Below are positions 1-64,000 of a stretch of 64,000 nucleotides of DNA, piece by piece. Positions within the stretch are counted from its first letter, which is position 1. Every line of letters begins with the position of its first letter. The stretch is from Ptychodera flava (taxonomy: Eukaryota > Hemichordata > Enteropneusta > Ptychoderidae). The DNA lies in the NCBI RefSeq assembly GCF_041260155.1, contig NC_091932.1, forward strand, positions 9,180,804 through 9,244,803. Direction: 5' to 3'. The translations under genes were made by a program, and so were the position numbers. The notes under the pieces were generated by a model. The model had not been told where the DNA came from. It was given only the letters and a program-made list of their open reading frames with translations, and did no database searches.

Positions 1-115
1 AACAAAATGGAGTTTGCATTATTTACTGTTGGACCTTGTAAGCTGAAAGAAATATTGAAACACATTAATTTCAATCAAAATATTTATATCAATTTTAAAT
101 AACACATATCATAAC

Positions 116-3100
116 CTTTTCTTTTGCTGTAGCAAGACACTGTTTCTTTTTCTTCATCAGACACTGTATTTGTGCCAGAGATCCATGGCCATCCTCCTCC
201 TCATCGCTGCTATCATCATCGTCAAACACTGCTGCCTCAATTTCACTCCCTAGTTCTGTAGCCTTTTCAGTGCATTGCTTGGCCTCCTCCTCTATGGCTA
301 ACACCTTCCGAACTGTTTCAGCATAGACATCAAAGTGAGCAGGTTTTAAAAGAGGCTCATCAATCTCTCCATAATGCTTGTGCTGAAAACTTAAAATTTT
401 ATAATCAAGTTCAGCACAAGCATTTTCAAACATCCGGAAGAATCTTAGGAAGATTCCCAGGCTTAGGTGTAACACTGGAATAGAGACCTATATCAGAAGA
501 AAAGCAAAATCAATGATCAAACCATGTTCTATTGAAGAGAGATAGAAAAGGGTTATTAAATAGTCCAAAAATGTCACATATTCAAGTGAAAGAAAAATGA
601 AAATGCTACAAACCCTGTCTAAGGGAATATTGAAAGTATGGCTTCTGGATACAATTTTTGAAGTCAGCTGCTTGACTGCGTTTGCTGCCAGCTGCAACAA
701 ATTTAGCATGACATGTGTCCAGGTCATCAAGAGTCCTTTCTGCAATATTGGGTCTCTCTTCTGGTGACATAACTGCCTCTGATTTGGTAACATAACACCA
801 AAGGCAGTAGTATTTTCCTGAAATGCACAAAAGTAGAATCCTTAAAGCTCCGTCAACAAAGTTTTTGGCAATTTGTTCTGTATTTTTGTTCTGTATATCA
901 GTTATGGTTCCTTGGTCCACTACCCTGAGACATAATGACATACAAAGTAGACTGACACAGCCAAATGTATGAAAGCTTGTTATTGTAGCATGCTTTTTTG
1001 AATAAGACAAGTATCTAAAGTTGATACACATAGATAGAATACTGTAAATATAGCAAACAGCACAGTTGTCTCTCAAGGAGCAAACTTGTGCATTTCTGTC
1101 TGTAAATATATGTGTGTCAACAACATATATTAATTATTATTACTACTCAACCTGTAGATTAGTGGCATACATTAGAACAGTGGAAACTGTAATTTTGTCA
1201 TATAAGAGTACTGCTACTCTACATGCAAAGTGTTACCACAGAACACTTTATTTTTGATGAGATGACACAAACTATGCCCACAAACATGTAAGCCCATTCA
1301 TCTTCAAGTGCCTTATAATACATCTTATCAAACCAAGGTACTCACCACTGGGCCCTGAAAGACCATAGATTCTTCCAAGATATTCATAGTCTCCCATTGT
1401 ATGGACTACAATTGTTTTATCTCTAAAATTGAATACATGGTGTTCATTAATTGAATAGATAAATAAATAAAGTGCACACACTATGTATCTACTGACAATA
1501 CAAAACAAACTTACAGTAGTGGATGATAAATGTCACACTAATTATCATACCATAATACAGCAAAAAAAGAGTCGGCTTCCAGTCAGCTTAACTAGGCTCA
1601 CATAGTGTTAACACAGTGTTATAGTGGTGTTGTCAGAGTTGTGCACAAAAAGGTTCCAACTTGGCCGTTGGTTAACCCGGCAATGCAAAGCCAGTGCTGA
1701 AAATGACTGTTGATCTGTACTGTTGGCATCTGAAAGAAATGTACGCTGATTTGAGTTATTAGTTTAAATAAATGTAATCCACTGAAAACTAACTGCCACT
1801 GGGGAAATTAAGAACTGCCTGAAATAAAAGGAAAGGTGAATTCATTTGAACATGGTCAATCTCAGCTGTTGTAATGGAAATGACATGAGTAACTCCTGTA
1901 AAAGAGAAAACAGAATAGGTGAAAGTTTGATATTTGATCACTTACTTCCATTTATGGCCATCAAGTTGGTCAATCTGCTTTTGTACACCCCCATTGCTGT
2001 CCTCAAGTTGACCTCACTATCAGCAGCAGCAAATAGGTTCCATACAACAGAGTGCTTCAGAGAATTGGGGGACTCCACATTACAGATTTCAAACACACTT
2101 TTCATGTATCCTTTCCCCTTATCACCTCCTACTTTCATCCATATCTGGTCTTTTGGGATGTAACCATCATGTGTAGTGAGTTTGTTTTCACTGAAAAGAA
2201 AAAAAATCACTGATATCATTATTTAGGGTCACAATTGATTATGTGCAAACAAGTGAATTTCAGTCTCCCTAAAATCCACTTATCAACAATATGAATGTCA
2301 CCTATAGAGTTAAATGATGGTCATTGTCACTTTGAAATATCTGGTATCAATCCCTGACTACAAAGGGCACTTAATCAAGTCTAACTGAATTGACTTTAAG
2401 TTTCTGAAAGCAAAAACTATGCTTGTTCTTGATCTACTGAAATCTACAGGTTTACCTTTCCAAGTAATCCAAGTAGCTGACAACAGTTTGCACAAGATCC
2501 TGCACTGCTACACAAGGTGCCAGACGGATCTCAGTGTCCTGTTTATTATCAGGGCCTCTTACAGTGAATACAAAGGGAAGGTTTACAGCAGATAATGGAT
2601 ACTTCCTGTTAGTGGCAAGCTGTCTCTCTATCCTCTCACTACCTAAGTTCACTCTCCAACTACGAAGCCATCTAATGAATAAACAATACGCATCAATAAA
2701 TCAAAAGTACCTGCACTAAGTACCTGATAATTCAAACAAAACATTTTACATTTGCATACAATATACAATGTCAAAATTCGATATATCAACAGTTGGCTAA
2801 CATTGGCCATGAAAAAGTTACAATGAACAGAAAAACTTCCAAGCTACTACATTTTACACAAATTTTCTTGGGAACTATTTCACTCGCTTTGATGCTGACA
2901 TCTACCTCGGCAAATCATACAATAAAGATGTCAACTAATACAACTTTTTAAAACAATTGATCACATATATCTGTGCATTCGAGCAATTGTAACGACAGTG
3001 CACTGCACTACCAAACTACTTGGTTACTACATGAAGGTACTAACCGTTTCAGTGATCGAAGCTTGTTCCATGGCAAACTTAAGCTAGATTTCAGGATAAG

Positions 3101-4666
3101 ACCAGCGCCGTCAGGAATGTTTGGTGTAAGACCCAATTCTCCAAGAATGACATCTTTCTCATCCTTTTTTATCCTCTTTATTTCCTTTTGTTGTTGCACT
3201 GTTGAGTAATCATCACCACCAGCAAGTCTGCTCCGGGTCTCTTCCACCCACTTGGCCCTCATTGCTTTTGTCCGCTCACTGACTTCTCCAGATACTTTCC
3301 TGGCCTGGGGTACATAGGTTTGGCATAAGGGCTACACAGGAAAAAAAATCAGAAACTATCATTATGTGCCACTTTTATGCCAACAGGAATAAAGTTAAAG
3401 ATCCCTGAAAAATCTTTACGCTTTAATTATAACTATTTATATGCACTGTATTTATCTCTGCACTTTATTATAACTGTATTTATATGCAGCTCTTTTTTCA
3501 ATTATTCACTCTGAAAAATCTTTCCTCACATATGAATGACAATAGAAGTGACTGGTATAACTCCTAACAATCAGAAAAATAAAGTCCTTACCTGTCCCTT
3601 TGTCTTTAGTTTTATTGGTGCACCAGATTTGTAACCTGCAGTCGCTGACAGTTTTCTCTTGATGCACGCAGTTGTCAATTCCTCAAAACCTGGAGTTTCA
3701 TCAAGGTTATCTGACTCTAGCAGGGTTTGTATTGCTTTCTGTGTGTACACGCACTATTATCTTGACTGATGTTGGGATCTATACGATCATTTCTATCAGG
3801 ATCACTTCTAGCATGGATATTTGTATTTGTTGCAATGTAATCATGATCACAAACTACTGGGGCTGACTTTTAGGACACTGATTCTCATGTTGGATAAGGT
3901 TTTCAAGATTAAGAATTGCAACGCATCCCTTAATACTGTGCTCACATTTTACACGAAGAGAAAGCAATAAATTAAATACCACATTGGGAATTGATGATAT
4001 GGAATTAGATGTAATTTGCGTGCGGCAGACAGGACAACTTTGAGTGGTGTTAATCCACTCAGATATGCATTCTGCACAAAATATATGGCCCCCTCCATCA
4101 CAATTACAATCTACCAAAACAGGCTTATCGAATATCTGCTTACAGATACTAAAAATTAAATCCAAATTGTCACCAACACATCTATCAACAGGAATGTCAT
4201 TATCACTGAGACTTCTGACTGCTTTCTGTTCAATGACTATAAGTATTTCGCTTGCATTTTCGGTATTGACACCAGCTGTTTCACAAGTACCTTTTGCAGT
4301 CTGCTGTAAGCCATCGGACAGTACTTTGGGCCTTCCCCTATTCTTTCTCTCCTTGCACTTTCTTCCGGGTTTACTCATTCGAGCACAAACAAAACAGTGT
4401 CCTATTCGCGGATGTTTGTTCCAGTGTATGGGGACAGTCCCGGGCCTGTATACTTTGCCGTTAGCCTTGGATACTCTGTACGTGACAATACTACGTTTAC
4501 ATGCATTGCAAAATTTCGTAGGGTGTACACCGCCTACATCTTCTACGACGTTCAAGCCAAAACAATCGTGTACAGTCCCTGTCAGCAACTTTGAGCAGAT
4601 TCGACAATGTGTTTGAAGGTAATTTTCATGATCGGTCACAGATTTCGCCATCATGACAACATTCAC
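116..4666 (-). pseudogene. RAG1-N-terminal-like (N-RAG type) gene, 8 exons, frameshifted, 3' end outside window
   Basis: The gene reads right to left with GT-AG introns: exon 1 4666 to about 3592 (frameshifted after 3857, see below), then 3331-3045, 2671-2456, 2190-1946, 1420-1346, 817-614 and 487-116; the donor at 115 leads out of the window. Exon phases agree across the joins (for example CG|A gives Arg at 3045/2671). The N-terminus carries RAG1-type zinc-binding Cys/His pairs and a RING finger. The later exons carry motifs of the invertebrate RAG1-N-like family: LPWNKLRSLKRW, IWMKVGGDKGKG, PNSLKHSVVWN, GDYEYLGRIYGLSGPSG, YYCLWC, IPLDR, LHLSLGIFLRFF, then an Asp/Glu-rich loop. There is no RAG1 core. 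Frameshifts are seen after residue 270, near 3745 and near 640, so this copy is decayed or mis-assembled. Family known from N-RAG-TP transposons and RAG1-N-like genes; mobile or host status here is unresolved. Confidence 0.82.
3854..4666 (-). CDS. First exon ORF: RAG1-type zinc-binding region plus RING and TRAF-like zinc finger
   Basis: 270 codons opening with ATG at 4666. Visible zinc ligands: C21-x2-C24, H48-P-T and C53-x2-C56, then H85/H90 with C91-x2-C94. This is the order of the RAG1 N-terminal zinc-dimerisation region (HPT..FC..C, then W..H......C..C). A RING finger follows: C175, C187/C189, H194, C197, C200, C211-P-V-C214. The RING is followed by C241, C248, H260 and C264, matching the C2H2-like finger that sits directly behind the RING in RAG1. 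In vertebrate RAG1 the RING is an E3 ubiquitin ligase; the same activity here is inference. The reading frame hits TAG after residue 270, but coding-like sequence continues in another frame toward 3592, so the stop looks like a frameshift rather than the natural end. Confidence 0.85.
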   Translation of the reverse strand: MNVVMMAKSVTDHENYLQTHCRICSKLLTGTVHDCFGLNVVEDVGGVHPTKFCNACKRSIVTYRVSKANGKVYRPGTVPIHWNKHPRIGHCFVCARMSKPGRKCKERKNRGRPKVLSDGLQQTAKGTCETAGVNTENASEILIVIEQKAVRSLSDNDIPVDRCVGDNLDLIFSICKQIFDKPVLVDCNCDGGGHIFCAECISEWINTTQSCPVCRTQITSNSISSIPNVVFNLLLSLRVKCEHSIKGCVAILNLENLIQHENQCPKSQPQ

Positions 4667-5189
4667 TGAAAGTTACCAAACGAGCAATTTTGGCGCCACA
4701 CAGCGATTTATAGGTCATTTTGGAAAAATGCCAACGTAAACAGAAAATAACCAAGGGAACGGCAATGTCACAGTTTCATTGGATAAAACCCACTCAACAA
4801 CGAAAAATTGGTTTCAAGACATAAACAATATGTTTATTTGAAATTTCGACCCCTAAAAATACATATACATCTACATGAATGTTACTTGCCTCTGTCCGTG
4901 CTTGAAAATCGCGATCGAAATTGAAGTCAAATCACTGCAACTTCACCTCCACGTAAAACAAACGTCCGAACGGCCGACGTACTGCCGACAACTCCCGAGT
5001 CTAACCGAACTCTCAAAACAATATATACCTGCGATAATATCGAACAAATCCGAATATTTCCGAGTACGAAGCATACACTCGATGAGCACAATCAAGATGG
5101 CGACCTCTAACGAAGCAAGTCACGTTACAAAATCTCGCGCAATCTCGCCATGCGCGTGAGTTCGCTAAGTTTCCGTATACAAGCTATCT
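4667..5189. other. Upstream region of the RAG1-N-like gene; no gene seen
   Basis: Moderately AT-rich sequence between the start of the minus-strand RAG1-N-like gene and the truncated retroelement. It must hold the promoter of the RAG1-N-like gene, but I see no TATA box or inverted repeat that I can support. Short ORFs here have no recognisable similarity. Confidence 0.5.
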
Positions 5190-5201
5190 GAACACCCGTG
5201 C

Positions 5202-5666
5202 ATGAGAGAGTTGTGGACCGGAGAATTGCCTAGTGAAGAGAACTTAGCACAGTTTGTTGTTGAGACTCGTGACAGATTAGCGCAGATGACAGATCTGGCT
5301 ACAGAAAACCTGTCCACCGCTCAGAAGAAACAGAAAGTATGGTATGACCGAACTGCGAGAGAAAGAGAGTTCCAGATAGGGGACCAGGTGCTGATTTTGT
5401 TGCCATCGTCCACCAACAAATTGCAAGCACAATGGCAGGGACCATACAAAGTAACCAAGAGGATTTCTACAGTTGACTATGAAGTAGAGATAGGAAACAA
5501 GAGAAAGAAGAAGAAAGTGTATCATGTGAACATGTTGCGAAAGTGGTTTTCAAGAGAAGGGACTGCCTTTCTTGTGAGGAAAACTGATGAAGACTATGAT
5601 GAGTCTGTGCCCAGTGGAAATGATATTGCCATTGGTGTCTTCCGAGGAGACATGGAAAGATGTTGA
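5202..5666 (+). pseudogene. Integrase C-terminal domain fragment (Gmr1-like pol)
   Basis: 154 codons with no catalytic DDE core, beginning in the region just behind it (RELWTG...). The GDQVLILLPS and GPYKV patches form the SH3-like DNA-binding fold of gypsy integrases, and YHVNMLRKW is the conserved end. The frame then closes at 5666 while the pol linker continues in the overlapping frame from about 5587. The start is a truncation point, not a natural initiator. Confidence 0.8.
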
Positions 5667-6646
5667 GATATACAGTGGATTGACAGATGTACAGAGGGCA
5701 GAAGCAACAGCGTTGTTAGAAGAGTTCGGTGATTTGTTTACTGACTGTCCTGGACGCACACCACTCATAGAGCATAGTATTACTACAACCACAGAACAAC
5801 CTGTTCGGCTCAGACCCTACAGACTTCCTGAGTCTTTGAAGGAAACAGTCAAGGTGGAACTGAGTAAGATGCTGAAGGCCGGCACAATACAGAAGTCACA
5901 TAGTCCGTACGCTGCTTCTATTATTCTTGTCAAGAAAAAGGACCAATCATGGCTTTTTTGCATAGACTATCGCGGACTGAACAAAGTGACGGAGTTTGAC
6001 CCATTTCCCATGCCGCGTACAGATGAGATGATTGAGAAGTTAGGGATGGCCAACTATATAACCAGTATCGACCTAACTAAAGGGTATTGGCAGATACCTT
6101 TGGACAGAGATGCCAGAGCCAGTCTGCATTCATCACACCATATGGCCAGTATGAATTCCTTGTGATGCCCTTTGGTATGCAAAACGCCCCCGCAACCTTT
6201 ATGAGGTTGATGCAGATGGTACTTGATGGATGTCAAGAGTTTGTCAATTCATACTTTGATGATGTTGATACTGCCGATCAAACATGGAATGAGCATATTG
6301 AGCACCTCAGACAACTATTGTCAGAATCAGAGATGCGGGACTGACAATTCGACCAAGCAAATGTAAAGTTGGATTTCCAGAAGTTCCAGTGGTTGGACAC
6401 ATTGCAGGATGTGGCAAAGTGAAACCCCAGCCAGAGAAAATTAAAGCAGTACAGAGTTTTCCGAGACCAGTAACGAAAACTGATGTCAGAGCGTTCCTGG
6501 GCCTAGTTGGATACTACAGGCGTTTTATACCCAACTTTTCAAGTATTGCTTGTCCGTTGACAGAGTTAACCAAGAAAGGTGTACCTACACGAGTAAGCTG
6601 GACCACAGAGTGTGAAGAGGCTTTTGCAGAGCTGAAGAAGTTATGA
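5587..6646 (+). pseudogene. Reverse transcriptase domain fragments (Gmr1-like pol)
   Basis: RT motifs in order: VRLRPYRLPES, SPYAASIILVKKKD, CIDYRGLNKVTE, FPMPRTDEMIEKLG, SIDLTKGYWQIPL, then in another frame FITPYGQYEFLVMPFGMQNAPATF and the catalytic YFDD (YLDD in most relatives) near 6252-6263. The thumb follows from 6389 in a third frame, with VRAFLGLVGYYRRFIPNF. Frame changes near 6110 and 6335 break the protein. RT would copy element RNA into cDNA; this copy cannot. Confidence 0.88.
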
Positions 6647-7290
6647 CTTCGTATCCTGTGTTGAGTAATCCTGACTTCAACAAGCCCTTCATCGTCCAGG
6701 TGGATGCAAGTAACAGAGGGATTGGCGCTGTACTTAGCCAAGTTGATGATGACAACGAAGAGCACCCTATTGCTTACTTAAGTCGCAAGCTCGCTCAGAG
6801 AGAAATTAACTATTCTACCATAGAGCGGGAATGTTTGAGTATTGTTTGGGCTATACAATCATTGAGACATTACCTGTTTGGTAAGCATTTTATTGTTCAA
6901 ACAAATCATCATCCATTGCGTTGGTTGTTACATATGAAAGATAAGAATCAGAGACTTTTGCGGTGGAGTTTGATACTTCAAGAGTACTCATTTGACATTG
7001 TTCATCTTAAAGCACTGCGTAAAAACACTATAATACTTACTGTATTAGCATGGATTATTGCCTGTATTTTAACTGAAGAGTGCATATACAAATGAATACA
7101 GTCAAGAATCCATTGTTTGTATTCAGCAAGCCTATATTCACGTGGATTCATGTGAATTCACGTGTATTATTCTATAATACAGGCAACTCATTAATGTGAA
7201 TTTATCTGTATTATTGCATTTTCATGCAGTGAAGGTACTGCAAACAGTAATGCAGATGTTTGTCTCGTGCATGGGTAAATTAAAGCCCTA
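6643..7290 (+). pseudogene. RNase H domain, split by a MITE insertion
   Basis: Ty3-type RNase H with PFIVQVDASNRGIGAVLSQ (first catalytic Asp), YSTIERECLSIVWAIQSLRHYL (Glu) and FIVQTNHHPLRWL (Asp replaced by Asn in the usual TDHxPL motif). The domain stops in frame at HLK (7009); the usual end (NADVLSRAW-like, split by a one-base frameshift) resumes at about 7236. The intervening 7013-7231 is a separate transposon. The TDH to TNH change and the insertion both indicate loss of function. Confidence 0.85.
7013..7231. mobile_element. 219-bp MITE with CACTG termini and AAG target duplication
   Basis: Sits inside the RNase H region. Left end CACTGCGTAAAAA, right end TTTTCATGCAGTG, which is its near-complement (CACTGCATGAAAA). 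AAG is duplicated at 7010-7012 and 7232-7234, and removing the insert plus one AAG restores contiguous RNase H spacing. Inner inverted segments (TGCCTGTATT at about 7055 against AATACAGGCA at about 7180) make the ends imperfectly palindromic for tens of bases. CACT(A/G) ends with a 3-bp duplication fit the CACTA/EnSpm group; no coding sequence. Confidence 0.85.
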
Positions 7291-7404
7291 AAAATCATTT
7301 GAGCCATAATGTGATATGCTCCAGACTTTTGCTATTGACGACACATTGAGTATTATTCTTTCCCAGTGCTCTTATGCTTTTTCAGAAACGGGGTTCTGAC
7401 TCAT

Positions 7405-7425
7405 AAGGGGGGGGGGGGGGAGGAA
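7405..7425 (+). other. Polypurine tract of the Gmr1-like element
   Basis: An uninterrupted purine run (A's, a long G tract, then AGGAA) lies immediately before the TG of the LTR, where plus-strand DNA synthesis is primed in LTR retrotransposons. Confidence 0.8.
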
Positions 7426-7641
7426 TGTGATGATTTTTGGGACTACATTGTTTTTTGTACCCATGTATACATTCATAGGTATGAGTAAACAGTGATCCTT
7501 TCACTGGCGTATGGATATGTAAGTGCTTACCATGTGCTTTTGAGTTATGGCGTTATGCAATAAAGGTGTTAGTGTTCAGTTGTAAAGAACAAGACCTCGT
7601 CGTGATTGAGTTTGCGTATCGGTGGATGCGAGATCATGACA
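7426..7641 (+). repeat. 3' LTR of the Gmr1-like element (216 bp)
   Basis: Starts TGTGATGA and ends TCATGACA, giving the short TG...CA inverted termini typical of LTRs. It is preceded directly by the polypurine tract and contains an AATAAA polyadenylation signal near 7559. No 5' LTR is present to compare. Confidence 0.85.
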
Positions 7642-7679
7642 ATCAGATAACCTATGAGTTATTTGCTGTTTCCTTATAG

Positions 7680-8140
7680 CCTCAAATTATAGTGAATCAA
7701 CATTTCGGTGAAATTCCAAAATCAAATTTCTTGTACAACCATTGACTTGAAACCACTCTAGTCTAATCATGAATATTAATACTAGTAATTAGGTGTACAT
7801 AAATGCAAAGTTAACTTGTTTGTATTGGAAAAAAAATTATTCATAGTTCATTATACACTGCCACGTATAGTGAATGGACATTTCAGTGAATTCCAAAATC
7901 GAATTTCTTGCCCAAACCATTGACTTGAAACCACTGTAGTCTAATCATGATTATTAATACTAGTAATTAGGTGTACATAAATGCACAGGTTTTCCTATTT
8001 TTTTATTTTAAAAAAATTATTTATAGGGTTTCATCATAGACTGCCATGTATAGTGAATCAACATTCGGTGAAATTCCAAAATCAAATTTCTTGCACACAC
8101 ATTGACTTGTAACCACTCTAGTCTAATCAAGAACATACAT
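7680..8140. repeat. About 180-bp tandem repeat, ~2.6 copies
   Basis: Units begin near 7691, 7870 and 8051 with GTGAAT(C/G)(A/G)ACATT and share TTCCAAAATC(A/G)AATTTCTTG, CATTGACTTG and CCACT(C/G)TAGTCTAATCA. No coding potential. Confidence 0.9.
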
Positions 8141-8339
8141 ATCAAAAATCACGCATACATAAATACATAGATTGCAAATAATAATTCGTCTATGAATTTC
8201 TGCAAGAAATTTCCAAGTCCCAACTCCCATAAAATCCGTTCCATCCATTGAGATTTGAGTGATGTACCCCGCAAGAACTTATGCGTCGGGCAAAGCGAAT
8301 GAAAGTTTGCACGCTCAAAGAAAGTGTCCAAAGGCGTGC

Positions 8340-9290
8340 GCCCTCTATATAATCATATAATGACTTTAAACATAATAATAAAGACGTTACACATAATAAT
8401 AATGGCGTGCACACATAATATATTGACGCTACTAAATAATATATTGACATTACCTTATAATATAATGGCCTTTTCAATTCATATAATGCTGTGATCTAAC
8501 AATATATAAGCACTACTTAATCATGTACTGTTATTGACTCGAAATATAACGGCATTGCCTATTCACATGTGGATGTCACCTAATTATATATTTACGGAAC
8601 TTATGATATATTGACACAAACTCATAATATAAAGGCGTCACCTAATCATGTATTGACACAACCTAATCATATATTGATGTCACCTAATTATGTAATAACA
8701 GCACCTTATTATATATTGATTACCACCTTTATAATATGAAGGTGTCACCTAATCACATATTGACACGACCTAGTCATATAAAGGCATTACTAAATCATAT
8801 ATTGATGTCACCTAATTATATAATAACAGCACTTTATGATATATTGATACCACCTTATAATATAAAGGCGTCACCTAATCATATATTGACACGACCTAAC
8901 CATATAAAGGCATTATAAATCATATATTGATGTCACCTAATTATATAATAACAGCACCTTATGATATATTGATACCACCTTATAATATAAAGGCGTCACC
9001 TAATCATATATTGACACTACCTAATCATATAAAGGCATGACTAAATCATATGTAGATGTCACCTAATTATATAAGAACAGCACTTTATGATATATTGATA
9101 CCACCTTATAGTATAAAGGCGTCACTAGTCATATATTGACACGACCTAACCATATAAAGGCATTACTAAATCACATATTGACGTCACCTAATTATATAAG
9201 AACAACACCTTATGATATATTGACACCATCTTATAATAAAAAGGCGTCACCTAATCATATATTATACGACTCATCATATAAAGGCATGAC
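8340..9290. repeat. AT-rich satellite: 21-bp monomers in 126-bp higher-order units
   Basis: From about 8738 the array repeats every 126-128 bp (units starting near 8738, 8866, 8992, 9118, 9244). Each unit is six diverged 21-bp monomers of the form [6-8 variable bases][CTAATCATATATT or CTAATCATATAAA]. The left part (8340-8738) is more diverged. Because 21 is a multiple of three the array stays open in a frame, but the resulting 'NHIL/NYI' peptide is a by-product. Confidence 0.9.
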
Positions 9291-9299
9291 TCTGATGTC

Positions 9300-9905
9300 A
9301 TCTCATCAAATACAGCAAATAAACCTCAGAAGGCAGCAATGACGTTCCATATGATACAGCTCGAAGATTTTACATTGAGCCTCGTTTTCGAGGCAGCTGC
9401 TGACGTTTACAGTATCTGACAGCGCTGCAAAATCTTATATATACAGCCTCGTTCTGATGAAGCTGAGCTGAGTAAGTTTCTTACATATTGAACCTCGTTC
9501 TGATACAGCGATACAGCTGCAAAAAGTTTACATATATCGGGCCTGAGCGTTCTGATGATACAACTACACACAGCAAAATCTACATACAGTCTCGTTCTGA
9601 GGGCACAACTATAGCTGGGAAGTTTTATACACAGACTCGGTGGGTAAATTTTACATACAGACTCGTTCTGAAGAGAGCTATAGCTGAGAAGTTTTATACA
9701 CAGACTATGTGGGAAGATTTTACATACCAACTCGTTCTGAAGACAGCACGCTGGGAAGTTTTATACACAGACTCGGTGGAAAATTTTAAATACAGTTAGC
9801 TGGGAAGTTTTATACACAGACTCGGTGGTAAAATTTTACATACAGCTAGCTGGGAAGTTTTATACACAGACTCTGTGGAGAAACTTTTACATACAGACTC
9901 GTCTT
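9300..9905. repeat. Left-arm tandem array of the first foldback element
   Basis: Units carry (A/G)CCTCGTTCTGA...CAGC(T)GCAAAA and, nearer the inside, GCTGGGAAGTTTTATACACAGACTC(G/T)GTGG. They read as the reverse complement of the array at 11990-12360. Confidence 0.8.
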
Positions 9906-10477
9906 GGATTAAGTGTAATACCTGGTGATGCTTGTGCTCAGAAAGTGTGATTGAACTCTGGCCAGTATCGTACGTGGCTAGACCCTGGCAAGACGAAAGC
10001 CAATACACGCATAGTGCTGGGGCTGGTGCTATTCAGTGCATTTGAACTTTCCGGTTTATTTTGATCTATCAGGTAGCCACAACAATGATCGTGGTATTGC
10101 TATCAGGTGAGATCACCATTGATCTGGGTTGCTCGCAGCCTAGCCCTGTGTACATATCTGTGCGTTCCCGGCATTATACGGCTGGGAACACACAGACCTG
10201 TACGCAGGGCTACTCATCAACCATACAACGGCGTCATCCATACAACGATCGTTCACTGAGACCGCTGCAGTCCATCAGCTGTGCAACGAAACTGTCGCAG
10301 TCTACACAGTTACGAGAATAAAGACAAAAATTTAATACTGAAATCTTGGTGCAATAAACCCATGCACAATGATGAATGAAGGCAAATTTGTCTAACAAGA
10401 CAGCAATTCTTGGTCTTGGGCTTTCCTCGGGTCATTCGACGCAAGGAGAATGGCGGTACACGCGAGCATGTAGCTAA

Positions 10478-10861
10478 GGGACTGGTCAGTTGCTCCAGCC
10501 AGGGGTGGCGGTGGATTCATGGGGGTCACCCTGGTTTTGACTTTGGTGACGGGGGGGCACCATGTTTTTGAAATGCCCAATAGGGGGGTCAGTGTGTTTT
10601 TCAAGTTCAACAAGGCTCATACTTGCATAAAATGCATTGTGCCAGCCACAAATTTCAGCATTAAGTTGCATTTTCGGGCGCCCTTCGGGCGCGTTACTTT
10701 AATAATAAACATATTTTTGTGGGGGGGGGGGTCACCCTGTTTTCGAAAGTTGGAATGTGGGGACATCCTGTTTTCGAAAGTTGAAATTGGGGGGTTCAGC
10801 CACTTTTTGACATCGGCAAAAAATAATCCACCGCCCCTAGGCCAAGACACTGACCAGTCCC
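10478..10861. mobile_element. Harbinger-type MITE, 384 bp, TAA target duplication
   Basis: Ends GGGACTGGTCAGT / ACTGACCAGTCCC flanked by TAA at 10475-10477 and 10862-10864. It contains G-runs followed by TCACCCTG. It shares termini and interior with the 1.2-kb copy at 25489-26709. The empty site is visible in the right arm of the foldback near 11090. The TWA duplication fits PIF/Harbinger. Non-coding. Confidence 0.88.
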
Positions 10862-11481
10862 TAATACAACTGTTTTGTTTACCAGAATTAGAAATGATCA
10901 GACACTCTAAACACCAGTAAATCAGCACGCTCAACCGACAGAGTATATCAGATTCATTGAAGACGGATTGGAGGTCGTAAGAGATCTCTTTCTACCTCCA
11001 TGCCATTTTCAATGAATCTCATATATTCTATCGGCTGAGTGTCGCTTATTGACTGGTGAATTGGAATGTCTGATCATTTCTAATTCTCGTAAACACAACC
11101 AAGCACAATGCTCTGTGTACCGCCATTCTCCTTGCGTCGAATGCCCGAGAAAAGTCCAAGACCAAGAATTGCTGTCTTGTTACACAAATTTGCCTTCATC
11201 CATCATAGTGCATGGGTTTATTGCACCAAAATTTCCGAATTAAATTTTTGTCTTTATTCTCTTAACTCTGTAGACCGCGAAAGTAGGTTGCACAGCCGAC
11301 TGCAGTGACCTGCAGTGAACAAGCACTGTGTGGTCGACGCCTAGCGCATGTCCTTTCTTCTACGAACAGCCCAGATCAGTGGTGATCTCTCGTGATAGCA
11401 ATACCACGGTCATTGTTGTCGCTAGCACAAAATAAACCGGAAAGTTCAAATGCACTTGAATAGCATAAGCGCTAGCACTAT

Positions 11482-11598
11482 GCTAGCTCTGCATGGCAGG
11501 GCTGTGTGTTACCGGCATTATACGGCCTCCCATGGTGGCTCTTGTGGTGGGAGGCCGTATAACGCCGGTAACACACAGCCCTGCCATGCAGAGCTAGC
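11482..11598. repeat. Long hairpin (50-bp arms) inside the right foldback arm
   Basis: Arms 11482-11531 and 11549-11598 are reverse complements with about one mismatch (GTTACCGGC(A/G)TTATACGGC). The left foldback arm has only a single diverged counterpart near 10165, so this is a local inverted duplication. Confidence 0.85.
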
Positions 11599-11699
11599 AC
11601 TATGCGTGTATCAGCTTTAGTCTTGCCAGGGTCTAGCCGCAAAAAAGGCAGCTCACGGCCGGCCGGGCTGTGCGCGGTCTTTTCCTAACGTGTTGCTGT

Positions 11700-11985
11700 G
11701 AAGCAGCAGCCGCTACAGGCCAGCGCTGCAAAGGAAACAGGTCAGAAAAGCCAGCGCACGCGCACGGCATATGGGCTACAATAATTGCACCTAGCCTGGA
11801 TCATTCTTAGCCCTGCCATGGTACCTTCTTAGCTCCATGGCCCTGCGTACGATACTGTGTTTTCCCAGCGCGGCGCGAGAGGCCTACCGCCTCTCGTCCA
11901 GCACCTTCAACGCCGGAACGCACAGCATCGTTTTGCGGCTGTATTAGTCAGCCAGAACAAGTTCCTACATATAATATATATATTA
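11700..11985. other. GC-richer inner segment of the right foldback arm
   Basis: No ORF or known element. It has no obvious counterpart in the left arm, so it is arm-specific sequence between the inner palindrome and the tandem array. Confidence 0.4.
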
Positions 11986-11989
11986 TATA

Positions 11990-12360
11990 TTATATAATTT
12001 TGCGGCTGTATCAGTAAGTTAGAACGAGGTCCTATGTATATAAAATTTTGCAGCTCTATCAGTAAGTCAGGACGAGGTTCTATGTATATAAAATTTTGCA
12101 GCTCTATCAGTAAGTCAGGACGAGGTTCTATGTATATAAAATTTTGCAGCGCTATCAGTAAGTCAGAACAAGGTTCTGTGAATATAAAATTTTGCAGCTC
12201 TATCAGTAAGTCAGAACGAGGTCCTATGTATATAAAATTTTGCAGCTGTATCAGTAAGTCAGAACGAGGTTCTATGTATATAAAATTTTCGAGCTGTATC
12301 AGTAAGTCAGAACGACGTCCAGCTGTATCAGTAAGTCAGAACGAGGTTCTATGTATATAA
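11990..12360. repeat. Right-arm tandem array of the first foldback element (~48 bp x 7)
   Basis: Units read TCAGTAAGTCAGAACGAGG then TTCTATGTATATAAAATTTT and GCAGCT(G/C)TA. The 48-bp unit keeps a frame open, which produces a spurious ISKSERG-repeat ORF. Confidence 0.9.
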
Positions 12361-12404
12361 ATTTTTTCGCGTCGAGGCTCGACCCTTGTCCAGGCTCTAT
12401 AGTC

Positions 12405-12607
12405 TATGTATGTATGTATGTATGTATGTATGTATGTATGTATGTATGTATGTATGTATGTATCTATGTATGTATGTATGTGTAGTGTGTGTGTTTATGC
12501 ATGTTTGTGCGAAATTATGTGTGTACGTGTATACGTATGATGTATGTATGAACGTATGTATGTATTGTACATGTCTGAATGAATACACTCTATGCGTACG
12601 CGTATGA

Positions 12608-12675
<68 letters not shown>
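12405..12675. repeat. Microsatellites: (ATGT)n then (TA)n
   Basis: (ATGT)n at about 12405-12480 with decayed copies to 12565, then a pure (TA)n tract at about 12611-12673, followed by a short (ATGT)n remnant. Confidence 0.95.
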
Positions 12676-12676
<1 letters not shown>

Positions 12677-12719
12677 TGTGTATGTATGTATGTATGTATA
12701 TTATTTTTTTTTTACATTT

Positions 12720-13944
12720 GGCGCCTCGTAAACAGAAACTGCCCAGTCATAACACACTACACTGACACATCGATCTGGTTTGAAACATTTTATTGCAGGA
12801 AAACATTTTACTAGTTATACAAACGTTTAAAATTATATCAATATAACAACTTTGGCAAGCAATGGGCACCTACTGCCTATGAGACAGGCAGCTAACACAT
12901 GCTTTGAAAAAACTATAATCGTACTTTTGAAAAATAGTCTTTAGAGTTTAAAAGAAAATACAAACGATAAATGAATTTTGAATTGAATCTACCACTAGCA
13001 AGACTTTTTCTTTGCGAGCTACAAAATTTCAATATTCTATAATGCACTATGAAAAGAAAACAAGCCATGCACACTGGTCCGTGTACAAATCTTGTTTATT
13101 TCAACTTCCCCAGACAACTGTTTGCATGGGACATACAATTTTGTCAACTATGCCAGCTGGCTACAGCTGAAACTATTAGTGTGAGCAGTTTTATTGCAGT
13201 CCACTGCAGTGGCTTCGCTATCTAATGCTGAAATGGTTGTAATACTTACTGGCTGATAAAAGAGATATATTTTGCTAATGCCATGTTATAAAATTATACT
13301 TTGCACGTTTTGTACTTGTTTATTTACAAGCACCCAAAACCATGGCGGCGCCCATGAATTAAGTCGGGTACACTTCCGGTTACTCGCATAGTATATTATG
13401 AATCTGCGCATGCGTAGTCAGTAAGCCGCTGGCGAGACTTTTAATGTCAACTTGTTTACAATTCAATCCAATATAGGCATCAGTTATAGACAGGGCTATG
13501 GTAACCGCATTTCTTTTTTCATGTGTATCATATCGACTTCAATTTTTAATCACTTCCAGTGACAAATTCCCAATAACAGTGACTTGTCTTCAATAGGAAA
13601 GTAAACTTTGAGTGTGTCTGACATGTCGATATTATGGAAGAATCTCCTTTCTCTGTTATTCTGATACTAATACGAATTTAGGCTCTGGTCATGTTGTACA
13701 CTTACCAATGTGGTATTAGACGCTCAATAACTTCACCAACGTCAAAAGCGACATAGCTGCTGGTTTTGTATAAAGTTATTTAGATTGCAGTAACGTGCTA
13801 TTATAAAAATCCCTGCAAACGAAGTCTCGTTTCAGGCAGTCTCATTAAAGCAATAGACCTTGCCGTTCCTAGGTCATTAAATAGAAGTCATGTCATCTAA
13901 AGTTGAGGCATTTGTGAAAAGTAAAGAAGCTGTTAAAAGTTGCT
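12720..13944. other. AT-rich non-coding stretch, part of a dispersed repeat
   Basis: No ORF with recognisable similarity. The segment 13620-13800 (GATATTATGGA..., TATAAAGTTATT) has a diverged second copy near 60480-60650, so at least this part belongs to the dispersed repeat family of the window. Confidence 0.5.
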
Positions 13945-13947
13945 TTA

Positions 13948-14872
13948 GGGACCGTTCAGTTTTTACGGCCTGGGGACCAGCAAAATCTTGTCGCCGGTGT
14001 TCAAAAAATATAGACCCCCTGCATTTTTCGCGAAAAAATGATGACCCCCCCTTTGTCAGACGAAAAATTTGATGACCCCCCCCCCCCCCCCCGCGGAAAT
14101 ATAACCCAAACCCATATGTCAAATTTACCCATATGGTTTGCATTTGAACTCCGGTACGCGGCGCACTTTATTCATGTAGCACAGATGCCAGTGCACAAAC
14201 TTCTCAGCCACATCCATGCAAACGTCTGTTAATTAGGACGACTGAAAGGCGATTTTTAACTTCATTTCCATAGACAACTCATGTCCATGGACATTGTATA
14301 AAGTAAACTTTATTGGAGTGGTTCGCCATAGGCAGCCCTCCAGTTAAGAGGGTCATGGGCCATTACGTAATGTCAACTTTATTCCAGTGGGTAACCAAAG
14401 GTGGCCCGCTGGTAAAATGGTGGGTCGATCATGGCCATTGCACGAAGTAAACTTTACTGAACAGGGCCGCTGAAGGCGTCCGGCCGTAAAGATGGTAATG
14501 AGGTATTGCAATAAAGTCAATTTATTGTAGTGGGCCGCCTGCCGGTAAAGAGGGTCGATCATGGCCATTGCATGAAGTAAACCTAATTGGAGCAGGCTGC
14601 AAAAGGCGTCTGCCCGTTAAGAGGCTCATGGGTAATACATAAAATATATTTATTGTAGTGGGCCTCCGAAGGCGGCCCGCCAGGAAAGAGGTCAATCATG
14701 GCCATGGCATAAAGTGAACTTTATTGTAGGTATTATGTTTTTGAAAATGTGGTGACCCCCCCTTTCCTACCAGTGAAAAGTGATGACCCCCCCCCTTCGC
14801 AGATTCCAAAATATATGATGACCCCCCCCCCCTGGATTTTGCCGCCCCCCGGCCGTAAAAACGAACGGTCCC
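13948..14872. mobile_element. Harbinger-type MITE, 925 bp, TTA target duplication
   Basis: Ends GGGACCGTTCAGTTTTTACG / CGTAAAAACGAACGGTCCC with TTA at 13945-13947 and 14873-14875. C-runs preceded by GATGACC lie at both ends. The interior (about 14300-14740) is a tandem repeat of ~70 bp, 6-7 copies, each with GT(A/C)AACTTTATT and a GGCC-rich part. No protein. Confidence 0.88.
14300..14740. repeat. About 70-bp minisatellite inside a MITE
   Basis: GT(A/C/G)AA(C)TTTA(T/C)T recurs near 14302, 14370, 14447, 14515, 14576, 14642 and 14714. Confidence 0.85.
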
Positions 14873-14929
14873 TTAACAAGTCACAAGTATTTTCATCAAA
14901 CCTTTATAATTTACATAGTAAATTTTAAA

Positions 14930-15250
14930 GCTTCACTGAATTCACTGCTTTCCCTTTTGTGACTACGTAATCCGAAATTGGAATAAAGTCCCGCAACCAA
15001 GGAGATCACCCTGTAACAAATCTCACTGTTTTGCACACTTTCACCATCAGGTCAGGTAAAGTTGCCTCGTTTATACGCATTGCATGGGAAAACAGGTCAA
15101 GAAAGATTTATGCTTCAAGGTATCTTGGAGAGGTCAGGGCTGCACTGAGACATTTGCTGGTCAGTAGCCCACAGAGTTGTCGCCCCTGGGCAGAACTCAT
15201 ATTATAATACCTTAATGATAGTTGGTCAGTAGAGCTTCTTGTGAAAGCTG
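14930..15250. repeat. Dispersed repeat segment r1, copy 1
   Basis: Shares TCAGGTCAGGTAAA..., GGGAAA/CAGGTCAAGA and GAGGTCAGGGCTG with the segments 17985-18300 and 61050-61265, in the same orientation. Non-coding. Confidence 0.75.
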
Positions 15251-15254
15251 CTTA

Positions 15255-15807
15255 GGGACTTAACAGAAATTACAGAGGGGAGTGGGACTGGTGTTTTTCA
15301 AAATGACACTGCATGAAAAATTGTCACCCTTCAAAAGTGTTCGCACAATAAATAGTGACCCTCTCAATTTTTATGCGCGAAAAACAGTGAGCCTCCCCTG
15401 CATATTAGAGTCCATATAATATGTAATTTAACCTCTGAACTTTCAAAGAATCAATTTTAACCCTTACAATTAATCACTTTTATGCGAGATTTCAAGTAAA
15501 GAGATCAAAAAATGACAAAGTCAAAAGGGGCGATAGCTGTTATGTTTACCTTCTTTTAGTTTGGTTTGTAATTGTACTGAGAGCACTATTGTAGTTAGAA
15601 ACTTTTTACTACCTAAACGTCAACATTTACCAATATTTACATATGGATTTACATATATAAAAAATTTGAAAGTGGGAAAATGTTTAATAGTTTACCGTAA
15701 ACTACCATCAGATGTGAATTAATATAGGGTGAAATTCCAATATCAAATGGTAACCTCCCCCTCCTCCAAAAAGCCCGCCCTACTTCCTGTAATTTCTGTC
15801 CAATCCC
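15255..15807. mobile_element. Harbinger-type MITE, 553 bp, TTA target duplication
   Basis: Left end GGGACTTAACAGAAATTACAG and right end CTGTAATTTCTGTCCAATCCC are imperfect inverted repeats; TTA at 15252-15254 and 15808-15810. The right half of another copy lies at about 18860-19006. Confidence 0.8.
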
Positions 15808-16290
15808 TTAGCTTTCTTTATCTACTACAGATTTCGATTGAGTATAAGAATTCGAGAAGATAGGAGCAACGTAGTTCGCTGTCTATTTTATCACGGTAAC
15901 ATAAACATTGGATTGAAGTGCCACTAAAGTAATTAACTGGGCGCTTTCAGTAGAAGGAGATCGTTTATTACACCACTGCTTCTAGGAGTAAACTTACAGC
16001 TGTGAACAATACTGTATATTCCAACAGGACACTTTATTTCAAGCTACAGAAAAAACGTTGAAACAATGGTGAAAGTGGATACAAATCCAACAACAACATG
16101 AATATATTTTATGTTGACCAATAAAATTGTGAAACATCCAAAAACACAGACATTGTGTTGACACAAATGCGCATGATTTAACCCGGGCACGAAGTGTTGA
16201 TAACTCTGTCTTATTGTAATTTCGACTCATTCAATCAGACTGTTGCCGAAAGATATATCACTAGTACAGGAGCTGACTGGGTTGGCTTCT
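15808..16290. repeat. Dispersed repeat segment r2, copy 1
   Basis: Nearly identical to 19007-19440 (for example the run around GATTTCGATTGAGTATAAGA), continuing from the right end of the same MITE in both copies, so MITE end and flank were duplicated together. No coding sequence. Confidence 0.85.
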
Positions 16291-16292
16291 GA

Positions 16293-17960
16293 TAAACGTT
16301 GGTAAATGATCTTCCTTTCTATCATGAGTAGAACTCAGGGTGAAATACGACCCCTTCTATTTCCATATCCACTGATAATTACTTTTAGTGGCTCTGCAAT
16401 CCAATGTTTATGTTATCAAGATTAAATTTACACGAAAAGACGTTGTTCCTAATATCGCGAAATGTTACACGCAATCGAAATCTGTAGTATGTTAAGCATC
16501 TGTAGTATGTAAAGCCAATGTTATCGGATTAAAAAGAGATCACAATATGTGTTAACGATCGAATGTTCGAGGTTACAACTCGATGTGAAATGAGATAAGG
16601 GAAAACATTTTTGAAATTTAATTTGTAGATATCCTTGGCTTGATTAAAAATTCAAAATGAGTTGAGTGTGTCCTCTTCCAGAAATCCATACTATGAGAAG
16701 ACTACAAAGTTGCATTAATTGCCGCTTCTATCTATTTTGATCCCCTGATTTATCTCTTTCGAAAATAGAAAATACTTTTCTACCTATGACTTGTACGTCC
16801 GTAATAAAAATGTTAGACATATTTCAGCCATTAAAAATCGGAATACAATTTATATTGCCGGAAGATCACTGTGACAACCACACAAGAAACTGTACACATA
16901 CACTATCCGGTTAGGTTAATGAAAATTAAATCTTTATGCACATTATGGCATGCATGTGCATGTCTTTCAGGGACTTGTTATGATTAGTGATGAATAATTT
17001 TGATCAAAATTACAGCATAGATTTGGAAATACCAGTACATTTCCATATGGACATTAATAAATCAAATTGCTTTACATCAAAAATTTTGAGACAACTCTAC
17101 AATATTCAATGAGCTCCATACATTTATGCTGTAGGACAAAGAGACAGATCTCAAACCAGACTCGCCTGTAAAAGAAATTTTGGCAGAACTCTAACGAGAG
17201 TCTATACCGATTTTTTTCTTTCAAGACTCGGCGAAACGATAACTACGACACTTACATTGACCTGGAAATACAGCAAGCCGCACAAACATCTGCGAAAAAT
17301 TGCAAAGCTCTCTACTCAAAACTTTCTTTTAAACATTAATCTATACATGCCGTTCAGATGAAAAACCTCTGTCAAATACGAAGGTGTAAAACAAAGTTAA
17401 CAATGCCTGACGATCGCATCGTCACCTTGACTACAAATGCCTATTAACTCAACGCATGTCATCTAAATCCCGAATCGTACTGCAATTACCGGTTCATGGA
17501 AGGGCAATTTCGTATATTCACTCTCTTCCGGTTACACTGTTTCTCCTTCAAAGTGAAATCATCCTCTACTAGATCTATATAGAATTAGTTAGAGTTATAC
17601 GAGACATTACGGAAATTTTTAAGTTTCTAGTACAACGAACACGATAGACCATGGTTGCAGTGACATGTCAAAAGAAAGCAGGTCATCTACTAAAAGGTTC
17701 AGAGAAAAGATTAATGTTCACGCTCAGACCATTGATTCTTTTTCTAGAGCCTTCAGCCAGGCCTGGGATCGTTAATTTGAAGTGATGCATTTAATGGTTT
17801 ATTTTGTAAAATGCAATAAGTTTAACGCGAAGAAATGTAGGTGTAGGCGTATAGCAAAATGTGTAGAGTAACAGAGAACAAGCAAACTATTGTATCTGGT
17901 CGATCAAGCTTGTTTCAAACTTTGAGATGTAGCCAAACCACCGAAGCGTTCGGAATAAAT
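16293..17960. repeat. Dispersed repeat segment r3, copy 1 (~1.67 kb)
   Basis: Aligns along its whole length, same orientation, with 58562-60230. Examples are the sequence around GAACTCAGGGTGAAATACGA and the stretch around CCTGACGATCGCATCGTCAC. No ORF above 70 codons makes sense. Element class unknown. Confidence 0.85.
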
Positions 17961-17984
17961 CAGAGGATCGAAATAGATAGAAGC

Positions 17985-18300
17985 TGAATTCCCTGCTTAT
18001 CCTTTTGAGGCTACGTTATTCAAAACTGGCATGAAAGCCCGCAACCAGGCGCTCCTGTAACACTCTCAACTTTGGTGTACACTGTCATCACTATCAGGTC
18101 AGGTAAAAGTCACCTTGGGAAACAGGTCAAGACAAGTGTATGCTTCCAGATTTCATCGAAAGGTCAGGGTTGTATGGATATATTTGCGGGTGAGTATACT
18201 AAGAACAAGTAACCCAGGTTTAAGAGTTTGTAGACCATGGAGTTGTTGCCATGGACGAAGAACTCATACAACAATACCTCAGTGACAGTTTGTCAGTGGG
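17985..18300. repeat. Dispersed repeat segment r1, copy 2
   Basis: CTGCTTATCCTTTTGAGGCT and the TCAGGTCAGGTAAAAGTCAC motif recur at 61060-61190; the end (AGTTTGTCAGTGGGGCTTCT) matches 15215-15240. Confidence 0.8.
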
Positions 18301-18625
18301 GCTTCTTGTGATTGTTGGTTCCACCGAAATCGAAATGAAAGCTGCCTTGGCTTTCTTTGTCTATGTTAAGACAATGTTATCGGATCGTTCTCACACTAGG
18401 TAAAATTGAAAACGTTTTAGCGAAACTTTGTTATTTGCAAACATGGTGGATTAATAGTCCGAGTTCGATTGTTTCAACACATACAAAGTTACAGGGCAGT
18501 TTTCAATCCCTGGTTCTGGCATTAGTGAGTTCTCCTCCAGAGGAAACACAGGGTTAGTTACAATGTTAAATTCGCCGTAATGTTAGTTACACAATTCATC
18601 TCAACAGTTTGCCACCTCTGCTATC

Positions 18626-18720
<95 letters not shown>

Positions 18721-18754
18721 TATTTATATTTATGTATATTATATATATATAATT

Positions 18755-18780
<26 letters not shown>
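18626..18780. repeat. (TA)n and (TTA)n microsatellites
   Basis: (TA)n from about 18629 to 18717, shorter TA runs, then (TTA)n at about 18752-18780. The ORF across this region encodes only Tyr/Ile repeats. Confidence 0.95.
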
Positions 18781-18785
<5 letters not shown>

Positions 18786-18859
18786 GCCAAAAAGACTCCA
18801 ATGTAGTGATTTGACATTTTGTATGAAGCACTATATCAACGACATTCTGCCTTTTTATA

Positions 18860-19440
18860 GTTGTGATAGTTGCGCAAAAATGGTGACCCTCGCCTTAAGG
18901 CATGTCTGAAATATTATGACCCTTCAATTCCGCTTCATCGAAAAATGGTGACCTTCCCGTCCCCCAAAAAGCCGCCCTACTTCCTGTAATTTCTGTCCAA
19001 TCCCTTAGCTTTCTTTATCTACTACAGATTTCGATTGAGTATAAGAATTCGAGAAGATAGGAGCAACGTAGTTCGCTGTCTATTTTATCACGGTAACATA
19101 AACATTGGATTGAAGTGCCACTAAAGTAATTAACTGGGCGCTATCAGTGTCTGTGAAAGTAGAAGGAGATCGTTTATTCCACCATTGCTTCTAGGAGTAA
19201 ACTTAAAGCTGTGAACAATACAGTATATTCCAACAGGACATTTTATTTCAAGCTACAGAAATAACGTTGAAACAACGGTGAAAGTGGATAAAAGTCCTAC
19301 AACAACATGAATATATTTTATGTTGACCATTAATATTGTGAAACATCAAACAACACAGACATTATGTTAACACAAATGCACATGACATAATCCGGGCACA
19401 ATGTGTTGGTAACCCGGTCTTACTGTAATTTCGACTCATT
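18860..19440. repeat. Half MITE plus dispersed repeat segment r2, copy 2
   Basis: The right end of the 15255-15807 MITE family (ending about 19006) is followed by sequence matching 15808-16230. The left end of this MITE copy is not present. Confidence 0.8.
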
Positions 19441-20660
19441 TAATCATTTCCAATAAAAACGGGACAAGGGCATCAGTCTTGAAAGATTGTTGCCGAAAGA
19501 TGTATCAGTAGTAGTTTGCAAGAAAGACGTAGCGGAGACTCTGATCTTGGCAGAGACAAAACGCCAACATCAGAACTCAGTGGGTGTCTGCTAATAATCC
19601 TTTACGAGTGAACTTACTAGCATTTGACCATTCACTCCGTAAACACTGCTTATTTTGCATTAGAACACATTGATACTATATTTACTAGCCCATCGACAAA
19701 TAGTCAGACATGAATACTTTAATTGAATATTTGAAAATAAAACCTCTTACAGGAGCTGACTGGGTTTGCTACTGTTAAACCACGATCGTGACGTCACACC
19801 ATTCAAAACGCCAGTAATTATCCAGAAGAAACCCCTCTGTTGTTTTCATAAACTTCCGGAGGTATTTCCAGAAACACCTCCGGGTGTTTCTGGAAATACC
19901 TCCGGGAGTTTATGGACACCTGGTTTGGGATAAAATTAACATAGAACCATGATTGGTCCTGAAATAATACGACATAACAAAGGATACTCTGAAAATTGAT
20001 TTTATTCTAATTTCGTGCTTTTAGTTTATTGGTGACAAATGTTTATTTTGACAGATTAATTGTGATATTTATGGAAGATGATTCTTTGACAACGCAGCAG
20101 TCAGATAGCTTTTTCTCTCCAGATAATTCTTTTTCTTCAGTGCTCCGCTCATCACATGCTGCATGGCATACTGTCGCTTCCCGCGATACAAGGCATGTTC
20201 TCTTTGGTGGTGGTTGTTGTTTATAGTCACGGTCCCTGCAATCGAATTCCAAGAATATTCCTTTAGTAAATTTGAAGGATAGCACGGCACAGTAAGAGGT
20301 TCTTTATCCGTCAATCACTCAGAACTTACTTAACTTGCATACACTTGATCGCCTTCGTTCACTTTAACATTTCATTTTGTTCTAGCCATTTATGTATCAT
20401 ATGAAATATAAGAACATTTCCGAAGACACCATGTTAATCCTTCTGGTGCTGTAATTTTTCCCTCGAAAATTTTAAAACAACTTTTATCGATTATTATGAA
20501 TTGTTCTGAAATCTTGTAGGTAACTTTTGACCGAACGGACATCAAATTTTATTGGTTACACTTTTAAAATCAAACTTTGGGCAACAATCTGAAAAAATAA
20601 CTGGGTACATTTTATCAAGGCGACAAAAATTGATATGCGCTAAAGCTTAAAGTTGTTTAC
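19440..20660. other. Non-coding stretch with one long hairpin
   Basis: Apart from the hairpin at 19847-19914, nothing is recognised. Short ORFs at 20029-20314 on both strands have no family features. Confidence 0.5.
19847..19914. repeat. Hairpin with 31-bp arms
   Basis: Left arm 19847-19877 and right arm 19884-19914 are reverse complements with one mismatch, separated by 6 bp (motif GGTATTTCCAGAAACAC and its complement). Confidence 0.92.
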
Positions 20661-20664
20661 AATA

Positions 20665-20957
20665 CTACAGACCTTGTAGAATTCTACTGATGTCGTGTTG
20701 CTGGTTGTCTGACGTTCGTTTATGGCTTCTAACCGCCTCGCTTCTGTGACTAGTTTTTTCACAAATCAGTTGTTCGTCAACACTGGCATCACAGTCGTGT
20801 GCTGCTGTGCCCTCAAGGAGTGGTTTGTGTGATATCCTTCAAGTCCAGCTTTCTTGCAAAGACGGGCAACAGTAGAATTCAGAGCATTGTGTCCCAGTAG
20901 GCGATTGGTATACCAACAGGTTGCAGTTGAATTCGTAGAAGGATACAGATAGTAAGC
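20665..20957 (-). pseudogene. Crypton-type tyrosine recombinase, C-terminal catalytic part (exon 2, distal piece)
   Basis: Reads AYYLYPST, CWYTNRLLGHNALN, RLCKKAGLEGY, NHSLRA and, after a one-base frameshift near 20806, VDEQLICEKTSHRSEAVRSHKRTSD and a TAG stop at 20665-20667. This is the C-terminal half of DUF3504-class (Crypton-derived, KIAA1958/ZMYM-like) tyrosine recombinases: the H-x-L-R box is present, and the usual TGHRS is TSHRS. Tyrosine recombinases cut and rejoin DNA through a 3'-phosphotyrosine. The N-terminal half is 36 kb away at 56856-58036, same strand, in matching frame: ...CPPNRPAN joins AYYLYPST. The gene is therefore split by the intervening element. Confidence 0.85.
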
Positions 20958-20960
20958 TTG

Positions 20961-21090
20961 GCCACAGGCGTTTGGCACATTGCTGGGATAATAATCGTAT
21001 TTAATATGTAGAATGTCTATATACGACTTGATTATTCAGAAAAAGAATCACCGTACGTGAGATATTGATGTAGGCCTATAGGCCTACATG
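20961..21090 (+). repeat. Left terminal inverted repeat of the giant element
   Basis: Begins GCCACAGGCG and ends TAGGCCTATAGGCCTACATG. By eye it differs from the reverse complement of 56725-56855 by about four substitutions and one indel. Confidence 0.88.
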
Positions 21091-21505
21091 TTGCTGCGAA
21101 TCCGTAGCCTCTACCACTCGGGTAGGTTGGTCATTGGAGTGGTAGGGCTACGATGTGTAATACGCAAATATCGCACAGGATACGGCCTCGGCCAGAAATT
21201 TTCAAAGGCACAAATTTGACATAACTTTTCAAAAGGACCGTGTCCGGTGTTCATATAACCTACCCGCTCAATAATTACTCGGTATTTGTCATTTTCTCTC
21301 CTCCAAATGGATTTTTCGCAGCAAGACCGACGATCGCCTTGCTTAACCGCCATCTTGAATTTAAAGCTGCTTGACCCATGACGTCATGCAAGTCTCGCAA
21401 GTTCCCGTTCCTACTTCATTTGCATTCAGATATGAACAAACAACATGTGCGCTGACTAGTATTGCTGTCTCAGCATCGTCGGCTACGTTATGCGAATTTT
21501 CGCAT
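21091..21505 (-). promoter_or_regulatory. Left inner module (t2-b2-b1) with full CRE, upstream of the RecQ-like gene
   Basis: Reverse complement of the left half of the internal module at 46880-47320. It contains TGACGTCA (21379-21386), the full cAMP-response element, and a conserved ATGGCGGTT start at 21353 on the minus strand, which may open a leader exon or short protein. The RecQ-like gene begins 180 bp further in on the other strand, so the segment looks like a divergent promoter. Confidence 0.55.
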
Positions 21506-21684
21506 GGTAAAAAGTGAATGAACAGAAAGCAAATAACTTTAAACTTTAAAATTGTGAAAAAATATGAAATATGTTTATAAATAAAATAAATTGTTTAATG
21601 ACACTAAACTTGTCCAACTATTATCCATCATGCAAATTATGCGAATTATGTTAAATTCCCCAGAGAAATTTTACATCATAGATC

Positions 21685-24681
21685 ATGATGTTCTCCATCA
21701 CAGAGGTTAAATCTTTGTTTGATCTGCATTTGGCAGAAAAGTTTGGGTATCATCTTAAAGATGAACAGTCTCAAATTATTACAAATGTGATGAGTCACAA
21801 AAATTCAATGGGCATACTCCCCACAGGATATGGAAAGAGTGACATGTATGTCATTCCTCCACTTTTACTAGATAAGGTCAATCCCTTGATTCACCATATT
21901 GCAATAGCAGTAAGTCCACTTAAAAGGTTAGTAATCGCCAAGTAAACACTTGTTCTCAGAAGGGGATCAAGTGTGCTTATACTATTAACCAAGAAGAATT
22001 AGACCAAGAAAATATAGATGGTAAGTACAAGGATAGTTGAACCAAGTGCATCTTAAGATATTTTATAAAACATCCCATTTTCATTTTCTATTTCACCCTT
22101 TCTATTCAATCAAAAGACAATTACTAAAACAAATTGTTTTTCATACATATTTTCATTTGTTCACCCTTTTTTTGCATTAAGAAAAAGTACTTCACAGCTT
22201 AGAAAACACCAAAAGTGAATAATTACCTAACATGGGATCATTTACATATACTTTTGTTCATATAATGTACTCTTTTGTTTGGCTATTAAAATATGAATGG
22301 ATTTATAAAAAAAAACAGGGTGGCCCACCCCTATAAATTCCCTCTCAGAGAACCTGTGAACTTTTTTCTAACCAGCATAAACTGTCATTCTAGGTCTTCA
22401 ACAGGGACAGTTTAGTATTGTCTTTTTGTCACCAGAGGCAATATGCAAATGGAGAAGTGGTCATTTCTGTTTGAAACAGATGCATATAAGAAGGGGTCTG
22501 CCTAATGGCAATTGATGAGGCACATGTGATGTATACATGGTTGTATTGATTTAAACATTTATAGTTGTATTTATTCACATTCTTGTTTTTAAACTCTATA
22601 AATATCTATTTTCATGTATTAATGGACAATTTTGACTCTGCGGATTATTTGTTAGCAGTCAACTAGTGTTCTTTCCAGAGCAATTACAGAGCAGTTGCCA
22701 CCGTTCAGTAACTTTTGGAAAACCAAAAACCTCATTTACATACAATTACCTATACTGTTATGCAAAGTTATTAAAGGGACAAGTCAATAGCTTTTGACAT
22801 TATCTTAGACATTTTCTTTTCCTGTGGGAAGTTATGTATGTTGTTTGGCATTGTAACACATACAGAACCACCAGACTTTCAGACTTTTACCTTGTTGATA
22901 TAACGTTAAAATTCTTGGATGACATAATTTAGGGGAGGCTACCAGAAATCATAACATTGGTATATTTACATACCCATATCAAAGCTTATTTAGAGCTCTA
23001 ATGAAAAATTAATAGCTCGTAGTGGGCTAAACAATATGAATGACTTCTCGCATGTAATTAGAATATTAAATAATAATAATAAAAAGACAGTGACTTTATC
23101 ACTTTTGTACAAAGACTCATCTTTTTACTGACAAACTTACGTAATTTCAATTTCAGGGGCAATACATTCAGACCCATCTACAAAGAAATAGGAGATGTAA
23201 GAAGTTTTTACACTAGAGCAAGTGTGCTTATCCTAACAGCAACATGTACTGAACCAATCAAGCATAACATTTTGAAAACAATGGGCCTTGCTGAAAGTGA
23301 CATTCAAGTTGTTGCAAAACATCCTGACAGGTAAATATATGTTTCTTCTGAATGAATCAGCCATTTTCTTAATAAAAGATTAATATTCAACTGACTGTAA
23401 GAGGATTAATATTTTTTTCACAGACCCAATATCTACATGACATTAAAAGCAGAATCAGGGATGGAATTTAGAGAAGAAATTGTGTGGTACACCAGGGAAC
23501 TCAAGGAAAATGGAAAGCAGGCAAGAAAATGCATCACTTATGTCAGGTAATAAAAGATTATAGCAATACCAGAAATAATTAAAATTTGGGAATTATACAT
23601 TCTTGCTGGCTTAAGAAGACTCACCTTTTTTCCAAAATTTTTACTCGTCATTATAGTTTTGACTGTTTTCTAGTAGTCTTTGGTATCTTTTTAACTGTAG
23701 TGTAGAGCAGTACAGCGCAAAGAGATATTTGTCGTGTTTCTTTTTTTTATAAATTAAATATTATTATTATTAGTAGTAGTAGTAGTAGTAATACAAGTTT
23801 AGGGGCTATAAGTCATGTATAGAAATCTAGTAATGGAATTTTGACGGCCAAATGGTAGCCATCAAGATCTCAGTGTGCTTATAAAATGGATGAAATATTT
23901 GAAATAACAAACATCAATAACCTTTATGTTGTAAGTTTGATGACTGTCTGTGTTCATGTTGTGCTGATTTTAAGAAAAATATAATTCTGATGGTCTAAAT
24001 GGTTGCCAAAGAAACCTGTGATTATAAAATAGATGTAATATTTGAAATGACAAACATCAGTCAGTTAGTCAATTCAAAATGAATTGTGTGTTTCGATTTA
24101 AGGAGCATTATCAAGCAGGAAAGCTATGGAAGTACCTCATGTGCAGCCTTGGTGAAAAGGCATATATCACCAATATCCAATCGGTTGAAAACAGAATGGT
24201 TGATCTATACCATGCCCAACTTGAGCCAGAAGACCAAAGACGAATTTTAACTGAATTTTCAAGCGTGAGTAGTAACATCAGATGCGTTGTTGCTACAATG
24301 CTTTCGGACTAGGTATTAATATACCAGACATTGAGATAATCGTACATTGGGGTCCCAGTAACAATATTTTACAATATTGGCAGGAAGTGGGGCGAGCGGC
24401 TAGGGGACCCGACAGGAAAGGTCAAGCACACTTGATGCATAAGAACTGATATTCATCAATGTGATGATGACATGCAAGCTCTATGTAATGGTTTTATTAA
24501 AGGTAAACTAGCTTGTCTGCGCATGGAAGTAATGAAAGCTTTAACTGTAACAGGCATGTGTCCAGACTATTTGAAAACACTTGCCGGCAAACCACCATGT
24601 GACAGGTGTTGTGTGAAATGTACCTGCAGATACTGTGAATGTTGCTCTCTATGCAAAGCATCATGTCCATGTCAGAAGTAA
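21685..24681 (+). pseudogene. RecQ-like DNA helicase with C-terminal cysteine cluster, frameshifted
   Basis: Exons 21685-22020, 22394-22539, 23157-23330, 23424-23546 and 24103-24681, with GT-AG borders and consistent phases (TG|G at 22539/23157). Motif I is GILPTGYGKS; motif II is MAIDEAHVMYTW; then TFRPIYKEIGDVRSF, LILTATCTE (motif III), KHPDRPNIY, and in the last exon IRCVVAT, GLGINIPDIEIIVHWG and YWQEVGRAARG (motifs V-VI). The tail has a cluster CDRCCVKCTCRYCECCSLC and CPC. RecQ enzymes unwind DNA 3'-5' using ATP. Frameshifts near 21925, 22450-22500 and 24295 break the frame; early stops follow. Located just inside the left end of the giant element and transcribed inward. Confidence 0.83.
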
Positions 24682-25488
24682 TAATTAAGACTACAACAAA
24701 ATTAGTTTCACACATGCTGATTTCATTGAGTCATTATATCAACAGTATGTACCACTCTCAACAGTCATCACAGGAAGAGCGCATAACCATACCATTTTGA
24801 CAGTCGCTCCATTCAGATAAAAAAGCTTCTCTGGTTTCTCTGGTTTTGCTAAAAATAACCTTGCTTAATTAAGGTAGTAGACTATGCATGTCAACAACAA
24901 TAGTGACCATTGTATTGCATGTAGAAATGTCAGAAAACACACATAGTTTTTTCATTTTCATGATTTTCACAAATGATTAATTGCAATATCCTTTATTAAA
25001 AACGTACAACAAACACAATGTCACCATGCTTCAGTGATTTTTTGATAGCACCATAAATGTATCTTTTCCATTGACAAAATATTAACATAAAAAGCACCGA
25101 CTCAGCATTTTGTTGGCTGTCAGCATTATAGCTGTATCCTTGTTACATGAGAAGTAACTTTATATGTGTTAGTTCAACTGAAAATACAATATGTAGAGAA
25201 TTCTTAGAAGCAAAAGGAAAGAACATTTAATTATCCCACACAGCCTTCATTTTAAAGGGGTAAATGTAATGCTCAAAGTAATAGGATGATAGGTGATTAA
25301 ACATAAATTATCTCAAAAAGTAGAAGGAAACCCCATTTTTCTGGTCATATCATTCTGGTTATAATTTCTAGAAAAATGACAATATTCTTAGTAATGGGTA
25401 GTCACTCACCTTAACATAATTTTATGATTTGGATCAAACATAGTCTGACATCATTGAAAGAATCACCGACATTGTACTTGCACTATTA
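24682..25488. other. AT-rich non-coding interval after the RecQ-like gene
   Basis: No ORF, repeat or element end recognised. Confidence 0.5.
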
Positions 25489-26464
25489 GGGACTGGTCAG
25501 TTTCTTCGGCCTGGGGGGGGGCGGTGGATTCATGGGGGGGGGGGGTCACCCTGTTTTTGACTTTGGTGATAGGGGGGTCACCATGTTTTTGAAATGCCCA
25601 ATAGGGGGGTCAGTGTGTTTTTGAATTTCGACACAGGCTCATCATTGCCTAAAATGCATCGTGTCAGCCACAAATTTCATCCAGTTGCATTTTTCGGCGC
25701 GCCCTTAGGGCGCGTAACTTTAATAATCAGACTTATTTTTCAGCACGCCCAACTTTAACATATCAGGCATACATATATCAGAGATATATGTATGTTCAAT
25801 ATTTTTCAGCGTGCTCTTCGAGCGCATTACTTTAATATATCAGACATTTTTCAGCACACCCTTCCTGTGCATTACTTTAATATACAAGACATATATATCA
25901 GAGATATCAGGATGTTTCATATTTTTCTCCGCGCCCTTCGGGCGCCATACTTTAATAAATGAGAGATATATGCCAGAGATATCTTGATGTTTGCTAAGTT
26001 AAAGTGTACTATTATGAAATCTGCATTTCATATGAAAAGCATGACAAATTCCTGATACTTTTCTGTTAGCTCTCTATGAGAATTCAGTATGAGAAAGCAA
26101 CATGCACAAATATCAATGTTACAAGAAAAGGTCATCTCAAACTCTGCACACATCAGATTTGGCTAAAATGCCTCTCTATTGTTCCTCAGGAGATTTAATT
26201 GGATGGCTGGCAAGTCTTAACACCCATCAAAGTTTTTGAATTACTGCTTTTTCCTGTTTGATATTAATGATTGACATCCATTTCTGTACAACAGTTCAGG
26301 ACATCTGGTTGAGCATAGAAAGTGTGAAATATATTCACAGCTCATTCAAAATGTACTGTATTCAAACTTTAAGTTGACACTTTGAAATTCCTATCTTACA
26401 ACTGACATGCCAACAATTTCATTAAAACACAGAATGACTTAAAATATAAATGTATGTAAAATAT

Positions 26465-26521
<57 letters not shown>

Positions 26522-26709
26522 CAGTATTATATTATTACATATTACAGTTGTTGCGTGCGGGGGGGTCACCCTGTTTTCAAAATTTGGAATGGGGGGTCAC
26601 CCTGTTTTCGAAATTTGGAATAGGGGGGGTCAGCCACTTTTTGACGTCGGCAAAATATAATCCACCACCGCCCCCCCCCCCCCCCAGGCCGAAGAAACTG
26701 ACCAGTCCC
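25489..26709. mobile_element. Harbinger-type MITE, 1.22 kb, TTA target duplication
   Basis: Ends GGGACTGGTCAGTTTCTTCG / CGAAGAAACTGACCAGTCCC, TTA at 25486-25488 and 26710-26712. It is the same family as 10478-10861 but with about 840 bp more interior, including GCGCCCTTCGGGCGC-type mini-repeats (25690-25960) and a (TA)n tract at about 26468-26518. Inserted within the giant element. Confidence 0.88.
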
Positions 26710-26712
26710 TTA

Positions 26713-27395
26713 TGACCTTTTATTGAATGAACATGTTTTGTATCTTGAATTTTCACCTCAAGCATAGGTCCTTGTTCAAATGAGCACAATGCAGAGAAAT
26801 GGTAATTCAGTATCAAAATTATTAGATATTGTTGCAATTTGGTCAATTTATTGTGCTCATTAAGTTCTTATGATTTCTGTTTGAACGATTGTGAAAAAAA
26901 GGTTGGTCATGAGGTTCAAAAGTAACATTGTCCTATGAAAAAAAAAAGTTGGATAAATCAGTATCCCCCACTTTTACACACAATTTTTTTTCTATTTTTT
27001 CTACAACTGTGGACATGTAATGCTAAACCTTTTCAAAATACATACCACACTTAAATCAACTGTAATGTCTTTCCAGCATTCAAACTGTATGTTTGAAATT
27101 GAAAAAAAGTCATGTAAAACAAAGAAAACTTAAGATTAATAGTCGTCTATCTGTAATAATCCCATATTCACTGAAAACAACTAATATTTTAAATAAAAAT
27201 GTAAGAAATTTTGCATGTAAACCTCAAGCTTGGTGCCTTCTTGTTACATAAACATGCACTCTCTTTACTGCACTTTGCAGTACTTATGGAATGGGAAAGC
27301 TATTTGTCATTTGCTTTGATTCAAATAATCCTACCTTGCTGTTTGACTGATTGTATGACCAATGACTGACAGTCTCTGTCTCTGTCTCTGTCACA

Positions 27396-27450
<55 letters not shown>

Positions 27451-27939
27451 GACTGCCTTCTGACTGTTTGCCTGTCTGCCTGCAAATAACTTTTGTGGAT
27501 CTCATTCTAAAAATATCCATTTGTTTGCCAAAAAGTGCAGAAAGGCTTCTAACTTAAATTAGACATTAAGTATGGCCCAATTGCCACAAAACTATTGATT
27601 TCAAAAAGTTATACCGGTATATCCCGAAAGTCTGAATTAAGTATGATTTTTCAAACCATGCAGAACAAACGCAACAACACAAACTGAACAATGAAAACAG
27701 CCATTGTACTATGCTTTTCAAATTGTCAATGTCATTACCAGTACTATGATTTCCAAATTAACATTAGTAACCTACAACGTTATCTGCACAGGGGGACTTG
27801 CAAGACATCAATGAGGAATCTGTGATGGTACAAATCACAACAAACCTAAGGATATTGAAAGTATTGGTGTCTGTCTGTCTGTCTGACTGACTGACTGACT
27901 GACTGACTACATGTCTACCCGTCTGTCATTGACTCTCTA
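26713..27939. repeat. Non-coding interval with (TC)n and (CTGT/GACT)n microsatellites
   Basis: (TC)n at about 27395-27446 and CTGT then GACT tetranucleotide runs at about 27869-27908. Otherwise AT-rich with no recognised gene; it follows the stop of the DUF6589 gene. Confidence 0.8.
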
Positions 27940-28169
27940 TTATGTGTCTTGAGGAAGACAGTCTCTCTCATTGTCTAAGTTCTCAGAATAGTACTCTAGC
28001 CTAGATTTGAGCTTGTGTGGATCTTTGACACCAACTCTGTGAACAAAACTGCCATACTGGCAGTGTTGTCTACCTATTATTTCATCAAATAAGTTGTCAT
28101 CCTTGTAGGTGGAAAAAACTTTGCAACGTCAGACTTGTATGATTCCTGAGTTGCTTTGGGTTTAGATAT

Positions 28170-28910
28170 GTATTTATCAACCACGTTCACACTGTATGCT
28201 TGGTCCATTCGCTGTCCCAGTGAACCCACCAGCTGGCTGCATCTTTCCACCTGCATATCAGAGTACTGGCCATGGCTGTGCTTTAGATTTTCTGTGCAGA
28301 AAAATTATTTTCATCGGAAATGAAATAATTGTCATACACAATTTTGAAATAATTGCAATACACAATTTTGCAGCTGGTGGCTTATGTCACTCGTGTTTCT
28401 CTGTTTCACAGGTATCACTGTAGGGCTATGTGCCTGCGCAGTTCAGGAGAGAAATACAAACATTTCCATCCATCAAAGTCAGATCATACCATTTAGATTT
28501 GTACAGGCCATTAAAAGGTGACGAAAACTATTGTGTATGTAAATTCTGACACCCTGACAGAAATACAATTACTAGATTTTGACAGTTAGATTTGTTGGTT
28601 GTCTCCTGAATTTAGTCAGACCAGCTAATTGGTTTAGTAGTTTTGATGTAAAAATGTAACTCAAGAGACACAACTTTACAGTGGTGGGACATTCAAGAAG
28701 GTAAACAATTTACCTCTCAAAGAAAGGAATTATTCTCTCCATAGGCTGAAACTGTCTGTCTATTGAAATAAAATAATTCTGATTTTTGTAGATTTTGCCA
28801 ATCTCATTATTGAAATCTAGGAGGCCAAAACTTATCGCATACTGACATCTTGAAATTGACAGTGTCTGGGTCACATGGCTCATTGAGCAAAATGTGACAG
28901 AAGATCACAA
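28170..28910. other. Intron between the last two recognised DUF6589 exons
   Basis: No exon, element or repeat recognised on either strand; one more small exon of the DUF6589 gene may be hidden here because the expected link between NNEFK and the last exon is short. Confidence 0.4.
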
Positions 28911-31900
28911 TACCTTTAAATTCATTATTGAGGAATTCATTGACAAGGTCAAGAGCAATATTGTGGCCAGCTCCACCATGGATATTAGCTGTTCGATTCC
29001 AAGTCATCTCGTGTGCTAACCTGGGGGACAACCATCCATTCACTCCTGAAAATGAAAAAAATGTCAACAAAAATTTTAAAATTGATGACAATGCATTACA
29101 TTTTTTATAAATTTAAGGGGGACACAGTTGCAGCATATTTGTAAGCCTTTTTTTCTGTGTTAATTTTATTTTTGGGGGGAGGGGGGTGTTGATGTTCACT
29201 GAATTAAAAAAGCTTGCTCCATATCATGTTCCTACTGTGTGTACGTGTAGCTGCGAATTTAATTGACAAATGAATTCAATCTCCAGTAATCATGCTCCAG
29301 TACAGATACAAAATCTGTATACAAGGCAGTATACTTGGCCAGTCATTGCAGCTTTTCAAAGATGAAAAATTATTTATCAAAAATCATAAAACTTACAGCC
29401 AGCCTTTAAGGAAAGCTTTATCTGATCTCAAACTTCAACAAAAACCTGGTAGATTTTTCTTATAAAATACATTAAACTAGAAATACAGCGTTACCTGAAT
29501 TTGTCCCTTTTGTCATAAATTTCAGCTGCAGTCTGGCCTTCAGAAGATTGAGTCAGAAAGCATGAAAATTCATACATGACTTTTGCCAGATTTCCCTGAC
29601 AATGAGTAATGATGTATATTTGCAATTGATCACAGTACCTGCTAGTAGCCGGGTCCAAGTATGAGATATTTTGTGTGGTGGTTCATCCAAAATCCAACAT
29701 ATTTAATCTCCAGTGAGACAGCATTGCTGGGCCATCGTTTTCCCTTTCTGCATACTCTAATGACATATGCAGCAAGCCTCTCCAAGCAAGGGCTTTGGAA
29801 TATTCAAGAACATGATCTCTAATTCTTTCATTTGGCTTTCTTGCAGACTGACAACTTAGGGAGCAGTACCATTCATCTGTAAATAATTATGTATTTGAAT
29901 GTAAATAAAAAACGTCATTTCTACAACTATATGCCCACTCTTGTGTTTTAATCCTTGCGATTTCAGTGTATTAAATATGATTCTTCATCTATGGCATCAG
30001 ACTGTTGTGCATCTGATTTGTCCCAATTAACAGCCCCATTGCTAAATCTTCATTACCTATAGCTGGTAACATTCATTTCTGCCAACATTGGAAGTGTACA
30101 TTCATGAGATGATGCTGAGTAACAATTGAGAGTGGATGTGTCCTCAAAATGAACACTGCTAGCTGTTTAAAATCTGTTTGAAGTCAAGTATCAATATTTA
30201 ACTCTTTCCTCAAGACTTTTGTTAAGACAAAGTAGAAGTAGTTGTAGCTTAAGGTTTGTTGCATAGAGCTATGACAGAAGCAGATCAAATAAGGTTACAC
30301 TACTGATGCAAAATATGTCCACTGTGATGTCACCAAGTACCTCATAAACAAACTCAGGGGTAATCTTAGTCCAAGAAAAGTTGTTTGAGAACATGACATA
30401 TTTTACATTTGAGATAGTATAATGCCATTGGAAGGTTTTGGTGTTCAGGACAAGAATATTTCACTGATACTTTTATGAAAATAGAGGAATTTTTCATTTA
30501 ATTTTGTTTTCAAAAATTATTGAGAATATAATTCATACAACTCTATAGTAAACACTCACCTGGAATTTCTGTCAATTGTTTGCATTCACAGTGAAATTTT
30601 ATGCCATACACACAATTATTAGCTGCAGAACATTCCACTAGTGGGGTGCCTGGTTTGTTTGTCTTACAACAAATGTTACATGCTGTTGGCAGTCTGGTGA
30701 ACACCACCATTCCTCATCTGGTATCATATCTGCTTCAATGTCCACACATACTATATGGTACCACCTTCCAAGGACACACTTATCACCGGCAGAACACTCT
30801 ATCCATGTGTAGCAATCAACACCTAGCAAAAGAAAAGAACAGTGTAATTATAGTTACAGATTTGGTAATAGGCCACTTTCATGACCCCTGTATGACCTTT
30901 ACATCCTGGCTTTTTTTGTTGGTATGCGTTTACCATTTTGAGTTCAAACTCTGGAACAGTTGACCCAAAAATTCAATTTATGCATTCACAATCATCCTAG
31001 AACAAAACATTAGATGTAATCAGTTACAAAAGGGAGAAACGCTAAATGTTATAGGATACCAATTCACCAAAAAGACCAGGATGTGAGTTCACTCAGGGTT
31101 AATGGCCTATTCAGGCATTTTCAACACCAATCCTAGCATAGATATGTATGGACTGTAATTGCAATCTATCATGACAGTACAACACACTCTATCTGGCATA
31201 GTACATACCTTCATCATGATCACGATACACAAATTCTCTGTCATCACTATCATCATCATTGTTTGCCTCAGTCACTTGCTGAATAGATGTCGTGTCAATT
31301 TCTGGCCACAAGAAGAATACCACTTTTTTGAAATATTCTTCATGTACTGCTTCCTTGCTGCTTTTCCATCATGGGCTGGTGAGTTCTCAGGAACACCATC
31401 CATAGTTTCCATTTGGAGAATTTTCATGGTCAGCAGGATGACAAGACTTTCAGTGCTGAAGTTAAGTAGATTGGTAACGTTGTTCACGTTGTCCATAACT
31501 CTTGCCTTCACTTGTTTGTATTTGAAAAGTGTTTTATATTGTACAGTGTGCCACTGCTACCAACACTTCTTGATGAATACAAGCAGTCCATTGTATCCTA
31601 TAAAACCCCCAAAAAATAAAACTGCTGTGAGTATAAGTGGGGTCTACTAAGGGTTTGTTTCCATGCAACTAAATTGATATCACTAAAAGAAGCATAAACA
31701 ACAAAGACAATTTTTGCTAATTTTAGTAGTGGACTATCAGTGATTGAAAAGCGTGAGCTCACAGGCGGAAGTGACATACACAAGGACATGCCATGAATTG
31801 TTCTGATGCAACTTCCAGTTTTCACCAAGTCTTTTCCAATTGTTTTACTACAGAAGGGTTGCGAAGTTTAAAACAGTTTTTCCCTATTACTCTTCCATTC

Positions 31901-32089
31901 TGATTTGCATTCATCTACTTAACAGCAAGCCATGTCAATTCAGCTGAACTTCTTGGCTTTGCTATAGCTGTCAATGTCACTATAGCATACGAGGGCTTAA
32001 TGTATTTAAGAGGCACTGTCTGTAAAAACCTGCAGAGCGCCTATATGAGGTGGCCAAGGGTAAATTTCAAAAACATATAAATTATATAC

Positions 32090-34715
32090 CAAAAGATAGG
32101 CCATGATCTAACTAAAGTACCAGTATAATAATTTTGTTGTGCTACCTTCTGTTACCATAGTAACAGCGTTTGAAAAATAAGACATTAATGGCGCAAATTT
32201 TACATCAAACGGTCAAAAACAACATTTCTATATAACAAATATACCAATATTTCACCAATCATTACTTGTCTTATCTAATTTTTCAATTGTACAAGTACAG
32301 TAAAATAGTTACGAGAATGGTCAAGCCAATTAAGACAATGGGTATAATTTAACCTTTGACCCCATCTTAGATTCGTGATAGCGCCCTCAAGTGGCCATGT
32401 TTTTCGGATTTGTGGAAATACAGAAAACTTCTCAAATTCAAACGTGTTTAACTCAAAAAGGAAGTGGGACCGTAAAAAGTTAATATAATATTTACATTAA
32501 CCCATGACCGATGTCTAATAATCCGATTAAAAACGTGCGGGCACTCATTGTTCTTTGCTTTAATTTTATTTTAAAATTGTGGAAAATTAGAAATATTTGC
32601 AAAGCCTTCCCGTTTGTTAAAAACTGTTTAGTGTTGTGAGAAAAACTAAATTGAATTGTGATATCTTGTATACTATGAAACATCATTTTCAGTTCTATCA
32701 AAAATATTAAAAATCATATTAATTTGGCAAGGTTTGTTGCCATGGCAACACTCCTAAAAATGGCGTTTTCTCGTCATTTTCAATTATTTTCACTGATTCT
32801 AGCACAATCCCGCGTGTCCCTGTCGGAATGGATGGTGCTCATATGTTATTATTCTTAAAATATGTACATTTTAGTTGTTAATTTTCTTTGTACTGCCTTT
32901 ATTTCTGTTTCCATTGATATCGATCAGACTAGTATAAATGATTGACATTGTTAATGTTTTTGTAAATTATTGCAATAATTATACAATTAGTTAAATTTTA
33001 TTATACCAATCACTCTGCATGCATAGTTGTTAACATAAATAAATGCATAGTTGTTAACATAAATAAATATTACACACGTCACAAAAGATAATTGTGTTAT
33101 TTATTCGATATGGCACTAAACCTCAGTTAAGGGCAAAGGTCAAAGGTCACTGTTAAACCAACAGAAATGCGGCCGTGCTTTTATTGAGGATCTATGGGGA
33201 AACCAGTATTTGGCGAACAGGAGTATTTTAGTGTTCACAAACATACAACCTTATGTCATGGAACACATACAATATTATAACACGTTTTGGAAGAATCCAA
33301 TGTGTATTAAGTCTTAAGGTATACTGCACCTCTGTTATTTTTGAATTTTGCGCATAGTTCTGCACAGTATATCACAGCTCATTTCCGGTATGCCAAAACA
33401 ACCCATTCTGTCGATGTTTTTGTACACATTTCTATCGCCACCATTTATCACTTGCAAATATGATTCAACCAGTCCAATTATGGGAGACTAAATCATATAA
33501 AGAAGTTATGGCAGCATTTTGAAGTGTTTTATCATAAAGACAGTGAGTGCATAGGAGCAGAATATGCCCTATGCTGTGTAATAACGCACTAACAGTGGAA
33601 CTTTTAGAGTAAGTTTTCATTTGAATAGTACCTTTTAATTTCGCTCTGTTGTTTATGATGCGGTTTATAATAAGACATTATTGTTTGTTATATACACCCA
33701 TGATATTCCCATACCATATCATCATTTGTTACCATGGCAACCGAACTAGTGGGCATCATTAAACGCTATAAAAACATTCATATAGTCTATATTTGACTTC
33801 TTCTACCTTAAAAATTTACGTTGTGACCCCCTAATTTTTAGCCTTATTTTCTTTCAAATATCCCCTATAATTTATTCTGAAAGTTTCAACAAAAGTTTAT
33901 TCCGACTAGAATGAGCTTCACGACATTTCCTGCATACCCCTGATAAAAAAAAAAAAAAAAATAAAAATGTACTTCCCAAATTGACAGTGCTAATACATCT
34001 ACGTGTGCGAGACAAAACTTAACAGAACTGTGTTAGGCCTACTTGGTTGCAAAGCACGGCCGCTAGTTTGTTTTGAGTAACAGTGTGTGGAGTATTTTTA
34101 AACTGAAAGCTATACAAAAACGCTGTTATAAAACTCTAAATTCGCATCGCTTATTTTGTACCTTGCCCTTATCACTCAAAGGAGCTCACATTTAAAAATT
34201 CGGCAAAATATAATGTTTTTCCATCTTTGATGGTTGGTGAACAAAAACTCAGAGAAAAATATACAGGATATTTATGAAAATTAAGTATTTCGATACTCAT
34301 GGATTTTATTTTGAGTATTAGTTCTCTAGTACTCACCACTACCAAACAGAACATGTACAACCCAGGCGAATCTTATTTGCATCACCATATCAACGCCAAT
34401 CGTTCGATCACACGTTTTCTTTGATACTCGCACACCGTGCAGGCAGCGTGCGAAATTAACGCTGGTCCGAGACCAACAGAATCCCCGACGGACCAGGCAA
34501 AATTCACATAATAATTTTGAAAATCGAATTTGTTTGGCTATGTATCCAACTATTTGTCGGTCCGATCCCCGCTTGCATGAGTGTTTTTCCTAGTTTTGCT
34601 ACTGCAGTACGTAACGAATTACAAAATCTTCGAACAGAGAACGACAGCCGCGACAGCTAAAACTTTTTAAAATAACGTACGCAATTGGCCAATTTCACGG
34701 GCAGGCTATTATTTT
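32090..34715. other. Non-coding left part of the TTAA element
   Basis: AT-rich with no supported ORF. It contains a 25-bp tandem duplication at about 33018-33067 (CATAGTTGTTAACATAAATA) and an A-run near 33943. Confidence 0.5.
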
Positions 34716-34813
34716 GTATGGAACGCCGTAGCTATCATAAATGCATTTTCTTTCCATTTTCAGAACTTATTTCGCATTTTTAGAACATGTTAGGCATTAC
34801 TCTCACGTCACTC

Positions 34814-35260
34814 TGCATTGAGATTATCATTTTAGGCATTTGCAATAACATTACTGACATTCAACTGATCGTGTTAGGCATTTCAAACAATGTTATAGGC
34901 ATTGAAATTATCATTTTAGGCATTTGCAATAACATTACTGACATTCAACTGATCGTGTAAGGCATTTCAAACAATGTTATAGGCATTGAAATTATCATTT
35001 TAGGCATTTGCAATAACATTACTGACATTCAACTGATCGTGTAAGGCATTTCAAACAATGTTATAGGCATTGAAATTATCATTTTAGGCATTTGCAATAA
35101 CATTACTGACATTCAACTGATCGTGTAAGGCATTTCAAACAATGTTATAGGCATTGAAATTATCATTTAGGCATTCGCAATAACATTACTGACATTTAAA
35201 TGATCGTGTTAGGCATTTCAAACAATGTTATAGACAATTAAGGTGATTGTTGAAGGCACT
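34814..35260. repeat. 84-bp tandem repeat, ~5 copies
   Basis: TTATAGGCATTGAAATTATC recurs near 34890, 34975, 35060 and 35143. Neighbouring copies are nearly identical, pointing to recent amplification. Confidence 0.92.
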
Positions 35261-35489
35261 CGATTGTTCACTTTCGGCATTTGCAATACTGTTATAGTAC
35301 TGTGCGGGCGCTGTTCTGTTATTTTAGATTGACCAACTCATTACCATGTCGATAGTAGGCTTGCACAATACAGTCAAAGTCATTCAGCTCATCGTCTTAG
35401 GCATTTTCATCATTGTAGAGCCCATTTGTGAGGGCGCTGTTCTCAACTCCGAGTCTGCGCAATAGGTCCGAATCACAGAGCACTCCCTA

Positions 35490-35605
35490 GTCTCGGTTAC
35501 CCAGACTCCTCTGCGCTACCGGCGAGACTAGTCTCGGTTACCCAGACTCCTCTGCGCTACCGGCGAGAAGCGGCAGAGGGTCTGGGTAACCGAGACTAAG
35601 CACTC
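35490..35605. repeat. Hairpin with duplicated left arm
   Basis: TAGTCTCGGTTACCCAGACT occurs twice (about 35490 and 35529) each followed by CCTCTGCGCTACCGGCGAGA; the complement GGTCTGGGTAACCGAGACTA is at about 35579-35599. Looks like a short hairpin MITE with one arm tandemly duplicated. Confidence 0.85.
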
Positions 35606-35699
35606 CCGCGAATTCCGCGCACTTTTAACCCACTTTTACTGCTATCGTCTCCAACGGGCATTCGCATGATATTGTACGCTTGAGCTCAAACTTTTCGCC

Positions 35700-35903
35700 A
35701 TGGCCATGAAACGAATCCTCGAACAAATGTCTCTCAGTACTTTGGCTTCGAATTTTGAAGCTGAGCGAATCGATCCAACGCTTGTTCCATCTATGAGTGA
35801 GGGCCAACTCATGCGACTGGGAGTTGGCACAATGGGTCTCCAGCTATGCCAGGCGCATATTCAAGCAGAAACACAGGAAAGTGAAGGTGACGCCGCCGTG
35901 TAA
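35700..35903 (+). CDS. Small ORF, SAM-domain-like, 67 codons
   Basis: Short protein with the spacing of a SAM domain (ILEQMSLSTLASNFEAERID, then MSEGQLMRLGVGTMGLQLC). SAM domains mediate protein-protein contacts. It lies in the centre of the foldback element without a recognisable partner exon, so it may be an exon remnant; expression unknown. Confidence 0.4.
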   Translation: MAMKRILEQMSLSTLASNFEAERIDPTLVPSMSEGQLMRLGVGTMGLQLCQAHIQAETQESEGDAAV

Positions 35904-36286
35904 TAAAGGGAAAGTGGCTTCACACATCAGCCATCTCGTCTTGTATGTGCTTTGGTGTGTTTAGTGTCAGAGTTGTGTTTTGGCTGTTAGTGTGGAAATT
36001 ACTAGTAACAAACGAGTCGTTAATTTTAAAATAAGCCATGGCGAGACGTGGGCGCAGTCAGATGTGTCCTTAATTGACAGCGGTGACTCTTTTTTTATCC
36101 CAACGTTTCGAAACCAGAGCCGTCTCTCCCTCAGTCGCCTAAGATATGTGCATATCTTTTTTGTTTTATGTCATGTCGATATTGTCGATCTCCTGTGCTT
36201 CTAGCAGTGAAGCCAGAATGCTTATGTTTGGATCGTAATGTGTTCGTTCGTTCATTGACTTGTTTCTAATGCAATGGTTTTTAGCC

Positions 36287-36860
36287 TTAATCAGTGTGTC
36301 GCTTATGTTCGTATTTCTTTGTAAGCGATGATCGTTCTTTAGGAAATAAATTCCTTAATGTTTCGTCCTTTTCTATGTGATCCCAGTTTTCACACAGAGC
36401 TAGTTTGATAGCTTGTGTCTTTATGTATGGGCTATATCTTGTTGTGAACACAAGTGTGTTTTTCGTTCTGTTTTTTGTTCGCTGGTGTTGTAATTGCGTA
36501 ATTCTGGTGACGAACTTTGTTTGTGATGTAAATTCTAGAGATTTCATCCTGTTTGTAGCCACGTTCAACTAATCTTGCATTGAATGAATTGACTTTAGCA
36601 CTAAAGTCATTCTCATTGTTGCAAGTTCTGATGTACCTTAGTGTTTCGCCTTTGATCAGGCCTTTAAAGGTAGATTTTGGATGGCATGATGTTCTATGTA
36701 GGAATTGAAACGTATCTGTGGTTTTCGTGTGTGTTCTTATGTCCAGTATTTTCTCACTGTTATGTCGTTGACCTTTGTATACCACAAGATGTCCCTCAAA
36801 AGTATCAATTACGTCCCCAAGGTTATGAGAGGCAAGAATCTCCGCCATTGTCTTCATTTT
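36287..36860 (-). pseudogene. Retroelement ORF fragment, probably Penelope-like, two frames
   Basis: The upstream frame (from 36857) reads RTHTKTTDTFQFLHRTSCHP, FKGLIKGETLRYIRTCNNEN and the ERGYKQDEI segment. The downstream frame (to 36287) has NTLVFTTRYSPYIK, LALCENWDHIEKDETLRNLF and P. KPTD..YLH..SCHPKH, KG.......R...C and the VF.T.Y.P segment with W..I..D..L...FP are the post-RT segment of Penelope-like and related elements. Only this segment remains, with a frameshift; RT catalytic motifs and the endonuclease are absent. Confidence 0.6.
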
Positions 36861-37254
36861 GAATAGATATTAGTATCAGTTCAGTTCTAGGTCAGTACAG
36901 TGAGTTTACACTTGCTGTGAAAGCAATGCATTGTTGGAAAATCATTTATATTCTTTTCATGTGACTTACATGTGGTGATTCCTGTCACAAAATAAAGTGT
37001 CAACCATGTGAAAGCCTAAAAGAAGATATTTCATACGTTTTTGTTAGTTGATCTGATCATTTTTCGCGAATGACTAATTTGGGTTCAGAGGTCACTCGGA
37101 AAATAGAATCATTTGAGGTTAGAGGTCATCCCTCCTTGAAAAAAGATACTTCAACGGAATGTTAAAAATACCAACCATGATGTCATACTTGTATGCAAAG
37201 CTATTGCCAAGGCCTGTATTGCTAATGCCTAAGATAGATGGCGAAGTGTCTGTA

Positions 37255-37985
37255 GTAACTTTTACATTATTACAAATACCTGTCATAATAGATGAAACGC
37301 CTTAAAAATCTCGCTGATTCTTAAAATCATTACTTACACGACTCCAACGTTTGTAAAGTGTAAAATAATTAATTAAAAGCCTATCAAATTGTTAAATGTT
37401 CGTAAAATGACCAAATAAATGCCTCAAAAATCAGTCACAAGGATATAACAGTAATAAAAATGCTTACAATGTTTAAAAAATGGTTATATCAGTGTTTGAA
37501 ATGCCTGAAATAACAAACTGAATGCATTTAACAGTAAACTAAATTTTCTGTAACATTTATGAAAATGCCAATATAAATAATTGAATGCCTACAAAGCTAT
37601 TGTGAATGCCTATCATGATTATTAAATGCAAATGATGTTGCTTAAAATGCCAAACATAATCAACTAAATGCGAATGACGTTTTTGCAAATGCTTAACATG
37701 ATTAACTGAATGCGAATAATGTCATTGCAAATGCCTTACATGACCATCTCAATGCTTAATGCCGTAGGAGTAATGCCTAGCATGATTAACTGGATGCGTA
37801 CAAACGTATTGCAAATGCCTAACATGATTTATTGAATGCCAATAACGTTATTGAAATGTCAAAATGTTCATCTCAATGCGTAGTGACGTGGGAGTAATGC
37901 CTAGCATATTATGAAAATGCGAATCATGTTCTGAAATTGAAAAAGATAATATGCTTAAAATGCATTTATGACAGCTACGGCGTTC
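37255..37985. repeat. Right-arm tandem repeat of the second foldback element
   Basis: Diverged ~42-bp units containing AATGCCTA(A/G)CATGATTAA(C/T) or GCAAATGCCT, reverse of the left arm units. Confidence 0.75.
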
Positions 37986-38784
37986 ATAATTTTGACTTAT
38001 CACAATTTTGATACTAACAAAGTTTGTTAAAGGTAATAGGTCTTGCAAGTCTGCTGTCACACTTGCGCGACTTGACTACGCTGTTTCGGATCACCCTACC
38101 AATATGTGGCGTGTTTTTGAAGGGTGCGAGCCCACTCCCACCCCAAAAAAAATACAAAAACAAACGACAAGGAGAAGTAACAGGCACGAAGGAAATATGA
38201 GGCAAAAAAAAATTGTGCTGTTCCGATAACCCGACCTACCCTAATTTTTGCCTGCTGACCCTACACTTTTTAGAGCTACGTAAACACATAAGTAAAAAAA
38301 GAAAGAGAAAAAACCCGTAAAATCAAGTGTTCGTAATACTTGACATTTTATTTTTACTTGAACAAGGATGTCTTTTATGTTTATTTCTTTTATATGTATG
38401 ATACATTTTTCTGGAAATGTTTTGGCCAGTGTTTGACCGCCCTGAACCCCTGAAAAATACATATTTGAAGATAAAAATATTGAATTGGAAAAAAATCCCT
38501 GCAGACCAACCTACCTTAGTTTTGAAAACCATGTTATCGGAACAGCACAATTTATTTATTTATTTATGTTTTGCCTGATCGAGAAATACGAAAATGGCGA
38601 TCTTTTCAGCATTCATGGCAGAATGAGTTCCGCGACTGGTTATTACTTCATAAGTCGAAGATGTATGTACTACATGCCATGCCGACGAGCATACGGCGAT
38701 CTCTCTGCCCATAAGTAGCCGCATATCTTGTAAGTCTGTTTTCTCAACTTATTCTAAGGGCCCGTGTGTGGTTGGCACTAACAA

Positions 38785-39261
38785 CTTTAGACACTCAAAT
38801 TTAGCCTCACACAGTCAGTCAGAGTTTCATAAAATCGCCGTGGAACACGCTAAGAACCGTAATACGCCACAGCTGAGGCAACACTGTAAAAATGAACAGT
38901 GCGGTCTTCACAAAACTCTGCTATTTCAGTATCTGTCCCGTAATGTCCATGCCATATGTATGAATAACCGTCCATCAAAAGACTTTGTCTGGATGGCTTC
39001 ACTCGACGTAAAAAGGAGTTGCTGGCAGATGCTGTGACAGTCACTGCATCTACATCTACTCAAGAACAGGAAACCGTGCAGAAGGAGGCAGATGCTGCAA
39101 ATGCAATTGCTACTGAGTGTGCAGATCGGGACACTGAATCAGACTATGGATCTGACTTTGAGTTTGGAGACTCTAGCTGCTCTGAGGATGATATTGCCCA
39201 TGATCTCTTTGAAATAGCTGATGGTGTAAATGAAACTGACTGGAGACTTGTTCCAATGTAG
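38785..39261 (+). pseudogene. Unrecognised transposon-type ORF fragment, frameshifted
   Basis: Two overlapping frames: first SNLASHSQSEFHK, ICMNNRPSKDFVWM; then an Ala/Thr-rich stretch and an acidic tail (ESDYGSDFEFGDSSCSEDD) ending at 39261. The first part has the spacing of BED/hAT-like or ZMYM-like N-terminal regions, but the similarity is too weak to name. Lies within the TTAA element. Confidence 0.4.
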
Positions 39262-39641
39262 TAGAGATTTGAGATGATAACTGAAAGACTTTTCCCCATG
39301 CTTATTTGAAATGAAAACTGAGACTATTTCCCATGTTAATTGGAAATGAGGACTGAAAGAATTTTTCCCATATTAATTTGGAATGAAAACTGAAAGACTT
39401 TTCCCCGTGTTACTTTTGGAATGAACTATAAAAACTTTTCCCATAGGGATCTGGTTCTTAATGTTACCTACCTCTAGTTATGGCATATATTATTGAGCAA
39501 AAAAAACCTTAAATTTTAAAATACATATTTGTTCATTTATTTGTATCAATATTATATAACAACACCAGATTTGGAGAGACTGATAATTCACCATATTATC
39601 AGCTATTTTCAATTGAAAATACATTTTTGAAGAGGTTTTTG

Positions 39642-40606
39642 TTAGGTTTTGTTGGACATACAACATACGTCAAGAAGGACCAGCAGATTATCTTTGCTAT
39701 TGGTCCTTCGGACCAGCATGCATTTCAAGTTAATTTCACACACTGCGTGGAGGGGATGTTGACATGAAACTTTCACTGTACAGTGCGTGCCAAGAGTATC
39801 TCTATGATAGTTGCAAACATTTTCTACAGAAACGTCATCATGGTCGATACCAGCTCGCAAGAGAATAAGTTCAGACTCAGTGACAAGAGTTTTCGACTGA
39901 CGAACTCTTCTGAGATGTGCAGTGATGTCTTGAGTACACAATTCAAGGGCTGTTAGCGATCCATGGCATTCACTTGCTTTTCCGGCAGCAATGCCGCCAT
40001 CACAACCCACAGCTGTGACAGAGATATTCATTTCATGACAACAGGTAGATCTGAAATTATTGTGAATTGAGAATAAAACAAATTACGTTCCTAATGATTA
40101 CTTGCTTGTACCTGTCTCAGACACTTGTACACATTCGCCTATTTCGAATCATAAACGGCTAAGTTCTCATAAAAATATGCAGCATTTGATAATGTGATGT
40201 GACGGTAGGTCTAATCATTAAACACTCAGGGCATTGCTAGCCAGGGTTTACCCTACTGCCTCCATGTTTCCAGGTAAAGTGATTGCTGATAATGTCACAG
40301 CAATTCAAGATAGCAGTACATTGCTAGGATTCATCAAGTCATCAAGCTGAAATATGACATTGACTGACAAATAAACGTCAAGTCAACCACCAGGATCGCT
40401 ATCACAAATTTGAAATTCCCGCTGTTTTGACCGATAGAGGTTGCCTGGATTTTATCACTGAATTTTACTTCCGAAGTTTGTAAAACTAAAGAAACAAAAC
40501 TGTTTGGTGTGTCGAATTTATTTTCATCGATAATATCATCGATACAAATGCCAATACTCACCAATTTTCTCGGAGTGCACCGGCGGCTGCTTCCGGATTG
40601 CAGCAA
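39642..40606 (-). pseudogene. Unrecognised ORF pair with a Cys/His cluster
   Basis: The ORF from 40031 has TLVTESELILLRAGIDHDD and then VCNYHRDTLG and CQHPLH, a Cys/His arrangement (C..HR..LG....C.HP.H) found at the N-termini of several invertebrate transposon-associated proteins. The ORF from 40606 has no recognised motif and could be an upstream exon. Part of the TTAA element; product and completeness unknown. Confidence 0.35.
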
Positions 40607-43327
40607 GCGGGTCTATTGTTTACGTTGGACTGCGTGTTGCAGGTATGGTAACGTAATGTCATTAACCTTTGACCCCATAGTGACAGAAAGCTTTGTATTA
40701 TTTGCTTTTTATGTCTTCACTTACAAACGTCAAGGAATCCCACTAGCAGTTCCAATGACGGTAAATATTTTTATAATTGTAGTAGAAGCAGTGCTTACTT
40801 GTTTGCTGTCTCTAAACACTTCCTAATGTCAAATATTTTCCAAGGCGACAGACTTTCAGTAAATACATACAAGAAGTCTAACCATTATTTGTAGTACTCA
40901 ATGATACTTCAAGCTTACAAGGAAATGAGTCATCGTATTTTGTTTAGTTTGGAGTTTAAATTTTGTTTGTGTTAAATGTCATATTCCGTTTTTTTCGAAA
41001 GTAAACTGTTAGCAATAAACCGAAGAAATTAGTCTATGAATTCGTCACCCTTATACCCGGAGTATATGTATTCGTATGGTACAAATAAAACGTGGCACGA
41101 ATTGAAGTTGCTACTTGTGTTGTTGTTGTTGTTGTTATTCTTGTTGTTTGTAAATTTGAAAATATGTTTTTGGGTTTATTTTTTGTCAATGGTATAAAAA
41201 ACGAACTTGTTGATAAATAATTAAGACAGGCTTTAGCAGAAATCAAAATCAGAAAGTAGCAATATTTCATAACTTTTCATGACCGCATAACATAAAAAAT
41301 AACTGTTTGCCCGCAGGTTTTAAAAGTGATTCACAAAACATTAGTCATGTTATGTAACATGATGTATATGTCACTACGGGATCTCGCACAAGGGTTACCA
41401 TTTTTAATTTAAAAAATTGGAAGCTTTTAATGCTGAAATTTGCTCAGATTTCACTTCTCCGGCATTAGAGCGCCCTCTACGGCATAGAAGGGTCAAAGGT
41501 CAATATGAGGTTACGGACGTACTGAGGGGACCTTACTCATGACAAATATATATACTTATACCAGCACTTTTTGTTGGTTAAAAATCTACAATATAGTGAA
41601 TATGTTGCATTTTTACAGAATTTTCAACTTTTTAAAGGGGAAAAAGTAAGGAAATATTAGGTCCTCACCATATCACGTGACATGGCCTGTAACATCAAAA
41701 TGGGTCCGTTTAAACAAAAATTAAAATTCATTCCTTCTTAGTTAAACTATGCCCTATGATATGTGATATGTTTCGTCTTAATTGAAAATTTGACCTTGGC
41801 CACCTTTTGCAGGTTTTTACAGACAGTGCCTCTTAAATCACAAGTGCACTATCAGTGAGTGATAGTAACTAAATGAGTGTAGTTAGTCTCTGTTTTCATA
41901 CAAATGTTACATTTTTTACTTTTATTATAATTTCTTCAAAGGATGAATAATAAATAAATAGATAAATAAATATATATGTATTTTGAACATATTTTTAATT
42001 TCATATTTACCTGTAGTATTATACACCTTTTGTGGAATTCTTGTGGATTTGGTTCCAAACCGCCAAGACGATTCAGTGGATTAACACTGCCGACATCGAA
42101 ATTCTCCCTTGGATCATCCTCTCCACAGAAAGCTGATCACCATTACATACCAGAGGAAATGGTTTGTCATTAAGTTGTACAGGAACGTACTTCTTCAGAT
42201 ACTTCATAATTTCAATAACTCCCTTACCACTTGCTGGGTTCTCTTTAATAACACCCAAATTTACCTAGTGCAAAGTAAAACACAATAGCATCTAGTCAGT
42301 AAGCTTTAAATTGCAGTATTTTCTATGGCCTCAAAGCTAAATATATACAATGTTGTCTATACAAGCAATCAGATTTTCATTTTGAATTAGCAGAATAGCA
42401 TTACAACTATGACAATACATTGGTTTTTACTTACAACAGAACTTTTCTTCGCAGATATCTCTGAGTACTCATGCTGTACATGTTGTACCAGGCAATCAGT
42501 GTACATTTCAGCAAAATGAGGCAAATGTTTGCAAATGGTCCTTTCCACTATTATCTGCATCCTGCTTTGCAAGCCAACCCAATCTTCATTTGTTGAAGGA
42601 AAACCTCCAGTGGGATATTTGACGCTGTACAGTGTTGTTCCTCAGTCAAGTGTCTTGCACTTACTCGGTTCTCAGTGGCAAAACACATTGCCCACATCAT
42701 AAATCTGTTTTGAGCAGTTGATGTGTGGTATCGGGACACTGTCATTTTTTGAACATTGTCCCAGCAAAGGCTGTAACCTGGACCTGTATGCAGTTTGTGA
42801 TATGAAAAAAATATTTAAAAATTTTGTAAACTTTTATTTCTCCCCTCCCCCCCCCCCCCATTGAAACATTTGCTTTGTGTTTCCAGTGTACCAACCATTG
42901 AATAATCACCATCCAAAGACCCTTTTTGACATTAAAAAAAGTTTTACAAATTTTTACCATATTCTAGCAACAAAAAGTAAAAAAATTAAAAACATTTTCA
43001 CCACCCTACCTAACTAATCTTCAGGGGCATGTTACAGGAAATACAATTTTTATACTACATGCCTCGTACAATTTCCATGCTTTTTTAGCCATGATTATTG
43101 GGAAATAATTAAGTTAAGTTAATATTTGGTAATTTATCTCACTATTACTGGATTTGTCTTACAAAGCCGTAAAAAGACATTAAAAATATTTTGATACTGA
43201 CATAGCTCTTCCTCTAATGGGGCAAAACCACCTTCACCAGTATCAGGTCCAAACAATGTGCGTCTTCCTTGTCTACCAACAGTTCTCTCTTCGTCATGTC
43301 TTTCTCCATCATCATCAGCATCAACAT

Positions 43328-43450
43328 CATCACCATTGTCACCATCACCATCATCATCATCATTGTCATCATCATCACCATCATCATCATCGTCGTCATC
43401 GTCATCGTCATCATCATCGTAATCATCATCATCATCATCAAATCATCATC
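43328..43450. repeat. (CAT)n trinucleotide repeat inside DUF6589 exon 6
   Basis: On the coding (minus) strand it reads mainly (GAT)n, poly-Asp in the frame that continues into GERHDEERTVGRQGRRTLFG. Upstream exon sequence is in another frame, so the repeat has slipped by a non-multiple of three. The plus-strand poly-His ORF is a shadow. Confidence 0.85.
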
Positions 43451-46400
43451 ACGACTGGCAACAGACGCAACATCTCTACTACCAACATCCACGTCATTAT
43501 TGGAAGTCAGGTTTCTCTCAACTGTTGCACCCGTTTCACAGTTACCTCTGAGCTCCATCTGTTTCACACAAAAATGATTTACACATGATTATCATTTATT
43601 CACATCAAATCACAAATGTAATAATCAATTCAAATTCAGATAGGAAAATTGTTTTGTCTAATATAATGATCTTTTGCCTAAAATAAGATATGTATACACC
43701 ATGTCACAATTTTCCACAATGTCAATTGAACATTGTTTTAAATTAAATCACTAGCACTGTAAAATACAAACTTTCGTGACATTGTGAACAACGAGCTTGA
43801 TATGAACTCTCTTAGCTAGGAAGTAACAGTGTCTTAAAGCATAGCAATTGTCATCACAGTAATAATCAGGAATTCTAAAAAACTAAATAAAGCTAAATAT
43901 AATGGTACCTCTATCTTATTCTTCATGGTACTGATTTCATGACTGTACTCTTTTCTAAGTCTGTCAACTGTGAGTCGTGTACCTAATACACCCAGGCAAA
44001 TACCAATATGTTGAAAACACTGGAAGAGCTAATAAATAAGCATTTCCTGAGAGTTAGAGTACAGTATCACTATGACTAATTAAACACGCTGTGAAGAGTA
44101 AATGACACCTCAAGGGTGGCTGTAGGCCTACAACTTGATTAGTCAGTTGCTCAAAATATTTAATATATGAAAAATATATGTATCTTTGTCAAAAGAAAAA
44201 TATGCTAATTATACGTAGAGAAAAATTCAAATCAATGGGAATACTAGAGCAGGTCATGACCTCTAACACACAAACCCAGTACCAGTAATTAGCTCAGCAA
44301 ATACCAGTGCATGCTGTTTATCTTTACATGGCTTGTTATTTCTAATTATTTCACTGGTGGCATATAAAGTAATGATTTAATTATCAGATGAAATTATCTA
44401 ATTACCTTTTGACTGCATCCACTTTTATACATTTGAATGGAATTGAATGCCTGTATCATTGAAAACTTTCTTCTACTTCTTAGGTGTAATATGATGGACA
44501 TTATTATACCAAAGGCAGGAGTCAACGTACCATATGACCCATCTTCCTGGCTGTAATAATTACATCACAAAATTTTACATTTGTAACAAATGGTTTTACA
44601 TAACATGTAAATGATGTATCACACCACAAAATCTACATACTCACATAGCAATTTGATCTGCATTTTTCTTAGTTGTAAGAGCTGATTTCATTATTGAGGA
44701 TAATAAAGGGACATCAGCTGTCATCTTGTCAATTATTGTGTTCCACCGGAAATTCTCGCAAATGTCTTTAGTGAGGAAAGTCCTCTTTCCATGTTTTACA
44801 TGATCTGACACTTCTCGCTTCACCTGTAAAAGAAAGTAAACAGAACATAGGTATAACAAGATTTACTCTTGAAACTGTCATATCACTTTAAAGCTGCAAT
44901 TATATTGACGTTTCTTTTTCAGAATTTTTTCTGTGTATCAACAGCATTTTACTGAATGTAGATAGAATACCTAGTATCACAGCTATACGTGTACATTCAG
45001 CATTATTATTGAAACTGGAACTCAAACTTGGACTAGCATTCACTTTTCTACAATTACAAAGGTATTAATCAGTGTTCTCCTCAAGGGAATGTGAGGTGCG
45101 GGTCACCCTTGTGTTTTTGAGGAATCTATTCATATGCTAACAAACCAAAAAAGATACGGTGTCATAATGAAAGAATTTATAAATGACAAATAGTTATGTC
45201 AATTGCACCCCTAGTGACTTTCAAACTGTGGAGCACAACATTCCTCATATGCAGTCTGTCCTAATAAAGAGTACTCAAACATATTCATATATTTATTGTA
45301 TAGAAATATTAACCAATAACACTTGTCACTATCCTTGCATTTATTTTTTTGTGTATATTAACATGTTTTATCACAGTGTTGATTCTATATTTTCCAAAGT
45401 CTAAAGCTGATAATCAACTAAAGACTTCTTCCATCAAAGAAGATATTGCAAGAAATTATCAGTTGGAGATTATAATATGAAATGAGCAGTAATGTCTGCT
45501 TTTGAAATACTTACCTTTTTATACACGAGATTGAAAATGCATTTTCTTGCCCGTAAACTCTTTTTGTACAGAATATTCAGAGCAGTTATATAATCATAAC
45601 CGCTTAATTGCAGCAACTGCCTTTGCAAGAAATGTAACTTTCTGTAAAAAGTAAGAAATAGAGGTTTTTAATAGTGAGAGAAATAATAGGCAAGGAAACA
45701 AAACATTGAAACCCTACTAGCAGTAACTTTGGGATGTCATTGAACTCAAAATATCTTCCTATTTGTTCTGGTTTTCTTTGAATTCTATAAGTGAAGGGAT
45801 TTATGATTTCACTTCATTAGTAAACATTTCTCAGTGAAAGACTTGATGAATATATTTAAAATCGTGAATTTTCATGAAAATTTTGAGGAGATATGTACCA
45901 TGACTTACATTACTTATTTGGGGACTGCCATTTAACTATTGGGCACTATTTTAATGTTGACCTAGTTAAAAATTGCACATTTAGTCCCAACAAGTAGTTA
46001 ATGATATGCGTATGCATACCCCTCATTGAGAAGATTCTCACAAACTTATATAATTTCTCAGGACAAGCCATAAATAATGTTACAAGATACTCAAGATAGA
46101 GCTAGTGGGGCTTTCAATACATGAGTAGCAAGTTTACAATAGATCACGTGATCAGATCATGTGACTTAAGTATATTAACCAGTTAATGTAAATATTTTAC
46201 CTTCACAATTTTTGGAGATTCCTTTTCTCTGGTCTTTTTAACCGCTCTTGGTGTCTGCGTTGGTGAAGCAATACTTCTTTTTCGTTTTCCAAACATCAAC
46301 GCATCTTCAGAAGTGTGGACACAAAACTGCTGTTCTGCATCCTCACTTTCTCTTTTCTTGTTGCGCGCTTTTTGGAGCAAGTTAAAACACACTTGACAGA

Positions 46401-47005
46401 AAAAGCGAGTCTGCTTCTCTACCCGTTTTACTCACGATGGAGCAAGTTGGCAGAAAATATCAGAAAGTGCATCTTTCACATTTTCTGTTTTGTGAATTTG
46501 CCTTCCAATGGAGACTCGTCTATAACCTTTTGCTCTCTCCTCAAAGGCTTCTCCACAGTTCATACATTTGGCCTCCATGTTTCTTAACTTGAACTGAACC
46601 AACACCCTAACTCCTTACTAAATTTCAAATGAAGGACCGCTTAAGATGTTGTTATATGCGCCTGCATTATACAACTATTTTTATACAACTATGTTTATTA
46701 TAAAACAAAAGACTCTTTCATAATATGCATGTCAAATATCCCCTCCCCCTGCCAAATTTTAAATAAAATAAAAAATAAAAAAGTGCGAAAACACAACTCA
46801 TTCCCAGTTTCTTTTCTGTTATTTTCTTTTATTTACAATATTTACATTTAAGAATACAGTTTGCTGGTCGGTTTCCGTTTTTTTGGGAAGAAAATTCGCA
46901 CAACGTAGTCGACAATGCGAAGTGTGAAAGACGATGGTCGAGCGCACATGTTTTTGTTTACGTCTGAATGCAAATGAACTAGAACGGGAATTTGCGAGAC
47001 TTGCA

Positions 47006-47013
47006 TGACGTCA
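47006..47013. promoter_or_regulatory. Full palindromic CRE (TGACGTCA)
   Basis: Conserved with the copy at 21379-21386, both in the block next to the RecQ-like and DUF6589 gene starts. CREB/ATF binding is known for this octamer; use here is inference. Confidence 0.55.
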
Positions 47014-47802
47014 TGGGTCAAGCAGCTAAAATTCAAGATGGCGGTGATTTCAAGGCGATCGTCGGAGACAGTTGAAAACACCGGCTTAAAAGTAGGTAAA
47101 CTTGAGGAATACCTAGACATCTTCCAATGGATAGATGCTAAATGGACTGTGGACCAAGTGTATGGACATTATTTCTGTAAAGATCGGAAATTTGCGTTCA
47201 AATTCGCGCCGTTCGAAATTCCGTGCGCATCGGCATAGTGCATGTGTAATACTATCCTGTGCGATATTTCAGTTCTTCACATCGCAGCCCCCACTCCCAG
47301 CAGAACACGTCAAGGAGTGGCAGGGCTCGTTTTCGCAGCAAGCCCTACATGTTGACTGGCATTATACCGAGTGGCTATGGCTGCCTGGCTCGGGCCAGGC
47401 GAACGCACTGCATAATCATCAATGAGTAGAATGTCTACATGAATTGACTATTTAATAAAGAATAACGGTACGTGATATTACTGTACATGTCGGCTAGCTT
47501 AACCGAGCGTCTGTAGCTGCTGGGCTTTGGCCCGGCTTGGGCCCGCCACTGCTGCACAGACATAACTCAAGGCGAGAAAGCTTTTCACCGCCCGATTTCA
47601 TAAATCAGCGAAATTCAGGATCTCAGAGCGTTTTCGGTGATAAAAACTGGTCACCGTCAGGCGGTTGCATAAACAATCGATCGACTGGCCTTTTACCTAA
47701 AATCATACCTTACCCTATGCTACTGGCGAGAAATCGTCCTGAAATCGGCTGGGCACACGAACCCAGCGCCGGCCATTTTGAATTGAAGACATGCAATATG
47801 CG

Positions 47803-47812
47803 CGCATGCGCA
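47803..47812. promoter_or_regulatory. NRF1-like site (GCGCATGCGC)
   Basis: Same 10-mer at 56267-56276 and 56193-56202, all close to the starts of the transposase and PIF1 genes. NRF1 palindromes are common in bidirectional animal promoters; function here is inferred. Confidence 0.5.
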
Positions 47813-47939
47813 TACAACCCTTGTCGGCCGTTAACCAGTATGTAAATTTCATGGATGAATCCAGGTCAAAGATATTGTCATGCAAATTTTCTGCTCTCAG
47901 CTTCTACAGTTGATGAAGACAATTTTGAAAATGAAGGAG

Positions 47940-50900
47940 ATGGCGGTTGCAAACGTTTCCCCTGTTACCTGGTATGTATATAAATTTGTTGAAAATCTGA
48001 ATGCATAGATCCAATTAAATCCTTAATAGATTAAATTAAATTCTTTTTAAAAATTCGATTTTGAAAATGTTCTTCAAAAACAGATTCCATGCCCTTGTGT
48101 GTGGAATATTCTGTCAGCAAATGCAATATTGTCATTCCTGCAAATTTTCACAAATACTGATTGAAGAAAAGCTTATCAATGATCTAATAATGACAACAAT
48201 GATGATTTTTAAACTCAGAGTTTATAAAACATAAAAACAGGATCATAGTGAGAATGATAGGAATGAAAAGTTCATCACAAGTGTAACTTGGAGTGAAAAG
48301 ACCAAACTAAATACATTTCACTACTCCTTGTATACATTGTAAACATTTTATGGTGGAAAATATCAGCATTTCCATATTCAATTGAAAGTAAGTTTGATTG
48401 AGCTACAAAAATGCTGTCTTGAGAGTATTTTTGGTCAGCAAGCCCAAAAATGTTTATTTCAATATTTTGCATTGCCATACAGTACCCAATTTGGGGCTGA
48501 AAATATTACTTTTTTCCTAATTCCTTTCATGCTTTTGAAAATACTATTGATTGCTATGGAAAAATGATCACACCATTACCACTTTGAAGAATTAACTTTA
48601 TCAACACAAACATTTTACTTTAAGGGTATTTTTAGTTTAGCAACCTAAAAAGTCAGGTCTATTTCAATTTTATATGTTTCCATGGTGACAATATCAGGCC
48701 TCAAAATATTTTTACCATAGAAATGTTTTTAAAAATGCAGTACAATATCATGTTGATTATAATGTGTCATGTTTTCATGGTTAGCATTTGAGGCTGACAA
48801 TTTGAGCTTTTCTTATAATATAATAATAATAATAATAATAATAACAATAATAATAATAATATTTTATTGGTCCACAACACACTGAGGTAGTGTATGATAA
48901 TAGGCTAAATTTAAATAACAATCCCCAGTCACAACATTTATCACAGAGCTTGTGGGTGCTGATATAGGAGGAAATACTAGCTACATATTTAACAATAGGT
49001 AAACATATAAGTGAATTGATCCTTTCAAGTGTACAAACAACCTTGCAATGTTTCATTTATTTAACTTATTATTTTACAAATTAAAAATACCCTGTATAAA
49101 TTATAAATTGAGCAAGCATGTTTGGCAGATCCAGTCAACCTCTTCCATGTTCTCTCCTGTGATGCCAATACAACTGAAATGATACCAAATTTGACAAACG
49201 TCGCAACATATAGCATTAGAGAGACAATTGCACTGGCATGTACCACAAGGCCACTTTACTGCTTTCTTTTAACTCTTTTCATACTCTGTGAACAACTTCT
49301 CCTCTTGCCTTGATTAGTGGTGTCTATACCGATATGTTCAATGCTATCACATATTTTGTTTTCCAGTTCCTGTTGTTCACTAACACAGTGTTTGTCAGTG
49401 TCTGTGTCGTTGCACGGATGTTGTGTTTTTTCTGTCTGTGGCATATGACTTGGCCCTGGTTGATGTTCAGTGATTGTATGATTTGTGAGTGATGTCATCA
49501 GTTCTGATGAGGCAAGTTTCTCAGGAGATGGTACATTTTTGCTCGTTGCTATTGCAGTTTTTAATGCTGCTATCATTAGTGACTTGGTTCTCTTCTCTGA
49601 CTTTGGAATATTGTAAGCCTGGCAAAGAAATCCCAACTCATTTTTTTTTTTCATTTTCATGACCTCAAGAAAAACTGTGTTTGATGCTAGCTCTGACTGA
49701 AGCCTTAGATGAGACAATTGTTTATTATCACTTTTGTCATTCTGTATTGTTTGAAATGTGAATTCTGACTTATTGGCTGTTGTTGCTCCTCTTATTTTTA
49801 TTTGCTTTCGATGTGCCTCTTTCTTTGACACATTTAGTTTTCTCATGTAATCTCTTCTGAACTGAGCTGACGACATCCGCAGATATTTTGCAACTGTTTC
49901 ATAGAAAAGGTTGTATATGATATCTGCCCCATCACATACACTACTAAGGACACCATGTATGTTTAAATCAAGTGAAATGCTTGTCTCTGTGTGCGTTGAC
50001 ACCGTTTGGAACAATTTAGTCCATGTACCATACAGAGTTTGGTCCCCTGTCACTTCATCTTTAATAACTGATAGAAATTCTGACCATGAGTGTGAAAATT
50101 TCTTTCAGTCTCAAGTTTGCGGAGTTGACAGTCTAATTTCAAAAAGAAATCATAGGCCTCATCACTGATATTTGTTAGACTTTTCTGAATATTTTGTTTG
50201 CGATTGATTTCCTCCAATGAATCTTTATGTTTTGAAAACTGTTGTAAGAAATATTCATCTTCCTCCAATTGTTCAATATATCTCACACATTTATCGGCAT
50301 GGTTTGCCTTACTTCGGCCATTCTGTGAATACAAGGATCTTTTTACTTCTTGTTTTTTCAAGTACTTTATTTTTGCAATACACCAGCCTCCAATATACCT
50401 GATTTTACCTCTCCCTCCCTCAGAATTACTGTACATTTGACCAGTATCTTGTTCACCCCTTTCCAGATATGCTTTAGCACTTTCCTCTACAACTTTTTCC
50501 CTAATCACAATAGCAACTTTCCACGCTGCATTGTATTCTTGTTTACCCAGGGTTTTCTTCTGAAATAAGAGGGAAACTTCTGACAAATACTGTTCACTGC
50601 TTAAAAAGTTGTCAATCTCAGCATAAAGTTCTGTAAAGTGTTTATTCTGTGGGTTATCATGCATAAGAGTCTTTCTCTCATCAGGTTGTTAAAAGAGTAC
50701 CATACCATGTAACAGAACCGTTGCAAATTATTGCTGCTTTGTATTTCATGAAAAGCAGAGTTAAGTCCCTTTGGCTGTCAAGTTTGGGGTTATTATAATG
50801 CAACCCTGTTGTTATGTCCTGCAAACTTATGTAATCAGGTAATTTGTATTGTCCAGTGTCAGTGTTCTCACCAAACAGCTGATCAGATGATTGGTCTGCT

Positions 50901-53900
50901 TCAATGTCAGCGTTTAACGCTTTATCAAAAGATTCTGCCATACGTTCTTCCTCTAGCTCGCTGTCAGTGTCAGTATCAAACATAATGTCCTTATCGCCCT
51001 TTCCAGCTGCTGATGTACTCATGCAGGTCATTGTACAGCAACTGACATCAGCCTCAAACAATGTGCACACTCTGTTGTTAAAATTGGTCACTGTCAATGG
51101 CTGCGGTCGAAGAAGGGTTGGTTTGAAATTAAGGATTCTGAGACCTTTTTTCTCGGTTGCACGACTTATTGCAACACCCAGTTGCCCTGGTTTTGTCATA
51201 TGTCTGCAATCTACCTGCACTCTTGGTATTGACAAACCCTGGGATTTATGCACAGTCAATGCAAAGGCCAGTTCAGTGGGATTTGACAGCGGCTTGCACA
51301 CATTTTTCTTGATTTCAGGTTTATATTTCAAAAATAAGTATGGTGTGATGACAACAGTTTTCTTTATAGAAGGGAAGTGCACTCTTGGTCCTTCATTTAC
51401 AAAATCAACAACTTTACCAGTTAGTCCATTGACCAATGTATCCGTCAAGTTGACTATCAGCATCACAGGTGCATCTTTCTTCAAGTATAAAGTTCCTGGA
51501 GCTTGAAAGTTATCAATGTATCTCTGTTCACCATTGTCAACAGCTTTATAACTTTTCATTTCCCCTGTTGAGAGAAAAAGTAAAAGATGATAAGGAAGAG
51601 TTATTTTACAGTTTGATCAGTCATAGAATCGATCATTATGATAATGAAACATACTGGCTTAACAGATAGATGATTGTGATAGCAAATGGAAATGAAACTG
51701 TTTTAAAACTGTTATCATAGGAAGCAATGAAATAGGGTGCAGAGTCTATGATAATACTTTTAATATCATAAAGAGAGAATTTTATGTATTTGAAAATTGC
51801 GATAACCTGTCCCCATCACCTACTTTATTAAGGGAACATTAGCTGTAATTATTGATAATTATTTTTCTGCCTTTTACTCTCTTTACTAAACTTAAATTTA
51901 ACTCCCAAGAGCATGTTGAGTTACTCAGAGTTCAGCTTTTGAATACGGCATGTCTGGGGGTAGAGCACACTGGTAGTGTTTACATTTGAATGTTATTCTT
52001 GAAATAAAGCTCTTCTGTCAACAATAACAATGTTCTTTATGATATGTTTGATAATTAAATATGTTTTTGAGCATGGACAAGAAAATGGAGTAAGCATATA
52101 GATCAAAAGCTCTTGAAACATTATCAAAAGTTATAGCCACTGTCCCTTTAATGGTCAGTTTCTTTATGTAAAATTGAAATAGTTTAATTTTTCTTCTTTT
52201 ATTGCAACAGGTGCTTAAGAAACCTTGAAGAAAGTGAATCAAGCAAGGTGAAAAAAATGGATGTATGGGATGCTTATCTGACAGCTGTCACCAACTCTGA
52301 TACAAAAGTAAACAAGATTACTTTTCCAAAACTTTTGAATGAACTGTTTGCTGTTAAAAGTGCCAGAACTGTTGATGGATCTACTGGAAGAGTAAATTAT
52401 GTTTACAGTGGCCTAAAGTTCACTGGTGTTAATGAAACCAAGGCAGATCTGCTACCCCTGGCTGATATTGCAAAGGTGCTTCCAACAAATGTAGTTCAGA
52501 TACCAACAGATTCAGTGGATGTTGTAAAGTTTGGTGTACTATCCAATATCCTTTGCAATGGTAATCAAGTCATGAAAACATTCACATTTTCTGACAAAGA
52601 TTGGAAACTTCAAGTTCGCAGTGAGGATATTCCCCTCAACAACTTCCTTATTTCCAATACCTTTAGACCCACCAAACATCAAGTACAAGTTGTGTTGAAG
52701 ACGGTGTGCAAAATCAAACTCTGCACTGGTGTTGTCATTGATAAGGAAAAGGCACATGCTACAACCACAGTGATACCAGAATTCTACAATACTACTGATG
52801 GGATGCAGCATGATGAGTGTCGGATGCGGAGTACAAACTGCCAACAGGTGTTACCGTTTACATCTATAAGTTTTGCTTGTCACAAATGCCAGTTTGCTGT
52901 TTCAAAGTTCACTGCATCTTCCAAAAATTTTGATAAGACTGAAACAGCTACCTTAGCAGAAGAAGATGCAAAAGTGTTATTAGTAAAAGAAGATCATAAA
53001 GACATGGAAGAAATGCTAGCAACAGTTTTTCCAAATGCATCAGGAGAGATGAAGGCCTTATTGATAAACCAACACCAGGCGCTCACATGTAAGAGTCCAA
53101 AAGCTCGGCGATGGGATCCAAAAATCATCAGAAATTGTCTGACACTGTGGGCAAGAAGTCCTAATGCCTATCAAGATTTAATTGACAGCAGAATGTTGAT
53201 TTTACCATCTGGAAGACTCTTACAGTACTATAAAAATTGTGTACCACAGACCAGTGGAATTAATGATGAGATGTACGAGTGGATGTACAAATCTGCCAAG
53301 GAAACAAACATTGCACCTCCAGGAATGCATGGAGGATTAATTCATGATGAATGCAAGATACAAGATGACTTGGTGCTTGAAAGGAAAGGCAGTGAAGTTA
53401 AATTGATTGGATTGGTTGACCTGGGCGAGGAATCATTCAATTTGTCTGTGATAAGAAACAAGGGTGTCACACGCAAACTGGCCACAGATGCATGGCAAAT
53501 CATATTTCTTGGTCACACTGGATTTCGTTTTCCATTAGCTCACTTCCCCACCAATGGCGTAAGAGCATGTGATATTTACATCAACATTTGGAAGATTATT
53601 TCTAAGTTGCAAGACTGGGGGTTCACTGTAGATTATATCTGTCAAGATGGAGGTGATCAAAACAGGAGTTTCACCCATATGTGTTTCAAAGAGTCTCCTA
53701 TAGACAATAGCTTCCTCAGCTCTAATTTGGTTGATCCTTCCAGGTCTATTGCTCATTGCCAGGACTTCTCACATGTCATGAAAAAGATCCGCAATGCAGT
53801 ATTATCAAGTGGCAATGAGAACCATCAAAAGAGAACCTTCAATACAGAGGACAGAACATAACATGGAAGATGTGGGTTGATGCTGCTGAATGGGACTGGA

Positions 53901-54657
53901 AAAACAATTCCAGGCCAATACACCATAAACTTACTAACAACCATCTATATCCAACACAGCCTGAAAAAATGAGAAACCACTTAGCAGAAGAAATGCTTGA
54001 TAGAAACATGCTACACCTTATGCAGTGCTACCAGTCAAGCCTTATCAAGGATGATCATCTAAATGGAGCCATATCATTATTAGAACAAACCGCATGTTTC
54101 ATTGAAGTCTTCAGGGACAGCCGCCCAGTTATCAGCACTGATGATCAACGTCTTGCAAAGTTACAAGATGTCCACTCCTGGTTCAAGGAATGGGAAGTGG
54201 CTGTCCAAACCTCAGATGAAGAAAATGTCATCAAACCTAAAATGCTGATGTCTTCACAATGCAGAGAGGACATATCATCATGCATTTTGGGATTTGTAGC
54301 AGTTTGCAAATCCTTCACTTGTGAATATCCTGGTTGGGTTTGGTTCCATCTCGATTCAATAGTGATATTGTAGAAAATCACGTGCACTTCTGTCAAGAGA
54401 GAGGGCTATTCAATGGGAACACAACAAACCCTACCTATTCTGCTTATGCAAAGACTGTTACCAGTACCATACTCTGCCAAACAACAAAGTCTAGGAAATC
54501 AAACACAAGGGGTTCAACAGTGCCATTATATTCACAAAGTTGTAGAAAGCCCCTTGTACAGAAGAAAAGACCACGGAAGAGTGTCACTGATATACAATGC
54601 CCTGCAGAGACACTTGCAAAGAAGAAAAGGGCACTACAGCCTGTCAATAGATGAAGA
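47940..54657 (+). pseudogene. P-superfamily-like DDE transposase, frameshifted
   Basis: Probable leader exon ending at 47971 (ATGGCGGTTGC start, GTATGT donor) spliced to 52211 (TTTATTGCAACAG acceptor): TG|G gives Trp in frame. The main exon runs in one frame to 53861, then changes frame near 53858 and near 54330. Catalytic-core-like features: IHDECKIQDDL (Asp367/Glu368 counting from Met at 52248), LIGLVDLGEES, ATDAWQIIFLGHTGFRFPLAHFPT, CQDGGDQNR (Asp467), CQDFSHVMKKIRNA (Asp506), then NHLYPTQPEKMRNHLAEEML and PSRFNSDIVENH. Order and spacing recall P-element/THAP9-type RNase H folds; no THAP domain seen. Would catalyse DNA cutting and joining. It lies inside an intron of the opposite-strand PIF1 gene. 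Confidence 0.65.
47972..49255. other. First intron of the transposase; non-coding, with (ATA)n
   Basis: No gene before the PIF1 stop at 49256. An (AAT)n-type microsatellite lies at about 48819-48861. Confidence 0.5.
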
Positions 54658-56112
54658 GATGAACCTTGAAAAACCAGGAACTTGTCTTAAATTAGATATC
54701 AGTAAAAATGAATAAGCTTTGACTTTAAGCATTTTTTCAATATTCTGGTTCTGCTTATCACCTACATTTCATTGTTCTACTCCAAATAGCATGCTCTTAA
54801 ATGTGTCCAGCATCCTGTTTATCAATCAAATGTATTGCATCATATTACTGTACAAGTAATCATCATTAAATCCATGAAGAGGAGAATTCAAAGAATTTTT
54901 TACCATTCATTTTTTGTCTGATGAATTGCATCTTAATGCTCTTTGTCTATGATTGCATATTGTTTGGATACTTACCTTAGCATAATCTGTTGTTGCTCAT
55001 AAATTACACATAATTTTCAAAATATTTCAGTGAATTCATTTTTTTAGCTTGGATGATATCACTGAATAGTATTTTAGCCCGACTGTTTAAATGAATTTTA
55101 TGCATGTAGCTTAAAGTGTGCTAATCAGGAATTATTTATCATACATGTTACTACTGCTTCATTAAATCTTACAAATATTTTGTTTCAGTGATTTATTATG
55201 TGCAAATCAAAATGAATGTTCTTAATTTTCATCTTGGCAGTAAAAGTTGTCATTTGCAGTAAATACATGTAGTAAGAAATAAGTATGTTGTATTTTTAAG
55301 ATGGATGTTTCAATTAAAATTAGATTCAATGCTCTTTTTTCACTCTATTTTGGAGCTATACAAGAGGTACTCACCAGGCATATCCAACAATAGTTCTGAA
55401 TTTGTCTTGTCAACATCATAATTCAGCGCATAGAGTAGTGTAGGTCGCTCTCCAGGTGGCAGTGGCCTTGAAAGTCTGTACATCAAATTGATTGTAGACT
55501 GTGATGCATTTCCTGCAGCTATTTCATGAACTGCTGTAATCAGATCATCATCCCTCTGTCGATGAATTTTTGTCAAAGTTATCACATGTGGTATAGCCTT
55601 CTCCCACAGTTCAGTTTCAAAAGCATATTGGCCCTTATCTCCATAGGCTGCATTTGGTACTGGAGGCAGTTGATTAAAGTCACCAGACACGATACATTGT
55701 ACGCCGCCAAAAGGCAAATTGCTATTTCTCACAGTTCTAATAACAAGATCTAGCTGATGAAATATAGATGCAGAAACCATGGAGATTTCATCTATTACCA
55801 GCGTATCCATACGTTCTATCTTTTGTCTTACTGTTGTCATCTCATCACTTCTTGTTACCCGTTGACCAGCTCTTCATCTGTGAAACGACCATCTAACAGT
55901 CCAGCAAATTGGTGGATTGTTGTAGCTTGAAAATCTGCAAATTGTGTGGCAGCTATGCCAGTGCTTGCAGTCACCTGAACATTCTGCAGCTTCTTCAGAC
56001 TTCGTATTATTTCATACAGTGTTCTTGTTTTACCAGTACCTGCTTGACCAGCCAAGAGAAAACTATGACCAAAAATGGCTTTTTTAACGGCATATTTCTG
56101 AATTCCGTCCAT
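49256..56112 (-). pseudogene. PIF1-like SF1 DNA helicase with long C-terminal extension, frameshifted
   Basis: Exon 1 56112-55375, intron 55374-51565, exon 2 51564-49256; CCT G|GG joins in frame. Motif I is LLAGQAGTGKTRT; Ia, VQVTASTGIAA; II, LVIDEISMVSA; III, IVSGDFNQLPPVP; IV region, VITLTKIHRQ. After the intron: TGKVVDFVN, LAFALTVHKSQGLS (motif V) and LGVAISRATEKKGL (motif VI). These are the PIF1/RRM3 family motifs (5'-3' DNA helicase). The extension past 50690 has no known fold but is charged and conserved-looking (TGDQTLYGTWTKLFQT, IHGVLSSVCDGADIIYNLFY). Frameshifts near 55860, 50690 and 50090 break it. Starts next to the right inner module of the giant element. Confidence 0.85.
54718..55374. 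other. AT-rich part of the PIF1 intron
   Basis: Lies between the transposase end and the donor at 55374; nothing recognised. Confidence 0.5.
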
Positions 56113-56192
56113 TTCCTCGGATTGATCATTCTATACTTAGTTTACATGTGATTACATACATTTATTACCCTATTGGAGGGAAGTTACAGCTC

Positions 56193-56724
56193 GCGCATGC
56201 GCAAATCAAATATTCCAGCAAGAGAAGGCAACTGGAAAGAAATACGTCATTTGCCAAGGGTTGTATGCGCATGCGCGCACTTTGCAGACTTCAATTCAAA
56301 ATGGCCGGCGCTGGGTTGGTGTGCCCAGCCGATTTCAGGACGATTTCTCGCCAGTAGCATAGGGTAAGGTATGATTTTAGGCAAAAGAGACCAGTCGATC
56401 GATTGTTTATGCAACCATCTGACCGTTGACCAGCTTTTATCACCGGAAACGCTCAGAGTTCGTGAATTTCGCTGATTTATGAAATCGGGCGGTGAAAAGC
56501 TTTCTGGCCTTTTCATTTTGTCTGTGCAGCAGTGGACAACGGGCCCAAGCCCTGCAGAGCTCTACAGCCACTCGATTAAGCTAGCCGATATGTACAGTAA
56601 TATCACGTACCGTTATTCTTTATTAAATAGTCAAGTCATGTAGACATTCTACTCATTGATGATTATGCAGTGCGTTCGCCTGGCCCGAGCCAGGCAGCCA
56701 TAGCCACTGGTATAATGCAGTCAA
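56193..56724 (-). promoter_or_regulatory. Right inner module (b4-b3) upstream of the PIF1-like gene
   Basis: 56257-56724 is the reverse complement of 47330-47826, including the GATTTCATAAATCAGCGAAAT-like block near 56475 and the NRF1-like GCGCATGCGC at 56267-56276; another GCGCATGCGC lies at 56193-56202. The PIF1 start codon is at 56112. Confidence 0.55.
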
Positions 56725-56855
56725 CATGTAGGCCTATAGGCCTACACTAATATCTCACGTACGGTGATTCTTTTTTCTGAATAATCAAGTCGTATATAGA
56801 CATTCTACATATTAAATACGATTACTATCCCAGCAATGTGCCAAGCGCCTGTGGC
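56725..56855 (-). repeat. Right terminal inverted repeat of the giant element
   Basis: Ends CGCCTGTGGC at 56855; inner end CATGTAGGCCTATAGGCCTA. It is followed by ATTG and the resumption of the tyrosine recombinase exon. Confidence 0.88.
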
Positions 56856-58036
56856 ATTGGCAGGCCGATTTGGAGGGCTAAACAAAGTGTAGACAACTTA
56901 CTGTAAAGAAACCACTGACAGTATAGATATAAGGTCAGGACTGTATTTATGCTTGAATCTGTATCGGTTATCAAACATGTGTATCGAGGAAAACAGTTCT
57001 CACCAGTACCGCTGGCACGGCAGTTATTGTGAAAAATACACAAAACTTTACATTTAAAATACTCACCACAGTGCATTATACAACTGGTACAGGCGAACTA
57101 TACATCTGTCCGGCATGTTGATGTTTTCGTAAGCTCAGGTTAAGTTGGGCTGAAGTTTTCTACTCTTCACACCACCTTGGTTTGATTTACTCACGTCCTC
57201 ACGATATTCAAGATACTTAACACCGAGAGCATCGACTTTTAATTGGATTTGTGAATTGACGTGGCGCAGGTTTCGATGTTCTTTTCCACCGAGAAGAGCG
57301 CAATGCAAGCCAAATAGGTATATTTGAGTGTCAGTAGTGTTTGAGGGTTATATGACCTCCCAGAAGTTTCTTCTGCCACAATATATTTTCTTCGCTAACG
57401 CTAATTACCTGAGCCTGCTTTCCATGCACCCCAGCCCTCTCTTTGCACGTTGTTTCATTACACAATCTAAACTTCTTTGCAAATCTTTAAAAATCGGGTC
57501 ACTCGTACAAAGTATTTTCCGGAAAGTCCGAGCCGTCGCGTTTGTTCACTTCTTGCACAAATCTTGTCAAACAGAAATTCATTTCATCATTTGTCATTTC
57601 ATTAATTGATGGCTCTACAAACTCGGATGTGCAGCCTTGCCATCCACAATTCTCCTGTTCCTTTCTATACGCCAAGTCTCAAACAACTGCACTGACCATT
57701 GTAATTTTTCATTGTTTTTTGGAATATTTTCCCGATAATTTTTTTCCAAATCAATATCGCTAAGCAACGTACCTACGCGTAAACCTTTAGCGCCGGCAAC
57801 CTTACTAGAACCTGGTTTATGTTCTGTTACTGGCGTCTTTCTATCATTCGGATATGGAAACTCTTTGTAATCACTACCGTGTGTGGTAGGTTTTTTCTCA
57901 ACAGACTGCAAATATCAAATTCCTCAAGATAGCTCTTGGCAGAAAATCCCATATTATCACTAGACTTACTACTGGACTCAGTGCACTTCTCTGAACATGT
58001 TTGCGTCCGAAAAATATCCTCGTCTTGGTCAGACAT
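56856..58036 (-). pseudogene. Crypton-type tyrosine recombinase, N-terminal and central part
   Basis: Start MSDQDEDIFR at 58036. Exon 1 runs to 57067 (GTGAGT donor) and exon 2 begins at 56877 (TTTGTTTAG acceptor) with TG|C joining in frame. Motifs: LQWSVQLFETWRIERNRR (core-binding start), NEMTNDEMNFCLTRFVQEV, DGSDFPENTLYE, KQAQVIS, YLFGLHCALLGGKEHRNLRH (conserved G..EHR), SRKLQPN, VRLYQLYNAL then CPPNRPAN, where the giant element interrupts. Frameshifts near 57910, 57640 and 57340 disrupt it. The catalytic remainder is at 20665-20957. Confidence 0.83.
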
Positions 58037-58063
58037 CTTACATGCCCACTCAATTCTCGGCAA

Positions 58064-58440
58064 CTACTCTGACTCGTAAATTGCGTGGCATGATTTCAAA
58101 ATCACACACGTGGCGAACATTTGAATAAATAAATGAATTAACACCTGCACAACGACACAGTGTGAGTACAAGTGACCTGTTGCATAATTTTCATTGTAGC
58201 AATGCGAATACCTGTTGTAAGAAACAGCAGGGAGTTCCAGAATTACCTGCTGCATAATGAGATTAGGTCATTTCACTGACAGGGTGGTCATACAAATTTT
58301 GCTGTCAGAATGAGCAATACTAATTGTTTTATCGAAATATCTTGAGTCACTTTGTCAAACAGTAATCTAATATTGTTGTCTTATGGCAAATAAGGTTTTC
58401 CATTCAGTCAGAGTTCGTTTGGGATCGTGGTTTAAGTAAG
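58064..58440. other. Non-coding interval upstream of the tyrosine recombinase
   Basis: Nothing recognised; would include that gene's promoter. Confidence 0.4.
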
Positions 58441-58457
58441 AAAACAACCTCCCCCTC

Positions 58458-58537
58458 GGTGGTTCTTGGTTTCGAATCGCCTCGGGCCTACGGCCCTCGG
58501 CGATACGGCCCTCGGCGATTCGAAACCAAGAACCACC
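58458..58537. repeat. Hairpin with perfect 24-bp arms
   Basis: Left arm 58458-58481 and right arm 58514-58537 are exact reverse complements (core TTGGTTTCGAATCGCC); the loop repeats TACGGCCCTCGGCGAT-like sequence. Borders dispersed repeat r3. Confidence 0.92.
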
Positions 58538-58561
58538 TCGGTGTCGGTAGTTCTCCATTAC

Positions 58562-60230
58562 ATAAACGTTTGGTAAATGATCTTCCTTTCCATCATGAGT
58601 AGAACTCAGGGTGAAATACGACCCCTTCTATTTCCACATCCACTGATAATTACTTTTAGTGGCTCTGCAATCCAATGTTTATGTTATCAAGATTAAATTT
58701 ACACGAAAAGACGTTGTTCCTATCATCGCGATGTGTTATCCTCAATCGACATCTGTAGTATGTTAAGCCAATGTTATCGGATTTAGAAGAGATCACAATG
58801 TGTGTTAACGATCAAATGTTCGAGTTACAATTCGATGTGAAATGTAACAAGAGGAAACATTTTTGAAATTTAATTTGTAGATATCCTTGGCGTGATTAAA
58901 AATTCAAAACGCATGGTTGTAGATGAGAGTGTCCTCTTCCAGGATCCATACTATGAGAAGATTACAAAGTTGCATTAATTGCTGCTTCTATATATTTCTA
59001 TCCTCTTTCAAAAATGAAAATACTTTTCTATCTATGGCTTTTACGTCTGTAATAAAAATGTTATACATATTTCAGTCATTAAAATCGGTATACAATTTAT
59101 ATTGCCAGAAGATCACTGTGACAACCACACAAGAAACTGTACACATACACTATCCGGTCAGGTTAATGAAAATTAAATCTTTATGCACATTATGGCATGC
59201 ATATGCATGTCTTTCAGGGACTTGTTATGATTAGTGATGAATAATTTTGATCAAAATTACAGCATACATTTGGAAATACCAGTACGTTTCCATATAGACA
59301 TCAATAAATCAAAATTGCGCCAGACAACTTAAAAAGTTTACAAATCGATTTTTCAACAGGCAGTGAAAAATGTCAACATTCTATGAGCTCCATACATTTA
59401 TGCTTTCGGACAAAGAGACAGATCTCAAACCAGACTCGCCTATTAGCAAAACTCTAACGAGAGTACATGTGTATTTACCGATTCTTTTCTTTCAAGACTC
59501 GGCGAAACGATAACTACGACACTTACATTGACCTGGATATACAGCAAGCCGCACAAACATCTGCGAAAAATTGCAAAGCTCTCTACTCAAAACTTTCTTT
59601 TAAACATTAATCTATACATGCCGTTCAGATGAAAAACCTCTGTCAAATACGAAGGTGTAAAACAAAGTTAACAATGCCTGACGATCGCATCGTCACCTTG
59701 ACTACAAATGCCTATTAACTCAACGCCTGTCATCTAAATCCCGAATCGTACTGCAATTATACCAGTTTATGGAAGGGCAATTTCGTATATTCACTCTCTT
59801 CCGGTTACACTGTTTCTCCTTCAAAGTGAAATCATCCTCTACTAGATCTATATAGAATTAGTTAGAGTTATATGAGAAATTACGGAATTTTTTAAGTTTC
59901 TTGTACAACACGATAGACTATGGTTGCAGTGACATGTCAAAAGAAAGCAGGTCAGTATGACATCTACTAAAAGGTTCAGAGAATAAGATTAATGTTCACG
60001 CTCAGACCATTGATTCTTTTTCTAGAGCCTTCAGCCGGGCCTGGGATCGTTAATTTGAAGTGATGCATTTAATGATTTATTTTGTAAAATGCAATAAGTT
60101 TAACGCGAAGAAATGTAGGTGTAGGCGTATAGCAAAATGTGTAGAGTAACAGAGAACAAGCAAACTATTGTATCTGGTCGATCAAGCTTGTTTCAAACTT
60201 TGAGATGTAGCCAAACCACCCAAGCGTTCG
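58562..60230. repeat. Dispersed repeat segment r3, copy 2
   Basis: Direct-orientation copy of 16293-17960 with scattered substitutions and small indels. ORFs at 58923 and 60137 are not supported as genes. Confidence 0.85.
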
Positions 60231-60469
60231 GGATTTTTATTACAGACGTAAAAGTCGTAGGTGGAAAAGCATTGTTTGTTTTTTTTTTCATTTTTGAAAT
60301 GCATAAATCAGAGGCTCGAAATGTCTATGGCATGAAATGCACCTTTATAGTCTCAACATAGTAAGTATTCCTTTCATTCCTTTCAATGGAAGAGGACACT
60401 CTAACCTTCACCCACGCGTGCGGAATTGTAATCAGGCCAACGTTCGTAAAGTTTCAAAGTAAAATTTAA

Positions 60470-61265
60470 GTGTTCTGAAAGTTGGTATTATGGAGGGATC
60501 TTCTTTCTCTGATATTCTGGAAATGCTATGCATAGGCTGTACTCGGCATATTGTACCCTTAACAATTTGGTATTGGGCGTTCCATTACTTCATCGACGTT
60601 AACATCGACATGACTGTTGTTTTTTATATAAAGTTATTGAGATTGCTGTAAATAGTAAATTGCTGTCAAGTAGTTTGATTAACACACATTTTAACGATAG
60701 GCAGGGTACGCATGCTTACACAAGACTCTAATTCTCTTCACGCACAATGTCATCCTGCATGTCTTTTCCGCCCTTTTGCGAGATGCGTAGTTCTATCCTT
60801 TTTCGAATATATAGTACAACGCTGCAATATTTCAACAAGACACTTCCAAAATATTTTACAATTAGAATTTTGGGGGTTGTTTTTAAAACCAGCACAAAAT
60901 ATAATTTGCTTTGCGTCTTGTTGGTTTTTCCTTCAAAAGCAGAATCCGTCATTCAAATCGTTCTAAATGACTAAGAAATTGCATAAAATGTTTAACATGG
61001 GAACACAATTTGAAATATTCTTCAATTATCAGCCACAATGCTGTCCAGAAATGAATTCACTGCTTATCCTTTTGAGGCTACGTTACTCAAAATTGGCATG
61101 AAATCCCGCAACCAGGCGCTCCTGTTACACACTCAACTTTGGTGTACACTGTCATCACTATCAGGTCAGGTAAAAGTCACCTTGGGAAACAGGTCAAGAC
61201 AAATGAATGCTTCCAGATTTCATCAAGAGGTCAGGGCTGTGTGGAGATATTTGCGAGTTAGTACA
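60470..61265. repeat. Dispersed repeat segments r0 and r1
   Basis: 60480-60650 matches 13627-13800; 61050-61265 matches 17985-18200 and, less well, 14940-15170. The blocks between (60660-61040) are AT-rich, with no gene. Confidence 0.7.
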
Positions 61266-61289
61266 CTATGAATAAGTAGGGGGGTATAC

Positions 61290-61352
61290 AAAACGAAGAC
61301 CGAAGATCGAAGACCGAACACCGAAGATCGAAGACCGAAGACCGAAGACCCC
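61290..61352. repeat. 7-bp tandem repeat (CGAAGAC/CGAAGAT)
   Basis: About nine copies of a 7-bp unit, (C)GAAGA(C/T)C, with one CGAACAC variant. Confidence 0.92.
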
Positions 61353-61559
61353 TGAATTTGGATTAAAGGCACGATGCATTCTAACCGGCAAGGACGGATC
61401 GAACGTTATAGTATTTAGTACGCAGTAATTACGCTGTTTCAGACATGATACACGCCAAATTACCATCACATCGGAGTCAAACTGAAACACTCGCCTGCGC
61501 GACTTGATAACGATGGCGGCTAACATTTCAAACACAATACACGAAGTTCAACCGAAATT

Positions 61560-63365
61560 AAGCCAATACGGCGAAATATGGCCCTTAAATACCGGAGATA
61601 TCACAGTTCTTTGATTTGTACTTTTGACTTTGACAGATACGGCAAGCCGCTAGTATTGGTTTCGGATTGTAATTCTCAAATAGGCGCAACTATTTTAATG
61701 TTTCATATAGCCAGTTTTGATATAATTGTGGATGAATAACTCTCACCTTGACCAATTGAAACAATCCCGACGAAATATGGACGATTATTACGAAAGATAT
61801 GCCAGGGCCTCAGGGTCTTCGTTTTGTACATTTGGACTTGAAAACCGCCCAAAATTAGTAGGTTTTTCTTAAATTACTCCAAAAATATACGTCCAAATTT
61901 TGTTTTTGGCACGGAATTGACTTCCTCCCACTATTCGTCACAAAATAAACCAATACCGACAATGAATGATCCTTAAATACCGAAGATATCAAGGGTCTTC
62001 GTTTTGTACTTTTGACCTTACAGATACGGTAAGCCGATGGCATTAGTTTCGGATTCCGATTTTCAAATAAATGCAACTTTTTTAGGTTTTAATGTTTCAT
62101 ATGGCCATTTTTGATATAGTTGTGGATGAATAATTCTCTCCTTGACCAATTGAAATAATCCCGAAGAAAAATGGACGATTTTTACGAGAGATATGCCAGG
62201 GTCTTCGTTTTGTACATTTGGACTTGAAAACCGCCCAAAATTAATAGGTTTTTCTTAAATTACACAAAGAATATACGTCCATATTTTGATTTTGGTACGG
62301 AATTGACTTCCTCCCACTATTCGTCACAAAATAAACCAATACCGACAATGAAGTGCCCTTAAATACCGGAGATATCAAGGGTCTTCGTTTTGTACTTTTG
62401 ACTTTGACATATACGGCTAATCGCTAGTATTCGTTTCGGATTCCGATTCTCAAATAAACGCATTTTTTTAGGATTTAATGTTCAATAGTTCGATTTTTGA
62501 TATAGTTGTGGATGAATAAATCTCACCTTGACCAATTGAAACAATCCCGACGAAATATGGACGATTATTACGAAAGATATGCAGGGTCTTCGTTTTGTAC
62601 ATTTGACTTGAAAACCGCCCAAAATTAGTAGGTTTTTCTTAAATTACTCCAAAAATATACGTCCAAATTTTGTTTTGGCACGGAATTGACTTCCTCCCAC
62701 TATTCTTCACAAATTAAATCAATAGCGACGAAATATGGTCAATAAATACCGGAGATATAAAGGGTCTTCGTTTTGTACTTTTGACTTTGACAGACTCGGA
62801 TACGGTACTAGCCGCTGGCATTAGTTTCGGATTCCGATTTTGAAATAAATGCAACTATTTTAGGTTTTAATGTTTCATATGGCCATGTTTGATATAGTTG
62901 TAGATGAATAACTCTCTCCTTGACCAAATGAAATAATCCCGACGAAAAATGGACGATTTTTACGAGAGATATGCCAGGGTCTTCGTTTGTACATTTGGAC
63001 TTGAAAAACGCCCAAAATTAGTATGTTTTTTGAAATTACTCCAAAAATATACGTCCAAATTTTGTTTTGGCACGGGATAGACTTCCTCCCACTATTCTTC
63101 ACAAATTAAACCAATACCGACGAAATATGGTCAATAAAAACCAGAGATATAAAGGGTCTTCGTTTTGTACTTTTGACTTTGACATATACGGCTAATCGCT
63201 AGTATTCGTTTCGGATTCCGAAACTCAAATAAACGCAATTTTTTTAGGATTTAATGTTCAATAGTTCGATTTTTGATATAGTTGTGGATGAATAAATCTC
63301 ACCTTGACCAATTGAAATAATCCCGACGAAATATGGACGATTTTACGAGAGATATGCCAGAATTT
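61560..63365. repeat. Dimeric tandem repeat, ~385-bp unit, ~4.5 copies
   Basis: TCTTCGTTTTGTAC occurs near 61816, 61996, 62207, 62383, 62586, 62764, (variant) 62984 and 63157, alternating spacings of ~180 and ~205 bp. Type A half continues TTTTGACTTTGACA...; type B half continues ATTTGGACTTGAAAACCGCC. A higher-order dimer, non-coding. Confidence 0.9.
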
Positions 63366-63516
63366 TTTTTAAACTTCTCCTTAGTTTTTGTCTTTTTCAT
63401 TATTCTCGGTCAGTTCTATTATATTTTTACCGAATACCACATATATATCAGTTTTTACCTGTAAAATATTAGTTAGCCGCCTCTGTTGACTACATTTGGT
63501 CGTCTGCCACACAGTT

Positions 63517-63597
63517 ACGCGTGGTTCGATACATAGCGGCCGCCGCGCGCGGTATGCGTGCATACCACGCGGCGGCCGCTATGTATCAACCGCACGT
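63517..63597. repeat. GC-rich palindrome containing two NotI-type sites
   Basis: Arms around GATACATAGCGGCCGCCGCG (63528-63547) and its complement (about 63569-63588), nearly continuous through the centre GGTATGCGTGCATACC. Strong contrast with the AT-rich surroundings. Confidence 0.9.
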
Positions 63598-64000
63598 ATG
63601 TGCTAGTCACCTATGCGAATTCTGGCGGAATCAGCAAACTTTTGTTTTCCGTCTTTTCTCCGAGTCAGTAAGACTCGGCTTTCCCCCATGGGGCATGACC
63701 GATCACCGACGCGAGTGGTACTGTGGCGTACAGCAGCGTCAGCGTTGACTCGTACTCCATAGCTTGGTTGACAATGGCCCCAGTGCCGAACGTTCGATGT
63801 TCGGAAGCTGAATTTAGGTGGGCCACCGGAATTCAAACTTTTACTTTTTTGAGGACATGTTTTTATCGATATCTTGCGATCCGCGCGCAGCCGCCACGTC
63901 AAATATCGACCGTTGGCATTAAAAAATACGTTTTAAAAATGTTACCAAGTGGGAGTGCCTCTTTAAGTAGCACATAGTGGATAATCGAATGGTCGTACTG
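63598..64000. other. Right edge, no gene recognised
   Basis: Slightly GC-richer sequence with overlapping ORFs on both strands (63521-63977) lacking recognisable motifs. Confidence 0.4.

What the first reader, a model, noticed from the sequence alone, without database searches (positions are those of the whole stretch)
20961..56855. A ~36-kb inverted-repeat-bounded element with two helicases, a P-like transposase and a DUF6589 protein
Seen: ~130-bp near-identical inverted repeats at both ends; outside them one recombinase exon continues in frame across the gap (CPPNRPAN then AYYLYPST); TTG/ATTG flanks. Inside: RecQ-like helicase, PIF1-like helicase, P-like DDE transposase, ZAD-PHD-DUF6589 protein. 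Known: single helicases occur in some eukaryotic transposons. I know no described superfamily with this set. Inference: this is one giant DNA transposon or an integrated linear/circular replicon, now decayed.
Basis: partly seen in the sequence, partly recalled or inferred. Interest (0 to 1): 0.95.

Follow-up and report, generated by a model that had tools for sequence, protein, structure and literature searches.

The report
Two nested helicase-bearing transposons, not one
The apparent 36-kb giant jumping gene is a 9.6-kb P-like jumping gene carrying its own PIF1 helicase that was later split by a second, 26-kb jumping gene carrying a RecQ-type helicase, so no single element has the strange gene set, but a P-like element with a built-in helicase is unusual.

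Summary
The inverted repeats, helicases, P-like transposase and DUF6589 gene are real, but the 36 kb is two elements, one inside the other. Outer element C (20963-56853; 9.63 kb without the insert) has ~600-bp TIRs. Its P-like transposase gene (+) lies wholly inside an intron of a PIF1-PHD helicase gene (-). C's right TIR is continuous; its left TIR is cut in two by element A (21091-47341, 26.25 kb). Joining the left pieces minus one 10-bp duplicate gives an arm that aligns to the right arm across the junction (559 of 597 ungapped columns identical). A carries a RecQ-like helicase and a ZAD-DUF6589-PHD gene (801 of 884 residues of a Saccoglossus homologue matched). Its 10-bp TSD (one mismatch) fits AcademH, but Academ membership could not be tested. 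C interrupts what is probably one QRICH1/DUF3504-like gene, with an 8-bp TSD (one base missing on the left). The giant-transposon reading is rejected. What remains of interest is a P-like element with no THAP hit and an RFX-like head that seems to encode its own helicase: a new variant of a known kind.

The parts
20956..20962 (.). Target duplication of C, left copy GC-TTGGC (7 bases, one missing)
56854..56861 (.). Target duplication of C, right copy GCATTGGC (8 bases)
20963..21090 (+). C, left TIR, distal piece (starts CACAGGCG)
21081..21090 (.). Target duplication of A, left copy GGCCTACATG (part of C's TIR)
21091..47341 (.). Element A, 26,251 bp, ends TTGCTGCGAA...TTCGCAGCAA, inserted in C's left TIR
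21327..21501 (+). A, left subterminal inverted repeat (85% to 46890-47065)
21682..24681 (+). A, RecQ-like superfamily II helicase gene, several exons placed by eye; Walker A LPTGYGKS, DEAH at about 22514, QEVGRAARG
27946..46566 (-). A, ZAD-DUF6589-PHD gene (putative transposase), pieces in order with P0148 residues 4-884; a 10.4-kb gap at 42011-31627 holds, among other things, a 3.3-kb inverted-repeat element
   Evidence: ZAD named by eye
46890..47065 (-). A, right subterminal inverted repeat
47342..47351 (.). Target duplication of A, right copy GCCCTACATG (1 mismatch)
47352..47823 (+). C, left TIR, proximal piece
49104..56112 (-). C, PIF1-PHD helicase gene: PIF1 N-terminal part 56112-55375, intron 55374-51565 (G|GTGAGT...CAACAG|GG), PIF1 C-terminal part and extension 51564-49259, PHD 49268-49104; frame changes (frameshifts or short introns) near 55860, 50685, 50090 and 49260
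52188..54651 (+). C, P-like transposase gene (RFX-like head, RNase H core) lying antisense inside the PIF1 intron; frame changes near 53830-53850 and 54330
56255..56853 (-). C, right TIR, uninterrupted, about 600 bp; serves as the empty-site control for A
20643..20955 (-). Interrupted gene, DUF3504-like C-terminal part (left flank; weak hits)
56854..57678 (-). Interrupted gene, QRICH1-like N-terminal part (right flank; hit below cut-off)

Best explanation
Two DNA transposons are nested. First, C, a 9.6-kb P-like cut-and-paste element with ~600-bp TIRs, inserted into what is probably a QRICH1/DUF3504-like gene with an 8-bp duplication. C encodes two interlocked genes: a transposase of P-element fold with an RFX-like head and, on the other strand, a PIF1 helicase with a C-terminal PHD finger whose intron contains the transposase gene. 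Later A, a 26-kb element, inserted into C's left TIR with a 10-bp duplication; A encodes a RecQ-like helicase and a ZAD-DUF6589-PHD protein and is most likely an AcademH-type transposon. Shown: nesting, order of events, gene content, splice sites, P fold of a homologue. Inferred: that each transposase-like protein cuts its own element's ends, and that the self-encoded helicase helps rebuild the excised copy by extending the repair D-loop across the gap, turning cut-and-paste into a copy gain; the PHD fingers may steer the complexes to marked chromatin.
Against: C's left duplicate lacks one base. A's duplicates differ at one of ten positions, and the same letters can be read as a perfect 8-bp duplicate CCTACATG with two extra bases at A's right end. 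No second copy of either element was available (no genome held; searches found no relative in collections that hold no animal genomes), so that PIF1-PHD and the P-like gene travel together rests on this one locus. The DUF6589 fold was not resolved (mean pLDDT 49.5, 0 of 120 matches at E <= 0.001). RFX scores are modest: 25 bits against a cut-off of 27 for the window protein, 28 and 27.7 in P0005 and P0027, none in P0001, 17 in P0002; the fold comparison covered residues 265-786, not the head. The 11-mer test would miss degenerate TIRs.
Confidence: 0.93

Rival explanations
1. One giant 36-kb DNA transposon or integrated replicon with two helicases and two transposase-like proteins.
For: The outermost inverted repeats do bound the whole stretch and the flanks rejoin in one frame.
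Against: C's left TIR is interrupted at 21091-47341 by a segment with its own ends and target duplication, while the right TIR is uninterrupted.
Confidence: 0.03
2. The P-like transposase is a third element that landed in the intron of an otherwise different PIF1-PHD element, so the long TIRs belong to the PIF1 element alone.
For: Antisense nesting in an intron is what an insertion would look like.
Against: No inverted 11-mers above chance flank the transposase within the intron (degenerate TIRs would be missed); the C duplication is 8 bp, the P-type length; without this gene C would have no recognised transposase.
Confidence: 0.12
3. A is not an AcademH element but another DUF6589-based, RecQ-bearing superfamily.
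For: No Academ reference sequence was available here, no held paper names DUF6589, and A's duplicate can also be read as 8 bp.
Against: A 9-10-bp TSD and a helicase partner are what PMC10045372 reports for AcademH (passage); PMC10799480 links DEAD and Helicase_C to AcademH or KolobokH (passages).
Confidence: 0.25
4. The arrangement is an assembly artefact joining unrelated contigs.
For: Only one assembled sequence was seen; no reads were available.
Against: Both insertions show target duplications and leave continuous sequence when left out, which a misjoin would not give.
Confidence: 0.02

Closest known systems
P superfamily (Drosophila P, Galileo, THAP9-like)
   Different: No THAP domain found; RFX-like head instead; carries a PIF1-PHD helicase gene interlocked with the transposase gene.
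AcademH
   Same: Helicase partner and 9-10-bp TSD (PMC10045372, passages).
   Different: A's transposase candidate is a ZAD-DUF6589-PHD protein; whether this equals the Academ transposase could not be tested. Primary AcademH paper not held.
KolobokH
   Same: RecQ helicase beside a transposase (PMC9587614, passages, which also name a red-algal Kolobok with a RecQ helicase on the other strand).
   Different: KolobokH reported only from fungi; Kolobok's TTAA target (recalled) is not A's target GGCCTACATG.
Helitron
   Same: PIF1-type helicase.
   Different: C has long TIRs and a target duplication, which Helitrons lack (recalled); no Helitron-type Rep domain among the Pfam hits of the C proteins scanned.

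Membership tests
P superfamily (element C) | P-type RNase H transposase fold | tested here: met
P superfamily (element C) | DDE triad and D(2)H motif | tested here: met
   HDE, QDGG, DFSH in 52188-53858 and IVEN in 54325-54651; residue roles from passages of PMC8230255 and PMC4168063.
P superfamily (element C) | 7-8-bp target duplication | tested here: met
   GCATTGGC against GC-TTGGC, one base missing on the left; reading frame open across the joined flanks.
P superfamily (element C) | N-terminal THAP domain | tested here: not met
   No THAP hit in the window protein, nor in the precomputed domains of any of the 27 homologues (4 of the 27 have no domain listed); RFX-like head instead. C is therefore called P-like, not a canonical P element.
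AcademH (element A) | 9- or 10-bp target duplication | tested here: met
   GGCCTACATG / GCCCTACATG, 9 of 10 identical and flush with the 10-bp termini; an 8-bp reading with two extra bases is possible.
AcademH (element A) | superfamily II helicase | tested here: met
   DEAD and Helicase_C above cut-off; RecQ-family chains in the PDB, best E 2.3e-22.
AcademH (element A) | Academ-type DDD/E transposase | not testable with these tools
   No Academ reference held; DUF6589 fold prediction too poor.
KolobokH (element A) | TTAA target duplication (recalled) | tested here: not met
   The duplication at A is GGCCTACATG.
Helitron (element C) | no TIR and no target duplication (recalled) | tested here: not met
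   C has ~600-bp TIRs and an 8-bp duplication.

The most novel reading that the evidence does not exclude
C represents an undescribed lineage of P-like transposons, perhaps spread over several animal phyla, that replaced the THAP domain by an RFX-like head and carries its own PIF1-PHD helicase in an interlocked antisense gene pair, using the helicase to drive long gap-repair synthesis and so amplify itself.
Probability: 0.45. Interest if true: 0.65.

Novelty: new variant of a known kind. Interest (0 to 1): 0.42.

Why it matters
It corrects a striking claim: a nested pair imitates one giant element, and the intact opposite TIR acts as a built-in empty-site control. What remains is of some general interest: two unrelated DNA transposons in one place, each with its own helicase (PIF1 and RecQ type), which makes testable why some cut-and-paste elements carry helicases. 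It also ties the uncharacterised Pfam family DUF6589 to a helicase-bearing animal transposon.

Tried and rejected
A single giant element was rejected by the split TIR. A separate third element round the P-like gene was tested by looking for inverted 11-mers in the intron: 1 found, low-complexity; 0.66 expected from 200 simple shuffles. Viral-contig scans with the PIF1 piece, the transposase piece and alignment A4 and one genome-contig scan with A4 found no relative; these collections hold no animal genomes, so this says little. The DUF6589 fold search gave 0 matches at E <= 0.001. PDB sequence searches with the transposase piece and with A4 gave 0 matches; with A3 the top rows are PHD fingers. 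NCBIfam gave nothing for P0148 or P0005, and RecD2-like helicases for P0029. Frames read with stops as X gave only the RecQ helicase; the three frames over 40200-46600 gave nothing. My notebook calls something at 36.4-36.9 kb PLE-like; that was by eye, Pfam gave 0 families, and I withdraw it. Print, from listings only unless a passage is cited: no paper naming DUF6589; among the papers listed, none whose title or abstract start ties PIF1 to a P-like transposon (6 listed, 20 of 68 listed, 3 listed); no paper with 'RFX DNA-binding', 'transposase' and 'domestication'; none with 'Academ', 'XPG nuclease' and 'transposase'. Repbase Reports were not searchable.

Full report
Observation. The end repeats at 20961-21097 and 56717-56855 are real (139 columns, 95.7%). 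These give the solution.

Nesting. On the right, the 139-bp repeat and the 491-bp repeat adjoin and form one TIR of about 600 bp (56853-56255). On the left the same two pieces lie 26 kb apart, at 20963-21090 and 47352-47823. Between them sits a segment, A, 21091-47341 (26,251 bp), ending TTGCTGCGAA...TTCGCAGCAA and flanked by GGCCTACATG and GCCCTACATG. With A and one copy of the duplicate left out, the left arm aligns with the right arm straight through the junction: 559 identical, 38 different of 597 ungapped columns, 10 gap events counting the ragged end. The right arm thus serves as the unoccupied site. A entered C after C had inserted; C alone is 9,630 bp. The A duplicate could also be read as a perfect 8-bp CCTACATG with two extra bases at A's right end.

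Target of C. C starts CACAGGCG and ends CGCCTGTG; its flanks are GC-TTGGC (left) and GCATTGGC (right). With one copy kept, the minus-strand frame is open across the junction: *VVYTLFSPPNRPAN|AYYLYPSTNSTATCWY.... The right flank has a QRICH1-type piece (E 2.4e-5). The left flank has a DUF3504 piece: E 0.015 alone, 0.0048 for the joined flanks, 1.6e-4 if 12 residues read from C's TIR are included. All are below the curated cut-offs, so 'one QRICH1/DUF3504-like gene' is probable, not proven.

Genes of A. A RecQ-like helicase on the + strand (21682-24681) has DEAD and Helicase_C above cut-off, RecQ-family chains as PDB matches, and a DEAH motif at about 22514. On the - strand, tblastn of P0148 (Saccoglossus kowalevskii; PF20231 at E 1.2e-29) matches 801 of 884 residues at E < 0.2, from 46566 down to 27946 in order; of 20 rows, 2 hold 3 stops between them, 1 is weak (E 0.15) and 2 are secondary matches between the PHD-like blocks. 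Pfam found no DUF6589 in my own exon model of the window gene. In this family PHD-like blocks lie between the GDQ and REND motifs. The gap 42011-31627 holds, among other things, a 3.3-kb inverted-repeat element. PMC10045372 (passage) says that AcademH makes 9- or 10-bp TSDs and encodes a helicase; A fits. The primary paper was not held, so the transposase family of A stays open. A catalytic role for CWDN, GDQ and REND in DUF6589 is my inference; the fold model was too poor to test it.

Mechanism. Shown: two insertions, their order, their duplications, their genes. Inferred: the P-like enzyme cuts C's ends and joins them to an 8-bp staggered target; the PIF1 protein, by analogy with cellular Pif1 in D-loop extension (recalled), helps refill the donor gap from the sister; the PHD finger tethers it to chromatin. 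A would work likewise with its RecQ-like helicase.

Verdict. The giant transposon is not there. Both elements show frame changes or stops and look decayed. C is P-like by fold, motifs and TSD but fails the THAP test, so I call it a P-like variant, not a canonical P element. A is probably AcademH. The helicase-bearing P-like element is the part worth following; that it is undescribed rests only on listings of the searches named (16 and 45 show 20 of 38 and 20 of 68 papers).

Noticed in passing
3857-4672 (-): ORF with RAG1 importin-binding (E 4.1e-9) and RING domains: N-terminal part of a RAG1-like protein, possibly of a RAG-like transposon.
   Followed up: partly
5169-7095 (+): Pieces that look like a gypsy-type retrotransposon: integrase C-terminal domain by Pfam; reverse transcriptase and RNase H by eye only.
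   Followed up: partly
about 34721-37985: In the big gap of A's DUF6589 gene: a 3.3-kb inverted-repeat element whose arms carry 42-bp tandem repeats and seem to start GAACGCCGTAGC; a third nesting level; no clear target duplication seen.
   Followed up: partly
16292-18211 and 58562-61278: Direct repeat of about 2 kb (89-94% in pieces) on both sides of the interrupted gene and C; about 4.5 kb would lie between the copies without C. May be terminal direct repeats of an older element or a duplication.
   Followed up: partly
61555-63360: Tandem array with a unit of about 387 bp.
   Followed up: no
10230-11341: Foldback-like element with inverted arms of about 240 bp (86%); part of its middle is repeated at 25488-26713 inside A.
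   Followed up: no
38654-39034 (+): ORF with a weak C17orf113-type zinc finger hit (E 2.3e-4, below cut-off), perhaps a relic of another transposase.
   Followed up: no
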